A DNA stretch of 64,000 nucleotides, from NCBI GenBank assembly GCA_026713105.1, contig JAPOPC010000044.1:1-64000 (forward strand). The letters run 5' to 3'. The stretch is from Acidimicrobiaceae bacterium. Its GTDB lineage: Bacteria > Actinomycetota > Acidimicrobiia > Acidimicrobiales > Poriferisodalaceae. Below are positions 1 through 64,000 of the stretch, piece by piece. The first letter of the stretch is position 1; the number at the start of each line of letters is the position of its first letter. Made by a program: the position numbers and the translations under genes. Below the pieces are notes generated by a model. The model was not told where the DNA came from, ran no database searches, and saw nothing but the letters and a program-made list of their open reading frames with translations.

Positions 1-143
1 CGCATCGACGCGACGATGCGCTCCGGTTTGTCACCGGGCCGGTATCCGCTGCGGTGGTCCTCGTTCGCCCGGTAGCTGAGCCGGCACAGGATCGCCGGCG
101 GCGCATCGTCGGGCACGGAGGGCAATTTGTCGAAGTCCGACAT
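1..143 (-). CDS. Partial unknown protein, N-terminal 47 residues
   Basis: An open minus-strand frame begins with ATG at 143 and runs off the left edge of the window. It is preceded by a good ribosome binding site (AGGAG, five bases before the start). The visible N-terminus reads MSDFDKLPSVPDDAPPAILC and shows no signal peptide or recognisable domain. It lies 36 bases downstream of the AlkB-like gene on the same strand and may share its transcript. The family cannot be named from this fragment. Confidence 0.5.
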   Translation of the reverse strand, partial: MSDFDKLPSVPDDAPPAILCRLSYRANEDHRSGYRPGDKPERIVASM

Positions 144-179
144 CGTTGCTCCTGATTCGGATTTGGCGATCCGATCGAA

Positions 180-824
180 TCAGGTCTGCGTTGCCTCGGG
201 ACCGGCGATGGTGCGGAAGGTGATCGACACGCGCCGCTGACGGGCGACCTTGTGCCCATTGCAGGTGTCTGTGCGCCGCTTGGCGATGCCATGTCGCCAC
301 CTCCAGCGTGCGTCGCCGTGCAGCAGGACGAGGCTGCGGGGCTCGAGCCGCAGCACGTACTCCTCACCGGTCGAGCCGCAAGAAAAATCCATGTCGACCG
401 CCGAGCCCAAGCTCACGGTCGCGGCGACCGATCCAAAGCAGTCCCTGTCGATATGGGGGGCAATTCCTTGCCCGGGCTCGTATTCGTTGATGATCGCCTG
501 CTCGAAGGGGCGTTGCGCGTCAATCAGGCGCACAGTTTGATCGGCCGCAGCCGCATGAATCTTGTGCGTGAGCTCGGCTAACCATGGCGGCAGCGGCCCG
601 ATGCGGGCTGACTCATCGAGCCTGCGGGTCGAGTAGTCGTACTTGTACCCGTAGTGCTGCACGCGCCGCGAGAGATCCGACAGCCACTCAGAACCGTCGA
701 TCCACCCAAGCAACGCGGCCTCCTCGTGAGCCGTCAGGAACTCCGTGAGGTACTCGAGCCCCGGAGGAGCGACTGCAGCGTCCTCAGCCAGCAGCGATAG
801 TCGCGCTTCAGTGCTCGTGTTCAC
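180..824 (-). CDS. AlkB-like 2-oxoglutarate/Fe(II) dioxygenase
   Basis: 214 residues, usual for the AlkB superfamily. These enzymes oxidatively remove alkyl groups from nucleic acid bases (or, in relatives, act on tRNA or protein) using Fe(II), O2 and 2-oxoglutarate. The iron triad is visible as HID (H124, D126) and a distal His in RWRWRHGI (H178). The 2-oxoglutarate-binding arginines lie in RRVSITFR (about R198 and R204). A YGYKYDY motif near residue 60 resembles the nucleotide-recognition lid of ALKBH8-type proteins. It starts at GTG 824, three bases after the nucleotidyltransferase stop, so it probably belongs to that operon. The exact substrate is not inferable. Confidence 0.85.
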   Translation of the reverse strand: MNTSTEARLSLLAEDAAVAPPGLEYLTEFLTAHEEAALLGWIDGSEWLSDLSRRVQHYGYKYDYSTRRLDESARIGPLPPWLAELTHKIHAAAADQTVRLIDAQRPFEQAIINEYEPGQGIAPHIDRDCFGSVAATVSLGSAVDMDFSCGSTGEEYVLRLEPRSLVLLHGDARWRWRHGIAKRRTDTCNGHKVARQRRVSITFRTIAGPEATQT

Positions 825-827
825 CGG

Positions 828-1574
828 TCAATGCGTAAGCAGTCGATACGTCGCAGCGCCTCGATCGGCAGCGTCTTGGTCGAGGATTAGCCACGATTGA
901 TGCGTCGGGTCACCCATCTCGCCTCGCCGGCGAAGTCGCTGTCGATCCTTGGGCTGCAACTCGGCGGCCATAGACAGCGGGTCCTCCACCAGGCTCAGCA
1001 GCAATGCGAGGTCCGAGCGCTGAGCGTCGGGAACATCGTCAACTTCAACTGCGCACGCCTTGCAAATGATGGACCCCAGCAATGAAGGTCGAGGCACGAG
1101 CCCCACCTGTCCTCGAAACGCGACCGGGACCATCTGAGTTCGTTTGAGCGCCTGAGTGCCGCCTGGCACCTGCAGCGTTCTGCCGGGCGGGTCGGTTGTG
1201 AGGTCGGCTCGCGGGCCTAGCCGTTCCGGCGCCAGAACATCAAGGCTGACGTCATCCCGAGTGAAGCGGTGAACGATGCCCTCTGGAGACATGCCGGCTG
1301 ATTCGAACCCGCGCTCCTGAAGCGCGCTTACGAAGTCGCGAACGGCTTGTGCTGCGACTCGCGCATTCACCAAGAAATCGAGATCCGTCGAAACCCGCGG
1401 AAGTTGAGCACGGTTTTCGAGGGCGTGCAGCAGGATCATTTGCCCGCCGATCAACGTCCAACGTTTTGTCTGGACCTCGGCAAGCTCCAGCAGCACCTCC
1501 CACAGCGTTTCTTCAATGCCCGGCAGGACGGGAAGTTCGACTGGATCACGGTCGATGACGGTGCGGTCGTTCAC
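828..1574 (-). CDS. Nucleotidyltransferase-like protein (AbiEii-like toxin candidate)
   Basis: 248 residues. The N-terminal third has the polymerase-beta-like nucleotidyltransferase pattern of AbiEii/MenT-like proteins: a glycine pair in WTLIGGQMILLHALE (G43-G44), then STDLDFLV with acidic residues D64 and D66 placed to bind metal. Toxins of this class transfer nucleotides to tRNA or other RNA. The start ATG overlaps the stop of the upstream HTH gene by four bases (1571-1574), so the two are translationally coupled, as is typical of antitoxin-toxin pairs. The C-terminal third shows no known motif. A non-toxin nucleotidyltransferase role is possible; the HTH partner favours toxin-antitoxin. 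Confidence 0.7.
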   Translation of the reverse strand: MNDRTVIDRDPVELPVLPGIEETLWEVLLELAEVQTKRWTLIGGQMILLHALENRAQLPRVSTDLDFLVNARVAAQAVRDFVSALQERGFESAGMSPEGIVHRFTRDDVSLDVLAPERLGPRADLTTDPPGRTLQVPGGTQALKRTQMVPVAFRGQVGLVPRPSLLGSIICKACAVEVDDVPDAQRSDLALLLSLVEDPLSMAAELQPKDRQRLRRRGEMGDPTHQSWLILDQDAADRGAATYRLLTH

Positions 1575-2236
1575 GCGCTGGCCAACAGCTCGCGGGCAGC
1601 GCGGCGTGAACGTTCGTCGTCTGAGTCCAACAGGTCGACTGCGACGACCGGGGCGGGGGCGACCCGCTGGCCGGCCTCGAAAGGCCAGTCATCGTCCTTG
1701 ATCACCCGCAGTCGGACATTGGGCCTGTCTGATTCCGCATCAAGAGCGAAGCGATCAGCCAGTTCGGCGACTCGTGATTCGGGCACGTATGCCTCGGACT
1801 GGTCGCTGACCACGAGGTTGACATGGTGGTGGCCCACAGCACTGACCCCGCTCGCGACCAAGCTCGGGTGCGAGAGCATCTCTGACTGCACTGCTGGATG
1901 GGCATAGAACCATCGGCTCTGGGCTCGGCTCGACAGGCGCTTGGCGAGTGGTTCGAGCCCGATCTGCAGTCGCTTTTTGGCCCGTGATCGGTCGACTGGC
2001 GATCCTCGCACGGCGTCCCGGTTGGCCAGCGCCAACACGTTCCAAGCCGACGATGGGCTCCACGGTCGGCCGGACCCGGGCCGTGCGCGTGCAAATCGTT
2101 GGACCTCAGCACGGTCAAGCACCCATGATCGTCCGATGCGGTGACCTCTCAGCTGACCTGCGGCCACCATCTGATGGACGCGACGAGGACTGACGTTCAA
2201 TTGCCTTGCAGCGATTGCGATCCCAACTGGCTCCAT
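1571..2236 (-). CDS. HTH (excisionase/MerR-like) regulator, antitoxin candidate
   Basis: 221 residues. The N-terminus (about 5-55) is a winged-helix DNA-binding domain of the excisionase/MerR type: IAARQLNVSPRRVHQMVAAG followed by GHRIGRSWVLDRAEVQRF. The remaining ~160 residues include many Ser/Arg and a segment rich in Val and Asp and are not recognised. Similar HTH proteins precede AbiEii-like nucleotidyltransferases and act as autorepressing antitoxins. It overlaps the downstream nucleotidyltransferase by ATGA. The start ATG lies six bases after a good -10 hexamer, so the mRNA is probably leaderless, and no Shine-Dalgarno sequence is needed. Confidence 0.7.
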   Translation of the reverse strand: MEPVGIAIAARQLNVSPRRVHQMVAAGQLRGHRIGRSWVLDRAEVQRFARARPGSGRPWSPSSAWNVLALANRDAVRGSPVDRSRAKKRLQIGLEPLAKRLSSRAQSRWFYAHPAVQSEMLSHPSLVASGVSAVGHHHVNLVVSDQSEAYVPESRVAELADRFALDAESDRPNVRLRVIKDDDWPFEAGQRVAPAPVVAVDLLDSDDERSRRAARELLASA

Positions 2237-2242
2237 ATCAAA

Positions 2243-2271
2243 ACACTACTGACTAAAGAAGTAATATGCAA
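2243..2271 (-). promoter_or_regulatory. Sigma-70-type promoter for the HTH/nucleotidyltransferase operon
   Basis: Reading the minus strand, TTGCAT (2271-2266) is followed by a 17-base spacer and TAGTGT (2248-2243). The A of the start codon at 2236 is the seventh base after the -10 box, consistent with a leaderless transcript. The stretch is clearly AT-richer than its surroundings. This was judged by eye, without a transcription-start map. Confidence 0.55.
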
Positions 2272-2359
2272 TCTAACTTGTAGATGTCTATGTAGCTCAA
2301 GCCACAAGAAGCAAGCCACAAGAAAGCCAACAAACCTAAAGTTCCGGGATCCCAAACTG

Positions 2360-2517
2360 CAGCTCAACTGGGCGGCATCGATGGTGTCGAAGTGGGCCCA
2401 GCGGTTGCGTGCATCGCGCAGATGCTCGAGAGTCGGCTGTGTCGTCACCGTGAGACCTTCTCGAAGGTCGCCGCTTCGTCTCGTCTCAGGAGCACGCCGC
2501 GGGCTCGGCTCCTGCAA
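2360..2517 (-). pseudogene. Possible remnant of a Swt1-like HEPN protein
   Basis: The 450-base gap between the HTH gene and the next gene holds no convincing intact gene. On the minus strand one segment translates to LEHLRDARNRWAHFDTI, which resembles the RN-x-WAH signature of Swt1-type HEPN domains. The frame has no plausible start context. After the motif it continues into unrelated sequence that overlaps the HTH gene. I read it as, at most, a decayed fragment of an earlier defence or toxin gene. Confidence 0.2.
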
Positions 2518-2689
2518 CCCCGGCTAGCACACGTGCGGTGTCCGGCTCGGCGTCGATGGAGTCGGGTGGTTCGGCGTCGCGCACACCGTGAACATCGAGT
2601 GCACCGGCTGACCCTCACCGTGCTGCGGGGCTACTCGTCTGAGGCTGCCAGCCCGACGCAGATTCCGGGTCGCTGAAGGTGCCGCTTGG

Positions 2690-3037
2690 TCAGCCGCGCA
2701 GCCACTCGGTGATGGCCACGACTGCTGAGAGCGCCACCACGATCTCGATCGGCAGCGCGACGGAGATCCACCGCAGGCGCCGGTCCAGCGCCGTGCGGTC
2801 CGCCTCGCGCTGCACGGCCGCTGTCTTGCGATCCGCCTCGCGCTGCGCGGTCATGGTCAGCGCGAACGCAGAGAACTCCGCCGCGAGCACTGTCTCGAGG
2901 TGCTGCTTGGTGACCAGGTCCGGCAGTGGCGCGGGTGTCAAGCACGACATCACGTACTCCGCGAGCGGCTCGTCGGTCTGCTCACGCAGCCAAGCGTAGA
3001 GCCGAGATCGATCTTCTTCAGACAAGGCGGTCTCCAC
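2690..3037 (-). CDS. Small coiled-coil membrane protein, EYVMSCL family copy 1
   Basis: 115 residues. The N-terminal 45 residues (SEEDRSRLYAWL..., AEYVMSCLTPAPLPDLVTK) closely match a second gene at 8532-8927. The middle (about 50-85) is Ala/Arg/Glu-rich with two AQREADR/VQREADR units that suggest a coiled coil. The C-terminus carries one hydrophobic segment (ISVALPIEIVVALSAVVAI) and a short WLRG tail. The architecture is that of a small tail-anchored membrane protein. No function is known to me. It stands alone between two toxin-antitoxin pairs. Confidence 0.65.
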   Translation of the reverse strand: METALSEEDRSRLYAWLREQTDEPLAEYVMSCLTPAPLPDLVTKQHLETVLAAEFSAFALTMTAQREADRKTAAVQREADRTALDRRLRWISVALPIEIVVALSAVVAITEWLRG

Positions 3038-3280
3038 ACGGCGTCAGCGAACTGTCGGACACCGTAGAAGGCACCAGTCTGAGGCCAAACTGAATTTCAG
3101 TTCATTTGATTGCTTGCCAGGCCGATGGCCCCGCCAGCCGACCCAACCGCACTTGGCTCGGGGCTACCTCCGAGCCGAGGGCTGGGATGTGAGAACCCGT
3201 GGCCGTAATCTGCTGGTCGGCGGCGCAGTCAGCAGGCCGTTCGCTGCTCGGGGCGTCCATCCGGTGCGGCTGTCCCCGCA

Positions 3281-3688
3281 CTACTGCCGCGCCAACCCTG
3301 CAGAACCGCCGAGCACGTCGATTCGGCGCGCCGTGGCGACGGTCGCGAGCTTGGTGTCGAAGGTGGCCAGGGCGCGGGCGTCGTGGCGCAGGGCGGTGTC
3401 GAGGACGATGGTGTAGGGCAAGCGCAGCCCGGTCTCGGCTCGCAGTGCCGCCCAGCGCAGCGGTGCATCGTGGTCGATGTCGGGGATCTCGAATGCGGCC
3501 CGCAGCGCAGCGGCTGAATCTTCGAGGACGCCGAGCTGGGCCGGGGCGACCAGGCACTCGGCCAGCGTCACCGGGTGGAGCAGGGCATCTTCGTTGCCGA
3601 TCTGGCGGTGGATGGCGACTGCCTGATGGTGGTAGTCGTCGGCAGGGTCTCGAAGCGCAACGACCCAGCTCGCATCCGCAACTATCAC
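3281..3688 (-). CDS. PIN-domain ribonuclease toxin (VapC-like)
   Basis: 135 residues, normal for VapC. The acidic cluster of the PIN fold is visible: D5 in VIVADASWVV, E44 in TLAECLVAP, and D97 and D111 in IVLDTALRHDARALATFD. These bind Mg2+ and cleave RNA; VapC toxins typically cut tRNA or rRNA. I start it at GTG 3688 because this overlaps the antitoxin stop (GTGA, 3685-3688), the classic vapBC coupling. The 243 bases between it and the preceding gene (3038-3280) show nothing recognisable. Confidence 0.85.
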   Translation of the reverse strand: MIVADASWVVALRDPADDYHHQAVAIHRQIGNEDALLHPVTLAECLVAPAQLGVLEDSAAALRAAFEIPDIDHDAPLRWAALRAETGLRLPYTIVLDTALRHDARALATFDTKLATVATARRIDVLGGSAGLARQ

Positions 3689-3924
3689 GCGGGCCAGTCC
3701 TGGGAGCGTTCGTAGAGCTCTGCGGAGCCGGCGAGCGAGCCGATCAACCCCGCACGTGCGCTGGCCCGTGACGACGGCGACCGTCCCGCCGCCGCCCAGT
3801 CCAAGATGATGTAGCGGATCAACTGGGACCGCGGCGCGTTGCCCCAACGCAGCGCAGCTTCGTCGAGGATGATGGTGATGTCGTCGGTCTCGGTGACGGG
3901 GTGGCGTGGCCGCGTAGTCGGCAT
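3685..3924 (-). CDS. Ribbon-helix-helix-like antitoxin (VapB-like)
   Basis: 79 residues. Residues about 12-45 (DDITIILDEAALRWGNAPRS) fit a beta strand followed by two helices, as in ribbon-helix-helix antitoxins that bind their own promoter. The C-terminal half would wrap the PIN toxin. I start it at ATG 3924, which has no Shine-Dalgarno sequence but lies seven bases after a TACACT box, suggesting leaderless translation. It is coupled to the toxin by a four-base overlap. Sequence similarity to named VapB families is weak, so the fold assignment is moderate. Confidence 0.7.
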   Translation of the reverse strand: MPTTRPRHPVTETDDITIILDEAALRWGNAPRSQLIRYIILDWAAAGRSPSSRASARAGLIGSLAGSAELYERSQDWPA

Positions 3925-3930
3925 GCGGGA

Positions 3931-3952
3931 AGTGTAACACCGAGTGGTACAC
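3931..3952 (-). promoter_or_regulatory. Promoter -10 and operator of the VapBC-like operon
   Basis: Two imperfect palindromes, GTGTAACAC (3932-3940) and GTGGTACAC (3944-3952), repeat with a 12-base period just upstream of the antitoxin. This is suitable for two dimers of a ribbon-helix-helix repressor. The minus-strand -10 box TACACT (3936-3931) lies within the first palindrome, so repressor binding would block RNA polymerase. No good -35 box is visible. The same site is within 70-90 bases of the divergent surface-protein gene and could affect it. Confidence 0.45.
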
Positions 3953-4020
3953 CGAGCAGCCCGGCGGGGATGACCCGCTTGAGCCATCCGATGTGCGAGG
4001 CTCGTGGTCTGATCTCTCAC

Positions 4021-6825
4021 ATGAAGCGGAAGAAGCGCCGCGCCCTAGCGGCAATCACTGCCGCGCTCTTCGCGGCCGCAGTGCTGGCTGCGGTGGGCGG
4101 CCCGCCGGTCAACGCTGCGAACACTTCCGGCGAAGAGCTCATCGACACCGATGACGACGGCATCGGCGACACCCGGGAGTTCGCCGGCTCGCACCGCTAC
4201 AACACCGCCGTCGCCCTCGCCGAGCGCTTCGCCGACGACCAGGACAACTTCTCCACCGTCATCATCGCCTCGGGCGAGACCCAGGTCGACGCCGTTGCTG
4301 CCGCCGGCCTCGCGGGCCATCTGCGAGCCCCCATCCTGCTCACTCGCTCTGGCCAGCTTCCCCACAACGTGGCCCGCTTCATCGAAGAGCACGGCATCGC
4401 CAAGGTGGTCATCGTGGGCGGCACCGCCGTCATCCCCACCGCCATCGCCGACGCCATCAAAGACCTGAACACCCGCCCCGACGTCGAGCGGCTGTCTGGC
4501 GCCGACCGCTACGCCACCGCAGCCGCGATCAGCGAGGCCATCGACGGCCCCATTGCGTCGTGGTGTGGCTCGAGCCAGCGGGCGGCCATCATGGTCAATG
4601 GCGGCGACGTCGGGCGTTCCGACTCGATCATCATCGGCCCGCTGGCGTACCGGCTCGGCATGCCGATCCTGCTCACCGAGCTGCGCACGCTGCCGGGCGC
4701 CACCCGCAAATTCATCACCGACAACAAGATCCAGCGCGTCGTCATTGTGGGCAGCGACGCTGCGGTGTCCGATCGTGTCCGCAACTCGCTGGTCAACGAC
4801 CTCAACGTGGTCACCGCTCGCCGCATCGCCGGCGGCACCGCCGCAGCGACCTCGGTGGCGCTCGCCCACGAGATGCTCAACAACTGCGGCACCGAGCTGG
4901 GCACCAACGCCGACATGGTGGCCTTGGTGAACCGCGACGCGTCCGCCGACGGCATCGCCGCGGCGCCCACGCTGGGCCGCGGCCTCGGCAACCGGGGGCC
5001 TGTGCCGATCCTGCTCGTGGGCAGCCGGCTGCCCTCGGAGGTCAGCGACTATCTCGCCTCCACGCCCGAGACCCGCTCGGGCCGCGACACCCACATGAGC
5101 ATCCTGGCCATCGGCGGCACGGCCGTGGTGAGCAGGACGGTCATGAACCAGGCCGTAGCGGCGGCACGCACTGCGGTGGGGCTCACGGCGAAGATCCGTG
5201 TCGACATCGACCCGCTCACCGGCGAGTACGAGACCCACACCACCGGCGGCGTCACCGGCGGGGTGTTCACGGTGACCTTCAGCGACGATGTGGCCCGCCC
5301 GCCGGCCAGCGGCATCGTGCGAGACACCGTGCTCGACCCCACGATGTACCGCATCAACGGGCGGCGAATCGCCGGAGTCACCTTCGACGGCACCACCAGC
5401 GACGAGCCGATCATGCTCGTCGACGAGATCTACATCACCGATCGCACGGTCACCATCAGGCTGTCGCACATCCTCGAGCCCGGCGACACCATCTCGGTGC
5501 TGGGCGGCGCCCGGGTGGGTGCGGGGGGCGACCTGCGCCGGCTCGAACGCACGTCGCTGACGCTGCCCAAGCTCACGCCCCAGCTCGACCGCTTCGCCCC
5601 CACCGTCGACATCTTGGCCGTGGCGGGCATGCAGACGTTCCGGGTGTTCATCACCGAGCCGAACCTGATCCACAACGAGCTGACCGGCGTGCTGTGGGAC
5701 GACTACATCCGCGTCACCGGCTTCGGCCTGCGTGACATCAGCCTCAGCCTCACCGGCACCACCCCGGTCGCAGGCAGCGCCGAGGTCACCGGCTCGCTGG
5801 GCCGCCACACGGCCACCCATGCGGTGGACGTCACCGTCAGCGAGCCGCTGGCCAAGGGCGACGCGATCGTCGTGGAGCGCAAGGCCGTGATCGACGAGCG
5901 GGGCGTCGGCAATGCGCTGCGCCGCTTGGTGGTGCCCGACCCGAAGGAGCCCGGCAAGTTCGAGATCTCCGCCGTGTTCGTCGGCAACCAGGTGAACACG
6001 ATCAACCAGGCCCAGGCGACGATCAGCACCCCCGCTCCGAGCCCGGTGGCGAAGATGCGCATCACCGCCCGCCCGACCGGCGCTGCCGCCGGGGCCAACG
6101 GCAACGACTGGGTGATCTTCGGCTACGACGACCGGCCGGGAGCGGACGCGGCCGAGAAGGCCGCAAGCACCAAAGCCTTCAACATCGTCGTGTTCGCCGA
6201 CGCGACCAACAAGGTCATCAACTACCTGATCTCCGAGAGCGCGCCCACGCGGGGCATCGGCCGGGTCGCCAACCTGCTCGACCTCGCCTCGGCGCTCAAC
6301 CGCAACTCGACCTTCCGCACGAATTTCACCGTCGACTACGTCCGAGACGACACAGGCCTGAAGACGAACACCAACGACGCCAAGGACACCGCGCTCGGCC
6401 CCACAGACACTGCGGGCGTCCCCCTGAGCGGCGGGGTGTCGGCGGTGGGTGTGCTCGTCAGGTTCAACGACACGGTGCAGAGCCTCACCGAGACCGGCGG
6501 CGTGTACGACATCCAGACCGATCTCGTGCGGCTGGGCTCGACCGGCTACGAGAGCGAGCTGAACTTCTCGGCTCCCACCGACGAGGTGTTCATCACCTAC
6601 TGGGCGTCGGACCCCCAGGCGCTGCCGCACCGAACCGCATTCCGCATCATCATGCCCGGCCGTGCGACGAACTATCACAACACCGAGGACACCACTCTGG
6701 ACTCCCTCGAAGGCACCCCCAGCGACCGTTTGTCGCTGAGCAGCTTCCGCCCCGACGCCCGCCTGAAGCCCCAAGCAAAGACCCCAGCGCAGATCACCGC
6801 ACTCGTAGGGCGCTTGTTCCCGTAG
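4021..6825 (+). CDS. Secreted CWB2 surface protein, EF-loop group (copy A)
   Basis: 934 residues. Signal peptide 1-32 (basic KRKKRR, hydrophobic core, VNA at the cleavage site). Residues 42-53 (DTDDDGIGDTRE) match the 12-residue EF-hand calcium loop. Three CWB2 repeats follow (about 55-385), each marked by a GS-x-RYNTA/GADRYATA box and VVIVGGTAVI-type strand; CWB2 modules anchor proteins non-covalently to cell-wall polymers. The rest (about 390-934) looks like tandem Ig-like beta domains, with FTVTFSDDV, ILEPGDTISV and a GANGNDWVIFGYDD segment shared with copies B and C. I chose ATG 4021 because it gives a clean signal peptide. It converges on the nuclease gene at 6830 with four bases between stops. 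Outer-surface location is inferred. Confidence 0.88.
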   Translation: MKRKKRRALAAITAALFAAAVLAAVGGPPVNAANTSGEELIDTDDDGIGDTREFAGSHRYNTAVALAERFADDQDNFSTVIIASGETQVDAVAAAGLAGHLRAPILLTRSGQLPHNVARFIEEHGIAKVVIVGGTAVIPTAIADAIKDLNTRPDVERLSGADRYATAAAISEAIDGPIASWCGSSQRAAIMVNGGDVGRSDSIIIGPLAYRLGMPILLTELRTLPGATRKFITDNKIQRVVIVGSDAAVSDRVRNSLVNDLNVVTARRIAGGTAAATSVALAHEMLNNCGTELGTNADMVALVNRDASADGIAAAPTLGRGLGNRGPVPILLVGSRLPSEVSDYLASTPETRSGRDTHMSILAIGGTAVVSRTVMNQAVAAARTAVGLTAKIRVDIDPLTGEYETHTTGGVTGGVFTVTFSDDVARPPASGIVRDTVLDPTMYRINGRRIAGVTFDGTTSDEPIMLVDEIYITDRTVTIRLSHILEPGDTISVLGGARVGAGGDLRRLERTSLTLPKLTPQLDRFAPTVDILAVAGMQTFRVFITEPNLIHNELTGVLWDDYIRVTGFGLRDISLSLTGTTPVAGSAEVTGSLGRHTATHAVDVTVSEPLAKGDAIVVERKAVIDERGVGNALRRLVVPDPKEPGKFEISAVFVGNQVNTINQAQATISTPAPSPVAKMRITARPTGAAAGANGNDWVIFGYDDRPGADAAEKAASTKAFNIVVFADATNKVINYLISESAPTRGIGRVANLLDLASALNRNSTFRTNFTVDYVRDDTGLKTNTNDAKDTALGPTDTAGVPLSGGVSAVGVLVRFNDTVQSLTETGGVYDIQTDLVRLGSTGYESELNFSAPTDEVFITYWASDPQALPHRTAFRIIMPGRATNYHNTEDTTLDSLEGTPSDRLSLSSFRPDARLKPQAKTPAQITALVGRLFP

Positions 6826-6829
6826 TAGT

Positions 6830-8392
6830 TCAGCATCGCAACACGCCGGGCAGTCGGGCGTCGAGCAGTGCGGTGTCGAGCAGCAGGGTGTCTGCCGGTC
6901 GGTGCGGGGTGTTGGCCGGCTGGTGTGGGGCGTTGAGCGCCAGTGCGTCGGCTGGCTCGTGTGGGGTGTCGGCCGGCTGGTTCTCGGGGAGGGGCGGAGC
7001 GAGCCGGTAGCGGCCGTCGCGGATGATGACCCGCCAGTTGTGGTCGTGGATGCGGTCGTGACAGAACCAGCACACCAGCACGAGGTTGTCGAGCCGGGTC
7101 TTGCCGCGACGCTTCCAATGGATGATGTGGTGGGCTTCGCATTCGTCGGGTGGTGCGCCGCAGCCGATGCATTCGCGGTCGCGGGCGATCAGGGCGCGTC
7201 GTTGTGCTGCGGTGGGCGCTCGGGCGGGCGTGGTCTCATACAGCGGCGTGAGTTTGTCGCCGAACAGCACCACGGAGAGGCCGGAATTGCAGATGAGCCG
7301 CTCGACCGTGCTGGCCGGTATGGGCCCGGCGCCGGCGATCTCGGCGATGCCGCCGGGTTCTCCGAGCAGCATGTCGAGGTCGGCACGAACGATGATCTGA
7401 GCGGCTGGCGCCCGATGGGGCGTGGCTTCCGGTGGAGCGTCGGCGACTGGTGCGGCTGCCGGTGAAGCATCGGCGGTTGGTGCGGATGCCGGCGCGGTGC
7501 CGAGGGTCGGTACAGGGGCCGTCGGTGTGTCGGTGGCCGGCGCAGTTGCCGCTTCGGGCGCCGGTGTGTCTAGCGCCGCGGGCGCAGGCGCGACTGCAGT
7601 TACGGCTTGGTCGAGGGCGTCGGCCATGCGCTGGTCGCGAGTGCGGACGGCCTCGCTGTCGGTGCGGCGAGCCCCGCCGCTGCCGGCCCCGCCGGCCTCG
7701 ACCCCGCCAGCCTCAGCCCCGCCGGCCTCCGCCCCGCCGGTTCCACTGTTGCGCGCACGTCGGCGGTCGGATTGGCGCAGCAGCTCGGCGTGGCGGCGGA
7801 GACGGTTCTGAATGCGTGCACCCATCTCGGCGTCGAACGAACCGCGCATCTGCACCGAGCCGTCCTCACCGTTCCAAAAGCGCACATGGCGGTTGCGCCG
7901 GTTGCGGCGATGCTGCGCGGCGAGCTCGTCGCTGCGCTGATGGCGGACCGTCCAGCGCTGTGCGGCCTTCGCGAACTCGTCTGCGGGGAGCGCCTTCGCC
8001 TGCTCCATGAGCTCGGCGTCGTCCTGGACTGCCTGGGGGCTGGTACTGCGTGCGGCCCGGGCCAGCCGTGCGGCGTTCGCGAGGCTGATCTCGCCCTGGG
8101 ACACCCCGTCGCGGGCTGCGGGTATCTGCGCGAGCTCCGCATCGGTGCGCACGTTGCGTGCAGCGTCGGACCGCGACACGCCGCCGAGCTGGTTCAGCAG
8201 CCCGGCCCCGCCGTCGCCGTGCTGTTCGCGTTGGGCGACCAGTGACGCTGCTTTGGTCTCGAGCAGCTCGACGCGGCTGCGCAGCTGCTTGGCCAGCCCC
8301 AGCGTTCGGCGCAGCTCGCCGGTGGGCGTTTGGTCGACGGCCCCGACCGCTGCGCTGAGGTGTTCCAGCGCCTGCTGCACCTGAGAGAACAT
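6830..8392 (-). CDS. DUF222/HNH endonuclease (13E12-type), copy 1
   Basis: 520 residues. The N-terminal two thirds are the helical DUF222 domain (for example LLNQLGGVSRSDAARNVRT, then FDAEMGARIQNRL). A Gly/Ala-rich stretch and a long Ala/Pro/Thr-rich insert lie at about 215-330. The C-terminal HNH domain has ECIGCGAPPDECEAHHII with the catalytic HH, NLVLVCWFCHDRIH, and CxxC pairs for structural zinc. HNH nucleases nick or cut DNA; the biological role of this very common actinobacterial family is not settled. It is convergent with copy A and preceded by an AT-richer start region with TATCAACCC. The low-complexity insert differs strongly from the copy at 26925. Confidence 0.85.
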   Translation of the reverse strand: MFSQVQQALEHLSAAVGAVDQTPTGELRRTLGLAKQLRSRVELLETKAASLVAQREQHGDGGAGLLNQLGGVSRSDAARNVRTDAELAQIPAARDGVSQGEISLANAARLARAARSTSPQAVQDDAELMEQAKALPADEFAKAAQRWTVRHQRSDELAAQHRRNRRNRHVRFWNGEDGSVQMRGSFDAEMGARIQNRLRRHAELLRQSDRRRARNSGTGGAEAGGAEAGGVEAGGAGSGGARRTDSEAVRTRDQRMADALDQAVTAVAPAPAALDTPAPEAATAPATDTPTAPVPTLGTAPASAPTADASPAAAPVADAPPEATPHRAPAAQIIVRADLDMLLGEPGGIAEIAGAGPIPASTVERLICNSGLSVVLFGDKLTPLYETTPARAPTAAQRRALIARDRECIGCGAPPDECEAHHIIHWKRRGKTRLDNLVLVCWFCHDRIHDHNWRVIIRDGRYRLAPPLPENQPADTPHEPADALALNAPHQPANTPHRPADTLLLDTALLDARLPGVLRC

Positions 8393-8531
8393 ACGTTCAC
8401 TCTATCAACCCCGTGTCACAAACAAACGTATGTACGCAACATTCGATTGTCGCAAGTCCGTGACAGCCAGATGTTCGACTTGTCGTGCTCTCCGGGTGTC
8501 CCCCGAGAGGAGGCCACGGCTCGGGGCGCGG

Positions 8532-8927
8532 TCAGCCGATCACACCAGCAGTGTTGAGCCAGATCGGCATCGCAGCCGACAGGCCGATGCCCGCGAGCCA
8601 GTAGTGGCGAATCCGGCCTGTTCGACGGTCCTCATCACGCTGGGCAACCAGGAGATCAACTCTCGAGGTGAGCTCGACGAGCTTGACGTCAAGAGTGTCG
8701 ACTTCGGCGGTGAGGTCGTCGACGCTCTCCTTGGTGGCGAGGCCGGTGAGGTCTTCCTTGGTGGCGAGGCCGGTGAGCGCGGCCGACAGCGTGATCGACA
8801 AGTAGTCCTTGGTCACCAGATCCGACAGCGGCGCAGGCGGCAAGCACGACATCACGTACTCGGCGGTCGGCTTGTCGAGATGCTCACAGAACCAATCGTA
8901 GAGGCGAGAACGATCTTCTTCAGACAC
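8532..8927 (-). CDS. Small coiled-coil membrane protein, EYVMSCL family copy 2
   Basis: 131 residues from GTG 8927. This start is chosen because AGGGAG lies seven bases upstream and similarity to the gene at 2690 begins here. The shared N-terminus is SEEDRSRLYDWF and AEYVMSCLPPAPLSDLVTK. The middle has LTGLATKEDLTGLATKE repeats and heptads (VDTLDVKLVELTSRVDLL) that predict a coiled coil. The C-terminus has a single hydrophobic anchor (YWLAGIGLSAAMPIWL) ending in NTAGVIG. The function is unknown. A partial duplicate of its 3' end lies at 9071-9146. Confidence 0.65.
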   Translation of the reverse strand: MSEEDRSRLYDWFCEHLDKPTAEYVMSCLPPAPLSDLVTKDYLSITLSAALTGLATKEDLTGLATKESVDDLTAEVDTLDVKLVELTSRVDLLVAQRDEDRRTGRIRHYWLAGIGLSAAMPIWLNTAGVIG

Positions 8928-9070
8928 AGCGCACTCCCTGGAGGACCAGTTCCGCAGACCGTATACATGAAATTTGCGGTGTTCCAAATAAATTTCAGTA
9001 TTTGTCGCTGACGCCGGAATCAGATGTGAGTGCTCGCCGGTAGTCGCGTTCTGTGCTCATTGAAATTCGC

Positions 9071-9146
9071 GGCTCGGGGCGCCGCCAACCGATTGCCCCA
9101 GCAGCATTGAGCCCGTTCGGCGCCGCAGCCGGCACGCTTCGCGGGC
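9071..9146 (-). repeat. Decayed duplicate of the 3' end of the 8532 gene
   Basis: The 76 bases here align with 8518-8592: GGCTCGGGGCGC, CCAGCAG, TTGAGCC, TCGGC and CGCAGCCG occur in the same order with scattered substitutions. The minus-strand translation AAAPNGLNAAGAIG mirrors AAMPIWLNTAGVIG at the C-terminus of that gene, but its stop codon is lost. The rest of the gap 8928-9300 holds no gene that I can support. The copy sits just upstream of the point where surface gene B has lost its 5' end. Confidence 0.6.
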
Positions 9147-9300
9147 GAATTCGAGGGTCACGCCGTACGTAATGAAGACGTAAGACGGCTTCGCACAAAT
9201 GGAACTCTCGGACTCTGACAGCACGTTTCGTTACAACCTGTTCAACCCGCACATCAGCCCTCGGCCGGACGACAACCTTCAAGTTGGACTTCACGGTTGA

Positions 9301-12063
9301 GAATGTGCGCGCCATGAGCGGTATCAAGCCCAAGATCCGGGCATCCGTCGAAACGGCCGCCATTTTGAGGCAGCGAATCCTGCAAATCAGCTGCTCAGAG
9401 GGGCAAAAAAGCTGATCGACACGAACGGTGACGGGGTTCCCGACAGCCGTGAGTTCGCCGGTTCCCACCGCTACAACACTGCGGTAGCGCTCGCAGAGCG
9501 CTTCGCTGCTGATGAGGGCAGCGTTTCCACGGTGATTCTCGCCTCGGGCGAGTCCCAGGTCGATGCGGTGACCGCGTCGGGTCTGGCCGGCAACTTGAAC
9601 GCACCAGTGATGCTGACGCGTTCGAGCCGCCTGCCCCACAACGTGGCCCGGTTCATCGACGAGCAGAACATCACCGACGTGGTGATCGTTGGCGGCACCG
9701 CTGCGGTGTCCGACGACGTCGTCACGGCGCTTGAGGCCTTGGGCTCACGCCCGAACGTCGAGCGTGTGTCTGGTGCTGACCGGTACGCGACCGCTGCTGC
9801 GATCGGCGACCGCCTCGGCGGCCCGAACCCGACGTGGTGCGGATCGAACCAGTCCGCTGCGATCATGGTGAACGGCGGCGACGCCGGCCGCGCTGATGCG
9901 ATCATCTCGGGCCCGCTGGCATTCCGCCTGGGCCTGCCGGTGCTGCTCACCGCTGCCGACGAGGTGCCTGAGGCCACTGCGGCGTTCCTGACCGACAACA
10001 AGGTCGAGCGTGTCGTCGTGGTCGGCGGCATGTCCGCCGTGTCGGCTGACGTGGTTGACGCGATGGTCGAGGACATCGGCGTGGTGAACGTGCACCGCAT
10101 CTCTGGCGGTTCTGCCGCTGCGACCTCTGTGATGGTCGCCAACGAGATGCTCGGCAACTGCGCCGACGTGCTGCAGACCAACCGGGACCTGGTCGCCTTG
10201 GTGAACCGTGACGCCACAGCGGACGGCATTGCTGCTGCTCCGGTGCTGGGCCGCGGCCTGGGCGCTGCTGGTTCGGTGCCGATCCTGCTGGTCGACGACG
10301 AGCTGTCTTCAGCGGTCAGCGACTACCTGGCCTCCACGGCTGAGGTTCGCGCTGGCAACAAGACGCACCAGAGAATCGTGGCGATCGGCGGCACTGCTGT
10401 GGTCAGCAACTCGGTGATGGCTGACGCCGTCGCTGCTGCGAAGACCTCCAGCGCGCTGACTGCGACGATCACGCCGCACAAGTACACCGCGGCCGATCCG
10501 CCTGCGGCTGATTCGGGCAAGAGCATCGGCGACTACAAGACCACGTTCGCTGTGACCTTCAGCGACGATGTCAAGGAGCCCAGCGACGCCGACGCAAGCG
10601 GCGCTGTCAACGACAGCGCAGCTGACCGTGCGGGCACGGTGCTCGATCCGACGATGTACCGGCTCAACGGCCGTCGTCTCCAGGCATATTTGGAGACTGA
10701 TCCCGACGAGACGGGAACGGTGCAGGACCTGATCTTCACCGCGAATCGAACGGTGACCATCGCGCTCAGCCACCACTTGGAGGCCGGCGACACGATCACC
10801 GTGGATAACTCGGCCAACGAGGCTGCGGGCGGCAAGCTCGGTGCCAACAGCGACCTGCGCAATCTGGAAGCAGCGTCGCTGACCCTTCCCGCGGTCACGG
10901 TCGCTAGCGATCGCAACGCACCGGTCGTGGAAGTCGTCGCGGTGTCTGGCCAAGGGACGTTCGATATTCTCGTCACCGAGCCGAACATCTTGCACTCGGA
11001 GATCTTCCAAGGCGCTGCCCAGGGCAGCAATCTCGAAGATTTCCTGAGCGTCGTGCCTCATGGCCGTGACGCTGCCAGAAAGACGGCCGGCATCACCGTG
11101 GCCGCAGCGGCAGCACCCACGCTCACCGATGCGGGACAGAAGACGAATGGCCGGGCAGATGTCCACGCGCGGTATCGCATCACGGCGACTCCTGCTCTTC
11201 AGCACGGCGACGTGATTGTCATCGAGCGCAAGGCGGTTCTGGACAGGGGCGGCCGCGGCAGCCCGCTGATCCGGTCCACCGTTGCTCGGGTCAAGACCGG
11301 TACCCCGGGACCGGCTGGTTCTGGCGACCTTGAGGTCCAGAGCGTGTCCATCGGCAACTACGTGCATGGCGCGCAGGCCAGTGCGGACATCGCCACTGAC
11401 ATGGACGTGCACGCCAAGGCGACTGGCGTCGCATCGGGTGCACGAGGCAACGGCTGGACGATCTTCGGCTACGACGACCGTGGCACGAATGTCGGGAATG
11501 CGTTCACGATCGATGTGGCTGTCGATATCGCCAACCAGCGGATCAGCTACACCATCGACAATGCATTGCCGCTGAGGCCGTTCAGGGCTCCGACGATCGG
11601 CGACCTGGCTGGCGCGTTGGTCAGCAACGATGACTTCAGCGCGAACTTCAGGCTGACCTACGAGGGCGGTACACGTCCGACGGCAGGCAAGGGAACGGCA
11701 CTGACCGCCACCGCTGCCACAGGCGTCGACTTCACCGGAGGCATGTCGTCGGTTGGCGTGATCGTGAGGTTCAATGCTCCGATCGAAACGGCGACGACCG
11801 ACCTCGCGGATCTTGCAGGCGACATCGCTGCAAGGTTCACAGGTACACCGGTGATCAGCATTGTGAATCCGGACAACGAGGTGCACATCTCGTACACCTC
11901 CGCCAGCATGGTTGAGTTGCCGGCACGGGCAGGCTTCCGAGTCATCGCTTCCGGTGTTGCCACCGGCTACGGCGACGACACGGTGACGCCGGCTGTGACT
12001 GGGCAGACCAACGTCAGGGAGATTCTGAACAGTCTCCGCCCGGATGCGAGCATCAAGCCGTAG
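9301..12063 (+). pseudogene. CWB2 surface-protein gene, EF-loop group (copy B), 5' truncated
   Basis: From 9412 the frame encodes an intact counterpart of copies A and C. It has an EF-loop (DTNGDGVPDSRE), three CWB2 repeats with GADRYATAAAIGDRL and VVIVGGTAAVS boxes, Ig-like domains with GARGNGWTIFGYDD, and the family ending SLRPDASIKP. Upstream, the frame is open only to 9301 and contains no ATG, GTG or TTG before GTG 9532; the signal peptide region is absent. Starting at 9532 would give a protein lacking both secretion signal and EF-loop. No internal stop is present over 2.6 kb. It may be a recent pseudogene, a silent donor copy, or use an unusual start. A 39-base run (9441-9479) is identical to copy C (12432-12470). 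Confidence 0.75.
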
Positions 12064-12134
12064 GGATCTGATCCCACGGTCAGGCAATATCGCCTGATCA
12101 ACGGCTGAGCCGGCCGCAAGGCTGGCAAGACCAA

Positions 12135-12168
12135 GAAGGACCCCGGGGTTTCGGCCCCGGGGTCCTTC
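12135..12168 (+). terminator. Strong hairpin terminator after copy B
   Basis: A perfect 14-base-pair inverted repeat, GAAGGACCCCGGGG / CCCCGGGGTCCTTC, encloses a six-base loop (TTTCGG). No T-tract follows, as is common for actinobacterial I-shaped terminators. It lies 72 bases after the copy B stop codon and 106 bases before copy C, so it separates transcription of the two. Confidence 0.8.
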
Positions 12169-12246
12169 GCGTCGTTGGCCTTGGGTCACGGCACCCTGTG
12201 ATAACGACTATTACCCTGAGGTTCTGACGAGGCCACTGAACCGTGT

Positions 12247-12268
12247 GCCTCCTCCTTCGGCGGGAGGC
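12247..12268 (+). promoter_or_regulatory. Hairpin covering the ribosome binding site of copy C
   Basis: GCCTCC (12247-12252) can pair with GGAGGC (12263-12268), which contains the Shine-Dalgarno GGAGG five to eleven bases before the GTG start at 12274. An alternative pairing, CCTCC (12251-12255) with GGAGG (12263-12267), gives a tighter loop. Either would hide the ribosome binding site until opened, suggesting translational control. A hairpin with the same arms in reverse order precedes the sigma gene at 48711. Confidence 0.4.
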
Positions 12269-12273
12269 TCGAG

Positions 12274-15039
12274 GTGGCGAACCCACGACTGATCTTGGAC
12301 AAGCGCCCGCTTGCAGCCGTCGTGGCAGCGCTGCTGATGGCGTCGCTGCTCGCGGTGGTCGCGGGATCGCCGTCTCAGGCTGCGAACACCTCCGGTGAGG
12401 AGCTGATTGACACCGACGGCGACGGGGTCGGCGACAGCCGTGAGTTCGCCGGTTCCCACCGCTACAACACCGCAGTGGCGCTGGCAGAACGCTTCGCTGC
12501 GGACGAGGGCTCGATCTCGGCGGTGATCATCGCCTCGGGCGAGACCCAGGTAGATGCGGTGACCGCGGCAGGCCTGGCCGGCAATCTGAACGCCCCGGTG
12601 TTGCTGACGCGTTCGAACCAGCTGCCGCACAACGTGGGCCGGTTCATCGACGAGCACAACGTGACCGACGTCGTGGTGGTCGGCGGCACCGCGGCGGTGC
12701 CCGACACCATCGTGACCGCCATTGAGGGTCTCGGCTCTCGTCCCGATGTCGAGCGCGTCTGGGGCGCTGACCGCTACGCCACTGCTGCTGCAGTCGGCAG
12801 CCGCCTGGGCGGCCCGAGCCCGACGTGGTGCGGCTCTACCCAGACTGCGGCGATCTTGGTGAACGGCGGCGAGGCCGGGCGTGCCGACGCCATCGTTGCG
12901 GGCCCGCTGGCATTCCGTTTGGGCCTGCCGGTGCTGCTGACGTCTGCCGATGAGCTGGCGGAGCCGACCAGGGCGTTCCTGGCCGAGGGCAAGGTTGAGC
13001 GGGTTGTGGTGGTGGGCGGCACCGGTGCTGTTTCGGCCGGGGTGGTGGACGCGCTCATCGAAGACGTCGGCGTGGTGAATGTGCAGCGCATCTCGGGCAG
13101 CTCAGCCGCCGCAACGTCGGTGGCGATGGCCGCCGAGATGGCGGGCAATTGCGCAGACGTGCTCGGCACCAACCCCGATGTGGTGGCGCTGGTGAACCGC
13201 AGCGCAACCGCCGACGGCATCGCTGCGGCACCGGTGCTGGGCCGCGGCCTCGGCGCCGGCGGTTCGGTGCCGATCCTGCTGGTGGGCGGTGAGCTGCCCG
13301 CAGCAGTGAGCGACTATCTCGCCGCCACAGCCGAGGTGCGCGACGACGCCAAGACCCATCTGAGCATCGTGGCCGTCGGCGGCACCGCCGTGGTGAGCGA
13401 TGCGGTGATGGCTGACGCTGTGGCTGGCGCCAAGACGTCGCTGGGGTTGACGGCGTCGATCAGCGTCAAGGTCGACCCCGACACCGAGAAGTACGAGATC
13501 TGGACCGCCGACGATGACGACGACGACATCGTCGACCGCTCGGGCGGCGTGTTCTCGGTGACGTTCAGCGACGACGTCGACGTCGAATCGGTGACCGACC
13601 CGACGCTGTACCGGATCAACGGGCGACGCGTCGAAGCGCTCGCCGACACCAACGATCAGGGTGAGGAGACCGAGGGCAACCAAGAGTCGATCAGCATCGT
13701 GCGCCTGGTTTATGTGCAGGACCGCACCGTGCGCATCCAGCTGTCGCACATCTTGGAGCCGGGCGACACGATCGGCGTGGCCGGCGGCCGCCAGGTGGCC
13801 AAGGAATACAACGGCGATCTGCGCAAGCTCGAAGCCGCTTCGCTGACGCTGGGTGCGCTGTCGCCGACGGTCGATCGGAGCGCTCCGACGGTGGAGATCG
13901 TCGCCGTGCCGGGTGAACCCGACTTCAAGGTCTATGTGGTGGAACCGAACCTGGTTCACAACGAGCTGGTCGGCAGCGAGTACCTCTCCTTTGTCAGCAT
14001 CACGCCGAAGAACACCGGCGGTGCCGCAATGGACCCCGAGACGGCTCCGATCGCGTGGGAGGAAGACACCTTCCAAGAGCGGCGCATCCGTGCCGATGCG
14101 GCGGTGACGCTGTCGGTGAACCCCCCGCTCGTAGCGGGCGATGTGATCACCGTTGAGCGGCGGGCTGTGCTGGACAAGGGGGGCAGGGGCAGCGCTCTGG
14201 TTCGGTACACAGTGGCGGAACCCCCGGAGGAAGGCGAATTCGAGATCACCAGCGTCTCCATCGGTGATTACTGGCACACCGAGCAGGCCTCGGCCATCAT
14301 CGGCGAGGAAACGCTGCGGGTGACCGCCCGCCCCGACGGCATCGCTGCTGGCGCGGCCGGCAACGACTGGGTGATCTACGGCTATGACGGCCGCCCGGGC
14401 ATCACGGCTGCGGCACGAGCGCAGAGCACCAACGCCTTCGACATCGACGTCGGCGTGGACGCCTCGAACAAGGTGATCAGCTACACGATCTTCGAGGTCA
14501 CGCCCGCACGAAACATCGGCCGGGTTGCGAACCTGTTCGACTTGGCGAGCGCACTCAACGCGCACGATGTGTTCTCTGCCAACTTCGAGCTGTCGTTCGT
14601 GGTCAGTCCTGACCATGCGAAGAGCGATCCGCTCGGGGAGACCGATGCGGCAGGCGAGCGTTTCGGCGATGACACGCCCGACACGGACGTGACCTACACC
14701 GAGGAGGTCGGCATGACCTCCGTGGTGGTCGAAGTGAGGTTCAGCGATCTCGTGCGCACTCTGCTCGACGATGGAGCTGCGATCGCTGGTGACATTGCCC
14801 CCAAGTTCACCGGCACGCCGGTGATTCGCATCGAACTGCCCGACTACGTCCTGGGGATTGCGTACACCTCTGCGAGCCTCGCTGAGCTGCCGACGCGATT
14901 GGGCTTCCGGGTCATCGCTGCGGGTGTGGCCACCAGCTACAACGCCGACGGAGACCCCGACACGCCCGGCGACCAGCCGGTCACCAACATCCGCGAAATT
15001 CTGAACGCCCTGCGCCCCAACACCAGCCTCAAGCCCTAG
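12274..15039 (+). CDS. Secreted CWB2 surface protein, EF-loop group (copy C)
   Basis: 921 residues from GTG 12274, which has GGGAGG upstream. Signal peptide 1-36 (LAAVVAALLMASLLAVVAG core, SQA cleavage). Residues 46-57 (DTDGDGVGDSRE) are a canonical EF-hand loop. Three CWB2 repeats occupy about 58-390 (GSHRYNTAVALAERF, GADRYATAAAVGSRL, VVVVGGTGAVS). The C-terminal 530 residues are beta-rich Ig-like modules (FSVTFSDDVDVESVTDPTLY, ILEPGDTIGV, GAAGNDWVIYGYDG) ending in ALRPNTSLKP. It is the complete version of truncated copy B and similar throughout to copy A. No sortase motif is seen; retention would rely on CWB2 binding to wall polymers. Confidence 0.9.
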   Translation: MANPRLILDKRPLAAVVAALLMASLLAVVAGSPSQAANTSGEELIDTDGDGVGDSREFAGSHRYNTAVALAERFAADEGSISAVIIASGETQVDAVTAAGLAGNLNAPVLLTRSNQLPHNVGRFIDEHNVTDVVVVGGTAAVPDTIVTAIEGLGSRPDVERVWGADRYATAAAVGSRLGGPSPTWCGSTQTAAILVNGGEAGRADAIVAGPLAFRLGLPVLLTSADELAEPTRAFLAEGKVERVVVVGGTGAVSAGVVDALIEDVGVVNVQRISGSSAAATSVAMAAEMAGNCADVLGTNPDVVALVNRSATADGIAAAPVLGRGLGAGGSVPILLVGGELPAAVSDYLAATAEVRDDAKTHLSIVAVGGTAVVSDAVMADAVAGAKTSLGLTASISVKVDPDTEKYEIWTADDDDDDIVDRSGGVFSVTFSDDVDVESVTDPTLYRINGRRVEALADTNDQGEETEGNQESISIVRLVYVQDRTVRIQLSHILEPGDTIGVAGGRQVAKEYNGDLRKLEAASLTLGALSPTVDRSAPTVEIVAVPGEPDFKVYVVEPNLVHNELVGSEYLSFVSITPKNTGGAAMDPETAPIAWEEDTFQERRIRADAAVTLSVNPPLVAGDVITVERRAVLDKGGRGSALVRYTVAEPPEEGEFEITSVSIGDYWHTEQASAIIGEETLRVTARPDGIAAGAAGNDWVIYGYDGRPGITAAARAQSTNAFDIDVGVDASNKVISYTIFEVTPARNIGRVANLFDLASALNAHDVFSANFELSFVVSPDHAKSDPLGETDAAGERFGDDTPDTDVTYTEEVGMTSVVVEVRFSDLVRTLLDDGAAIAGDIAPKFTGTPVIRIELPDYVLGIAYTSASLAELPTRLGFRVIAAGVATSYNADGDPDTPGDQPVTNIREILNALRPNTSLKP

Positions 15040-15288
15040 CGGGTGCTGCAGAATCCGCCACTGCTCGAGGCCCAGTCGTCCGAGCGGCGCTCTCAGAGGG
15101 CGTAGCCGTCACTGAGTGGCTGCGCGGCGGTGCTGGATTGTGCGGCTTGTTTCTGGTTGGCATGAAATTCGTGCAGGTCTGAGAACGTGGTCGGGTTATG
15201 GTGTGAGTGCCTCGCTGCCCGGCTGATGCGGCGGTCAAACGACAACCACACGTGCGCTATCCAGCGCCGCGAATCCGAGCGAGGCCCG

Positions 15289-15759
15289 ATGTCCACCTCA
15301 GTCGAACCGACCGCCGCCATGAGTTCACCAGCCGAACCGCACGACTCCGCCGTCGCCGAGCCCGATGCCGCCCCGCAGCGCCGTCGCGGTGTGGGCCGGG
15401 GCCGGGAGCGTCCCGGGGCGCTTACGGCCGCGCTCGTCACCGTGCTGGGCGCGCTGCTGGTGTGGCAGCTCAGCGCCATGAACCAGAACATCAACGAGAT
15501 GCGCACGGAGCTGCGATCTGAGTTTCGGTCCGAGCTCGGCGTCACGAACCAGAACATCAATGAGCTGCGTACCGAGCTGCGTTCTGAGTTTCGGTCTGGG
15601 CTCAGCGGGCTGCGCACCGAGTTGAGCGCCCGGATTGACAGACTCGAGTCCGAGCTCCGCGCCGAGATGCAAACCGGCTTTCGCGATGTCAACGTGATCT
15701 TGCTAGACCACACCGAGCGCCTCGCCCGCCTTGAAACCGCTGCCGGTCTGCCCGACTGA
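15289..15759 (+). CDS. Membrane-anchored coiled-coil protein with 22-residue repeat
   Basis: 156 residues from ATG 15289. A polar N-terminal tail (1-45, PQRRRGVGRGR before the membrane) precedes one hydrophobic segment (ALTAALVTVLGALLVWQL). Two near-identical 22-residue units follow (NQNINEMRTELRSEFRSELG and NQNINELRTELRSEFRSGLS, 66-base period at 15481 and 15547). A further heptad region, LSARIDRLESELRAEM, continues to the end. The orientation rule suggests a cytoplasmic N-terminus and extracellular coiled coil. It lies between two CWB2 genes and may act as a surface spacer or scaffold; the function is unknown. Confidence 0.65.
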   Translation: MSTSVEPTAAMSSPAEPHDSAVAEPDAAPQRRRGVGRGRERPGALTAALVTVLGALLVWQLSAMNQNINEMRTELRSEFRSELGVTNQNINELRTELRSEFRSGLSGLRTELSARIDRLESELRAEMQTGFRDVNVILLDHTERLARLETAAGLPD

Positions 15760-15900
15760 TGCGTTGGTCGTCCTGAAACCACGCGTGCGCTTTGTTGTAC
15801 TGCGAGCCGACGGGCGGTCATGTCTTAGTGAAAACGCTGCACGCCCTTCGAGGTGTTTCGACCGGGCGTGGGCGCGCTGGTCGCAATTAGCGTCATTGGG

Positions 15901-18900
15901 ATGCCACGCTGGTGTCTCGTCGTCGTGGCATTTGTGGTCGGGTTGGCGGGTGTTGTGGTGTGGCCTGCGGCGGCTGGAGCGGCCGTCGGCGATGGGTCGG
16001 CGGTGTCGGTTGACCGCTATGGCGGGCCGGATCGGTATGCGACCTCGCTGCTGATTGCTGAGGCCTTCGCCACAGAGGCCGGCGGTTCGTTGCGGTCGGT
16101 GGTGCTGGTGTCTGGCGAGCGCTGGACCGATGCGGTGGTTGCCGCCCCGGTAGCCGGTGTGCTGGAAGCGCCGGTGCTGATGACCCCGCCGGGCGAACTG
16201 CGTGGGGACGCGCTGGCGTTCTTGGAGCGTGTCGGTGTGGCCGATGCGGTGGTGATCGGGCCCGACGGCGGCGGTGGGGCTCATGGGCCGGGGCGCGGAG
16301 TTGGCACGGGGGTGCTCGATGCGCTGGCTGATGCGGGGATCAGCGGCCGGCGGGTGGCCGGAGCAGACCTCTACAGCACGAGCGTGGCTGCGGCCAACGA
16401 GGTGACCGCTGGCGAGATGGGCGCCCTGGGGCGCACGGCGATCGTCGCCAGCGGCGAGGTGTTCGCCGATGCGCTGGTAGCGGGCCCCTTCGCTGCCCGC
16501 GGCACCCATCCGGTGCTGCTGTCGGCGCCCGATGAGCTGCCGGCGAGCGTGGCGTCGTACCTAGGCGATGCCGGGATTGGCCACGTGGTGGTGATGGGCG
16601 GCACCGCAGCGCTCAGCGCCGCTGTGGAGTCGGCAATTGCGGATCTGGGGGCGTCGGTGACGCGCCTTGCCGGGGCCACTCGCTATGACACCGCGGTCAA
16701 GGCGGCCGAGCTCGTGACCGACCGCTACAGCGCCGCTGCGGGTGAGACCTGCTTCTCGACCGGCACGATCGGGATGGCCCGTGCGCGGGTGCCGTTCGAT
16801 TCTTTCAGTGCGGCGCCGCTGCTCGACCGGCTGTGCGCCCCGCTGGTGCTTGCGGATCCCCGCCAGATTCCCGCCGACACGGCGGCCTTTCTGGATGCTG
16901 CACGCGAGGCGAACGACACCGTCGATCTGCGGGTGTTCGGGGGCAACGCCGCCGTGTCGCAAGCGGCGATCGACGCCTACCTGAGCGGCGAGGAGGGCGA
17001 GGACGACGACGCTGACGACGACGATGAGACGGACGAGTCCGAGGAAGGCGACGACGCCGACGAAACGGACGACGACGCTGGCGAGTCCGACACTGACGGC
17101 GGCGCGGCAACCGTTGGCACCTGCGGCGGCTCGCTCGACGACGATCCGCGGCCCCTGACCGACACCGACAATGCCGAAGACCCGGCCTGGTCGCCCGACT
17201 GCAGCCAGATCGTGTTCTCCCGCGGCGGCTCGCTGTGGCTCATGGACAATGACGGTTCCAACCAGCAGCGCCTCACGAACCATGACGGCGCCTATTCCGA
17301 CGAGCCGGCGTGGTCGCCCGACGGCACCAAGATCGCCTACTCACGCGGGCAGCGAAACGACGACGATCACTGGTTCTCTCACATATACACAGTCAACGCC
17401 GACGGCACCGAGCGCACCAAGGTGTCCAAGGGTGACGTGCAAGACAGCTTGCCGGCGTGGTCGCCAGACGGCAGCGAGATCGCCTTCCAGCGCCTGTCGG
17501 GCGACGGCCGCGACGAGAACGGCCACTTCATCGACGGCGACCGCCACATCGCCGTCATGAACGCCGCGGGCGGCGGGAAGCCCGCGGCCATCACAGCGGG
17601 CGGCCGATGGGAACATGCGCCGGCGTGGTCGCCCGACGGCAACCGCATCGCCTATGTCGCTGGCAGCGTGGTGTGGCTGGTCGACGCCGACGGCTCGAAC
17701 CCGCGACGGCTCGTGGCCGGCGCGTACTGGAACGGCGGCGTCTCGTGGTCGCCCGACGGGCGTCGCATCGCATTTGCCCGTGGCGATGGGGACGAGTCGA
17801 CCATCGTCGTCAGCGGCGTCGACGATGCCGCCGAAACCGTCGTGGCCGACCTGCCCGGCCTCAACACCGTCCCCCGCTGGTCACCCGATGGTCAGCTCAT
17901 CGTTTTCACCAACTACGAGACCGCCGAGGAGAAGAACGTCTATGTGGCAGGCGCCCGCGGCGCGGCCGCCGCAGCCGCGGCGTGCATGCCCCGCGGCCTG
18001 CTGGACACCACCGCAGGGTTCCCGCTGCCGGAATGGTTCGCGCCGACCACCGGCACGCTGCGGGTCGCGGTGCTGTTCATGGACTTCCCCGACGTGCCGG
18101 CCGGCCACTCCACCCGCGACGAGGCCGAGCGGGGCCTGCCGTTCATGGAGGAGTACCTCGAATCTGTCAGCTACGGCCACCTCGACGTCGAGGTGATCCC
18201 GCACCACACATGGCTGCGGGCTGACCGTCCCTCGACCGAGCTGTTCGGCGAGACAGTACTCGGGCAGTCGCTGGCTGATGAGGCTGGAAGGCACGCGGTG
18301 GAGCTGGCCGACGCCGACGTCGACTTCTCCGACGTGGACGCTGTGATGACGATCTTCCCCAGCACCCACTTCGGCGGCGGCAACGCGGGCGGTGTGGCAT
18401 CGGCCGACGGAAATGCCGTGCCTCATTCGCGTACGAACACCAAACCGTTCGACGAACCGGTGAGCTTCGCGCACGCTCGTGAGTGGGGTGATGTCGCCGC
18501 TCACGAGCTGGTGCACAACCTCGGCTTGCTGGACTTGTACCCCTACGACGAGAGCGCGCACGAGCTGCCCAATGCCACCCGGAACCGTGAATGGGTGGGT
18601 GTGGAGTGGGGCCGGATGAACCTGTGGGCCTGGTACCAGTCGCCTACCGACGACTCCCGGCGGCGGTTGCTGTGGCGATTCCCCGGCGGCGGTACGTCGA
18701 CCTCTACGACCACGCATCTGAACCCCCAGGAGATGCTCGCGTGGAGCAGGTGGCAGCTCGGCTGGCTGGATGAGACCCAGATTCGCTGCCTCGGCGGCGC
18801 TGACGCTGACGCCGTCGTGACGCTGTCGCCGATTGCGCAGCCGGGCGGCGGGGTTGCGATGGCTGCTGTGCAGCTCAACGGCCGCGAGGTGATCGTGATC

Positions 18901-19191
18901 GAGAGCCGCCGCAAGCTCGGCTACGACAACGACACCGATTACCGGCAGCCGAACGGGGGCCGAACCATGTTCCCGCACCTGATCGAAGAGGGCGTGCTCG
19001 TGTACACCGTCGACACGCTCGTGGCGTCGGGCGAGCTGCCGATGCGGGTGGCCGGCGACAGCGGCGACGGCATCGTCGACGACTTCCCGGTGCTCGTCGC
19101 CGGCGAGTCGGTGACGGTGCGGGGCTACACCATCACCGTCACCGCCAACGACGCCGACACCCACACCGTCACCATCACCCCCAGCACCTGA
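15901..19191 (+). CDS. CWB2 / PD40 beta-propeller / M6-like metalloprotease surface protein (copy D)
   Basis: 1096 residues. Signal peptide 1-27 (CLVVVAFVVGLAGVVVW, AAAGA). Three CWB2 repeats (about 32-358; GGPDRYATSLLIAEAF, VVVMGGTAALS, VRVFGGNAAVS in form). An acidic linker at 362-401 is almost entirely Asp/Glu. About six PD40/TolB-like propeller blades follow (410-700; AWSPDGTKIAYSRG, SWSPDGRRIAFARG). The last third resembles M6 (InhA-type) proteases: VAVLFMDFPDV, SYGHLDVEV, and the zinc motif HELVHNLGLLDLY (H868, E869, H872, D878). The likely role is a wall-anchored zinc protease. I start at ATG 15901 for the signal peptide; GTG 15853 in frame is possible. A close relative with a frameshift lies at 34358. 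Confidence 0.88.
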   Translation: MPRWCLVVVAFVVGLAGVVVWPAAAGAAVGDGSAVSVDRYGGPDRYATSLLIAEAFATEAGGSLRSVVLVSGERWTDAVVAAPVAGVLEAPVLMTPPGELRGDALAFLERVGVADAVVIGPDGGGGAHGPGRGVGTGVLDALADAGISGRRVAGADLYSTSVAAANEVTAGEMGALGRTAIVASGEVFADALVAGPFAARGTHPVLLSAPDELPASVASYLGDAGIGHVVVMGGTAALSAAVESAIADLGASVTRLAGATRYDTAVKAAELVTDRYSAAAGETCFSTGTIGMARARVPFDSFSAAPLLDRLCAPLVLADPRQIPADTAAFLDAAREANDTVDLRVFGGNAAVSQAAIDAYLSGEEGEDDDADDDDETDESEEGDDADETDDDAGESDTDGGAATVGTCGGSLDDDPRPLTDTDNAEDPAWSPDCSQIVFSRGGSLWLMDNDGSNQQRLTNHDGAYSDEPAWSPDGTKIAYSRGQRNDDDHWFSHIYTVNADGTERTKVSKGDVQDSLPAWSPDGSEIAFQRLSGDGRDENGHFIDGDRHIAVMNAAGGGKPAAITAGGRWEHAPAWSPDGNRIAYVAGSVVWLVDADGSNPRRLVAGAYWNGGVSWSPDGRRIAFARGDGDESTIVVSGVDDAAETVVADLPGLNTVPRWSPDGQLIVFTNYETAEEKNVYVAGARGAAAAAAACMPRGLLDTTAGFPLPEWFAPTTGTLRVAVLFMDFPDVPAGHSTRDEAERGLPFMEEYLESVSYGHLDVEVIPHHTWLRADRPSTELFGETVLGQSLADEAGRHAVELADADVDFSDVDAVMTIFPSTHFGGGNAGGVASADGNAVPHSRTNTKPFDEPVSFAHAREWGDVAAHELVHNLGLLDLYPYDESAHELPNATRNREWVGVEWGRMNLWAWYQSPTDDSRRRLLWRFPGGGTSTSTTTHLNPQEMLAWSRWQLGWLDETQIRCLGGADADAVVTLSPIAQPGGGVAMAAVQLNGREVIVIESRRKLGYDNDTDYRQPNGGRTMFPHLIEEGVLVYTVDTLVASGELPMRVAGDSGDGIVDDFPVLVAGESVTVRGYTITVTANDADTHTVTITPST

Positions 19192-19241
19192 CCCGGCCAG
19201 CATCACGGCTGTGTGCGTGCGTGCGGTGATGCCTCGGTATT

Positions 19242-19288
19242 TGTATGCGTACAGTGTCATTCTATTTCGTGTATGCGGACGGTGACAT
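19242..19288 (+). promoter_or_regulatory. Direct-repeat operator upstream of HipBA pair 1
   Basis: The 19-base sequence TGTATGCGTACAGTGTCAT (19242-19260) recurs at 19270-19288 with three substitutions, 28 bases apart. It ends 18 bases before the HipB start at 19307. Spaced repeats are what a self-repressing HipB dimer would bind. The sites share no sequence with the putative operator of the second HipBA pair. Confidence 0.5.
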
Positions 19289-19306
19289 CGGGGTAGCGTG
19301 TGCGCT

Positions 19307-19597
19307 ATGGAGCCGTTGGCAGCATTCGTGGTGCGGACGCCGGGATCTTTGGCGAATGTGGTCGCCAGCCGGCGCCAACTGCTCGGCATGACTCAGCAGG
19401 CGCTCGCAGATGCGGCGGGCGTATCGCGCAAGCTCGTGTGCGATGCCGAGGCGGGCAAGCTCACCATGCAGCTCGACGGTCTGATCAAAATCTGCAACGC
19501 GCTCGGCTGCGACCTCGTCGTGCGCGAGGCGCACAGCGACCGCCTGAGCTACAGCGACGTGGTGAGCTACGGCGACGCGGTGGCGCCGGGGCAATGA
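19307..19597 (+). CDS. hipB: HipB-like antitoxin/repressor, pair 1
   Basis: 96 residues. A Xre/Cro-type helix-turn-helix occupies about 14-68: LANVVASRRQLLGMTQQALA, AAGVSRKLVCDAEAGK, then LDGLIKICNALGCDLVV. HipB binds operators upstream of its own gene and neutralises the HipA kinase. The start is ATG 19307; GTG 19298 in frame would add three residues. The stop overlaps the HipA start (ATGA, 19594-19597), supporting coupled expression. It sits downstream of the metalloprotease gene with its own repeat operator. Confidence 0.85.
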   Translation: MEPLAAFVVRTPGSLANVVASRRQLLGMTQQALADAAGVSRKLVCDAEAGKLTMQLDGLIKICNALGCDLVVREAHSDRLSYSDVVSYGDAVAPGQ

Positions 19598-20922
19598 CAC
19601 CGGCCGCATTGAGGGTGCGGGTCGGCGGCGGGGATGCCGCAGTCATTTCCCAGGCGGGAACCGACACCGTCCTCGCCTACGACGCCGGCTACCTCGCACA
19701 CCCCGACGCGGTCCCGCTGTCGCTCTCGCTGCCTCTGCGGGCCCAGCCCCATGCCGGCGCGGTGGTCGAGAACTGGCTGGATGGTCTGCTGCCGGACCTG
19801 CCCGCCGACCGCGAGCAGTGGCGCGCCAGCGTGGGCGCCGCGTCGGTCGACCCGTTCGATCTGCTCGCCACGCCCGTGGGCGCCGAATGTGCCGGCGCTG
19901 TCCAATTCGAACCCCTTCGCTCAGCCCGCAGCGGCACGGGAGCCGAACGTCCATCTGAACGTCCATCTGAACGTCCATCTGAACGTTCTTCGGCGCTCGA
20001 GCCGATCACCGACGCCGACTTGGCGGCCGCGCTGCGTGACCTCAGCGAGGGTGCTCGCTTCGGCGGGTGGCGCATGGACCCACTCGCCAGCTTCAGCCTT
20101 GCGGGAACCATGCCGAAGCTGGCCCTGCGCCGAAGCGGCGGCCAGTGGCACCGAGCCGTCGGCGACGAGCCCACCAGCCACATCCTCAAGCCGTCGGTGG
20201 GCATCTACCCGGGCCAGGCAATCGGCGAGCATCTGGCGCTCGCCACCGCTCGGGCGCTCGGCATCGACGCGGCCCCCAGCGAGGTCGCCGTGATCGCCGG
20301 CGTCGAAACGCTCGTGGTGCAGCGCTACGACCGGGTGCGTACCGCAGCCAGGCCGGCGTCGCTCGCACGCATCCATCAAGAGGACATGTGCCAGGCGCTC
20401 GGCCGGCCCGCAGCGCTGCGATTCCAAAGAGACGGCGGGCCGTCGCCGGCCGACATCGCCGGCCTGCTGCGCACCCACAGCAGCGACGCCGCGGCCGACA
20501 TAGCTGCCCTGTTGGGGCGGCTCGTCTTCTGCTGGGTGATCGTCGCCAACGACGCCCACGGCAAGAACCATGCGCTGCTGCACCTGCCAGGCGGCGTGTG
20601 CCGGCTCGCCCCGCTGTACGACACGGCCTCGTGGCTGCCCTACACCGACGTGCCGGCCCCCGAGGTCCACCTCGCCATGTCACTCGGCGACGGCTATGAG
20701 GTGGGCGCCGGCGCACGTATCGACGACTGGCGCGATGCCGCGCAGACCCTGGGCGCCGATCCCGACTGGGCAGCCGCCGAGGTCGTCCGCATCGCCCGCG
20801 AGGCACCCGCTCGGCTCACCGCCGAGATCGACAACCTGCCCGCCCCGCTGCGAGCCTCCGGCGCCCCCACCCGCCTCCTCGACGCCATAGCCCAACGCAG
20901 CCAGACAATCCTCGCTGCTTGA
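19594..20922 (+). CDS. hipA: HipA-like serine/threonine kinase toxin, pair 1
   Basis: 442 residues, normal for HipA, which phosphorylates glutamyl-tRNA synthetase or other targets and induces dormancy. The N-terminal subdomain is LSLSLPLRAQPHAGAVVENW-like. The ATP-loop region reads FSLAGTMPKLAL, departing from the common AGAQ-x-K form. The catalytic loop is VANDAHGKNHAL (D320, N325) and the metal Asp is in LYDTASWLPY (D343). An unusual insert at about residue 118 holds ERPS repeated three times plus ERSS, encoded by a 12-base tandem repeat (19945-19986). It overlaps the antitoxin by four bases. Confidence 0.88.
   Translation: MTPAALRVRVGGGDAAVISQAGTDTVLAYDAGYLAHPDAVPLSLSLPLRAQPHAGAVVENWLDGLLPDLPADREQWRASVGAASVDPFDLLATPVGAECAGAVQFEPLRSARSGTGAERPSERPSERPSERSSALEPITDADLAAALRDLSEGARFGGWRMDPLASFSLAGTMPKLALRRSGGQWHRAVGDEPTSHILKPSVGIYPGQAIGEHLALATARALGIDAAPSEVAVIAGVETLVVQRYDRVRTAARPASLARIHQEDMCQALGRPAALRFQRDGGPSPADIAGLLRTHSSDAAADIAALLGRLVFCWVIVANDAHGKNHALLHLPGGVCRLAPLYDTASWLPYTDVPAPEVHLAMSLGDGYEVGAGARIDDWRDAAQTLGADPDWAAAEVVRIAREAPARLTAEIDNLPAPLRASGAPTRLLDAIAQRSQTILAA
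19945..19986 (+). repeat. 12-base tandem repeat inside hipA
   Basis: GAACGTCCATCT occurs three times in perfect tandem (19945-19956, 19957-19968, 19969-19980), followed by a degenerate fourth unit beginning GAACGT. The unit keeps frame and adds Glu-Arg-Pro-Ser each time, so copy-number change would lengthen or shorten a surface loop of the kinase without breaking it. Confidence 0.85.
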
Positions 20923-21038
20923 GCCGGCCAGCCCTCCTCAGGCGGCTTCGCGGGAGAGCGTGTCGCGGTTGGCGAGGCCAGCGGCACTACTGTCGCCGCT
21001 AGGTGGAAGACAACTGATCACGTGCTTGGAGACTCACT

Positions 21039-23672
21039 ATGAGCGCTCGCGTTCCGCCGGTGACCGACGGCCCGCGCCCCGACCATGCAGACGATGTTCC
21101 TGGTCGCCCGGTGCGCTGGCCACAGCGGCAGCGGCAGCGTCAGCGGCAGGGGCGCCCCCTCACCCGGGCGTTGCTGGCCGTGGTCATGGCTGCCGGCGTG
21201 GTGGTTTTGGCGGGAGCCCCGGCGCAGGGCGCTGCGGCGGTCATCTCCGTCGACCGGCTGTCGGGCGCCGACCGCTATGCGACCGCAGCCGACATTGCCG
21301 AGGCCTACGCCGACGAGATCGAAAGCCGGGGGCGGCCCGCGATCGACACCATCTTGATCACCTCGGGCGCCGACGAGCACTTCGGCTGTGCCCTGCCGGC
21401 CCCGGCGCTGTCGCGCCGGTACGAGGCGCCGCTACTGCTGACCGAGCGTTCCGAATTGCCCAACTCGGTCGAGCGCTTCGTTGAAGACTTCGACATCGAC
21501 CGGGCGTTCATTCTGGGCGGCACCGATGTGGTGTCCAACGACGTCAAGACCGAGCTGGAGGATCTCAACAACGTCGACGTGACGCGTGTGGCGGGCGACG
21601 ACTGCTACGGCACGGCGGTGGAAGTGGCCGAGCTGGTGGGCTCGTCGCCTGGCGTGCCGGGCACGTACCGGCGCGAGGGCCGCACGGCGCTTGTGGCGAC
21701 CGGCGAGGTGTTCGCTGACGCTCTGGCGGCGGGGCCGCTGGCGTACACCGGCGAGCACCCCATCTTGTTGACGCCCCGGGCCTCGCTCGACCAGCGCGTG
21801 TCGCAATTCCTGCGCAGCAGCCGCACCGAGCATGTGATCATGCTGGGCGGCACCGCTGCGGTGTCGTCCAGCGTGGAGCGGGCCATCGAGCAGCTCGGCA
21901 TCTCGGTGGAGCGCCTGTTCGGCACCGACCGTCATGCCACTGCGGTGAGCGTCGGTGAGGTGTTGCTCGGCGAGAACTCGCCCGATTCCTGCTTCGGGGG
22001 CGACCAGGTGGGATTGGCGTACGGGCGCAAGGCTGCCGATGCCATCACGAGCGGCCCGCTGCTGGGCGAGCTGTGCGCCCCGCTGGTGCTGACCGAGCTG
22101 CGCGACCTGCCCCGGGCCACCAGCGACTTCCTCGAAGCCGACGAGTACGTGACCGGTGACGCCGACGGCGATCTGCGCATCACCATCTTCGGCGGCACCG
22201 CTGCGGTGTCGCGCAGCGCCGAGAACGACGCCGTCAACGCGGCGCGGCTGCGTGAGATTCGAGCCACGGTGGTGGCGGTCGAGGGGGCCTGCCACTTCAC
22301 GGTGACGTTCAGCGAGCCGGTGCGGACGATTGACGCCCGCCGGCCAACGAATTACACGCTCGAAGGCAATGCGCTCACTGCCGGCGCGGCCCGGGTGGAC
22401 GTGGGCACCGGGTCTGCTACCAGCGAGGCGGTGGTGATTCTTGGCGGTGCGGCCAGTCCCTCTACCGCGGCGGTGCCGACCGGATGCCTGGTGCCACTCG
22501 AGGCCCGCGACCGGGTCGGCGTGGAGGGGCAGTCGATCCGGGGGGCCACCGACCGGCGCACGGTGCGGGCCACCGATTCGGCGGTGCGCTCAGACAACAC
22601 CCGTCCCAACCTGACCGTGACCGCACCCGATGGCGGCCTCGAAGTGGCGGTGGAGATCAGCGAGCCCGTGCGCCAGGCCAGCTTCGATGTCACGTTCACC
22701 CGTGACCGTGTCGATGACACGATCAGCGTGTTTGTGCTGGAAGGCGAGACGCAGTTCACGATCTTCGTGCCCTATGAGGAGCTGCAGCAGGGCGACCGCA
22801 TCGTGATTCCCTCCGGCGCCGTCGAAGACTTCGCAGGCAACAGCAGCCTGCGCGAGCTCGTGACCGTGCGGCGTGACACCGTGCTGCCACGAGCCCGGCG
22901 TGTCACCGTGACCGACCCGGTGGCGCGGGCTTCGTCGTACGTGGAGCTCAGCGGGTTCTACAACCGGGCGCGGGTGAGCCGGGCGCTGCGTATCGAGGCG
23001 CTCGACGACGGCGCTGCATTTGGCGCGGCGGGCAATGATTGGGAGATCAGCATCGAATTCGATGAGAACTTGGGCGCTGGCGACCCGGCGAGAGTCACGG
23101 TGACGCCGGCGCTGCAGCGCATCGACGTGGCGACCTCGGGCGAGACCGATGTGCCCTCCTTGGTTGACGATCTGAACGGCGACCCGATCTTCAACGACCT
23201 GTTCGAAGCCGACCTGACCGACCACGAGTTCGCCGACGATGCTCTTATCTCCGAGACGCTGCGCTACGTCGCGTTTGTGGGCGGCCTCAGCACGGTCGAC
23301 CTGCGGTTGGAGTGGTCTGAGCCGGTGCGTGACTGCGATGCGCTCGACCGCCCGGTCCGGCTGGATCGCATCGAGATCGACACCAACGCCAACGGCGTGG
23401 CCGATTTTGCTCTGGACGGGTTCGGTGCGGCCGCCAGCGAGGTGGAATTCGTGGCGGCGCCCGACGGGAACGAGTACATCGTTGCGGGCCGGGCTGCGTG
23501 CGACGAGACGCCGGGTGTGGCTTCAGGAACGCTGGTGGCACGGATTTCCTCGGAGAACGTGGCTGAGCTGCCGTCGCTGGGGTCGAGGGCGTTCATTCGG
23601 GCCGGCGCGGCGTATGACCTGCGGGGGAACCCGGCGCCGAACCAGACGCTGAACGCACTGCGCAGGTCGTAG
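21039..23672 (+). CDS. Secreted CWB2 surface protein with Ig-like C-terminus (copy E)
   Basis: 877 residues. A long basic n-region (1-42, with PQRQRQRQRQGR) precedes the hydrophobic core ALLAVVMAAGVVVLAG and the AQGAAA cleavage site. Three CWB2 repeats occupy about 72-410 (SGADRYATAADIAEAY, VIMLGGTAAVSSSV, ITIFGGTAAVS). Next comes a cysteine-containing beta domain with CHFTVTFSEPV and VPTGC, whose two Cys may pair. Later domains show DFAGN and YDLRGNP, typical of bacterial Ig-like/SwmB modules. A calcium-loop-like DTNANGVADFALD occurs near the end. It is closest in plan to the genes at 23691, 37932 and 46324. ATG 21039 follows a 116-base gap after hipA. Confidence 0.88.
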   Translation: MSARVPPVTDGPRPDHADDVPGRPVRWPQRQRQRQRQGRPLTRALLAVVMAAGVVVLAGAPAQGAAAVISVDRLSGADRYATAADIAEAYADEIESRGRPAIDTILITSGADEHFGCALPAPALSRRYEAPLLLTERSELPNSVERFVEDFDIDRAFILGGTDVVSNDVKTELEDLNNVDVTRVAGDDCYGTAVEVAELVGSSPGVPGTYRREGRTALVATGEVFADALAAGPLAYTGEHPILLTPRASLDQRVSQFLRSSRTEHVIMLGGTAAVSSSVERAIEQLGISVERLFGTDRHATAVSVGEVLLGENSPDSCFGGDQVGLAYGRKAADAITSGPLLGELCAPLVLTELRDLPRATSDFLEADEYVTGDADGDLRITIFGGTAAVSRSAENDAVNAARLREIRATVVAVEGACHFTVTFSEPVRTIDARRPTNYTLEGNALTAGAARVDVGTGSATSEAVVILGGAASPSTAAVPTGCLVPLEARDRVGVEGQSIRGATDRRTVRATDSAVRSDNTRPNLTVTAPDGGLEVAVEISEPVRQASFDVTFTRDRVDDTISVFVLEGETQFTIFVPYEELQQGDRIVIPSGAVEDFAGNSSLRELVTVRRDTVLPRARRVTVTDPVARASSYVELSGFYNRARVSRALRIEALDDGAAFGAAGNDWEISIEFDENLGAGDPARVTVTPALQRIDVATSGETDVPSLVDDLNGDPIFNDLFEADLTDHEFADDALISETLRYVAFVGGLSTVDLRLEWSEPVRDCDALDRPVRLDRIEIDTNANGVADFALDGFGAAASEVEFVAAPDGNEYIVAGRAACDETPGVASGTLVARISSENVAELPSLGSRAFIRAGAAYDLRGNPAPNQTLNALRRS

Positions 23673-23690
23673 CGGCTGGGCGGGCTGGTG

Positions 23691-25469
23691 ATGCGCCTGC
23701 CTACGCTCGTTCGGTCGACCAGCGCGCTGCTGGCTGCGCTGGTTGCGTTCGCTGGTGTTGTCGCGGCGGTGTCGTTCGGCGGTGGTGCGGCCGAGGCGGC
23801 CGCTTCGCAGGTCAAGACCGAGCGGCTGCAGGGCGCTACCCGGTACGAGACGGCGGTGGCCATCGCCGAGGAATACGTCGATGAGGTGGAAGCGGGCCTG
23901 TTCGGCAGCGAGGTCGACACGGTCATCTTGACCTCGGGTGCCGATGAGCACTTCGGCTATGTGCTGCCGGCGCCGGCCTTGTCGCGGCGCCACCAGGCGC
24001 CGGTGCTGCTGACCGAGCCCGACGACCTGCCTGCCAGCGTGCGGCGGTTCATCGAGAAGCAAGGCATCCACCACGTCATCGTCCTAGGCGGTACCGAGGT
24101 GGTGTCGGCCGGTGTTGAGGCCGAGGTCGATGCCCTGATCGGCGTGGGTGTGGAGCGGATTGCCGGCGCTGACGTCTATGCGACGGCGGTGGCAGTGGCT
24201 GAGCAGGCTGGGTCGGCGGCGCGGGTTCCTGGTCCGTTCCGCCGTGCGGTGCTGCTGGCGACGGGCGAGGAGTTTGCCGATGCGCTGGCCGCGGGGCCGC
24301 TGGCCTACGTGGGGCAGTATCCGATCCTGCTGACGCGCTCGGCTGAGCTGCCGGGCGAGCTGATCGACTTCCTGCGTGCCAGCAATGTCGATCGTGTCGT
24401 GATTCTGGGCGGGCTTGCTGCGGTGAGCATCGACGTGGAGTTCGAGCTCGAGAATCTGGGCATGTCGATCACGCGGTGGTCGGGCAAGACCCGGTACGAC
24501 ACAGCGATCGACATTGCGGTGGCGCTGCTGGGCGACAACTCGCCCGAGAGCTGCTTTGCGGGCGATGCGGTGGGCTTGGCGTATGCGTGGAGGTCGCCCG
24601 ATGCGATCGTGAGCGGCCCGTACCTAGGCGAGCTGTGTGCGCCGTTGCTGCTGGTTGATCAGCGGGTGCTGCCTGGGGTGGTGCGCGACGTGCTGGAGGA
24701 AACCGGCCTGTTCGACGGCAATCGGGCTGGCGATCTGCTGATGTCTGCGTTCGGCGGCCGGGCCGCCATTTCCGAGCAGGTGCTGGCGGCGGCGGCGAAC
24801 GTGGCCGAGCTGGCGCCGCTGCTGGCTCGGGTGTTTGCGACCGACGGGGCGTGCCACTTCCGGGTGACGTTTGACGAGCCGGTGCTGACCTTGGATGCCG
24901 ACGATCCGCGCAACTACCTGATCGACGGGTTGTTGCTGGATCTGGCTGGTGCCAGCGTGGAGGCCGGTTTCTTCGAGTCGACCACTGAGGCGGTCATCAC
25001 CTTCGAAGGTGCGTCGACTGCGAGCGGCAGCGCGGTGCCCACGGGTTGCCTGGCGCCGCTGCGGGGGCGGGACACGGTGGGGGTTGCTGCGAAGCGGATC
25101 CGGTCGGCTTCGGACGGTCGCACGGTGCGGCGGGTGGAGTTTCGGGTGCGGGCTGACAGCGTGCGGCCGCGGTTGACGATCTCGGCGCCGCGGCGGGCGA
25201 CGGTGGTGGTGATCACGACGAACGAGCCGATTCTGGGGGCTGAGGGCGGGTCGACGATGGAGGTGGAGTTCCGGCGTTCGGGGCTGAGTCCGGAGGTGGT
25301 GGTTGCCGATGTGATTCCTGGCGGGACGGTGGTGCGGGTGTCGGTGCCGGGTTCGTTCGACACCGGGACCAGTGTTGGGCTGTTGGTGGGTGATCAGGTG
25401 GTCGTGCGGGCAGATCAGGTCACCGATCTGGCCGGAAACGGGAACTTCCACAGCACTCGTACGTCGTAG
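23691..25469 (+). CDS. Secreted CWB2 surface protein (copy F), C-terminally short
   Basis: 592 residues. Signal peptide 1-37 (LLAALVAFAGVVAAVSF, AEAAA). Three CWB2 repeats at about 43-375 (GATRYETAVAIAEEY, VIVLGGTEVVSAGV, VVILGGLAAVS), then a Cys-containing beta domain (CHFRVTFDEPV, VPTGC). It ends at VTDLAGNGNFHSTRTS, the point where copies E, I and L continue for another 200-280 residues. The end falls exactly in a duplicated DNA stretch, suggesting loss of the 3' part. It begins 18 bases after copy E; GTG 23688 is an alternative start. Probably co-transcribed with E. Confidence 0.85.
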   Translation: MRLPTLVRSTSALLAALVAFAGVVAAVSFGGGAAEAAASQVKTERLQGATRYETAVAIAEEYVDEVEAGLFGSEVDTVILTSGADEHFGYVLPAPALSRRHQAPVLLTEPDDLPASVRRFIEKQGIHHVIVLGGTEVVSAGVEAEVDALIGVGVERIAGADVYATAVAVAEQAGSAARVPGPFRRAVLLATGEEFADALAAGPLAYVGQYPILLTRSAELPGELIDFLRASNVDRVVILGGLAAVSIDVEFELENLGMSITRWSGKTRYDTAIDIAVALLGDNSPESCFAGDAVGLAYAWRSPDAIVSGPYLGELCAPLLLVDQRVLPGVVRDVLEETGLFDGNRAGDLLMSAFGGRAAISEQVLAAAANVAELAPLLARVFATDGACHFRVTFDEPVLTLDADDPRNYLIDGLLLDLAGASVEAGFFESTTEAVITFEGASTASGSAVPTGCLAPLRGRDTVGVAAKRIRSASDGRTVRRVEFRVRADSVRPRLTISAPRRATVVVITTNEPILGAEGGSTMEVEFRRSGLSPEVVVADVIPGGTVVRVSVPGSFDTGTSVGLLVGDQVVVRADQVTDLAGNGNFHSTRTS

Positions 25470-25590
25470 CTGGCTGGGGAGGTCGCACAGCGCTCGTACG
25501 TCGTCGCTGGTGGGGAGGTGTTGCTGCTGGCGGGGTTGTGCCGCTGTAGCTGGCGGGGGAGGGTGTTGCTGCTGGCGGGGGTGTCGTTCT
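25449..25590 (+). repeat. Tandem duplications around the end of copy F
   Basis: CACAGCACTCGTACGTCGTA-GCTGG-TGGGGAGGT (25449-25483) carries the last codons and stop of copy F and is repeated, with small changes, at 25486-25519, where the stop is altered. GTGTTGCTGCTGGCGGGG then occurs twice, near 25518 and 25565, along with further GCTGG-rich copies. The 154-base gap before the next gene consists almost wholly of such repeats. Confidence 0.6.
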
Positions 25591-25623
25591 ACTCTCGTTG
25601 TAGGTGGGGGTTGATGTGCGGTC

Positions 25624-26757
25624 ATGAGGTGGACCGCCTCGTTGGTTCGCCGGGTGCGCAGCGCCGTGGGCAGTTGGCGGGTTCCGGCGGTGGGGTGGCC
25701 TGCGTCGTTGATTCGCTGTCTGCGCAGCACTTCGGGCCGGCGGCGGCGTGCGGTGGGGTGGGCGGTTTCTGTCTTCGTGCTGGTGGCGAGCGTGACCGCC
25801 GGGGCTGCGTCGGCGGCAGCGTCGCTGCCTGGCGGGGTGGGTGAGCCGCAGCTTGGCGCCTTGCCGCTCGGGGCCCCTGATCCCGACGCCGAGCAGTCGG
25901 TCATTCGCAGTTCGCTGATGCCGGGCGAGTCGCTGTCGAGCGGCCAGTCGCTGCATTCGCCCAGCGGTCGCTACCGGTTGACGCTGGAGGCCGGCGGCAA
26001 CCTTGTCCTCTATGACATGGCCAGTCGGGCTGGTTGGGCTGGTTCGGCTGGGGTTGGAGCTGGCGTTGGGGCCAAGCTTCCCGCCTTGGCGGAATCGGGT
26101 TGGTCATTCGATGCCGGTTTGGCAGGCGGGGACGTGCCGGTGGCGTTGTGGGACGCCCGCACGTCCGGAGCGTCGGCGTGGGCGCTGGTCATGAGGCATG
26201 ACGGCGATCTCGTGCTCCTGGCGGGCGCAGCGGAGACCGTGTGGAGTTCGCGCACTGTCGACCGACCGGGGGCCTATCTGAGCGTTCTGGATGACGGCAC
26301 GGTCACCGTCGGCCATCCCGACGGCCGTGTGTTGTGGACGGTCGGCACCTCGACCCCCGATGTGGGGCTCGTGGGGGTTCGCCACGTCGTGTACAGCCGT
26401 GGGGGGCAGCGGGTGTGGCTGATCGACGCGGACGGGGCGCTGTTCGACACCTATCCGGTGAGCGGGCGAGCCACCAGCCCCGCCGTGGGTTCGTACAAGG
26501 TGTTCTCGAAGTCGCAGTACACGTCGTCGCCCAAGACGCCGGTGACGATGCGCGACATGGTGCGATTCGTGAAGCCCACGACCGGGCTCGCCATCGGGTT
26601 CCACTCGATCCCTCGTACCTATTCCGGTGCGCCGATTCAGACCGTCGACGAACTGGGGCAGGCCCAGTCGGCGGGTTGCGTCCGCCAGGACGATGCGAAG
26701 GCCCGGCACCTGTTCGACTGGGCACCGATCGGAACGCCGGTGGTGGTGATCGGGTGA
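25624..26757 (+). CDS. Bulb-type lectin / L,D-transpeptidase (YkuD) envelope enzyme
   Basis: 377 residues. A long Arg-rich n-region (1-44, ending GRRRRAVG) leads into the hydrophobic segment WAVSVFVLVASVTAGAA, a signal peptide or anchor. A bulb-type (B-) lectin domain follows at about 90-245, with SGRYRLTLEAGGNLVLYD and MRHDGDLVLL strand motifs, a sugar-binding fold. The C-terminal YkuD domain (about 255-377) has H327 in IGFHSIP and catalytic C352 in SAGCVRQDDA, then APIGTPVVV. Such enzymes make 3-3 cross-links in peptidoglycan or attach proteins to it. Its place inside the CWB2 cluster suggests modification of the wall to which these proteins bind. Confidence 0.8.
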   Translation: MRWTASLVRRVRSAVGSWRVPAVGWPASLIRCLRSTSGRRRRAVGWAVSVFVLVASVTAGAASAAASLPGGVGEPQLGALPLGAPDPDAEQSVIRSSLMPGESLSSGQSLHSPSGRYRLTLEAGGNLVLYDMASRAGWAGSAGVGAGVGAKLPALAESGWSFDAGLAGGDVPVALWDARTSGASAWALVMRHDGDLVLLAGAAETVWSSRTVDRPGAYLSVLDDGTVTVGHPDGRVLWTVGTSTPDVGLVGVRHVVYSRGGQRVWLIDADGALFDTYPVSGRATSPAVGSYKVFSKSQYTSSPKTPVTMRDMVRFVKPTTGLAIGFHSIPRTYSGAPIQTVDELGQAQSAGCVRQDDAKARHLFDWAPIGTPVVVIG

Positions 26758-26765
26758 TGCGTGGC

Positions 26766-26832
26766 GGGTGGTGCGTGGCGGTGCTGAGTTCGGGTGGTGG
26801 GTGGTGCGTGGCGGTGCTGAGTTCGGGTGGTG
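26766..26832 (+). repeat. 33-base tandem repeat, two copies
   Basis: GGGTGGTGCGTGGCGGTGCT... (26766-26798) is repeated at 26799-26832. It begins nine bases after the L,D-transpeptidase stop and forms most of the gap before the next gene. No coding function or stable hairpin is apparent. Confidence 0.7.
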
Positions 26833-26871
26833 AGTGCCGGTGGCGGTTTGGCGGTTTGGTGATGGGGGGTC

Positions 26872-26901
26872 TTGAAGGGTCTTCTGACCTATTGGTGTAA
26901 C
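26872..26901 (+). promoter_or_regulatory. Possible promoter of the second HNH nuclease gene
   Basis: TTGAAG (26872-26877), an 18-base spacer and TGTAAC (26896-26901) precede the gene start at 26925. The stretch is AT-richer than the flanking repeats. The -10 box is a weak match, so this is tentative. Confidence 0.3.
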
Positions 26902-26924
26902 ACCGGTTGTTTAGCGTGCGTGGC

Positions 26925-28499
26925 GTGGATCAGACACTCGTTCGTACCGAGCCGGATGCAGGCGCTGGGGCAGTTGGTGGGGCTGCGGCGTCGATTGACG
27001 GGGTGCTGGCCGGGCTGGACGGGGCGCAGAACCTGGTGGCTATGGCGTCACAAGCGCCGCTGGCGGGTGCCGATGGTGACGTGCTCGCGCAGGTGATCGC
27101 TGCGGGCGGGCGGTTGCGCTCCTCTGTGGAGGCCTTGCTGTTGGCGGCGACCTCAGCGATGGAGGCCTGCCGGGCTGGGTCGGGCCGTGCGGCGCTGCGC
27201 AATGAGGCTCGCATGAGCGCTCGCAGCGCCTCCCGCAAGGCGGCTGTCAGTGAGCAGATTTCCCAGATGCCCAACGTGGCCCGCGGCCTGGCGTGCGGTG
27301 CGTTGACGATCGAGCACGTCGAAGTGCTCGCCGACACTGCCCGTCGCAGCAGCCCCGATGTCGTCGACGCGACGCCCGAATTGCTCGAGACTGCGGCCAA
27401 GGCGTCTCCCGATGTATTGCGGCGCCAGGCCCGAGACTTCCTGGCCCAGCACGATGCTGCCGCGGCCGAGAGCCAGCTCAGCCGGCAGCGTCGGGAGCGC
27501 AGCGCGGCGCTGTTCATCGACGACGAGACGGGCATGGGCGTGCTCAATGCCCGCTTCGACCCGGTGAACTTTGCGCTGGTGAGGCAGGCGGTCGAGAACT
27601 ACAACGACGCCCTGTGGCGCCAAGATGGTGGCCGAGACGGCAAGCCCGGTGCGGTGCGTGACAATCGTCAGCGCCTCGCCGACAGCGTGTTCGAGATGCT
27701 CACCAACCGCAACGCGCTCGCAGTCTGGCAGCAGCCCGCAACAGTGCCGGGCGGCGCTGCGCCGGCACTCGGAGGCCTTCCGATCGCATCGGCTCCCGGC
27801 CCGTCCAGCGTGCCTTCTGTGCCGCGGGAGCCCGCGGCAGTGCTGGGCGGTGCTGCGCCGGCGCCCCTGAACCCGCCGGCCGCATCGGCTCCCGAAATGC
27901 CCGCCGTGCCCGGAGAGTGCAGCGTGCCCGCCGTGCCCGGTGACGGCGTGGGCATCAGTGACGGGGAGTGCCGATCGGTGAATCAGTGGGCGCCGGCACA
28001 GGCGCCAAACCAGCTCGTCATCGTTGCGGACATCGGCGTCATCGACGGCACTGCGCCCGATGGCCGGTGCGAGGTCCTCGGCGCCGGCCCGGTGCCCACC
28101 TCGATCCTCGACAACCTCTCGCCCGACACCCGCATCACCGGTGCGTTGTTCGCCGGCCCAGGCAGGCCGTTGTGGCTCGGACGCAGCCGCAGACATGCCA
28201 CAGCCGCGCAACAGCTCATGATTGCGGTGCGCGATCGAGGCTGCGTGCTGTGTGGCAAGCCGATGCACCGCTGCCGGTACCACCACATCGACGAGTGGGA
28301 CGCCGACAACGGCAAGACAGACATCGACAATCTCGCGGCGCTGTGCACTGACTGCCACAACAGCCTCCACAAGGCGGGCCAGCGCCTCTGCCAAGACCCC
28401 GCCAATGGTCACTGGAGCACCCAGAAACGCTCAGACGGCCTCAGCCCTCGGAAACGCCCAGCCAGCCCCCGCATCGCCGCGGGCCGAAGCCCGCCGTGA
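26925..28499 (+). CDS. DUF222/HNH endonuclease (13E12-type), copy 2
   Basis: 524 residues from GTG 26925; the start is uncertain (GTG 26916 or TTG 26907 are in frame, with no clear ribosome binding site). The DUF222 helical region spans about 1-240 (ARMSARSASRKAAVSEQISQ; LNARFDPVNFALVRQAV). An Ala/Pro/Gly-rich linker contains two imperfect copies of a VPGGAAPALGG/VLGGAAPAPLN unit. The HNH domain has GCVLCGKPMHRCRYHHIDEW, NLAALCTDCHNSLH and two CxxC pairs. It is a DNA nuclease; the role is unknown. The linker and N-terminus differ greatly from copy 1, so this is not a recent duplicate. Confidence 0.85.
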   Translation: MDQTLVRTEPDAGAGAVGGAAASIDGVLAGLDGAQNLVAMASQAPLAGADGDVLAQVIAAGGRLRSSVEALLLAATSAMEACRAGSGRAALRNEARMSARSASRKAAVSEQISQMPNVARGLACGALTIEHVEVLADTARRSSPDVVDATPELLETAAKASPDVLRRQARDFLAQHDAAAAESQLSRQRRERSAALFIDDETGMGVLNARFDPVNFALVRQAVENYNDALWRQDGGRDGKPGAVRDNRQRLADSVFEMLTNRNALAVWQQPATVPGGAAPALGGLPIASAPGPSSVPSVPREPAAVLGGAAPAPLNPPAASAPEMPAVPGECSVPAVPGDGVGISDGECRSVNQWAPAQAPNQLVIVADIGVIDGTAPDGRCEVLGAGPVPTSILDNLSPDTRITGALFAGPGRPLWLGRSRRHATAAQQLMIAVRDRGCVLCGKPMHRCRYHHIDEWDADNGKTDIDNLAALCTDCHNSLHKAGQRLCQDPANGHWSTQKRSDGLSPRKRPASPRIAAGRSPP

Positions 28500-28510
28500 G
28501 TGCGGCCGCC

Positions 28511-28737
28511 GTGGGCGCTGGTTGTCGCGGGTGCAGCTGCCGCCGGACGTCGTGAGCGCAGCTGTCGCCCGATGCCGCCTGCCGTGAGTGCGGCTGTCGT
28601 GGGCGCTGGTTGTCGTGGGTGCGGCTGTCGCTGGACGTCGGCCGCCGTGAGCGCGGCTGGCGCCGGATGCCGCCTGCCGTGAGTGCGGCTGGCGCCGGAT
28701 GCCGCCCGCCGTGAGTGCGGCTGGCGCCGGATGAATC
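28511..28737 (+). repeat. 32-base minisatellite after the HNH gene
   Basis: Units beginning GTGAG-GCGGCTGGCGCCGG start at about 28552, 28584, 28615, 28647, 28679 and 28711, each 31-32 bases apart; the last three are nearly identical. A larger block (GTGGGCGCTGGTTGTCG...) at 28511 is also repeated at about 28599. It fills the gap between the nuclease and the convergent acyltransferase gene. There are no unique spacers, so it is not CRISPR. Confidence 0.8.
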
Positions 28738-28739
28738 CG

Positions 28740-29978
28740 CTAGAGGGCCAGGTAGAGGCGGTGGCGGTGCAGGTGGCCTACCACGGCGAACACTGCCAGC
28801 AGCAGCAGGGCGGTGTAGGCCAGGTGTACGCCCGGTTCGCCGAACGGCAGGATGTCCTCGAGCAGCCGATCCTGGATCGACCGGTCGCCGATGTGGACGT
28901 AGCGGGCGGTCTGCAGCAGGAAGCGTTCGGCCCCGAAGACGATCAGGGCGTTGCGCCCGAAGGCGACGAAGGGCCACGTCCACTGGCGCCACGGCAAGCG
29001 CCATGGCCTCAGCAGACGCGGCTCCCGACGTGGCTCAGCCTGATCGCCGTGATCTGCCCGGTCGGCTTGGTCGCCGTGGTGTGCCCGGTCGGCTTGGTCG
29101 CTGTGATTTGCCCGAAGGGCCTTGGCGCTGTCGGCCAGCAGGTACATCACGCAGAAGACCGCAAGCGCCGTGCCTGCAGCGAGCAGCACGAAGGCTGGCG
29201 TCAGCAGGCGCTTGTTGGACGGCATCCACTGCGACGCGACCAGTCCGCCCACGAAGCACAACCCAGCCAGCGCCCCGATGTTGGCCAGTGTGGCCGCCGG
29301 GCTCGAGCGTCCATGCCGCCGCAACAGCACCCCAGCCGCGTAGCCGTACAGCACCAGCGACGCGGACGCGATCGAGGTCACCAAGCCTTCGGGGTCCCAC
29401 CCGGCCCCGCCGCCGCGGTACACGTGGCTGGCGCCCAGCACGCCGGTGTCGACGCTGAGGTATGGGCTGCATCGGCCCGCTGGCTCACACGCGATGAGGT
29501 CCAGGCCGAGCCCGTACAGCAGCGCCAACACGGTGGCTGTGCCGACGATCCACCAGATCTTGTCCTCGCCCAACATGGCACGGCCGGCCAGCACCACCAC
29601 GGCCCCGCAGGCGCCGGCGATGCCGATCATCTGCAGCACACCGGTGAAGCGCAGCTCAGACAGGTCGAACCATGAGGCGCCGTAGGCGTTGTAGACGAGT
29701 CCGGCTGCTACCAGCAGCACGAGCCGCCGGATCAAGCGGGCGTAGGTCGCCCTGGTCGCCCCGTCGCGCAGCAGGAACGAGAGGCTCAGCCCGCTCGTCA
29801 CCAAGAACGTGGGGAACAGCCAATCCGACGCCGTCAGCCCGTCCCATGCGGCATGCCGTAGCCAGGGGTACCCAGCGGCACCGGTCGCCGGGGTGAACAG
29901 CATGAGCGCCAGCACCGCACCACGGAACGTGTCGACAGATGCGAAGCGCCCCCGCCGCGGTGCGGCCTCGTCCATCAC
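28740..29978 (-). CDS. HGSNAT/DUF5009-like integral membrane acyltransferase
   Basis: 412 residues with about ten hydrophobic segments. The N-terminus SVDTFRGAVLALMLFTPATG and the following SDWLFPTFLVTSGLSLSFLL match the heparan-alpha-glucosaminide N-acetyltransferase (NagX/DUF5009) pattern, as does a distal FVAFGRNALIVFGAERFL segment. Such proteins acetylate sugars across the membrane. A likely role here is modification of a wall polysaccharide, fitting a locus full of wall-binding proteins, but the substrate is unknown. A cytoplasmic or external loop near residue 300 contains imperfect (HGDQADRA) repeats from a 27-base DNA repeat. Start ATG 29978; the next codon is also ATG. Confidence 0.7.
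   Translation of the reverse strand: MMDEAAPRRGRFASVDTFRGAVLALMLFTPATGAAGYPWLRHAAWDGLTASDWLFPTFLVTSGLSLSFLLRDGATRATYARLIRRLVLLVAAGLVYNAYGASWFDLSELRFTGVLQMIGIAGACGAVVVLAGRAMLGEDKIWWIVGTATVLALLYGLGLDLIACEPAGRCSPYLSVDTGVLGASHVYRGGGAGWDPEGLVTSIASASLVLYGYAAGVLLRRHGRSSPAATLANIGALAGLCFVGGLVASQWMPSNKRLLTPAFVLLAAGTALAVFCVMYLLADSAKALRANHSDQADRAHHGDQADRADHGDQAEPRREPRLLRPWRLPWRQWTWPFVAFGRNALIVFGAERFLLQTARYVHIGDRSIQDRLLEDILPFGEPGVHLAYTALLLLAVFAVVGHLHRHRLYLAL
29044..29113 (-). repeat. 27-base in-frame repeat inside the acyltransferase gene
   Basis: TCGCCGTG-TCTGCCCGGTC... units start at 29044, 29071 and 29098 (the last incomplete). In the minus frame they encode nine-residue units rich in His, Asp, Gln and Arg. 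The length keeps the reading frame, so copy number could vary without inactivating the protein. Confidence 0.75.
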
Positions 29979-30033
29979 TCAGCGCACCGTACTTTGCCCG
30001 GATCGCCGGGCGGCTGCGGGCAGGTCGCGGCAG

Positions 30034-30990
30034 TCACGAGTCGCCGTAGAGGACCCAGAACGACTGATGGCGGTGAAACAGCTCGTCCTGCCCGTCGTAG
30101 TCGCCCGGCCAGTAGCCGGGGTCGTCGCTGTACAACCAGCCGTAGAACACGGTGTGCCTGCCGACCCGAACCGTCGCGGCGGTCTCGAATGCAGCGTCGA
30201 AGGCCTCCAACGACACCTGCTCATGGCGAGAAACGACGGGATCGGCCTCGCAGCTCGTCGCTGCCTGGTAGCCGACGCCGAAGTCGTTGCTCCACAGCGC
30301 AAGCTGCACCGCCCAGTGATCGTCGTGCTCGTACACGAAACAGTCGTCAAAGCCCGCATTCCAGAAGCTGGCGCCGATCAGACTCTGGGGAGGCAGTGTG
30401 CTGTCGATGCCGAGCGCTGTGCGATTGTCCCGCACCGTCGTGATTGCCCACTCGACCTCATCGTGGGACAAGTCGCCGTCTCCGAGGTTGAACCACACCA
30501 CCGCTGCCAGCGGCGACGTCCAAACCTCGGCCGTGAGGTCGACCACACATTCCCCGAGGCCGTCGTCACGGCAGATCGGGTAGCCGAGCGAATCAAACGG
30601 CCCCTTGACGCCTTCGAACTCGAATGCTCGAGGAAGGCCGTCGTCGCGGGTCGCCATCGCAGTCAGGAAGCGAAAGAACGAGTTCTTGCGAGCGTTCTCG
30701 CACGACGGTGTCCACTTGCCGTTGGGCCAGGGAGACGGCTCGGCCTCGCCCGTCCCTGCCTCGTATCCCGGCGTGGCGCAGAATGCCGTCTGCTCGCCCC
30801 TGGTCATGACGATGAAGACCTTGTAGGTGTCGGGCGTGTTCTCGATCAACGACCAAGCCTGCATTTCGTCATTAGGGTGTGGCACCGCGATGTAGCTCAG
30901 CTTGTCGGGCGCACTCGCACACCCCGCAGCCAGCGCACCCGCTGTCACGACCGCCAGCAGTGCCAGCGCTGCGCTCGACCATCGCCTCAT
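30034..30990 (-). CDS. Lipoprotein with PIG-L (LmbE-like) deacetylase features
   Basis: 318 residues from ATG 30990. Signal peptide with lipobox (LAVVTAGALAAGC, Cys about 24), so the mature protein should be lipid-anchored. After it, SYIAVPHPNDEMQAWSLIE and KVFIVMTRGEQTAFC match the first two blocks of PIG-L N-deacetylases (PHPDDE and a VVLTxGE-like strand), which remove acetyl groups from GlcNAc-containing substrates. The second position of the usual DD pair is Asn-Asp here. A late DDCFVYEHDDHWAV block could supply the distal His. A role in trimming wall or glycan substrates is inferred. It is divergent from the CWB2 protease gene at 31205. Confidence 0.6.
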   Translation of the reverse strand: MRRWSSAALALLAVVTAGALAAGCASAPDKLSYIAVPHPNDEMQAWSLIENTPDTYKVFIVMTRGEQTAFCATPGYEAGTGEAEPSPWPNGKWTPSCENARKNSFFRFLTAMATRDDGLPRAFEFEGVKGPFDSLGYPICRDDGLGECVVDLTAEVWTSPLAAVVWFNLGDGDLSHDEVEWAITTVRDNRTALGIDSTLPPQSLIGASFWNAGFDDCFVYEHDDHWAVQLALWSNDFGVGYQAATSCEADPVVSRHEQVSLEAFDAAFETAATVRVGRHTVFYGWLYSDDPGYWPGDYDGQDELFHRHQSFWVLYGDS

Positions 30991-31204
30991 CGGACTCCCC
31001 GCCCCGGTCACCTCACCGAGAGTCTCACCGTAGGCCCACCCCACGGGCGAAATCGCTGTTCAGGAGTGCGAATTACGCTCCGTGGACCGCAGCCGCGCTG
31101 GCATGCCGAACTGAGTTCATGAAGGCCCCCGCATATTTCACAGCGAAATTCGCCCCAGCTGCGGCAAAACCGCGCAATTTCGCACGTACTCTCGCCGGGT
31201 GCCC

Positions 31205-33418
31205 ATGAATTCTCGGCGTCGAGCAGCTCTCGGGATGCTGTGCTCGGTGCTCATCGGATCGGTGCTTGTTGCGGGCCCCCAGACCGCCGCGGCACAGACC
31301 GCCGGGGTCACCACCGACCGGGTGAGCGGCTCGAGCGTCTACGAGCTTGCCGTCAACGTCGCCGGCGGCAGCTGCGACACCAAGATCGGCTCGCACAGCG
31401 TGGCTCTGGCCTCGGGCGAGAACTGGCCCGACGCACTCGCCGGCACTGCGCTCGACCGACCGCTGCTGTTGACCACCCAAGCGTTCCTGCCCGCAGTGAC
31501 CCGGGAATACCTGGCACCGTGCGCTTCCCACCCCAGCGCCAAGGTCATCATCCTGGGAGGCACCGCCGCTGTGTCCGAAGACGTGGCCGAATCGCTGCGG
31601 ACCTTGGGCTTCCGGGTGGACCGCATCTCCGGCGTCGACCGCTACGACACCGCCCGCAAAGCAGCACGCATCTTCGCCCCCGACACGCTCGACACCGTCT
31701 ATGTGGCCTCGGGCGTCAACTTCGCCGACGCCGTCGCTGTGGCGCCCAGCGTCACCAAGAGCACCCCGCTGATCCTCACCACCCCCAAGTCGCTCCACGC
31801 CGAGGCACGCCGGTTCCTCACCGCCGCTGATCGCAGCATCAACTCGGTGACCATCTTGGGCGGCACAGCGGCCATTTCGGCCGACGTCGAGGCCGAGATC
31901 GAAGCCCTCGGCATCTCGACCCGCCGCATCGCCGGGCCCGACCGCTATGAGACAGCCGCCCTGCTGGCCCGCGAGTCATTCGCCGCAGCAAGCTGCCACC
32001 CAGTGGTCGATGTCGCCGTGGCCAGCGGCACCGTGCCCTTCGGCGGCCTGGTAGCCGGAGCGGTGCGCGGCCCCTGCCAGCCGCTGCTGCTGGCGCCCAG
32101 CGCCGACGAAGCAGTACCCGAGGCGCTCTCCGCGTTCGGGCAGGACTGGCTGCTGGCGATCGGCAGCAGCGCAGCCACGGTGACCGCCATCGGCTCGCCG
32201 ACCGAGATCGGCGAAGATGCGCTCACGGCCGTGGCGACGGGCGCTTCGTTCAGCTCCGAAGGCCTCACCGGCGCCGACCCCGCCGCTGCAACCCAGAATT
32301 GGGAGCAGGTGGCACCCTCGGTTGTCCACCTCGAATGCTTCAACTCCAGCGGCAACCGGCTGAAGACCGGCTCGGGCTTCTCCGTGGGGAACGGCCGCCA
32401 GATCGTCACCAACTATCACGTCGTGTTCGAAGGCGGCCAGCCGTGCACCCTGGTGCGCGTCTGGGTGGGCGGATCGTTCGACGAAGCACCGCAGCGCTAC
32501 TTCATCGGCCACCTCGAGCGGTACGCAAGCAGCCGAGACCTCGCGCTGCTCTCTCTGAGCGACTCTGCCGACCGGCTGCCGCCGGTACAGATTGCGTCGG
32601 GCCCGCTCCGTGCTGGTGAGTCGATCACTGCCCTGGGCTTCCCCGGCGTGGGCGGCGACACGATGACCCTCACCACCGGTCGCTACTCGGGCACCGTGGA
32701 TCACGACGGCGAGACCTGGCTGAAGACCGACACGGCGATCGCGCCCGGCAACAGCGGCGGCCCGGCGTTCAACGCCGAGCGTGAGCTCGTCGGCGTGCCG
32801 ACGCTGCTGCGGGTGGCCTCCCGGGGCGGCCTTGGCGTGATCGGCAGCCTGGGCCTGCTGATTCCCGCGGCCGACGTGACAGCGCTGATCGAGGGCCGGC
32901 TCGGCGAGCGAGCATCGACGCCAACCAACGACGAAGGGCGCTGGGAGCAAGGCAGCACCAGCCGCAGCGCCGAGCCGTACATCCTGCTGCGGACAACTTC
33001 GTCGCGTCACGACATCCCGTCCCCTGGCGATCATCTTGAGCCAGTCGTGGTCCTGTTCTGCGATGACGACGTGCAGATCGACTTCTGGGATTCTGAGCGC
33101 GACACCTTCCGGGGGCCGTTCATCTCGGGTCAGACCAGCCGCTCCGACAGCCAGCGCTTCGGTCGGGTGCCGGTGGCGTACCGGATCGGCGGTGAGGGGG
33201 AGTCGTTCACCCGGGAACTGTGGTGGCCGACGCTGTCGAATCGCTCGATCGTGTCCGGCGACGAAGGGGCCAGCTTCGTGGACGCCTTGGTGGACGGCTC
33301 GGGGGAGCTGACGTTCGAGTACACCAACACCGACGGCAAGTCGTACTCCATCGATTTCCCGTCGATCGACGGTGCAGCAGCCGCGCACCGAAGCCTGCTC
33401 CAGCGCTGCCGCGCCTAA
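31205..33418 (+). CDS. CWB2 surface protein fused to trypsin-like serine protease (copy G)
   Basis: 737 residues. Signal peptide 1-27 (LGMLCSVLIGSVLVAG, AAAQ). Three CWB2 repeats at about 35-340 (SGVDRYDTARKAARIF, VIILGGTAAVSEDV, VTILGGTAAISADV). A chymotrypsin/HtrA-fold protease follows at about 360-565: triad H405 in VTNYHVV, D445 in SRDLALL, S517 in PGNSGGPAF. No PDZ domain follows; the C-terminal ~170 residues are unassigned. It is probably a wall-attached protease acting on neighbouring surface proteins or external substrates. ATG 31205 is chosen; GTG 31199 is possible. It is divergent from the lipoprotein gene, with a 214-base shared upstream region. Confidence 0.88.
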   Translation: MNSRRRAALGMLCSVLIGSVLVAGPQTAAAQTAGVTTDRVSGSSVYELAVNVAGGSCDTKIGSHSVALASGENWPDALAGTALDRPLLLTTQAFLPAVTREYLAPCASHPSAKVIILGGTAAVSEDVAESLRTLGFRVDRISGVDRYDTARKAARIFAPDTLDTVYVASGVNFADAVAVAPSVTKSTPLILTTPKSLHAEARRFLTAADRSINSVTILGGTAAISADVEAEIEALGISTRRIAGPDRYETAALLARESFAAASCHPVVDVAVASGTVPFGGLVAGAVRGPCQPLLLAPSADEAVPEALSAFGQDWLLAIGSSAATVTAIGSPTEIGEDALTAVATGASFSSEGLTGADPAAATQNWEQVAPSVVHLECFNSSGNRLKTGSGFSVGNGRQIVTNYHVVFEGGQPCTLVRVWVGGSFDEAPQRYFIGHLERYASSRDLALLSLSDSADRLPPVQIASGPLRAGESITALGFPGVGGDTMTLTTGRYSGTVDHDGETWLKTDTAIAPGNSGGPAFNAERELVGVPTLLRVASRGGLGVIGSLGLLIPAADVTALIEGRLGERASTPTNDEGRWEQGSTSRSAEPYILLRTTSSRHDIPSPGDHLEPVVVLFCDDDVQIDFWDSERDTFRGPFISGQTSRSDSQRFGRVPVAYRIGGEGESFTRELWWPTLSNRSIVSGDEGASFVDALVDGSGELTFEYTNTDGKSYSIDFPSIDGAAAAHRSLLQRCRA

Positions 33419-33613
33419 GCGGGCTGCGGGGGCCTGGCTGCGCCGACTGGCTGCCCCAATCTGGCTGACCCAGCGGGCAGCGTTTCCCCAGCGGGCAGCA
33501 GTACAAGCCGTAGCGTTCGTGGCGAGCTGCTCGAGGTGGCGTCCCCGCCCCGGGCCGCAGCCCCGCGAGCCGTAGTGTCTGCGGCGAGCCTTCCGAGGAG
33601 TCGAACCGAACGC

Positions 33614-34201
33614 ATGAGCGCTGCTGCGTCAGAGAAACTGCTCGAGATTTTGCGGACTCAGGGCCTCACCGAGCTTGCTGAACCGGTCCGGCTCGCATCG
33701 GGGAACTACTCGCGCTACTTCATTGACGGCAAGGTCGCCCTGGGCGCTGGCGACGACCTGCGCCTCGCCGCCGAGGCGATTCACGAGCGGGTGTCTGCGG
33801 CGGGCGTCAACTACGACGCCGTCGGCGGGCTGACGCTGGGGGCCGACGCACTGTGCGCCGCCATCGCGGTGGTGAGCGGAGCGAACTGGTTCATCGTCCG
33901 CAAGGAGGCGAAGGGCCGCGGCACGAACCGTCTGGTCGAGGGCACCCGGATCGGCGAGGGCCACCGGGTGCTGCTGATCGACGACGTCGTCACCACCGGC
34001 GGTTCGATCCTGAAGGCCTACGAGAGCGTGCAGGCCACCGGCGCCCAGGTGGTGGCTGCGGTCACGCTGGCAGACCGGGGCGACGACGCCCGCCAGTCGT
34101 TCGAAGAGCGTGGCGTTCCGTACTTCCCCATGGCCACTTACGAAGACATGGGCATCCCGGCGATCGGCACCGAGGCGGCCAGTACGTCGGCGGCGGGCTG
34201 A
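33614..34201 (+). CDS. pyrE: Orotate phosphoribosyltransferase
   Basis: 195 residues. It converts orotate and PRPP to orotidine 5'-monophosphate in pyrimidine synthesis. The PRPP-binding motif VLLIDDVVTTGGSI (about 119-132) and the catalytic-loop region FIVRKEAKGRGTNRLVEG with the conserved Lys/Arg are intact. N-terminal GNYSRYFIDGK binds substrate. Length and motifs are normal. It is the only clear housekeeping gene inside the surface cluster and has no pyrimidine genes beside it. Confidence 0.92.
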   Translation: MSAAASEKLLEILRTQGLTELAEPVRLASGNYSRYFIDGKVALGAGDDLRLAAEAIHERVSAAGVNYDAVGGLTLGADALCAAIAVVSGANWFIVRKEAKGRGTNRLVEGTRIGEGHRVLLIDDVVTTGGSILKAYESVQATGAQVVAAVTLADRGDDARQSFEERGVPYFPMATYEDMGIPAIGTEAASTSAAG

Positions 34202-34208
34202 CGCCCCC

Positions 34209-34250
34209 CACACCGCCGGTGGACGCCCACCACACCGCCGGTGGACGCCC
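34209..34250 (+). repeat. Two-copy 20-base direct repeat after pyrE
   Basis: CACACCGCCGGTGGACGCCC occurs at 34209-34228 and 34231-34250. Each copy contains the small inverted repeat CACCG-C-CGGTG. Two adjacent hairpins could form, but no clear terminator T-tract is seen. Confidence 0.6.
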
Positions 34251-34357
34251 GTTGAGGTGGCTGGCCGGCGCCCGCTGCACGTTGTGCTGACGAGCACTCA
34301 TGCGGCGGCTGCATCGGCCCGGGAAGCGGAATTGAGCGCGGCAGTAGGTTGCCGGAC

Positions 34358-37300
34358 ATGCGGCGTTTGGCGGCCCTCGTGCTGTCGGTCGCAGTGGGAT
34401 TCGGCAGCGTGCTGGTGGTTCCGGCCGACGCCGCCGGCGCCGCCGAAGAAGACGATTCGACCGGTTCTGACGGTTCCGACGTCTCGGCCGGTTCAGACGG
34501 TTCAGACGGCTCTGACGTCTCGGTTGCCCGGTATGGCGGCGCCGACCGCTACGCGACGTCGCTGCTGATTGCCGAAGCGGTCGCCGCCGAGGCCGGCGGC
34601 TCGCTGGAGTGGGCAGTGCTGGTGTCGGGCGAGCGCTGGACCGACGCTGTGGTCGCTGCGCCCCTGGCCGGGTCGCTGGGGGCGCCGGTGCTGATGACAC
34701 CGCCCGGGGAGCTGCGTGCCGACGCCGCCGAGTTCCTGGGACGGGTGGGCGTGACCGACGCCGTGGTGGTCGGCCCCGATGCCAGCGGCGGTGCTCACGG
34801 CCCCGGCCGCGGTGTCGGCGCTGCCGTGCTCGAAGCGCTCGGCGAGGCTGGCATCTCCGCCAGCCGAGTCGCCGGCGACGACCGTTACAGCACCGGGGTC
34901 GCTGCGGCCGGACAGGTCGCTGCAGGACCGGGCACGGCAGGTTTGGATGCATCGAGTTCGGGCTCGGCGGGTTCAGGCTCGGCAGGTTCTGGCACGGCGG
35001 GCGTGATGCCCGGCCTGGGTCGCACGGCGATCTTGGCCAGCGGCGAGGTGTTTGCCGATGCGCTCGTGGCGGGGCCGTTCGCTGCCCGCGGCCGTCACCC
35101 GGTGCTGCTGACGCCGCCCGGCGAGCTGCATGCCGATGTGGCCGACTACCTGTCCTCGGCAGGCATCGAGCACGTGGTGCTAATGGGCGGCACCGCGGCG
35201 CTCAGCGAGACGGTGGAGCAATCCGTCACCGACCTCGGCGTCTCGGTCAGCCGCATCTCGGGCAGCACTCGCTACGACACTGCGGTCAAGGCTGGCGAGC
35301 TCGTGGCCGACCGCTACAGCGACACGGCCTCGCAGACGTGCTTCGACAACAGCACCATCGGGCTGGCCCGTGCGCGAGTGCCGTTCGACTCGTTCAGTGC
35401 AGCGCCGCTGCTGGCCCGGTTGTGCGCACCGCTGGTGCTGGCGGACCCCGGCCGGATCCCGCCCGACACGGCCGGCTATCTCGACGCTGCCCGCGAGGCC
35501 CATGACGCCGTGGATCTGCGGGTGTTCGGCGGCGACGCCGCGGTGTCGGGCGCCGCCATCACCGCGTACCTCGCCGGCGAAGACAGCGACGGCAAAGAGG
35601 GCGACAAAGACGGCGACGGCGACGGCGAGGACGACAGCGACGAGGACGCTGACGACGATGACGCCGACGGCGACAGCGACGAGGACTCCGACGGCGAGGA
35701 CTCCGAGGACGCCGAAGACGAGGACTCCGACGGCGACAGCGACGACGGGGCCAGCACCTTGCCTGGCGTCCTGCCAGCAGGCACCTGTGGCGGCACCATC
35801 GACGACGAGCCCACCCAACTCGTCCCCTCGACCAACGCCGAAGACCCCGCCTGGTCTCCCGACTGCAGCCGGCTCGTCTACACCCAAGGCGGCTCCCTCT
35901 GGCTCGTGAACAACGACGGCACCAACCGCACCATGCTCGTCCCCAACCGGGGCGCCTACCTCAACTCAGCCGCCTGGTCCCCCCAGGGAGACCGCATCGC
36001 CTACGTGCGCGGCTACCAAGACGGCAACCACTGGACATCACACATCTGGACCGTCAACACCGACGGCACCCACAACAACCAGCGCACCGAAGGCGACGTC
36101 CGCGACCGCTGGCCCACCTGGTCACCAGACGGCAAGTGGATCGCCTACGAAAGCCAGACCGGCAGCGGCCGAGACGACGCCGGCCAGCGAATCGACCGAG
36201 ACGACCACATCGTCGTCATGACCTCCTTCGGCAACAAGCCCCGAACCCTCAACCCCGGCGGCCCCGCCGAACGCTCACCCGCCTGGTCACCCGACGGCTC
36301 CCAGATCGCCTACTACTCCAGCGGCTACATCGTTCTCGCAGACACCGAAGGCCACAACGCCAGGCGCCTCCACACAGGCGCCTACTGGAACGGCGGCCTG
36401 TCGTGGTCGCCAGACGGCACACGCATCGCCTTCGTGCGCGGCGACCGCACCCAGGCCAGCCTCGTCATAGCCGACATCGCAGGCCCCGGCGAAGCAGTGG
36501 TCTACGCCACCGACAGCGGCACCGGCACCTTCGCTCCCCGCTGGTCGCCCGACGGCCAGCGCATCGTCTTCCACACCATCGACCAAGACGGCAGGCACCG
36601 GGTCTACGTCGCCGGCGCCAGCGGCAGCCCCGCCCCCACGGCAACCGATTGCCGCCCTGCCGGCAAATCCGGCACCACCACCGGGTTCCCCCTGCCCCAC
36701 TGGGCCCCCCGCCAACCGGCACCGTCCGGGTCGCCGTGCTCTTCATGGACTTCGCCAACGCCGAAGCAACCCACACCACCCTCCAAGAAGCCGAACTCGG
36801 CCTCCCCTACACCGAGCACTACATGGAATCCGTCAGCTACGGCCGCCTCGACGTCGAGTTCGTGCCCCACCACGCCTGGCTCCGCTCCGAACGCGGCTAC
36901 GAAGAATTCGTCACCACCAACCAGCTCAACAACCAGGCCGTCAACTCCGCAGCCGTCAGCCACGCCATCGACCTCGCCGCCCCCAGCTTCGACTTCGCCG
37001 ACATCGACACCGTCATGGTGGTGCTCGCCGGCAACCACTTCGGCGGCGGCGGGTTCGCCCACCCCTCCATCACCACCGGGCAGGGCACCTGGCCCTCAGC
37101 GCTCATCAACAGCGGCCATCTCGGCGAGGAACGCATCCCCTACCAATGGGGGTCGGTGGCCGCCCACGAGCTCACCCACAACCTGGGCCTGCCAGACCTC
37201 TACCCCTACGACAGCGCGCACGCCCGACCTGACGCACCCGACGGCCAGACATGGGTCGCAACCGAGTGGGGCCGCATGAACGTGTGGGCCTACTTCCTGG

Positions 37301-37857
37301 CCAGCCAGCACGACCCCCGCCTGGCTCACGACTGGACCTATCCCGACGGCGTCGTCACGACATCGCACCGCCGCCACCTGCGCATCGAGGAAATGCTGGC
37401 GTGGAGCCGCTGGCAGCTCGGCTGGCTCGCCGACGATCAGGTCCACTGCGTGAGCGAAGACGACCTGTCCGGCGGCATGTCGGTCACGCTGTCACCGTTG
37501 GCCCAGCCCGGCGACGGCATCGCCATGGTCGCCGTGCCGCTCAACGCCCACCAGGTCCTCGTCGCAGAAAGCCGCCGCAAGCTCGGCTATGACGCCGGGC
37601 GCTTCTTCGAGGCCGACGACACCGGCGCCACCACCACCTTCCCCCGGCTCATCACCGAAGGCGTGCTGGTGTACACCGTCGACACCTTCATCGGCTCAGG
37701 CGAGCTGCCCGTCAAGGTGGCCGGCGACAGCGGCAACGGCCAGGTTGACGAATTTCCCCTCCTCGAGCCCGGCGAGGGGGTGTCGCTGCGTGGCTACACC
37801 ATCACCCTCACGGCCGACGATGGCGATACCCACACAGTGCTCATTGAGAAGCAATAA
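34358..37857 (+). CDS. CWB2 / PD40 propeller / M6-like metalloprotease (copy H), frameshifted
   Basis: Counterpart of the protein at 15901 in all domains. Signal peptide (LAALVLSVAVGFGSVLVV), Ser/Asp-rich spacer, three CWB2 repeats (GGADRYATSLLIAEAV, VVLMGGTAALSETV), a 58-residue acidic linker (about 408-465, mostly Asp/Glu/Gly/Ser), PD40 blades (AWSPQGDRIAYVRG, AWSPDGSQIAYYSS), then the protease. The reading frame breaks at a C6 run (36705-36710). Upstream is frame 2 of the window (same phase as 34358); downstream, from PPTGTVRVAVLFMDF to the stop at 37857, is one base off. Alignment to the 15901 gene shows one C missing. Without the shift, translation ends at 37279 after about 190 unrelated residues. 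The zinc motif HELTHNLGLPDLY is intact downstream. It may be an assembly error, a pseudogene or phase variation. Confidence 0.8.
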
Positions 37858-37863
37858 AAATCA

Positions 37864-37894
37864 TTGAATTTGATAGATGTGGCATGTGTAGTGT
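37864..37894 (+). promoter_or_regulatory. Promoter for copy I
   Basis: TTGAAT (37864-37869) and a -10 region TGTAGTGT (37887-37894) lie in an AT-rich stretch right after copy H. The spacer is 17 bases to TGTAGT, or 19 to TAGTGT, the hexamer also used at 2248. A start near 37901 would leave a 30-base leader with AGGAG before ATG 37932. Confidence 0.45.
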
Positions 37895-37931
37895 CCGCCG
37901 TGCTCGCCTTTACAGTTCGTAGGAGTCGCAG

Positions 37932-40625
37932 ATGAATATCTCCCCGCAGCTTGATCCGGCTCGTCGTGCTCCCGGCCATTTGGCCGCGTGCGTCCCTGCT
38001 GCGCGCCCGCGCCTGGGCCCGCGCCCGCGCCGGGGCAGCGGCACCCGACGCACGCTCGGACGGGTGGCAGCGGCGCTCGCCATCGCCGCCACGGTGCTGG
38101 TGGTGGGCAACGACCCGGCCCAAGGCGCCGCCGCAGTCGTCGACAGCACCCGCCTCAGCGGCGCCACCCGCTATGAGACCGCCGTCGAGATCGCCGAGAC
38201 CTACGTCGAGACCGTCGAGGAGGACTCGGCCCGCGCCACGGTCGACACAGTCATCATCACCTCCGGCGAAGACGAGCACTTCGCCTATGCGCTGCCGACG
38301 CCTGCGCTGTCGCGGCTGCACGACGCCCCGCTGCTGCTGACGCCGCCCGACGAGCTGCACAGCTCGGTCACGACGTTTCTCACCCGCTACAACATCTCGT
38401 TCGCGCTGATCGTCGGGGGAACCGACGTGGTGTCTGCGGAGGTCCAGAGCTCGATCACCGCCATCAGCGGCATTGCGGTGACCCGCATCGAGGGCGACGA
38501 CGAGTATGCGACGGCGGTGGAGATCGCCGAGCGGGTGGGATGGTCGCCGGGCAGCCCCGGCGAGATCCGCGGCAAGGGCCGCACCGCGCTGCTGGCCACG
38601 GGCGAGCATTTTGCCGATGCGCTGGCCGCCGGGCCGTTGGCCTACCAGGGCGAGCATCCGATCCTGCTGACCCGCAGCGCCGAGCTGCCCGACGCCGTGG
38701 CGAAGTTCCTGACCGACAGCCGCACCGAGCACGCAGTGATCCTGGGCGGCAACGCGGCGGTGAGCGCCGAGGTCGAGAACGAAGTCACGGGCCTGGGCAT
38801 CGCCGTGGAGCGATGGAGGGGCTCAGACCGCTTCGGCACCGCCGTCGACATTGCCGAGGCGCTGCTGGGCTTCGACACGCCCCAGGAGTGCTTCGACGAC
38901 AGCGGCGACGTGGGTCTGGCCTACGGCTGGCGCTCGCCCGATGCCATCGTGAGCGGGTCGCTGCTCGGCGAGCTGTGCGCGCCGCTGCTGCTGACCGAGC
39001 ATGACGTGCTGCCCTCGGTGGTCGAAGACTTCCTCGACTCAGACGACTTCGTGACCGGCGACGCCAGCGGCAAGCTGCACTTCACCGTGTTCGGCGGCTC
39101 GGCGGCGGTCACCGAAGACGCGGTCGACGATGCCGTCGATGCGGCGTCGCTGGTGGCCCTGGGGGCAACCTTCGAGGCCTACGAGGGCGGCTGTCACTTC
39201 ACGGTCACCTTCGCCGAGCCGGTGCGCACCGGCGACGCCGAGGTCATCTCCAGCTATCTCAACGGCAACTCGCCCTTCAGGGCGGCCGACCTCGAGGGCA
39301 CGCCAGATGCCGGCAGCGGCACGAGCACCACCAAGGCCGTGGTGACGCTCGCAGATGCGACGACGGTGGCGGGCGCGACAGTGCCGACCGGCTGCTCGAC
39401 GCCGCTTCGGGCCCGCGATCGCATCGGCATCGTGGCCGGTGAGATCCGCGCTGCGTCAGACAACCGGCGGGTGGGCCGCGTCGAGTACTTCATTGCCGAC
39501 GACGACACGCCGCCCACGCTCTCGCTGAACGCCACCGAGGGCAGCGACACGGTGTGGGTCGAGGCCAGCGAGCCGCTGGTGGAGTCGACCACCGACAGCG
39601 ACGACCTGGTGAGGGTGCTGTTCAAGCGCCCGGGCATTGCCGATGAGCCAGTCGACGTTGCGCCTGGGGCCGGGGTCACGAGGTTCGAGGTCGAGCTGCC
39701 CGATGCGTTCGGCACCCGACTCAAGATCGGCGACAACGTGTCGATTGCCGCCGATGAGGTGGAGGACCTGGCGGGCAATGCCAATGCGGCCATCCGGCGG
39801 GTGGTTGCCCGTGACACCACGGCGCCGCGCATCAGCCAGATCACGGTGACCGAGCCGAGCCCGGTCACCCAGGCGTCAGTGATCCTGAACGGCACCGACG
39901 CGCAAGACAACGCCCAGGCAGCCTTCGAAGTTCAGGCGAAGGCCGCCACGACGGCCGACGGCGCAGCCGGCAACCACTGGACCATCGATCTCGACGTGCG
40001 TTCCAGCCGTCCGACAAGCTGGTCGTCAACCCAGATCACTGCGGTGCAGGTCTCCGAGGCGACCCGGCGCATCCAGGTGATGGCGCTCGCCACCGCCGTC
40101 GACACCGCAGACGTCAACGACGTGGTCGACGCCCTCAATGCCAGCCGGACGTTCAACCAGTTGTTCGTTGCCCTGGTGACAGGTACCGGCTCAGACCTCC
40201 CCGTTGACACGGGCGGGCGCGTGCGCTTCACGGGCGGCACCAGCACAGCGGATCTCACCGTGGAATGGACCGAGGCCGTGCGCGACTGCGACGATGCCGA
40301 CGACCCGGTGCGGGTGCGGCTGATCGAGATCGATGCCGACGGCAACGGCACGACAGACTTCGACCTCGACGGCTTCACCTTCGGCGCCAGCGATGTGGTG
40401 TTCATCGAGGGTGACGGCGGCGACTCGATCATCGCCGAGCGGGCCACGTGCGACACCACGACGCCCGGGGTGCGCCCCGGCACGCTCGTCGCACGAATTC
40501 AGTCCGCCAGCATCGACAACCTGCCCAGCACGCGCTCGACAGCGCTGGTCCGCTCGGGTGCGGTCACCGACCTCGCCGGCAACGCCAACGCCCGCCAGAC
40601 CGGAGTGGGCCTGCAGCGCCCCTGA
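37932..40625 (+). CDS. Secreted CWB2 surface protein with Ig-like C-terminus (copy I)
   Basis: 897 residues; AGGAG lies six bases before ATG 37932. A long basic n-region (1-43, LGPRPRRGSGTRR) precedes the core VAAALAIAATVLVVG and AQGAAA. Three CWB2 repeats at about 72-410 (SGATRYETAVEIAETY, AVILGGNAAVSAEV, FTVFGGSAAVT). The Cys domain (CHFTVTFAEPV, VPTGC) and Ig-like modules with DLAGNAN motifs follow. DADGNGTTDFDLD near the end resembles a calcium loop. Same plan as copies E and L. It is probably wall-anchored by CWB2 with the Ig-like part exposed. Confidence 0.88.
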   Translation: MNISPQLDPARRAPGHLAACVPAARPRLGPRPRRGSGTRRTLGRVAAALAIAATVLVVGNDPAQGAAAVVDSTRLSGATRYETAVEIAETYVETVEEDSARATVDTVIITSGEDEHFAYALPTPALSRLHDAPLLLTPPDELHSSVTTFLTRYNISFALIVGGTDVVSAEVQSSITAISGIAVTRIEGDDEYATAVEIAERVGWSPGSPGEIRGKGRTALLATGEHFADALAAGPLAYQGEHPILLTRSAELPDAVAKFLTDSRTEHAVILGGNAAVSAEVENEVTGLGIAVERWRGSDRFGTAVDIAEALLGFDTPQECFDDSGDVGLAYGWRSPDAIVSGSLLGELCAPLLLTEHDVLPSVVEDFLDSDDFVTGDASGKLHFTVFGGSAAVTEDAVDDAVDAASLVALGATFEAYEGGCHFTVTFAEPVRTGDAEVISSYLNGNSPFRAADLEGTPDAGSGTSTTKAVVTLADATTVAGATVPTGCSTPLRARDRIGIVAGEIRAASDNRRVGRVEYFIADDDTPPTLSLNATEGSDTVWVEASEPLVESTTDSDDLVRVLFKRPGIADEPVDVAPGAGVTRFEVELPDAFGTRLKIGDNVSIAADEVEDLAGNANAAIRRVVARDTTAPRISQITVTEPSPVTQASVILNGTDAQDNAQAAFEVQAKAATTADGAAGNHWTIDLDVRSSRPTSWSSTQITAVQVSEATRRIQVMALATAVDTADVNDVVDALNASRTFNQLFVALVTGTGSDLPVDTGGRVRFTGGTSTADLTVEWTEAVRDCDDADDPVRVRLIEIDADGNGTTDFDLDGFTFGASDVVFIEGDGGDSIIAERATCDTTTPGVRPGTLVARIQSASIDNLPSTRSTALVRSGAVTDLAGNANARQTGVGLQRP

Positions 40626-40884
40626 CAATCTGCCCTCCCGAGGGCCTCAGGGAGCTCACCGAGGACCAATATGAGACCGTGCGTGGCTGCACCATCGAAG
40701 TGTTCCGCGGCGCCGGCAACCTCCGTAGGGTCAGCATTCCGCAGAGCGAGGGCGCTCATGCTGGCTTGATACATTCATGCGTAGCATTCATGGCTTGGCC
40801 GCTTGGGGTAGACGAAACATGCGTCAACACGACGGCTTGCCGTTCTTGATCGAGTCTCAGATCCGCTAGGCACACGCGGCGGCT

Positions 40885-43656
40885 ATGCGATCACGTGCAA
40901 CGGGGACCACGCGGGCAGCAGCGGCGGCCCTCGTCGTGACCGTCGCGTCGCTTGTTCTCGCTCCCGCCACGCATGGAGCGGTTACCGAGAAGGCGTCCGA
41001 GCGCTTCAGCGGCGGTGATCGTTACGCGACGTCGGTGGCGATTGCGGAGGCGTACCTCGCAGAGATCGCGGACAACCTCGATCGTGCGCCGACGAGAGCG
41101 GTGATCGTGGTGTCGGGCGAGGATCGGCACGTGGGGTACGCGCTGCCTGCGGCCGGGCTGGCGTCGGCGTTCGACGCCCCGATCCTGATGACGCCGTCGG
41201 AAGAGCTGCACAGCGAGGCGGCAGGCTTCGTGCACGAGCACGAGTTCGAGCTGGCGCTGGTGCTGGGCGGCACCGAGGTGGTGTCTGCTGCAGTGGTGGA
41301 CGAACTGGTGAATCGGGTGGGCAGCGTGCGGCGCATCTCGGGTCCCGACGCCTATGTGACTGCTGTCGCGGTGGCGCGCGAGGTAGGCCCGATTCCGGGT
41401 TCGGCAGGCGAGTGGGGGTCACGTGGCCGCACGGCATTGCTGGCGAACGGCGACACGATCGCTGATGCGTTGGTGGCGGGTCCGTTGTCGTATCACGGGG
41501 AGCACCCGCTGCTGCTGACGCCCGCGGCGTCGTTGGACCGCCGTGTCTCGGACTACTTGGATCGCAGCGATGTCGAGCATGTGGTGGTCCTGGGCGGCAC
41601 TGCGGCCGTGAGTCCCGCGGTGGTCACCGCGCTGCGGGCCAAGGGCATCGTGGTCACCCGGCTGTCCGGCGATGACCGTTACGGGACGGCGGCCGTGCTG
41701 GCGCGCCGGCTGCTGGGCTCGGGACGGCCGGATCCATGCTTTGACGGGTCGACGATCGGGTTGGCGACAGGCGAGCAGGCACCTGACGCGGTCAGCAGCG
41801 GGCCGCTGCTGGGGGAGCGCTGCGCGGCGCTGCTGCTGGTGCGGCCTCGAGCGGTGCCGGCGGCTGTGGACAACCTGTTGACCGGTGGTGACTTGCTGGG
41901 CGGATCGGACGGACGGCTGGATGTTGTGGTGTTCGGTGGGACTGCGGCGATTGCGGAGCCGACCGTGACGACGGTGCGGCACAATGCCCAGCGAGGCGAG
42001 CCGTTCACTGCGGCGGTCTCAGCGTCGGCGGGGTCGAAGATCTTCACGGTGACCTTCAACGAGGACGTGAAGGAGGACGAGGCGATCAAGCCCGAGCGGT
42101 ACAGGGTGCAAAACGCGGCCCTTGTGCTGGTCCCAGACGATCCAGCCGACCAACAGCCCGCTGCGGGCGAGCGGTGGTACACCAAGATCACCCTGTCGGG
42201 ACGCAGGGTGACTGTCGAGTTGGTCGAACCGCTGGCGGCGGGCAACACCATCACCGTGGTTGGCGAAACCGATACCGACGAGGGTCGCACCGAGATCGCG
42301 GTCAACGACACGCTGCCGGCGCTGCAGTCGGTGTTCTACCGGGTGCCCCGCCCTCCGGCGGTGACCGACACAACCGGACCGCACGTCCAGATTGTTGCGA
42401 TCGCCGGCCAGCCCACGTTTGTGGTTCTGGTGACCGAGCGAGCGCTGCGTGAGGGTGACCGGCTGCGCAACGACGTGGTCTACCGCGGCCAGGAGATTCA
42501 CGAGGTCACGGTCGTCGACGGTGACGGCGTGCCGAAGACCGTCACCTTCGTCCCCAGCGGCGGGACGCACGGCAGCTGCCCGAGCAAGCCCGAGAGAACG
42601 ACGCCTTTGGGTGGCAAAATCGGCGAGGAGTGCTACGAGGACCCCGCCACGCTGGGCGCGAACCTGCGGTACACAGCGACGGTGAGCCCGGCGCTCGATG
42701 TCGGCGACGTCATCACGGTGCGTAAGGGGGCGCTGAGCGATCAGCGCCGCAATCCCAATCGGTTGACCCGCTACACCGTCGCCGCCCATGCCGACAACGG
42801 CTCCAACGGCGACTTCACGGTGGCCCGTGCCGCGGTGGGCACGCCACGGCACACCGGGCAGGCCTCGCTGTTGATTCGCAACAACACCTGCGGCCCTGAC
42901 AGCACGGCCGATTGCGAAGGCAGCAGACGAGTAAGGATCGATGCTCGCGCCACCGGCGTTGCAGCGGGTGCAGCGGGCAACGGCTGGGTCGTCTATCCCT
43001 ACGTGGACCCGAGCCGGACCGAGCCGGCTGACAGCGTGATCGACGTGGGTGTCGACCCGGTCCACCGGATCATCAGCTACACGTTCGTCGAGGGCAAGAT
43101 CACGCTGGCCAACCTGGCAGCGGGGCTGAATGCCGACACGACGTTCCGCCGCCACTTCAGCGCCCGGGTGGTGTCCTCATCGCGGGCTGCCGACGTTCTG
43201 AGCATCGACGAGGCCTCCGGTGCGACATTTTCAGGCGGCATCAGCACTGTGGGTGTGCAAGTGACCTTCACCGACAACGTGAGCACCGTCACCGGTGCGA
43301 CCCGCTTCGCTTCGTCACCGTTGTTGGCAGACCTGTTCCTCGACGGCGGTCAATCTAGGGATTCTGATGTCGAGGTTCGCTGCCAGCGTCGCGGCGCGGC
43401 CGTGTACCTCGAGTACATCGCCACCGATGACGCACTCGTGCCGCGTGCGGGTGCCCCGGTACGCGTCCCTGCCGGCGTGGCTATGAACTACGCCGACACC
43501 GACGACAACGACGAAACTCCCGGCCCCGGCGTGACGAACCTCCCTCAGCGGAGATTCAATCTGCGCTCGGACGCGGCGATCCCCGGCCAGTTCGGCTACG
43601 GGGAAGCGCAGCTCGTCTCTGACGCGGCCGGGCAGAGTTGCGGCGGAGGCACCTGA
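40885..43656 (+). CDS. Secreted CWB2 surface protein (copy J)
   Basis: 923 residues. Signal peptide 1-31 (AAAAALVVTVASLVLAPA, THGA). Three CWB2 repeats at about 40-375 (SGGDRYATSVAIAEAY, VVVLGGTAAVSPAV, VVVFGGTAAIA). The C-terminal region has FTVTFNEDVKEDEAI and GAAGNGWVVYPYVD, linking it to the Ig-like modules of copies A-C rather than to E/I/L. Two Cys-containing inserts (GSCPSKPE, NNTCGPDSTADCEG) are unique to this copy. Its stop overlaps the start of copy K by one base (TGATG), so J-K-L form an operon. The 259 bases before it show no gene, only a short GCCCT/AGGGC hairpin at 40632-40645. Confidence 0.88.
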   Translation: MRSRATGTTRAAAAALVVTVASLVLAPATHGAVTEKASERFSGGDRYATSVAIAEAYLAEIADNLDRAPTRAVIVVSGEDRHVGYALPAAGLASAFDAPILMTPSEELHSEAAGFVHEHEFELALVLGGTEVVSAAVVDELVNRVGSVRRISGPDAYVTAVAVAREVGPIPGSAGEWGSRGRTALLANGDTIADALVAGPLSYHGEHPLLLTPAASLDRRVSDYLDRSDVEHVVVLGGTAAVSPAVVTALRAKGIVVTRLSGDDRYGTAAVLARRLLGSGRPDPCFDGSTIGLATGEQAPDAVSSGPLLGERCAALLLVRPRAVPAAVDNLLTGGDLLGGSDGRLDVVVFGGTAAIAEPTVTTVRHNAQRGEPFTAAVSASAGSKIFTVTFNEDVKEDEAIKPERYRVQNAALVLVPDDPADQQPAAGERWYTKITLSGRRVTVELVEPLAAGNTITVVGETDTDEGRTEIAVNDTLPALQSVFYRVPRPPAVTDTTGPHVQIVAIAGQPTFVVLVTERALREGDRLRNDVVYRGQEIHEVTVVDGDGVPKTVTFVPSGGTHGSCPSKPERTTPLGGKIGEECYEDPATLGANLRYTATVSPALDVGDVITVRKGALSDQRRNPNRLTRYTVAAHADNGSNGDFTVARAAVGTPRHTGQASLLIRNNTCGPDSTADCEGSRRVRIDARATGVAAGAAGNGWVVYPYVDPSRTEPADSVIDVGVDPVHRIISYTFVEGKITLANLAAGLNADTTFRRHFSARVVSSSRAADVLSIDEASGATFSGGISTVGVQVTFTDNVSTVTGATRFASSPLLADLFLDGGQSRDSDVEVRCQRRGAAVYLEYIATDDALVPRAGAPVRVPAGVAMNYADTDDNDETPGPGVTNLPQRRFNLRSDAAIPGQFGYGEAQLVSDAAGQSCGGGT

Positions 43657-46322
43657 TGACGTGGCGACGATCGGTGTGGCTGCCGACTCTGCTGGCTGCG
43701 CTGTTGGCGTCCGGTCTGCTGGCGCTGCCGCACGATGCGGCGCACGCAGTGGTCGACGATGCCGAGTTCACCCGCCTGTCAGGTCCGACCCGGTACTCGA
43801 CGTCGGTGCAGATAGCCGAGGCCTACATCGACGTCGTCGACGAGCTGGCCGACACGCCCGACGTGGACACGGTGATCATGGGCTCGGGCCTCGACGAGCA
43901 CGCCGGCTGGGTGACACCGGTGCCGATGCTGTCGAGGCTGCACCGCGCACCGCTGGTGTTCACCCGCCCTGACGACGTGCCGGTGCCGGTGGCGCAGTTC
44001 CTCCAGCGGCGCGCGATCCGCAGGGTGATCCTGCTCGGGGGCACACAGGTGATCTCGGCCGCTGTCGAGAGCAAGCTCGCCGACCTGGGCGTGCAGGTCG
44101 TCGAGCGTCTGGGCAGCGACGACATCCACCTGCACTCGGTTGCCGTCGCGGCGTCGTTCAACAACCCCGCCGGAAACGCTGCCCGCAGCGTCCGTACCGC
44201 GCTGCTTGTCACCAGCAACGCCTTCGCCGATGCCCTGGCGGCCGGCCCGATGGCCTACCAGGGTGACTATCCGATCCTGCTCACAGACCAAGACCGGCTG
44301 CACCCCGCCGTGCTCGACTACCTCGTGGCGAGCGACATCGAGCGTCTCATCATCGTGGGCGGAACCGCAGCGGTGGGCACGGCCGTACAGCAGGCGCTGT
44401 CAGGCTTCGACTTCAAGATCTCCCGGATAGCCGGGATCGACCGCTATGGCACCGCCGTCAAGCTGGCAGAGGCCCAAATGGACCGTCGTGACCCGCTGTG
44501 GCCCTGCTTCGACGGCGCCGAGTTGGGCTTGGCGTACGGCGGGTTGTCCCCAGATGCGATCGCGAGCGGGCCGCTGCTGGGCGAGCTGTGCGCGCCGTTG
44601 CTGCTCACCGGTTCGGACACGTTGCCTCGCTCGGTGTCGTCGTTCCTGCGCTCGTATACGCGGGCGACTGGCGACGCCGACCACGACCCCTCGGTGACGG
44701 TGTTCGGCGGCACAGCGGTCGTGCCCACCGATGTCGTCAACCAGATCTTCGAGCGGCGCGCCACGCTGGTGCCGATCGGCGGCCGCATCAGCGTCGTGCT
44801 CGACCCGCGTACTGAGGAGGCTGAGCAGTTCACTGTCGCCTTCGAGGACGACATCGACGCGACGAAGGCCGCCCGTGCGCTCGACTCCGACGTGAGGATG
44901 TTCAGCGTCAATGCCGATCCCGTACGCGCATCATCGTCGGGCCTGTGTGATGGTGTGTCGGCTGATCCCGACGAGTGGTGCGGAGACGTGCGCGTCCTCG
45001 GCGACAGCGTGACCGTGACGCTCGACCCAGGCCACAGGGTCCTCGAGGCCGGGGACGTCATCACTGTGACTGGCGGCCAGCGCATCGGTTCCGACAACAG
45101 CCCCCGCCCGTTGGCCCGCTTCTCCTACACCATCCCCGATCCCGACGAGTCCGTGGACCGCGACGCCCCCCAGGTGGAGATCATTGCGCCGGCAGGACAG
45201 ATGCAGTTTGCTGTGCTGGTCATCGAGGAGAATCCGTTCAGCCCCCTGCTCCCCGGTGCCGCCGCACTGGCGAAGCGCATCACCGTGACCGGCGCCGATG
45301 GCGCGATCAAGAGCGTCGCCGCGACCTCGACCGCGACCTCCGGTCTGGCCGGCAGGGCCGCTGGCACGCGCTCGTCCCACCAGCGATATCTGTTCAGCCT
45401 TGCCGACGGCATGCTCGAACCAGGTGATGCCATCGCCGTGCCGCGGGGCGTATTCGTGGACGAGGCGGGATTGCGGAACCGCGCGCAGCACAGTGTGGTG
45501 GCAGAGCACAGCGTCGAATTGCGGATTGATTCGGTCACCATCGGCGACGTCGACACCGAGAGCCCAGCCAGCGTGACCCTCAATGCAAACACCCAGCTCG
45601 ATGTCGAGCCAGGCAACGCGCGGATCGGCTCGCTGACGATCACTGCGCGCAGGGACGGCTTCGCGTCGGGCAGCGGCGGCAATCAGTGGCGGGTCTACGG
45701 CGTCGGTTTGCCTCCGGGCGACGACGAGGAGAATCAAGGCGGGGACAGCAACGAGGACATCGATCCCGAGATCGGTGTCTCGCTGAATCCCACAACGCGA
45801 TTGATCCGCTATGACATCTTGCGAGGCGAGCCGACGTTCGCAGATCTGGCCGAAGCGCTGTGGGCCGATGTCACCTTCGCCGCCAACTTCACGGTGACCG
45901 TCGACGGCGCGATCGCAGACGGCGAATCCATCGGCGGCACGATCACCGCCGGTGTGCAATTCGGCGGGGCTGGCACCGCAATCGGTGTGCGGGTGCGCTT
46001 CAGCGATCCGGTCAAGTCGCTGCTCGGTGGTGCAACTCCTCGTGAACCCATCGTTGCCGGGGTCATGAAGTGTTCAGCGCTGCCGCTGCTCGCCGACATC
46101 GCACCGAACATCTACGCGTCGAGCAACGATTGCACGCTGGGCTTCGCCGCACCGGACAATCTCGTCTACTTCAAGCTCAATTCGAGGAGTGCGACGCGCT
46201 TTCCCGGACGGGGCGATTCGGTGTTCATCAACGGCAACGCTGCGAGCGACTACACAGACCGCCTGAGCGTGACGCAGGGCTGGCTGACCATCCGGTACGA
46301 CCCTGACGTGGTGGCGAACTGA
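43656..46322 (+). CDS. Secreted CWB2 surface protein (copy K)
   Basis: 888 residues, starting at ATG 43656 inside the stop of copy J. Signal peptide 1-30 (LPTLLAALLASGLLALP, AHA). CWB2 repeats at about 37-370 (SGPTRYSTSVQIAEAY, VILLGGTQVISAAV, VTVFGGTAVVP). The middle repeat is degenerate: GSDDIHLHSVAVAASF replaces the usual RYxTA box. The C-terminal half is Ig-like (VLEAGDVITVTGGQ; GSGGNQWRVYGV) and ends with IRYDPDVVAN. Second gene of the J-K-L operon; one base separates its stop from copy L. Confidence 0.87.
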   Translation: MTWRRSVWLPTLLAALLASGLLALPHDAAHAVVDDAEFTRLSGPTRYSTSVQIAEAYIDVVDELADTPDVDTVIMGSGLDEHAGWVTPVPMLSRLHRAPLVFTRPDDVPVPVAQFLQRRAIRRVILLGGTQVISAAVESKLADLGVQVVERLGSDDIHLHSVAVAASFNNPAGNAARSVRTALLVTSNAFADALAAGPMAYQGDYPILLTDQDRLHPAVLDYLVASDIERLIIVGGTAAVGTAVQQALSGFDFKISRIAGIDRYGTAVKLAEAQMDRRDPLWPCFDGAELGLAYGGLSPDAIASGPLLGELCAPLLLTGSDTLPRSVSSFLRSYTRATGDADHDPSVTVFGGTAVVPTDVVNQIFERRATLVPIGGRISVVLDPRTEEAEQFTVAFEDDIDATKAARALDSDVRMFSVNADPVRASSSGLCDGVSADPDEWCGDVRVLGDSVTVTLDPGHRVLEAGDVITVTGGQRIGSDNSPRPLARFSYTIPDPDESVDRDAPQVEIIAPAGQMQFAVLVIEENPFSPLLPGAAALAKRITVTGADGAIKSVAATSTATSGLAGRAAGTRSSHQRYLFSLADGMLEPGDAIAVPRGVFVDEAGLRNRAQHSVVAEHSVELRIDSVTIGDVDTESPASVTLNANTQLDVEPGNARIGSLTITARRDGFASGSGGNQWRVYGVGLPPGDDEENQGGDSNEDIDPEIGVSLNPTTRLIRYDILRGEPTFADLAEALWADVTFAANFTVTVDGAIADGESIGGTITAGVQFGGAGTAIGVRVRFSDPVKSLLGGATPREPIVAGVMKCSALPLLADIAPNIYASSNDCTLGFAAPDNLVYFKLNSRSATRFPGRGDSVFINGNAASDYTDRLSVTQGWLTIRYDPDVVAN

Positions 46323-46323
46323 C

Positions 46324-48552
46324 ATGGGGCCTGGAATGACGCCGGCCGCGCTTCGGCCCCGTCGAGCCCTGACCGCAGCGCTGCTGTGTGCCGGGCTGGT
46401 GGCGGCGTCGCTGCCATTCGCGCCGGGCGTCGCGCTGGCGGCAGCCGACGATGTCGACATCGAGCGGCTCGCGGGCCCGACCCGCTACGCGACCGCAGTC
46501 GAGATCGCCGAACGCTACGCGGACGAGTTGGACACCGGGATCAGTACGGCCATCGTTGTGTCTGGTGACGACGCCCATGCGGCCTGTGCGCTTCCGGCGG
46601 CAGCAGTCGCGGCTGAACGGCGGGCTCCGATCCTGCTCACGCCTGCTGGCAAGCTGCCGGCGGCCGCGGAGAGGTTCATCGACGATCACGGCATCGGCCA
46701 CGCAGTCATCTTGGGCGGCACGGCAGCGGTATCCACGGCGGTCGCCGACCGGCTGCAGCGGTTGACCGGCCGAGCACCGCTTCGCCTCGGCGGCGCCGAC
46801 TGCGCTGAGGTGGCGTTGGCGGCGGCTCGCCATCTCGACTCTGCCGGCGTGGCCGCCGGGCGCGGGCGCACCGCGCTGCTGGCGACCGACGTCTCGCCGG
46901 CCGATGGTTTGGCTGTTGGTCCGCTTGCGTACCGGGGTCGCCTCCCGTTGCTGCTCGCTCACGACGGGGAGATCGAGGCCCCCGTCATCGACTATCTCGC
47001 CGGCCATGCCGACCACGTCATCATCCTGGGCGGCACCGCAGCGATCAGCGAGGCTGCGGCGCGTCAGATCCGAGAGCGAGGCCTCAGCGCCGAGCGGTGG
47101 CACGGTGTCGACCGCTACGCCACCGCGGCCCGCATCGCCGGCGAGCTGCTCGGCGACGGATCACCGGTCCGGTGTTTCGACGGCGACGGCGTAGGTCTCG
47201 CGACTGGGTTCGCAGCTGCTGACGCTGTCGCCAGCGCTCCGCTGCTCGGCGAGCGTTGCGATCCGCTGCTGCTCACCGAACCTTCAGCGCTTCCGACGAC
47301 GACGGAGACAGCGTTGGGCGCAGACTCCATCGCGGGCGACGCAACCGGGGTGCTGCGGCTGACCATCTTCGGCGGCAACGCCGCGGTCGGGCCGCCAATC
47401 GAGCGGTGGGCGAAGCTGGCCGCCACCAATGCCGAAGTCGTCAGCGGATCGCCCATCGCGGCACTCATCAACGCCGTCGAAGGTGCGTGCCATTGGACGG
47501 TGACGTTCAGCGCGCCGGTCCGCACTGTTGACGTCGAGGACGTCGGCAGCTACACGTTCGGCCAGAAACCGTTGCCTGCTCATCTGGTTGAAATCGACGG
47601 CGGGGGCGCCAGCGCGACCACCCAGGCGATCGTGCTGCTTCAGGGCGCCAGCGCGTACAGCAGCGCGGAGGTGCCGACCGGGTGCGTCATGCCGGTCGCC
47701 GTGCGCGATCGGCTCAGCGTGAATGAGGGCGCCATCCGTGCCGCCGCCGGAAGCCGCACCGTCGGCGCGGCCGAGCTGATCGTGCAGGCCGACACCGACC
47801 GACCCCGGATCACGGTGTTCGCGCCGCCGGGCGGCCACACCGTGTGGGTGCGTTCGAACGAGCCGGTTACTGCTGGCCGTGTGAACGTCACCCTGACCCG
47901 TGGCCGTGCTCGCAAGACCCAGACCGCAACGACGAAGCGGGGCGACACAGGCTTCAGCGTCACTTTCAGCTTCCCCGAACATGACAGCTACGTCTCGACC
48001 GAGCTGCCATTCACCGAGCCTCCGTGGTTGCATGCCGCCGACAAGATCACCGTCGCCGGCGGGAAGCTGCGTGACTGGGCCGGCAACGCAAACTTGACAG
48101 CCACGCACACGGTGCGAACCGATACCACGCCGCCTCGAGTGAGCGGCATCGTCGCCTCGGAGCCTGTCGCCGATTCCGACGGCACATTCGCCGTCGACAT
48201 CGTCGTGCGCTGGGACGAGCCGGTGCGCGGTTGCGGCCTTGGACCGACCGGCGACGAGATCGACCTGTCCAAGATCCGGCTCGATGTCGACAGCGATGGC
48301 TTCGCCGACTTCTCCCTCGACGGGCACGGCGCCTCCGCCGCTGGCGTCGCGTTCACTGCCGCGCCCGGTGGCAGCGAATGGACCGTGGCCGGCAGCGCGG
48401 CCTGCGATCACTCGTGGCAGGAATCAGACGGGACTCTCGTTGCCCGCCTGGCGTCGTCGACGCTCGCTGCGCTGCCGAGCAGCAGCTCCACGTTGATCGT
48501 GGGCGCCGGGGCCGCTCACGACTTCGCCGGCAACCCCGCGGTGGCGCACTAG
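46324..48552 (+). CDS. Secreted CWB2 surface protein (copy L)
   Basis: 742 residues. Signal peptide 1-39 (ALTAALLCAGLVAASLPF, ALAAA). CWB2 repeats at about 45-375 (AGPTRYATAVEIAERY, AVILGGTAAVSTAV, LTIFGGNAAVG). The second repeat is degenerate (GGADCAEVALAAARHL). A Cys domain (CHWTVTFSAPV, VPTGC) is followed by Ig-like modules (DWAGNAN, HDFAGNP) and DVDSDGFADFSLD, a calcium-loop-like segment. Same plan as copies E and I but shorter. Last gene of the J-K-L operon; the 158-base gap after it holds the sigma-gene regulatory region. Confidence 0.88.
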   Translation: MGPGMTPAALRPRRALTAALLCAGLVAASLPFAPGVALAAADDVDIERLAGPTRYATAVEIAERYADELDTGISTAIVVSGDDAHAACALPAAAVAAERRAPILLTPAGKLPAAAERFIDDHGIGHAVILGGTAAVSTAVADRLQRLTGRAPLRLGGADCAEVALAAARHLDSAGVAAGRGRTALLATDVSPADGLAVGPLAYRGRLPLLLAHDGEIEAPVIDYLAGHADHVIILGGTAAISEAAARQIRERGLSAERWHGVDRYATAARIAGELLGDGSPVRCFDGDGVGLATGFAAADAVASAPLLGERCDPLLLTEPSALPTTTETALGADSIAGDATGVLRLTIFGGNAAVGPPIERWAKLAATNAEVVSGSPIAALINAVEGACHWTVTFSAPVRTVDVEDVGSYTFGQKPLPAHLVEIDGGGASATTQAIVLLQGASAYSSAEVPTGCVMPVAVRDRLSVNEGAIRAAAGSRTVGAAELIVQADTDRPRITVFAPPGGHTVWVRSNEPVTAGRVNVTLTRGRARKTQTATTKRGDTGFSVTFSFPEHDSYVSTELPFTEPPWLHAADKITVAGGKLRDWAGNANLTATHTVRTDTTPPRVSGIVASEPVADSDGTFAVDIVVRWDEPVRGCGLGPTGDEIDLSKIRLDVDSDGFADFSLDGHGASAAGVAFTAAPGGSEWTVAGSAACDHSWQESDGTLVARLASSTLAALPSSSSTLIVGAGAAHDFAGNPAVAH

Positions 48553-48683
48553 GCGTCGGGCATCGGCGCCAGAGGCTCGAGCGAGGGCAGAATCCGCTGC
48601 ATGGACTGACGTCGACCAACTGCTGACGGGTCGAAAATGTGACGGTAAGGGTCTGACAGGGGTGCGGTAGCATCGTTCGTATC

Positions 48684-48700
48684 GGAGGCCCCGCGCCTCC
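48684..48700 (+). promoter_or_regulatory. Hairpin in the leader of the sigma-factor gene
   Basis: GGAGGC (48684-48689) and GCCTCC (48695-48700) form a six-base-pair stem with a five-base loop, ten bases before ATG 48711. The only GGAGG near the start is inside this stem. A TAGCAT box at 48668-48673 is a possible -10, without a good -35. The same arm sequences form the hairpin before copy C. Confidence 0.4.
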
Positions 48701-48710
48701 CTGTGAAGCC

Positions 48711-50300
48711 ATGGCACTGCGACTTGAAGATCGAGATCTGGTTCTCGCCTACCAGTCCGGCGACGACGAAGCGTTCGCTGAACTGGTGCGTGAATACCGG
48801 CCGCAACTGCTCGGTCACGCGCGCCGCCGTTTGGGATGCCCTGAGGCGGCCGAAGATGCCGTGCAGGAAGCGCTGGTGCGCGCCCTTCGGGCCATGCCAC
48901 GGTTCAACGGCAACTACCGGGTGGGCCCGTGGCTGCACCGGATCTTGTCCAATGTGTGCAGCGACGAGGGCAACCGCCAGCGTCGTGCGACCGAGAAGGC
49001 CGAGCGCTGGGCGTCGAACGACCGCGCCCTGAACCCGCCGCCTGACACCGAGGCCGATCTGGGTCTCGACATCGACGACACCGAGCTGCTCGAGGCCGTT
49101 GACGGCCTGTCTGAGCAGTACCGCGAGGCGCTGATGCTGCGCTTCGTCGACGAGCTCTCCTATGAGGAGGTTGCGCAGGCCTCTGGGGTGTCTGAGGACA
49201 ATGCGCGGGCGCGAGTCTCCCGAGCCCGCAATGCGGTGCGTGCGGCGCTGAAGCTGGCTGCGGTGGCGCCGGTTGCGCTGATCGGGCTGCTGCGGCGTGG
49301 CGAGCGTGCGGCGTCCGCGCTGTCTGGTTCTACGCCGGGGGGCGGCAAGGCTGCCGTGCATTCGGCGATGCCGCTGCTGGCCGAGACGGGTCCGCTGGCT
49401 TCTCGTGCTGCTGCGGCTGCGGCCAATTCGGCCGCTACTGGTGTGCCGATCGTGGCCAAGGCGGCTGTCAGTCTTGGGCTGGCGACCGCAGTCATCACGC
49501 CGACGGTCGACTCGCCGGTGCATCGGGCGGTTGATCGGGTGCTGCCCGATTCGGTCATGGAGGTGCTGACGCCGTTGGCCGTCGAGGTGCCTGCGCCTGA
49601 CGCGCCTGTTGTGGTGCCCCAAGCGCCTGCCGCGGTTGCCGTCGAAGTCGCCGCTACTGCCACGGCGATCTCCGAGGCTCCCGTAGTCGAGGCGGTGAGC
49701 GAGCAATCCGAGGCGGTGCCTGCGGCCCCGAGCACCGAGACGGTTGACGAGGCGCCGGCTGCGGTTGCTGCTGCGGCGCCGGCTGTGGTTGCTGCCGAGG
49801 ACACGACCTCTGAGGAGCCGGCGGCCGCGGTCGTCGCTTCTGAGCCGGTCGTGACGATGACGACGTCTGGGTCGATTGACGGTGGGCAGCTCATCTTCAC
49901 CGCTGCGGGCGCCGACCGCTTTGACGTGTCGGGTGCGCTGACCATGACGGTCACCACCACCACCACGACGGTGGACGGCGATGAGACGACTGAGGTGGTC
50001 ACTACGGCGACCGAGTCGGTGAGCGTGGTGGCGCCCAGCAGTGCTTCGCTGTCTGCGGCTGATCCGTCGGATCCCGAGGCGCAGCAGCGATTCAGCGCTT
50101 TGTTGGTGCTCGACCAGTCTGTCGAGATGCGCTTGGCGGCCCGCGGCGCCATGGTCGACGGTTCGCTGCCCCTCGAAGGCCTGTTTACGGCGACCCAGAG
50201 CGACGCGTTGCCGCTGGCCGAGCGAGGCTCTATGTCTGGCACGCTGATGTTTGCCGATGACGGCACTTTGCAGTCGCTCGCCCTTACGCTCAGTCCGTGA
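48711..50300 (+). CDS. ECF sigma factor with membrane segment and long C-terminal extension
   Basis: 529 residues, against about 180-200 for ordinary ECF sigma factors. Sigma region 2 spans about 8-85 (DDEAFAELVREYRPQLLGHA; VGPWLHRILSNVCSDEGNRQ) and region 4 about 118-175 (LSEQYREALMLRFVDELSYE; VARARVSRAR-like helix). Hydrophobic segments follow at about 182-195 and 245-265 (VAKAAVSLGLATAVITP). An Ala/Val/Pro/Glu-rich linker (270-380) leads to a Thr/Ser-rich beta-like domain (380-529). The layout suggests a membrane-tethered sigma factor with an outer sensing domain, replacing a separate anti-sigma factor. Its stop overlaps the next CWB2 gene (GTGA), so that surface protein is its likely partner or target. 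Confidence 0.85.
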   Translation: MALRLEDRDLVLAYQSGDDEAFAELVREYRPQLLGHARRRLGCPEAAEDAVQEALVRALRAMPRFNGNYRVGPWLHRILSNVCSDEGNRQRRATEKAERWASNDRALNPPPDTEADLGLDIDDTELLEAVDGLSEQYREALMLRFVDELSYEEVAQASGVSEDNARARVSRARNAVRAALKLAAVAPVALIGLLRRGERAASALSGSTPGGGKAAVHSAMPLLAETGPLASRAAAAAANSAATGVPIVAKAAVSLGLATAVITPTVDSPVHRAVDRVLPDSVMEVLTPLAVEVPAPDAPVVVPQAPAAVAVEVAATATAISEAPVVEAVSEQSEAVPAAPSTETVDEAPAAVAAAAPAVVAAEDTTSEEPAAAVVASEPVVTMTTSGSIDGGQLIFTAAGADRFDVSGALTMTVTTTTTTVDGDETTEVVTTATESVSVVAPSSASLSAADPSDPEAQQRFSALLVLDQSVEMRLAARGAMVDGSLPLEGLFTATQSDALPLAERGSMSGTLMFADDGTLQSLALTLSP

Positions 50301-53086
50301 TTTACCGGCGTCGGGGCCTCCCGGCGCAGACTCGGCGCAGCAGGCTCCGTGGTGTGTCCGCGGTGCTGTCTCGGCGCAGCAGGTTCCGCGGCGCGACCGC
50401 GGCGCTGCTGCTGTTCGCCGGTGTGCTAGCGGGCACGGCAGCCGGCGCAGCTGAACCGACCGCGGTGGCTGCCGGTCCGGTGGTGCCGACGCAGTGGCCG
50501 AGTTCGTTCTTGGCGGCGCCGCAGATCGAGGGCTGGCCGAATGCGCTGCGCATCTCGGGTGCCGACCGTTACCAGACGTCGCTGGCGGCATCGCTGATGC
50601 TTCGTGGCCAGGGCGGGTTCCCGTTCGAGACGCCTGATCCCTCGTCGGGCGGCGTCCGCAGTCTGAGCCAGGCCGATGGCTGGTGGGGGCTCGGCGTGTG
50701 TCCGAAGGCGGTCATCATCGTGGCGGGCGATTCGCCGGCTGATGCGTTGGCTGCCGCGTCGCTGTCGGATTCGACTGGCCGATCCAGCGAGCCCTACTTG
50801 CGGCGGTCCTCGGCGGCCGATCCGCTGTTCGACCCGCCCGGCGGTTTCGCCCGGGTCGACACGTTTGCAGCGCCCATCCTGCTGACCCCGTCTGCTCGGG
50901 AGGGTGCCACAGCGCTTGCGGTGCCGGTGCGGCTTGCGGCCCAAGACCTGCGTTCGGGCGGTTGCAACACAGCTCGGCAGGCGATCATCGTCGGCGGGAC
51001 GGCGGCGGTCGCCCCAGAGATCGAATCTGAGCTGGTGTCGATCGGCTACACCGAGGTGTTCCGTGTGGGGGGCGCGAACCGGTTCGGCACTGCTGCCGCG
51101 GTGGCGACGGCGCTGGGCACGGCGCCGGTTCCTGCGGGTGCGACCGGGTGTGCCGATCCGTCGGCTGCCGACGGCACCGCCACGGTGGCTTTCTGGGCCA
51201 ATTCGGTAGTGGAGTGGCGGGAGAATCCCGAGGAATGCCGGCTGCTGGGCCGCACGGTGGTGCTGACCGATGGGGTCGACGGCATCGATGCGATCGCGGC
51301 GGGCTGGTGGACGAGTTTCTGGCAGGTGCCGGTGCTGCTGCACAACGGCACCGACGAGCTGCCCACCGAGACGGCGACGGCGCTAAGCCTGCTTGATGTC
51401 GAGAACATTGTGGTGCTGGGCGGGCTGGAGCGTCTGTCGCAGCCGGCGGTGCGGTCGGCGGCTCGGCTGGCCCGGGCGAACACGATCCGGGTGGCGGGTG
51501 CCGACCGGTATGGCACCAGCGTTGCGATGGCCGAGCATTTTGGCGGGTGGTGGCCGTCGGGTTCGGGTGACGACTTCGCCTCGTCGATGCTGTGCTTGGT
51601 GGCGTCGTCGGATAGCGGCCGCCAGCAGCGGGGCTGGGCAGATGCTCTGAGCGCCGGGCCGTGGTGCGGGGCGGCGACGGCGTCGTCGCAGAACGCTCCG
51701 GCCCGCATGCTGCCGCCCGTGGAGGTGTCGCAGCCGGCGGTGGTGCCGCTGCCTGAGGCTGTGCAGGCTGGCGCGTCGCGGACCGGTACGTCGCAGTCGG
51801 GCGCGTCGCAGCCTGACGGGCCACAGCGAGACGCGCGACCGACCCGCTCTGCCGTGCCGATGCTGCTGGTGCCGGCGGGCGCCGACCGCTTGCCCGACTC
51901 GGTGGCGGCGTTCCTGCTCGATGCGTTCGCTGCGCCAGAGGCTTGCGAGAGCCAGTCCGAGCCGGTCGCCTACGCGAAGGCGCTGGCCGGCGGCGTGTGC
52001 CCGGCGCCGGGGTTCGCCGTGGCGTTCGGCGGGGCGGGCGTGATCACCCCCAGCCTGCTCAGCGAGGTGTCCGCCGCGCTGTCGGGCAACCAGACATCGC
52101 AACAGACCCAGCCCGTGCTCGTGGGCGCCCAGACGCCCGACCCGTTCTCGCCCTACGGCGTGCAGGCAACCCCAGGCGTCGACTTCGGCGTCGGTGCGTT
52201 CGCGACGACCATGTCGATGGCGCCGATCTTCCGCAGCGACGCAGCCGGGGTGCAGGTGTGCATGCCGCGTGGCACCTACGCCGGTGCTCGCTGGATCGTG
52301 GCTGAGGCGTCTGGCACCAGCGCCGTCGTCGAGGTCCCCAAGCAGGGCTGGTACCAGCCCGACAGCCGTTCCGCCGGCCGGGGAGTACCGGCATGCATCG
52401 GGCTCGCTGAGTCGCTGGGGGCGCCCCTGCTGGCCCGCGGCGTGGGACCCAGCGGCGCGGCGACCGACTCGCTGATGCTGATCGCCGACACCGGCCGTCG
52501 CTTCTCGCTGACCGGGGCGATCGATGCCAACGAGCCGTCCACCGTCGGCACCCCCAGCGAGCTCGACCCGCCCGAGGGCGGGCACACTCGCTGGCTGTTC
52601 CAGACCGGCGCCGTGACCGACCGGGCGATGCTCGGCGCACGGGGCGAGTCGATCGTGGACACGCGCATCGTGCTGCACCTGTACCGGGGCGCGGCGCCGC
52701 CGGGGGCGTCAGGGCCGCCGGGTCAGTCGGCGCCCGACACGTTCACGGCGACGTGGCACATTCGTACTGAGCGCGGCACCCTCATCGGGTCGGCTCAGGG
52801 CGAGGCAGTGTTGAATGCGGGTGTGTGGCAGCTTCGAGGCGCCACCGTGTTGACCGCGGGCACGTGGGCCTCGCTGGTCTACGGGCCGCCCGTGCCACCC
52901 GTCAGCGACGAGGGGCCGCCCCCGGTGCGCGAAGCAGGCACCCCGTTCGACCCGCTGCGAGCCGGCACGTCCGACGGCTACGGCGCCGGTGGCTTCACCG
53001 CAACATTGACGGTGAACTCCCCCGGCACCACCGACGACAAGCTCTCCTGGCAGCCAGAAGCCTTCATCAACAAGCCGTTGTCCTAA
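50297..53086 (+). CDS. Secreted divergent CWB2 surface protein coupled to sigma factor (copy M)
   Basis: 929 residues from GTG 50297, overlapping the sigma gene by four bases. An Arg-rich n-region (1-33) precedes ATAALLLFAGVLAGTAAGAA. CWB2-type boxes are recognisable but widely spaced (ISGADRYQTSLAAS, AIIVGGTAAVAPEI, VGGANRFGTAAAVAT, IVVLGGLERLS, VAGADRYGTSVAMAEHF), with long inserts between them. A low-complexity stretch near residue 490 has repeated GTSQSGASQPDGPQ-type units. The C-terminal 350 residues are beta-rich without DLAGN motifs and unassigned. Possibly a surface component whose state is sensed by the sigma factor. Confidence 0.85.
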   Translation: MIYRRRGLPAQTRRSRLRGVSAVLSRRSRFRGATAALLLFAGVLAGTAAGAAEPTAVAAGPVVPTQWPSSFLAAPQIEGWPNALRISGADRYQTSLAASLMLRGQGGFPFETPDPSSGGVRSLSQADGWWGLGVCPKAVIIVAGDSPADALAAASLSDSTGRSSEPYLRRSSAADPLFDPPGGFARVDTFAAPILLTPSAREGATALAVPVRLAAQDLRSGGCNTARQAIIVGGTAAVAPEIESELVSIGYTEVFRVGGANRFGTAAAVATALGTAPVPAGATGCADPSAADGTATVAFWANSVVEWRENPEECRLLGRTVVLTDGVDGIDAIAAGWWTSFWQVPVLLHNGTDELPTETATALSLLDVENIVVLGGLERLSQPAVRSAARLARANTIRVAGADRYGTSVAMAEHFGGWWPSGSGDDFASSMLCLVASSDSGRQQRGWADALSAGPWCGAATASSQNAPARMLPPVEVSQPAVVPLPEAVQAGASRTGTSQSGASQPDGPQRDARPTRSAVPMLLVPAGADRLPDSVAAFLLDAFAAPEACESQSEPVAYAKALAGGVCPAPGFAVAFGGAGVITPSLLSEVSAALSGNQTSQQTQPVLVGAQTPDPFSPYGVQATPGVDFGVGAFATTMSMAPIFRSDAAGVQVCMPRGTYAGARWIVAEASGTSAVVEVPKQGWYQPDSRSAGRGVPACIGLAESLGAPLLARGVGPSGAATDSLMLIADTGRRFSLTGAIDANEPSTVGTPSELDPPEGGHTRWLFQTGAVTDRAMLGARGESIVDTRIVLHLYRGAAPPGASGPPGQSAPDTFTATWHIRTERGTLIGSAQGEAVLNAGVWQLRGATVLTAGTWASLVYGPPVPPVSDEGPPPVREAGTPFDPLRAGTSDGYGAGGFTATLTVNSPGTTDDKLSWQPEAFINKPLS

Positions 53087-53110
53087 GGAGCCGCGCGGGT
53101 AGGTGCGCCC

Positions 53111-53189
53111 GCTGGGGAGGCGACATGAGCCTCTGCTCCCGCGATCCGGCAGGTCGCAACGTCGCAGAGTCTCCTGCCGCCTCCCCAGC
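53111..53189. terminator. Large nested inverted repeat between convergent genes
   Basis: GCTGGGGAGGCG (53111-53122) pairs perfectly with CGCCTCCCCAGC (53178-53189). Inside, CTCTGC (53131-53136) pairs with GCAGAG (53164-53169), leaving symmetrical eight-base internal loops; GCGA/TCGC can pair at the apex. It lies between the copy M stop and the SDR stop, so a two-way terminator is likely. A structured RNA is the alternative. Confidence 0.55.
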
Positions 53190-53218
53190 TCTGGCATCTG
53201 TGCCTACTGGCTCGAGTC

Positions 53219-54007
53219 CTAAGCGTTCTTGATGAGGAGGCCGCCGTCTACTGGCAGGACGGCGCCGGTTATGTATTGGCTGGCGGGCAGGCAGAAGTTG
53301 AGGGTGCCGTGGGCTACTTCTTCGGGCTCGGCGTAGCGGCCCAGCGCGGTGCGGCGCTTGGCGAAGATGGTCTTGTGCTCTTCGGAGATCTCTGCCGTCA
53401 TGGCGGTGTTGATCGGCCCGGGGCAGATGCAGTTCACCGTGATGGCCTCGCGGCCCAGCTCGACCGCCAGCGACTTGGTGAGCCCGATCACGCCGTGCTT
53501 GGCGGCGGTGTACGGCGAGCCGAACTTGGTGGCACCCCAGCCCTCCGTGGAGGCGATGTTGACGATGCGAGCCGCGTCGGACTGACGCAGGTACGGCAGC
53601 GCCGCCCGGACGGTGTAGGTGTGCGCCGTCAGCAGCACCTCGAGCGAAATCGCCCAGTTGTCCTCGTACTCGGGGGCATCGATCGGCGAGAACCGCGAGA
53701 TGCCCGCGTTGTTGATGACGTGGTCGATGCCGCCGAACCGCTCGGCCACCTCGTTGGTGACCTGGGTGACCCGGTCGCGGTTGGCCACGTCCATCGTCCA
53801 GCCCGCGGCCGAGCCGCCAGCGTCGTTGATCTCGGCCACCACGGCATCCACCTCGGCCTGGCCCAGGTCGGTCACGGCAACGTGCGCCCCCTCGTCAGCG
53901 AACAGGTGCGCCGTCGCCCGGCCCTGGCCCATGCCAGCACCAGTGATCAGCGCCACCCGGCCCTCGATCGACCGGCTCAACGCCGTCAGTCGCTTCGTCG
54001 TCCCCAC
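53219..54007 (-). CDS. Short-chain dehydrogenase/reductase (SDR)
   Basis: 262 residues from GTG 54007, supported by GGAGG six bases upstream. NAD(P)-binding TGAGMGQG near the N-terminus, NNAG, and the catalytic set with Ser in NIASTEG and YTAAK (Tyr, Lys). The C-terminal LPASQYITGAVLPVDGG is the usual SDR end. It catalyses reversible oxidation of an alcohol or reduction of a carbonyl; the substrate cannot be told. It stands alone, convergent with the surface cluster. Confidence 0.88.
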   Translation of the reverse strand: MGTTKRLTALSRSIEGRVALITGAGMGQGRATAHLFADEGAHVAVTDLGQAEVDAVVAEINDAGGSAAGWTMDVANRDRVTQVTNEVAERFGGIDHVINNAGISRFSPIDAPEYEDNWAISLEVLLTAHTYTVRAALPYLRQSDAARIVNIASTEGWGATKFGSPYTAAKHGVIGLTKSLAVELGREAITVNCICPGPINTAMTAEISEEHKTIFAKRRTALGRYAEPEEVAHGTLNFCLPASQYITGAVLPVDGGLLIKNA

Positions 54008-54140
54008 AGAATTCCTCCGATGTTCCTCGCGCACAGCGCTCGGCCTGCGGCCGCGCTCAACGTAGCCGCAACGGCTGCAGCCGGCCCGTTCGTCGAAGGC
54101 ATCGCGGTGCACGGGTGCGAGGGCAAGCTGGGGATGTCAA

Positions 54141-54210
54141 TGAACTAAGACATGTTTCTATTGTTCGTGTACGAATACATCACTAGTATATCAGTGAACG
54201 AAGACATATC
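54141..54210 (+). promoter_or_regulatory. Promoter and operators of HipBA pair 2
   Basis: TTGTTC (54161-54166), a 17-base spacer and TAGTAT (54184-54189) form a good promoter in an AT-rich island. The spacer holds most of the palindrome TTCGTGTACGAA (54164-54175). TGAACTAAGACATGTT (54141-54156) and TGAACGAAGACATATC (54195-54210) are direct repeats flanking the promoter. These are plausible HipB-binding sites for autorepression. Confidence 0.55.
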
Positions 54211-54224
54211 CGGAGTGTTCCTGC

Positions 54225-54581
54225 ATGGAAACCGTGGTGCCCCGACAGAGCAATGATCCTTCACCAGGCCATGGCGTGCGACCGCTGCTGACCAGTCGTG
54301 ATCTCGGCACGGCCGTCGCAGCGGCGCGCAAGGAGCGTGGCTGGTCGCAGGCAACGCTGGCCGAGATGGCCGGTGTCGGCCGCCCATGGCTGTCGAGCCT
54401 TGAGAATGGCAAGCCGACGGTGTCTTTGGACGGCGTGCTGCGCGTGATGATCGCACTGGGCCTGGGCTTCGGCCTCGTTCGGGCCGATGCCGGAGTCGGC
54501 ACGGGCACCGACAGCTCCAGCTTCGATCTCAACCAGTATCTCGACGACTGGACTGAGCCGTCAGACGTTCACCGTGGCTGA
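54225..54581 (+). CDS. hipB: HipB-like antitoxin/repressor, pair 2
   Basis: 118 residues. Xre-type helix-turn-helix at about 26-80: DLGTAVAAARKERGWSQATL, AGVGRPWLSSLENGK, then VSLDGVLRVMIALGLGF. A polar C-terminal tail (SSSFDLNQYLDDW) may contact HipA. The start ATG 54225 has GGAG nine bases upstream. It overlaps hipA by eight bases. It autoregulates through the repeat-flanked promoter upstream, by analogy with hipBA operons. Confidence 0.85.
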   Translation: METVVPRQSNDPSPGHGVRPLLTSRDLGTAVAAARKERGWSQATLAEMAGVGRPWLSSLENGKPTVSLDGVLRVMIALGLGFGLVRADAGVGTGTDSSSFDLNQYLDDWTEPSDVHRG

Positions 54582-55872
54582 CAGCGTGCTTGCGGTGCTG
54601 CTGGGCGGCCAGGTTGCTGCCGAGCTGCATCGCGCGGCCTCTGGCCGGCTGATGCTTCGTTACGACGACAGCTACCGTGTCGATCCTGCTGCCACGCCAA
54701 TCTCGGTGTCGATGCCACTCTCGTCGGCCGAGCACGACGACAACGTGGTGGCGCCGTGGCTGTGGGGCTTGCTCCCCGATGACCGCGAGGTGCTGCGCCG
54801 CTGGGGCCGCGAGTTCTCGGTGTCGAGCGCCAGTCCGTTCTCGCTGCTGGGCACGCCCATCGGACGCGACTGCCCCGGCGCCGTGCAGCTGTGCACGCCT
54901 TCGGAGGTCGGCGAGTTATCGCGACGGGTCGACGAGGCCCAGCCAATGAGCGAGGCCGACATTTGTGTACTGCTGCGCGAACTGCGTGCGAATCGCGCAC
55001 TGTGGCTCGGCGGTGATTTCCGCGGGCAGTTCAGCTTGGGCGGGGCCCAGGCGAAGACAGCGCTGCACCGCAGTGACGGGCAGTGGTATCGGGCGATGGG
55101 CTCGTTGCCGAGCACGCACATCGTCAAGCCCGCCATCGCCGAGTATCGCTGGAGCCACGTCAACGAGCATTTCTGTCTGATCACGGCGTCCCATGCGGGG
55201 CTCCGGGCTGTGCGGACATCGTTGATGACCTTCGAGGACGAATCTGCGGTGGTGGTCGAGCGGTTCGATCGGGTCTGGCGTGGTACGCAGGTGCATCGCC
55301 TTCACCAGGAAGATTTCTGCCAAGCCCTGTCGGTTCACCCCGATCACAAGTACCAATCAGACGGAGGGCCTGAGCCCGGGCGCATCGCCGGCCTGCTGCG
55401 TTCGGTTGTGCCGGGCCGGCTGGCCGCCGATGACTTGTGGCGCTTCGTCGATGCGCTCGCGTTCAACTGGCTGATTGCTGGCACCGATGCCCACGCCAAG
55501 AACTATGCGCTGCTCCTGCACGGTTCGTGGGCGCGACTGGCGCCGCTGTTCGATGTCGCATCGTTCCTGCCGTACGACGATTCGAAGGGCCGCAAGGTGA
55601 GCTTGGCCATGAAGATCGGTGACGGCTACCGGCTCACTCGGGCCGACCGTCCCGATGCATGGCAGAAGACTGCGAGCGATCTCGGTCTCGACGCACATGA
55701 CGTCGTCGCACGAGTTGCTGACCTGGCCGGCCGTGTCCCGGCTGCCGTTGCTGAGGCAGCGGCTGATCCGAGCATTGCCGACTGCGGTGCGGCGGGCTTC
55801 GCCGAGCGCCTCGCCGAGCTCATCACCGCCCGCGTCGGGCGCTGCGCAGCGATCCTCGAATCGGCGGCCTGA
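54574..55872 (+). CDS. hipA: HipA-like serine/threonine kinase toxin, pair 2
   Basis: 432 residues from GTG 54574. N-terminal ISVSMPLSSAEHDDNVVAPW. The ATP-loop region FSLGGAQAKTAL is canonical, unlike pair 1. The catalytic loop is AGTDAHAKNYALLL (D305) and the metal-binding Asp lies in LFDVASFLPYDD (D327). The family phosphorylates a tRNA synthetase or similar target to halt growth. It lacks the ERPS repeat insert of pair 1 and differs throughout, so the two pairs are not recent duplicates. It is convergent with the SDR at 55948, with 75 bases between. Confidence 0.88.
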   Translation: MADSVLAVLLGGQVAAELHRAASGRLMLRYDDSYRVDPAATPISVSMPLSSAEHDDNVVAPWLWGLLPDDREVLRRWGREFSVSSASPFSLLGTPIGRDCPGAVQLCTPSEVGELSRRVDEAQPMSEADICVLLRELRANRALWLGGDFRGQFSLGGAQAKTALHRSDGQWYRAMGSLPSTHIVKPAIAEYRWSHVNEHFCLITASHAGLRAVRTSLMTFEDESAVVVERFDRVWRGTQVHRLHQEDFCQALSVHPDHKYQSDGGPEPGRIAGLLRSVVPGRLAADDLWRFVDALAFNWLIAGTDAHAKNYALLLHGSWARLAPLFDVASFLPYDDSKGRKVSLAMKIGDGYRLTRADRPDAWQKTASDLGLDAHDVVARVADLAGRVPAAVAEAAADPSIADCGAAGFAERLAELITARVGRCAAILESAA

Positions 55873-55947
55873 AGCCGCAACTCGTCTGTTGGTAGCGGAC
55901 TGCGCGGCGGCGGATCTGTCCAGCCGCTGGCTCGGCAGGTGCTGCGA

Positions 55948-56730
55948 TCAGCCGGTCTGCCAGGCGGTTCCGCCATCGATCTTGAGCACCGAGCCTGTTG
56001 TGTAGCTCGACGCTTCTGAGGCGAAGTACAGCGCTGCGCCCACCACTTCGTCGGCCTCGCCGCCGCGCTGCAGCGCGATCTCGTTGGCAGCCCGCTCGTT
56101 GAAGGCCTCCATGTCCCAGGCCTTCGAGATGTCGGTGAGGAACGGGCCGGGCATGATGCAGTTCACCCGCACCCGGGGCGCGTACTCGCGGGCGAACGAC
56201 TGGGTGATGGCGTGGATGCCCGCCTTGGCCGCCCCGTACGCCGTCTCGTTCGGCGACGGCGCCACGGCCGCCACCGAGCTCACGTTGATGATCGAGCCGC
56301 CGCCCGCTTCGAACATGCGCTTGCCGAACACCGCCGAGGCCCGGAACGGCCCCTTCAAGTTCACTTCGATCACCTTGTCGAACAGCGACTCGGACACCTC
56401 GTACAGCGACGGGTACAGCGGCGACAGGCCGGCGTTGTTCACCAGCACCTCGCAGTGGCCGAACTCGTCGTAGACCCGTTCGCACAGGGCGTCGTTCTGG
56501 TCCCAATAGCCGACGTGGCATTCCACGGCCAGCGCCCGCTGGCCGGTGGTCGAGCGCACCTCGTCGGCGACCGCCTCGCAGTTGTCGAGCTTGCGCGAGG
56601 CGATCACCACATCGGCGCCGGCTCGGGCGAACGCCAGCACCATCTCGCGGCCCATGCCCCGGGAGCCGCCGGTGACCACCGCCACCCGGCCCGACAGGTC
56701 GAACAGCTCGTTCGCCGACTCAGCGGCCAT
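55948..56730 (-). CDS. Short-chain dehydrogenase/reductase (SDR)
   Basis: 260 residues. The Rossmann motif TGGSRGMG, NNAG, and the catalytic Ser (INVSS) with YGAAK are all present; the C-terminus SSYTTGSVLKIDGG is standard for classical SDRs. The substrate is unknown. Its start lies one base after the nitroreductase stop, so the two redox enzymes are co-transcribed and may act in one catabolic or detoxification step. It is only distantly similar to the SDR at 53219. Confidence 0.88.
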   Translation of the reverse strand: MAAESANELFDLSGRVAVVTGGSRGMGREMVLAFARAGADVVIASRKLDNCEAVADEVRSTTGQRALAVECHVGYWDQNDALCERVYDEFGHCEVLVNNAGLSPLYPSLYEVSESLFDKVIEVNLKGPFRASAVFGKRMFEAGGGSIINVSSVAAVAPSPNETAYGAAKAGIHAITQSFAREYAPRVRVNCIMPGPFLTDISKAWDMEAFNERAANEIALQRGGEADEVVGAALYFASEASSYTTGSVLKIDGGTAWQTG

Positions 56731-56731
56731 C

Positions 56732-57400
56732 TCAGCGGCTCCAGGAATTCCAGCTCATCACCGAGTCGAGATCGGTGCGGGTGGCGAGCTTGAAGTCGGT
56801 GCCCTGGGTGTAGGCCACCGGGCTCAGCGCATACTGCCGCACGGTGTCGTAGGGGATGCCCAGGATCTCGGCCGCCTCGCGCTCATAGCCGAGGTGCAGC
56901 GTGGTCCAGCAGGTGCCGAGGCCGCGCTCGCGGGCGGCCAGCATGAAGCTCCACGCTGCGGGAACGATCGAGCCGGCCTGGCCCACCATCATCCGGGCGT
57001 CGTCGGTGCGGCCGGTGATGCACGGCAGGAACAGCACCGGGCTGCGATGCATGTTCTCCGACAGGAACTCGGCCGAGGAGGTCACCCGAGCCTGCTGCGC
57101 CTCGCGCTGGGCGCCCATGCCCGATCCCACCCGGCCGGCGTACACGGGGCTGTTGCGGTAGGCGTCGAAGCCCTTCTTGTACAGCGCCGAGATGGCCTCG
57201 ATCTTGTCGCGCTCGGTGACGAACACGAAGTGCCAGCCCTGCATGTTGGAGCCCGTCGGCGCCTGCACCGCAATCTCGACGCACTCCCGCAGCACCGATT
57301 CGGGCACCGGCCGGTCGAAGTCGAGCCGCTTGCGCACCGCCCGTGTCGACTGCAGCACCTCATCGGCCGACAGGCCCAGCTTGATTCCGGCATCGCTCAT
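56732..57400 (-). CDS. Nitroreductase-family FMN oxidoreductase
   Basis: 222 residues. The N-terminal TRAVRKRLDFDRPVPESVL and VQAPTGSNMQGWHFVFVT carry the FMN-binding Arg/Ser/Asn set of the nitroreductase family. The C-terminal GLGTCWTTLHL segment is the second FMN-contact region. These enzymes reduce nitro compounds, quinones or flavins with NAD(P)H. It leads a two-gene operon with the SDR. ATG 57400 has a short leader containing GGAGC. Confidence 0.85.
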   Translation of the reverse strand: MSDAGIKLGLSADEVLQSTRAVRKRLDFDRPVPESVLRECVEIAVQAPTGSNMQGWHFVFVTERDKIEAISALYKKGFDAYRNSPVYAGRVGSGMGAQREAQQARVTSSAEFLSENMHRSPVLFLPCITGRTDDARMMVGQAGSIVPAAWSFMLAARERGLGTCWTTLHLGYEREAAEILGIPYDTVRQYALSPVAYTQGTDFKLATRTDLDSVMSWNSWSR

Positions 57401-57501
57401 GTTGTGCTCCTAGGGCCCGGCGTGGCTGCGGGCGTTGTCTGGCAGATATCCCGCAGCAGGGTATCCGCCGCCCGTGAGCCGCACCGGGGCCGCGAACCCC
57501 G

Positions 57502-58437
57502 CTAGCGCAGGAATTTGCTGGTGGTGTTGTCGGCGAGCACCCGGCCGCCGGTCTGGCAGCCGGCGCAGTAGTTGACCGTGTAGTCGCGGTACTCGACCGC
57601 CCGCACCACGTCACCGCAGGCCGGGCACGGCTCGCCGGTGCGTGCGTGCACCGCTGAGGGTCGGTCGGCTGATCGGCTCATCTGGGCGAGTTGGCGCTCG
57701 GCTGTCAGCGACTCGTCGACCACGGTGCCGATGGCGGCCACCACCCGGCCGACCGCTTCGGCGTCGAGCTTGGCGGTCGATGCGAACGGCGACAGCTTCG
57801 CCCGGTGGCAGATCTCGTTCGCCATGCGACGCCCGAGGCCCGAGATCACCCGCTGGTCCCGCAGGAAATTGTGCAAGCGTGCTGAGTGAGCAGCCATCAG
57901 CTCAGCCATGGAGGCTGGGTCGACATCGGTGGCCTCGGGCCCGAGCCCGATGAGTGGATTGACGGATGCTGCCGAGGTTGCGTCGATGGCCTCGAAACTC
58001 GTTCCGGAGAGCGGCTTGGCGCCGGCCGGGTCGCCGGCCAGCACCCACACGCCGGCCCGCTTCTGCGTGCCGGGTTCGGTGAGCATCAGCCCGAGCCCGC
58101 TGTCGAATTCGAATCGGGCCAGCCCATCACGGGGCCGGCGCGGCCGATTCGCACCGGGTTCGAGCACCCGCAGCCGGCCGCCTTGCATGAGGTGCACCAC
58201 AAAGGTCAGCCCGCTCTCGCCGGTGGTTGGCTCGTGCGGCGGGGGAGCGAAGCGCAGCAGCAGGTATTTGGCTCGCTGGCCGACACTGCGCAGCGGCCAG
58301 CCGACGGCATCGCTGGGCGGCGGGCTGGCGGTCTTGAATGCCGTGAACGACAGCGGCTCGACCCGCTTGAGCACCTCGCCAGCCGCGAGGGCCTCCAATC
58401 GTTCGGCATGCGCTCGGATCTCGGGGATCTCCGGCAC
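57502..58437 (-). CDS. Fpg/Nei-family DNA glycosylase
   Basis: 311 residues. It starts MPEIPEI, which after Met removal gives the catalytic N-terminal Pro and Glu of formamidopyrimidine-DNA glycosylase/endonuclease VIII enzymes. A helix-two-turn-helix appears as VISGLGRRMANEICHRAKLS. The C-terminal zinc finger is CPACG...CAGC, with the ending ADNTTSKFLR. It excises oxidised bases and cuts the backbone. The middle (about 125-180) is longer and more divergent than in classical Fpg, so this is one of the actinobacterial paralogues rather than clear MutM. The SCP2-like gene ends seven bases before its start on the opposite side and may share a transcript. Confidence 0.85.
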   Translation of the reverse strand: MPEIPEIRAHAERLEALAAGEVLKRVEPLSFTAFKTASPPPSDAVGWPLRSVGQRAKYLLLRFAPPPHEPTTGESGLTFVVHLMQGGRLRVLEPGANRPRRPRDGLARFEFDSGLGLMLTEPGTQKRAGVWVLAGDPAGAKPLSGTSFEAIDATSAASVNPLIGLGPEATDVDPASMAELMAAHSARLHNFLRDQRVISGLGRRMANEICHRAKLSPFASTAKLDAEAVGRVVAAIGTVVDESLTAERQLAQMSRSADRPSAVHARTGEPCPACGDVVRAVEYRDYTVNYCAGCQTGGRVLADNTTSKFLR

Positions 58438-58443
58438 GAAGCG

Positions 58444-59067
58444 TCAGCCGTTCTCGCCGCCGTCGGTGCCGCCGCTTCTGCCGCCGCCGTCAGTTCCGTT
58501 GGCGTTGTCAGTTCCGCCGTCGGTGCTGCCGTCCCCGTCGGTGCCGCCGCGCTCGTCAGCGCCGTCAGTCCCGCCAATGTCCCCAGCGCCGTTGCCCTCA
58601 GCGGCGAGCGCCTCGCCCAGGGCCGTGTTCACCAGCGCCAACGCCTCAGAAGCAACGATCAGCACGCGCACATCGCCGCTCACCTTGATTAGCCCCGCCT
58701 GCAGCGCCGCCAGCGCACCCAGGTCGCCACGCCGCACGGCCTCTGCCGTCTCCCGGGACTGGCTCATCACGACAACGCCGTCGCCATCGCTGCCGTTGCC
58801 GCTGCCGTCGCTGCCGCCGCTGCCGCCGCCGTCACCGTCGGTCGCGCTGGCTTCGGGAGGCACCGGCTCAAGGTGCGCCCGACCACCGTCGATCACCAAT
58901 CGGTAAGCAACAACCGGCCCACCGTTGCCGTCGCCGATCCGCTGTTCCACAGTGGCCTGAACCGCGGGCAGATCCACCTCTGCCAGCACCTCGGACATTG
59001 CGGCACACCAGCCCTCGGTCCCGATCTCCACGCCAGCGAACCTATGCCGCTCGTGCGGGCGTGTCAC
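58444..59067 (-). CDS. SCP2-like (sterol carrier/lipid-binding) protein with low-complexity tail
   Basis: 207 residues from GTG 59067 (ATG 58998 possible). VVAYRLVIDGGRAHLEPV, then SQSRETAEAVRRGDLGALAA and LIKVSGDVRVLI follow the SCP2 sterol-binding domain pattern. Two low-complexity stretches are unusual: a Gly/Asp/Ser linker (about 77-96) inside the domain and a 45-residue Gly/Thr/Asp tail. The probable role is binding a hydrophobic ligand in the cytoplasm. It ends six bases before the glycosylase gene. Confidence 0.6.
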   Translation of the reverse strand: MTRPHERHRFAGVEIGTEGWCAAMSEVLAEVDLPAVQATVEQRIGDGNGGPVVAYRLVIDGGRAHLEPVPPEASATDGDGGGSGGSDGSGNGSDGDGVVVMSQSRETAEAVRRGDLGALAALQAGLIKVSGDVRVLIVASEALALVNTALGEALAAEGNGAGDIGGTDGADERGGTDGDGSTDGGTDNANGTDGGGRSGGTDGGENG

Positions 59068-59228
59068 GCCACCGGCCTGCCGGGCTGCGTGGGTCCCAGG
59101 GCTCGAAATTCAGTGGCGGCGGTGTGGCGGGGGTCACTACGGTGCGCCGCACCTGATCTTGTATCGCTGGCAGTTCGCCGGTCAGTGGGCGGGAATCTCC
59201 GCCTGTTACCGTTCCGAAAGGAAGTCCT

Positions 59229-59615
59229 ATGGACGCGACGTCATTCATTGTCCTTGCCGCCGTGGCTGCTGTCATGAGCTTCAACCTCACGGCGAGCCTG
59301 ATGTGCTGCCGCTCGCTCGGTCGGCGTGTTGACCGGCTCGAAGATCGACTCGATTCGCGCATAGATGGTGTCGGGCAGCGCATAGACCGCGTGGAACAGC
59401 GCATGGACCGGATGGAGCAGGTGCTCATGCAATTGGTTGCGGATATGGCGCTCATCAAGGCCGACATGGCGCTGCTCAAGGCGGATATGGCGGTGGTCAA
59501 GTCCGATATGGCGCTGGGCAAGTCCGACATGGCGCTGGTCATGACCCAGTTGGGCATCGGCACTTCGCAGTTGCAGCCCCCGTCCGGCGCTTCTGCTGGT
59601 GGGGTGACGCAGTAG
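59229..59615 (+). CDS. Small membrane coiled-coil protein with heptad repeats
   Basis: 128 residues; GGAAGG lies shortly before ATG 59229. One N-terminal membrane segment (FIVLAAVAAVMSFNLTASLM) is followed by RVDRLEDRLDSRI-type heptads. Five tandem seven-residue units then occur (ADMALIK, ADMALLK, ADMAVVK, SDMALGK, SDMALVM; 21-base DNA repeat). A long coiled coil is almost certain. The function is unknown. It resembles in plan, not sequence, the protein at 15289. It lies 43 bases before hemB. Confidence 0.65.
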   Translation: MDATSFIVLAAVAAVMSFNLTASLMCCRSLGRRVDRLEDRLDSRIDGVGQRIDRVEQRMDRMEQVLMQLVADMALIKADMALLKADMAVVKSDMALGKSDMALVMTQLGIGTSQLQPPSGASAGGVTQ

Positions 59616-59658
59616 CTCGGGCGCTTCTGCTGGTTGGGCGGCGCAATAGCATGGCGGG

Positions 59659-60639
59659 GTGACTTTTCCGGCCCGCCGCCTGCGCCGCCTGCGTCGCACT
59701 CCGGCGCTGCGCCGGCTCGTTGCCGAGACCACCGTCACGCCCAGCGACCTCATCGCCCCGCTGTTCGTGCGTGAAGACGCCACCGAGCCACGGGCGATCA
59801 CCTCGCTGCCCGGCGTCGTGCAGCACACCCAGGAATCGCTGCGCAAGGAAGTCAACGAGCTGGCCGGCCTGGGCATCAGCGGCGTCATCTTGTTCGGGCT
59901 TCCCACCCGCAAAGATCCCGTCGGCTCCGAGGCTTGGAACCCCGACGGCGTCGTGCAGGTGGCCCTGCGCAACCTGCGGGATGACCACGGCTCGGAGCTG
60001 GCGATCATCGCCGACCTGTGCCTCGACGAGTACACCGACCATGGCCACTGCGGCGTGGTGACCGACGATGGCGATGTCGACAACGACGCCACGCTCGAGC
60101 TGTACCAGCGGGTGGCGCTGGCCCAGGCCGAGGCCGGCGTCGACATGGTGGGCCCCTCGGGGATGATGGACGGCCAGGTCGGCGCAATCCGCCAAGCGCT
60201 CGATGCCAACGGCCACGAGAGCCTGCCGATCATGGCCTACTCGGCCAAGTACGCCTCGGCCGAGTACGGCCCATTCCGTGAAGCCGTCGACGTGACGATC
60301 AGCGGCGGCGGCAACCGCAAGGGCTACCAGCAGGACCCTGCCAACGCCCGTGAAGCCATGGCCGAGATCGAGCTGGACGTCGCCGAGGGTGCCGACATCA
60401 TCATGGTGAAGCCGGCGCTGGCGTACCTCGATGTGATCGCCGCCGCCAGGGCCCGATTCGACCTGCCGCTGGCGGCGTATCACGTGTCCGGCGAATACGC
60501 GATGCTCAAGGCCGCAGCAGCCAACGGCTGGATCGACGGGGCGGCTACGGCGGTCGAGCACCTCACCGCCATCAAGCGAGCCGGCGCCGATCTGATCCTG
60601 ACATACCTGGCCCGCGAGTTCGCCGAGACGCTGTACTAG
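59659..60639 (+). CDS. hemB: Delta-aminolevulinic acid dehydratase (porphobilinogen synthase)
   Basis: 326 residues, normal length. It condenses two 5-aminolevulinate molecules to porphobilinogen in haem synthesis. The two Schiff-base lysines are in MAYSAKYAS and IIMVKPALAYLD. The metal site reads DLCLDEYTDHGHCG: Cys-x-Asp in place of the Cys-x-Cys of E. coli, with the third Cys kept. Start GTG 59659. Its 3' end overlaps the convergent aquaporin gene by four bases. No other haem gene is in the window. Confidence 0.95.
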   Translation: MTFPARRLRRLRRTPALRRLVAETTVTPSDLIAPLFVREDATEPRAITSLPGVVQHTQESLRKEVNELAGLGISGVILFGLPTRKDPVGSEAWNPDGVVQVALRNLRDDHGSELAIIADLCLDEYTDHGHCGVVTDDGDVDNDATLELYQRVALAQAEAGVDMVGPSGMMDGQVGAIRQALDANGHESLPIMAYSAKYASAEYGPFREAVDVTISGGGNRKGYQQDPANAREAMAEIELDVAEGADIIMVKPALAYLDVIAAARARFDLPLAAYHVSGEYAMLKAAAANGWIDGAATAVEHLTAIKRAGADLILTYLAREFAETLY

Positions 60640-61310
60640 CGCTGCGGGTGGGTCACGCTGGCTACGGCTATGGCGCCTAGCGCACCTATGAACTGCGCCA
60701 CGATGAACCAGGGGGCGCTGGCGGGGGCGATGCCGGCGAAGGTGTCGGAGAACATGCGGGCCACGGTGACCGCCGGGTTGGCGAAGCTGGTCGACGAGGT
60801 GAAGAAGTAGGCGCCGCCGATGTAGGCCGCCACGGCGAAAGCCACGAACTGGGCCTTGCCCGAGCGCACCACGCCGATGATGACGATCACCAGCCCGAAC
60901 GTGGCGATGATCTCCGAACCGAACGCAGCCCCGCTGATCCGATCCTTCGTCGACCAGGACACCGCATCGAGCTCGAAGATCACATTGGCCGCGATGACGC
61001 CCAGGATCCCGCCGGCGGTCTGGCACACCACGTACAGCCCGGCCATCCGGTTGTCCAGGTCGCCGGCGAGCCGTGCCCACAGCGTCACCGCAGGGTTGAA
61101 GTGCGCCCCCGAAGTCGATGCGAACAACAGGATGAGGCACGTCAGAGCACCCGCTGTCGCGATCGAATTCTCCAGCAGCTGCAACCCGACATCGTTCGGG
61201 CTGAGCCGCTCGGCCATGATCCCCGAGCCGACCACGCTGAGCAGCAGGAACCCGGTGCCGACGAACTCCGAGGTCAGCCGGCTGGCGGTGGTCTCACGCA
61301 GCGCTGTCAC
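60636..61310 (-). CDS. Aquaporin/glycerol-facilitator (MIP) family channel
   Basis: 224 residues with six membrane segments and the two half-helix motifs GAHFNPAVTLWARL and FANPAVTVARMF. MIP channels pass water, glycerol or small neutral solutes. The arginine after the second NPA motif (NPAVTVAR) is the conserved filter residue. The sequence does not settle water versus solute specificity; an arsenite-type channel is also possible. It sits alone, tail to tail with hemB. Confidence 0.88.
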   Translation of the reverse strand: MTALRETTASRLTSEFVGTGFLLLSVVGSGIMAERLSPNDVGLQLLENSIATAGALTCLILLFASTSGAHFNPAVTLWARLAGDLDNRMAGLYVVCQTAGGILGVIAANVIFELDAVSWSTKDRISGAAFGSEIIATFGLVIVIIGVVRSGKAQFVAFAVAAYIGGAYFFTSSTSFANPAVTVARMFSDTFAGIAPASAPWFIVAQFIGALGAIAVASVTHPQR

Positions 61311-61420
61311 CCCGACAGCCTGCCAGCCGCGAGCAAACAGACGTCAACGACGCAGTGAACTCAAAACGCCGCAGCTAGGTGGTCTGACCCTTCGATGTCA
61401 TTCGCGACTCATACACGGAG

Positions 61421-62284
61421 TCACAGTTCGCCTCGTCGAGCCCATTCGTAGCCGTCGCGTTCGATAATCCCGACAGCCTCTTCAATATCGGCATCGAGGG
61501 CGTCTTCGAACTGGTCGCGCAATACCTCTTCTGCATCGAAGGGACCATTGTCCTCCAGCCACAGATGCTTGCCGAGGTCGCTGACGTAGGGCACACCAGC
61601 TTCGACAGGCGAGACGTAGTGAGCCTCGAACCAAACCACCATGTCGTGCAAGTCGGCGTGCCGACCATCGGCGACGGCTAGCGCGAAGCGGCCGAGCCAA
61701 TCAAACTGCTCCGGGGATGGCGCGACAGCGCACATTCCGTGCGCGATTGCGTCCCTTCGACTTGCAAAATCCTTGAGTTCCGCGGCTTGGTTGTCGCTGA
61801 GCACGCCATCGATCGTGAGTTGCTGAATGAGGCCGCGCGGTGGCAGCGGACGCGCCGGAGCGACCTCCCGTTGGTGGGCTACCCAAAGCAGGGCGCCCTC
61901 GATTGCCGACCACAGCACAAGACAGGCGGCGTCGGGCGACACTTCGGTGAGCTGTATCGCCTCGCGTGCTCGACGGCTCACGAGTTCGAGGTCCGGTGTC
62001 GGTGGCGCTCCCTCGCGCTCGTAGGTAACGACATCGAATTGCCACCCGCAATCTTCGGCGAACGTCTTCTTGAGCCTCTCGAGTCGCTGAACGGCGTCGT
62101 CGCTCATGGGGCTTGGCTTGACTTCGACGACGACGAACTCATCGTCTCGTCGGGCGACCGCATCGGCCACGAATGACTCGAACGGCGCCGGCAAGCGCTC
62201 ATTCAAGCTGACTTCGTAGCCGTTAGCCACATAGCTCGCGCGGGCATTCATGAGTGCCATGTGTGCAGCAGCTCTCATGCTCAT
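61421..62284 (-). CDS. Restriction-endonuclease-like / HEPN fusion protein
   Basis: 287 residues. The N-terminal 90 residues fit a small PD-(D/E)xK nuclease fold: a helix with FVADAVARRDDEFVVVEVKP (E54, K56). About 95-220 is helical and holds RRDAIAHG, a HEPN-type R-x4-H motif (R177, H182), after VLWSAIEGALLWVAH. HEPN proteins are often RNases in defence and toxin systems. The C-terminal 65 residues are acidic and helical. The start overlaps the RusA-like gene by ATGA. The function is not known; a DNA/RNA-cleaving defence effector is my inference. The 110 bases downstream hold nothing recognisable. Confidence 0.6.
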   Translation of the reverse strand: MSMRAAAHMALMNARASYVANGYEVSLNERLPAPFESFVADAVARRDDEFVVVEVKPSPMSDDAVQRLERLKKTFAEDCGWQFDVVTYEREGAPPTPDLELVSRRAREAIQLTEVSPDAACLVLWSAIEGALLWVAHQREVAPARPLPPRGLIQQLTIDGVLSDNQAAELKDFASRRDAIAHGMCAVAPSPEQFDWLGRFALAVADGRHADLHDMVVWFEAHYVSPVEAGVPYVSDLGKHLWLEDNGPFDAEEVLRDQFEDALDADIEEAVGIIERDGYEWARRGEL

Positions 62285-62664
62285 GAGAATGTCACCTCAG
62301 GACGGGCCTCGGCGACCCGGATGTAGACGAAGTCGCCCATAGTTGAGTTGAGCGCCTTCTCCAGAGTCACTGGTGCGTCGATGACCGGCAACGATTGCAC
62401 TCGGTCGATCTTTCGAGCGCAGACATCGACGATGGTCTTGTCGTCGTCGTAGACGAGATCCTCGAGTGCATCTTGGATCGGCTTGATGATGTTGTCGGTG
62501 TCGAGGTCTGTCGACTCACCGAAGAAGAAATCGATTCGCAGCCGCAGCGGGCCATCGAGGAGTTGGTCCTGCTCTGGAACTGCCTCCTTCACCTTCGCCT
62601 TCCACAGGGGGCTGGAGTTCGCACGAAAAGAACGCGGGGTGCCGACGACGACGAACTCAATCAT
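62281..62664 (-). CDS. RusA-family Holliday junction resolvase
   Basis: 127 residues from ATG 62664, which has GAGG upstream. RusA proteins cut four-way DNA junctions. The acidic active site is clear in DLDTDNIIKPIQDALEDLVY followed by DDDK (D55, D57, D65, D75 and K61, K76). The N-terminal FVVVGTPRSF is typical. RusA is normally carried by prophages or mobile DNA, but no phage genes are nearby. It is coupled by four bases to the nuclease/HEPN gene, suggesting the two work together. Confidence 0.8.
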   Translation of the reverse strand: MIEFVVVGTPRSFRANSSPLWKAKVKEAVPEQDQLLDGPLRLRIDFFFGESTDLDTDNIIKPIQDALEDLVYDDDKTIVDVCARKIDRVQSLPVIDAPVTLEKALNSTMGDFVYIRVAEARPEVTFS

Positions 62665-62776
62665 GCGCGTGCCCGCCTCACCGTCATCGGCGCTGAGCCT
62701 ATGCACGCGGATCATGGGCAGGATGATCAATTTTGGGAGTACTGGATCCGGCGGCGCGAGCGATGTACTGCTGTTC

Positions 62777-63952
62777 CTAGCTCTCGCGGAGGTCGAAGGC
62801 GATCTTGGTGGAGCCTCGGGCGCCGGCGTTGGCGGCGTGTTCGAGGGCGTTGCGGTAATCCTCGAGCGGGTACAGCTCGGAGACCAGCCGGCCCAGGTCG
62901 CAGTCGCGCACCAGCCTGACGGCCGATTCGAACGTGTGGCCGCCGTCCAACGACGGCTCGGTGCCGTAGCAGTAGGCGCCCACCAGCTCGGTTTCGCGGT
63001 GCCACAGCGCAGACAGGTTCAGCTCGACGTTGGCGGGCATGCCCAGCACCACCACCCGGCCGCGGGGTCGGGTGAGGGCAATGGCGTCAGTGAGCGACTC
63101 CGACGAGGCCACAGCATCGATGGTCACGTGGGTGCCCGACCCCAGCGTCTCGCCGATCACCCGGGTGCCCGCGGCGCGGCGCACTGCTCGGCCGAGCTCG
63201 TCGGGCGTCACGGCTAGGTCGGCGCCCAGCTCACGGGCCAGGCGACGCTGGTGGCTGTAGCGGGCGCCCACCACGATTGCCGCCACGCCGGTGAGCTGGC
63301 GCAGCGCAGCCACCGCAACGAGGCCCATCGTGCCGGCGCCGATGACGGCCGCTGTGCCGCCCTCGGTCACGCCCGAGCGCAGTGCAGCATGCACGCCCGC
63401 AGCGGTCGGCTCGATCATCACGGCGGCTTCGTCGGACAGGTCTCCGGGGCCCAGTGAGCCCAGCGAATGGAGCTGGCTGCGGTGGGCGGCGAATTGCTCC
63501 GACCAGCCGCCGCCGGTCGACGCGCACGATCCGGTCTGCAAACCGGCTTCGATCTCGCCGCCGATCAGGTGGCCGTAGTCGTCGCCGTCGGCCGGGGCGG
63601 CGTCTGGCCACGGCGGTGCAAAGCCGTGGGCCTCGTGGCCGAGCACCGGCTCGAGCACCACCCGGGTGCCGTCGTCAGTGTGGCCGACTACCTCGTGCCC
63701 AGGCACGAACGGGAACGAGACCAGTGGTTCGAAATAGCGCGACACCTTGCCGTCCACCGTCGCCAAGTCCGACCCGCAGATGCCAGACAGCGCCGTGCGC
63801 ACGTATTGCCAGCCGTCGCCGGGAAGTTCGGGCGGCGCCATCTCGGTCAGCCGCAGCGGGCCCACGCCAGCACCTGAGCCGGGCTTCAGCTTCCCTGCGG
63901 CCATGGCCGCGGCGAAGCGCAGCTCCTTGCGTTCAAAAACCAGCGCCTGCAC
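62777..63952 (-). CDS. Zinc-dependent medium-chain alcohol dehydrogenase
   Basis: 391 residues. The catalytic zinc ligands are the Cys in SGICGSDL and the His/Glu in FVPGHEVVGH. The NAD(P)-binding motif is AAVIGAGTMGLVAVAAL. The lobe that usually holds four structural zinc cysteines reads LEPVLGHEAHGFAPPWPDAA and lacks them, so that zinc is probably absent. The substrate is unknown; polyol or threonine-type dehydrogenases are nearest in style. It ends 113 bases from the RusA gene and is probably independent. Confidence 0.85.
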   Translation of the reverse strand: MQALVFERKELRFAAAMAAGKLKPGSGAGVGPLRLTEMAPPELPGDGWQYVRTALSGICGSDLATVDGKVSRYFEPLVSFPFVPGHEVVGHTDDGTRVVLEPVLGHEAHGFAPPWPDAAPADGDDYGHLIGGEIEAGLQTGSCASTGGGWSEQFAAHRSQLHSLGSLGPGDLSDEAAVMIEPTAAGVHAALRSGVTEGGTAAVIGAGTMGLVAVAALRQLTGVAAIVVGARYSHQRRLARELGADLAVTPDELGRAVRRAAGTRVIGETLGSGTHVTIDAVASSESLTDAIALTRPRGRVVVLGMPANVELNLSALWHRETELVGAYCYGTEPSLDGGHTFESAVRLVRDCDLGRLVSELYPLEDYRNALEHAANAGARGSTKIAFDLRES

Positions 63953-63969
63953 CTGTGCCCGCCCGCGTC

Positions 63970-64000
63970 TCAGCCGCCGGCCGCGGCGGCCGCAGCACTG
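63970..64000 (-). CDS. Possible C-terminal end of an upstream gene
   Basis: The minus strand has an open frame entering from the right edge and stopping at 63972-63970 with an Ala/Gly-rich end (SAAAAAAGG). It lies 17 bases before the alcohol dehydrogenase start and could be its upstream operon partner. Too short to identify. Confidence 0.25.
   Translation of the reverse strand, partial: SAAAAAAGG

Follow-up and report, generated by a model that had tools for sequence, protein, structure and literature searches.

The window analysed here, a stretch of 64,000 nucleotides from an Acidimicrobiaceae genome whose draft assembly totals 3.96 Mb on 117 contigs, carries a large group of genes for proteins with CWB2 repeats. 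A profile search with PF04122 detected 39 such repeats in thirteen plus-strand open frames between positions 4021 and 53086, exactly three in each protein, in agreement with the thirteen genes and about 39 repeats proposed in the initial annotation. All thirteen proteins score over the curated cut-off (E-values from 6e-46 to 5e-24), and each repeat passes it alone, except for one that passes only jointly with its neighbours. The whole genome contains 95 repeats in about 36 frames, as counted by hand from the profile search. Since thirteen of these frames lie within 49 kb of 3.96 Mb, their clustering is not due to chance.

We designated the genes g1 to g13 in order of position. Genes g1 (4021-6825; PF04122 E-value 2.5e-37) and g3 (12298-15039; 1.1e-36) both encode a predicted signal peptide, an EF-type loop, the three repeats and an Ig-like C-terminus; the start codon of g3 is uncertain, a GTG being present upstream at 12274. 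Between them lies g2 (9412-12063; 4.3e-35), which has a variable C-terminus and is described separately below. Ig-like C-termini are likewise encoded by g5 (21039-23672; 1.3e-43), g6 (23691-25469; 6.8e-44), where this part is short, g9 (37932-40625; 6.2e-46), g10 (40885-43656; 6e-41), g11 (43656-46322; 2.3e-36) and g12 (46324-48552; 1.7e-36). In g4 (15853-19191), a PD40/TolB-type propeller, absent from the initial annotation, lies ahead of an M6-like metalloprotease domain with the motif HELVH. That domain had been predicted, and the prediction is borne out in part: TIGR03296 matches at 4.7e-14, which is under its curated cut-off, and there is no Pfam match. Gene g8 (34349-37857) has the layout of g4 and is frameshifted. 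Its first frame ends at 37279, the reading frame shifts once, close to a run of C residues around 36,700 (36690-36760), and the protease half is then read in another frame as far as about 37,857. Either a mistake in the assembly or slipped-strand variation could account for the shift. Gene g7 (31199-33418) encodes the trypsin/DegP-like protease expected from the earlier reading (Trypsin_2, 9e-25). The last gene, g13 (50297-53086; 4.9e-24), is divergent and overlaps by 4 bp the gene of a sigma factor (48711-50300, plus strand), whose assignment to the ECF family is supported; it is the sigma-coupled form described earlier. This factor has a long C-terminal extension, including a hydrophobic stretch, which may sense the envelope. 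The outward parts of the proteins vary, in line with the initial annotation. Most are Ig-like chains, whereas g4 and g8 combine a PD40 propeller with an M6-like protease and g7 has a trypsin-like protease.

The predicted structures place the anchor in a known family. The modelled anchor of g3 superposes on the CWB2 region of Clostridioides difficile SlpA (7acy_B) with a Z-score of 36.7 and an rmsd of 2.1 A over 299 residues, and the g9 model falls in the same family (Cwp6/Cwp8/SlpA). Few sequences stand behind the models, and their C-terminal halves, including that of g3, are of low confidence. The C-terminal domains gave no specific fold, only generic Ig/FN3-like matches; a weak resemblance of the C-terminal part to SbsC (Z about 8) is inside the common range. 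A hydrophobic N-terminal segment was found in 12 of the 13 genes, signal peptides being called from hydropathy and not by a signal-peptide predictor, and gene starts by inspection. The signal peptide earlier ascribed to all thirteen thus fails for g2, where both start codon and hydrophobic segment are missing, and is predicted for the other twelve. The CWB2 anchor of C. difficile attaches to the polymer PSII and needs three repeats to do so (PMC4973711). By analogy, the proteins of the window would be secreted and bound to a cell-wall polymer through non-covalent contacts. No anionic-polymer gene cluster was seen in the window. Three repeats are also the rule in the clusters of the genus (70 of 73 CWB2 frames), and two of the three exceptions are truncated at contig ends.

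Several other genes are interspersed among those for CWB2 proteins. A NagX/HGSNAT-like membrane acyltransferase (28740-29978, minus strand), correctly recognised before, matches NagX at 2.4e-23, under its cut-off, and HGSNAT at 6.8e-5. It adjoins the gene of a lipoprotein (30034-31044, minus strand) that had been called PIG-L-like; the lipobox and a PHPNDE motif are present, there is no PIG-L profile match, and the likeness is by motif only. This pair is conserved in the clusters of relatives G005 and G010, NagX being 76-77% identical. The L,D-transpeptidase gene (25624-26757; YkuD, 1.4e-11) is present as described and has lectin-like repeats related to putidacin-type lectin bacteriocins. It has no match in any other cluster examined and is therefore not evidently part of the system. 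As a conserved component it was rejected. A phosphoribosyltransferase-like gene (33536-34201, plus strand; PF00156, 2.4e-10) is retained at the locus in six relatives with 79-89% identity. The locus is also broken up by two HNH endonuclease genes whose linkers are long and variable, at 6830-8392 (minus strand) and 26907-28499 (plus strand), the latter with a 71% identical homolog within the G010 locus. HipA-type genes lie inside the locus (19300-20922, with a 78% homolog near the G005 locus) and at its edge (54225-55872, adjoining an HTH gene). Finally, a small minus-strand gene without Pfam match, whose product (VSEEDRSRLYAW...EYVMSCL...) has a hydrophobic C-terminus, occurs ahead of g1 (2690-3037) and of g2 (8532-8987); it recurs beside CWB2 genes in G003, G004 and G005 and many times in G006.

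We examined the distribution of the repeats among related bacteria. All ten other genomes of the genus that were searched contain 20-71 CWB2 repeats, and other genera of the same family 0-3. In a class-wide sample, PF04122 matched in 23 of 395 genomes, some of which have clusters of their own. The single-contig genome G065, from another family of the class, carries a further CWB2 cluster that spans at least 19 kb (C1:1161925-1180966). Beyond g13, the window continues with genes for two SDRs, a nitroreductase, Fpg, ALAD and an aquaporin-type MIP (53219-61310). In five relatives the SDRs, nitroreductase and ALAD are about 87-95% identical and Fpg 70-81%, and this conserved SDR-to-MIP flank marks the fixed chromosomal position of the locus. 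The CWB2 locus is a genus trait at this position.

Gene order inside the locus is also preserved. Homologs of the ECF sigma factor, 64-83% identical, adjoin CWB2 genes in seven relatives, and the factor is conserved together with g5-g13 in two. The order common to G005 and G010 is g13, ECF, g12, g11, g10, g9, M6-type gene, PIG-L-like/NagX pair, g6 and g5; the window has the same genes, but the positions of the acyltransferase pair and of the M6-type genes differ somewhat. CWB2 orthologs in these two genomes are 56-83% identical, far under the identity of the flank. Among them, g5 has orthologs of 82% (G005) and 77% (G010) identity, those of g13 reach 82-83%, and g1 is a stable ortholog whose G005 counterpart is 83% identical. 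In the best explanation, g4-g13, the sigma factor and g1, and probably g3 as well, belong to a stable set that is passed on vertically. The G005 genome (also listed as G041) further contains a CWB2 repeat (C1:373329-373607) in an open frame of 9243 codons, possibly a giant surface protein. The initial proposal of a dedicated surface-protein locus comparable to slpA/cwp of C. difficile is thus backed by profile, fold and conserved synteny: the CWB2 profile is found in all thirteen proteins, and relatives keep conserved neighbours. An S-layer-like coat built from these proteins, as initially suggested, is putative.

Genes g1-g3 form a subfamily at one end of the locus, and its middle member is of special interest. 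The open frame around g2 extends from 9304 to 12063, with no ATG, GTG or TTG upstream of repeat 1 and no hydrophobic signal segment. Its coding part of 2.65 kb starts at a 17-bp sequence, CTGATCGACACGAACGG (9412-9428, plus strand), which codes for the EF-type loop before repeat 1 and occurs only once in the window. Headless copies starting at the same boundary were found twice in G005 and at one junction in G010, the sequence upstream of it being unlike between copies (unrelated or partly related). Ahead of g2, a short stretch resembles the C-terminal part of a g1-type gene. On contig C109 of this genome, the remnant of a g4-type gene is fused in frame to the boundary region at a TTGAC microhomology. 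The missing leader region suggests that g2 and the two G005 copies lack a promoter as well; a sigma-70 promoter scan around g2, uninformative for this lineage, found none.

The opposite end of g2 is equally well defined. A 3' arm (12020-12173, plus strand) comprises the final codons of g2, the stop codon and a hairpin terminator with a 14-bp stem, ending in CCTTCGCGTC. Homology among g2-type copies stops sharply at CCTTCGCGTC, and the sequence beyond differs. In this genome the arm is carried by g2 and by contigs C116 (98% identical) and C23 (92%).

Do these copies exchange sequence? Exact tracts of 141 to 476 bp occur inside much less similar genes in four relatives and, outside the window, in this genome. 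The longest, of 476 bp in two G010 genes and of 282-283 bp in two G004 genes, lie inside anchor regions that are about 90% identical. In 5000 shuffles of the aligned columns the longest run was 134, so that none was as long as these tracts. Non-cassette paralogs had no comparable tract after overlapping frames were discounted; identical tracts of 179, 149 and 125 bp in control genes turned out to be overlapping frames of neighbouring genes and were rejected as repeats. In the recombining pairs, synonymous divergence was markedly lower in the anchor than in the C-terminus (0.18 versus 0.46, p = 6e-9; 0.23 versus 0.50, p = 9e-13), whereas in most one-to-one orthologs the two were nearly equal. 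The anchor was also lower, to a lesser degree, in the control paralogs g5 and g9 and in orthologs of g3, g5 and, weakly, g11, so taken by itself this measure lacks specificity. The arms of the signal-peptide copy in G005 share no more than 75-91% identity with those of the headless copies there, and no recent exchange is therefore visible in that genome. Concerted evolution across the whole g1-g3 subfamily was rejected for G005, because g2 of the window resembles its G005 ortholog more than the copies within G005 resemble one another. We likewise rejected a recent duplication or a near-identical inversion switch inside the window, as no long DNA repeat above 80% identity exists among its CWB2 genes.

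In our best reading, the locus encodes cell-wall surface proteins and combines a stable core with an end of recombining, silent cassettes. The three-repeat N-terminal anchor would hold secreted proteins on a cell-wall polymer and display their outward domains. Within the g2 subfamily, the conserved 5' arm (the anchor) and the conserved 3' arm (last codons plus terminator) would be the sites of homologous exchange, which would set different C-terminal domains behind a copy that has a promoter and a signal peptide, with headless copies such as g2 serving as donors. We assign a probability of about 0.6 to such a CWB2-anchored display set, in which the core is stable, the g2 subfamily recombines and headless copies act as donors.

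The most serious alternative is ordinary tandem expansion, where headless copies are decaying pseudogenes, exact tracts result from incidental ectopic gene conversion and nothing is switched. The frameshift in g8, the IS110/ISL3 transposase genes on cassette contigs, the g1-type C-terminal-like stretch upstream of g2 and the sporadic CWB2 clusters elsewhere in the class all fit such a history. Decay is harder to reconcile with headless copies that retain an open frame of about 2.6 kb, share one precise boundary and both arms, and co-occur with an integrase. Moreover, the two headless copies of G005 are under purifying selection (anchor dN/dS 0.09, C-terminal dN/dS 0.41, at 0.4-0.6 synonymous differences per site) and hence are, or recently were, expressed. 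Donors passing through an expression site should show such selection; the alternative account is that the leader was lost recently. Altogether, we regard simple expansion and decay as unlikely.

The integrase just mentioned is a P4-type tyrosine recombinase (Phage_integrase plus Arm-DNA-bind_3). It lies beside cassettes in G005, in G010 (81% identical) and on contig C116 of this genome (83%), always as a single copy convergent with the cassette; the gap between integrase and arm measures 13 bp in G010 and 0.4-2.3 kb in the other two genomes. Of the eleven genomes, these three and no others have 3' arm matches with E-values below 1e-40; in G003, a homolog of 44% identity adjoins a family member. 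The window itself, with its one headless copy, contains no integrase. The enzyme may move cassettes or be a passenger. Its convergent position 13 bp from the arm in G010, the direct-orientation pair of arms around integrase and complete gene on G010 contig C12 and the sharp end of homology would also suit a small integrative element having g2-type genes as cargo and the 3' terminator arm as attachment site, the integrase moving or stacking whole cassettes in place of a swap of halves by homologous recombination. Against it, an identical att core could not be defined, arms are also found at a distance from the integrase (as in g2 of the window) and the longest exact tract is located in the middle of a gene, not at its end; we consider this arrangement rather improbable.

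All genomes compared are draft short-read MAG contigs, in which breaks are expected at any repeat of k-mer length. In G010 one boundary 55-mer ends three contigs, which carry, respectively, a promoter with signal peptide (C31), an upstream region lacking the signal peptide (C24) and the body of a gene (C25). In this genome, C108 (with signal peptide) and C109 (without) end in an identical 141 bp, and the gene bodies on C23 and C116 likewise have their first 141 bp in common; G009 and G001 have the same kind of shared broken ends within repeat 2. Because 55 and 141 bp are assembler k-mer sizes, these ends alone prove only exact identity between copies. They would nevertheless allow one expression site with alternative bodies in G010 and in this genome. 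It is very improbable that the junctions are merely artefacts of MAG assembly or strain mixture, as the exact 141 or 55 bp at several contig ends might suggest, for comparable boundaries turn up again in genomes that were assembled independently, the headless copies of G005 are interior to a 296-kb contig and the 476-bp tract, far above k, lies inside contigs.

Returning to the display set with recombining cassettes, G005 offers a possible geometry for switching. There, the signal-peptide copy and a headless gene are arranged head to head, with 17-bp exact inverted boundaries 481 bp apart, and the segment between them contains the leader and the signal peptide. This would be the geometry of an invertible promoter, and the 0.5-kb segment recalls the inverted repeats around the promoter segment in the sap system of Campylobacter fetus. 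A more far-reaching version of the model would be programmed surface variation in Acidimicrobiia, where the outward half of a coat protein is replaced from armed headless cassettes, with a dedicated tyrosine integrase assisting, beside a stable sigma-linked CWB2 set. We hold this version only tentatively and on balance lean against it. If donors do feed an expression site, the benefit may be escape from phages, grazers or host defences.

Known systems resemble the locus in different respects. With slpA/cwp of C. difficile it shares the triple CWB2 anchor, variable other domains including proteases and clustered genes; it belongs to another phylum, one of its subfamilies has headless copies, and no evidence for a cleaved pair of the SlpA type was found in the window locus. 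The nearest precedent is CwpV of C. difficile, a CWB2 protein switched by RecV through inversion of a 195-bp segment at a single gene (PMC2784873). Both cases involve a CWB2 protein, and a change of its expression by DNA rearrangement, with a tyrosine recombinase implicated, would be common to them as well. Here, in contrast, several bodies share arms, the integrase belongs to the P4 type and carries an arm-binding domain, and any inversion is putative. The sap genes of C. fetus (PMC4943207) also combine a conserved N-terminal anchor with a family of silent divergent homologs, but their anchor is an LPS-binding domain and their lineage unrelated. Promoterless donor copies with upstream and downstream homology blocks are known from vmp of relapsing-fever Borrelia and pilS of Neisseria (PMC4534519), where the protein families differ and donors are more numerous than the putative ones described here. 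Features of silent cassettes are present in our case, namely open-frame copies without a start and with shared arms (g2 and the two G005 copies) and traces of exchange between copies (tracts of 476, 283 and 141 bp). The cassette end resembles sap, pilS and vmp in layout; with its switching putative, it is not classed as one of them.

Anchoring by CWB2 has been studied mainly in Clostridia, and the literature searched, with partial coverage, contained no paper linking Acidimicrobiia with CWB2. Here, an uncultured actinobacterial lineage possesses a large genus-specific repertoire of 20-95 repeats per genome. Should expression be switched at the cassette end, this would be a surface-variation system in a group for which none was found in that literature. 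Its defined boundaries and recombinase would then provide a testable handle on how the coat varies against phages, grazers and hosts.
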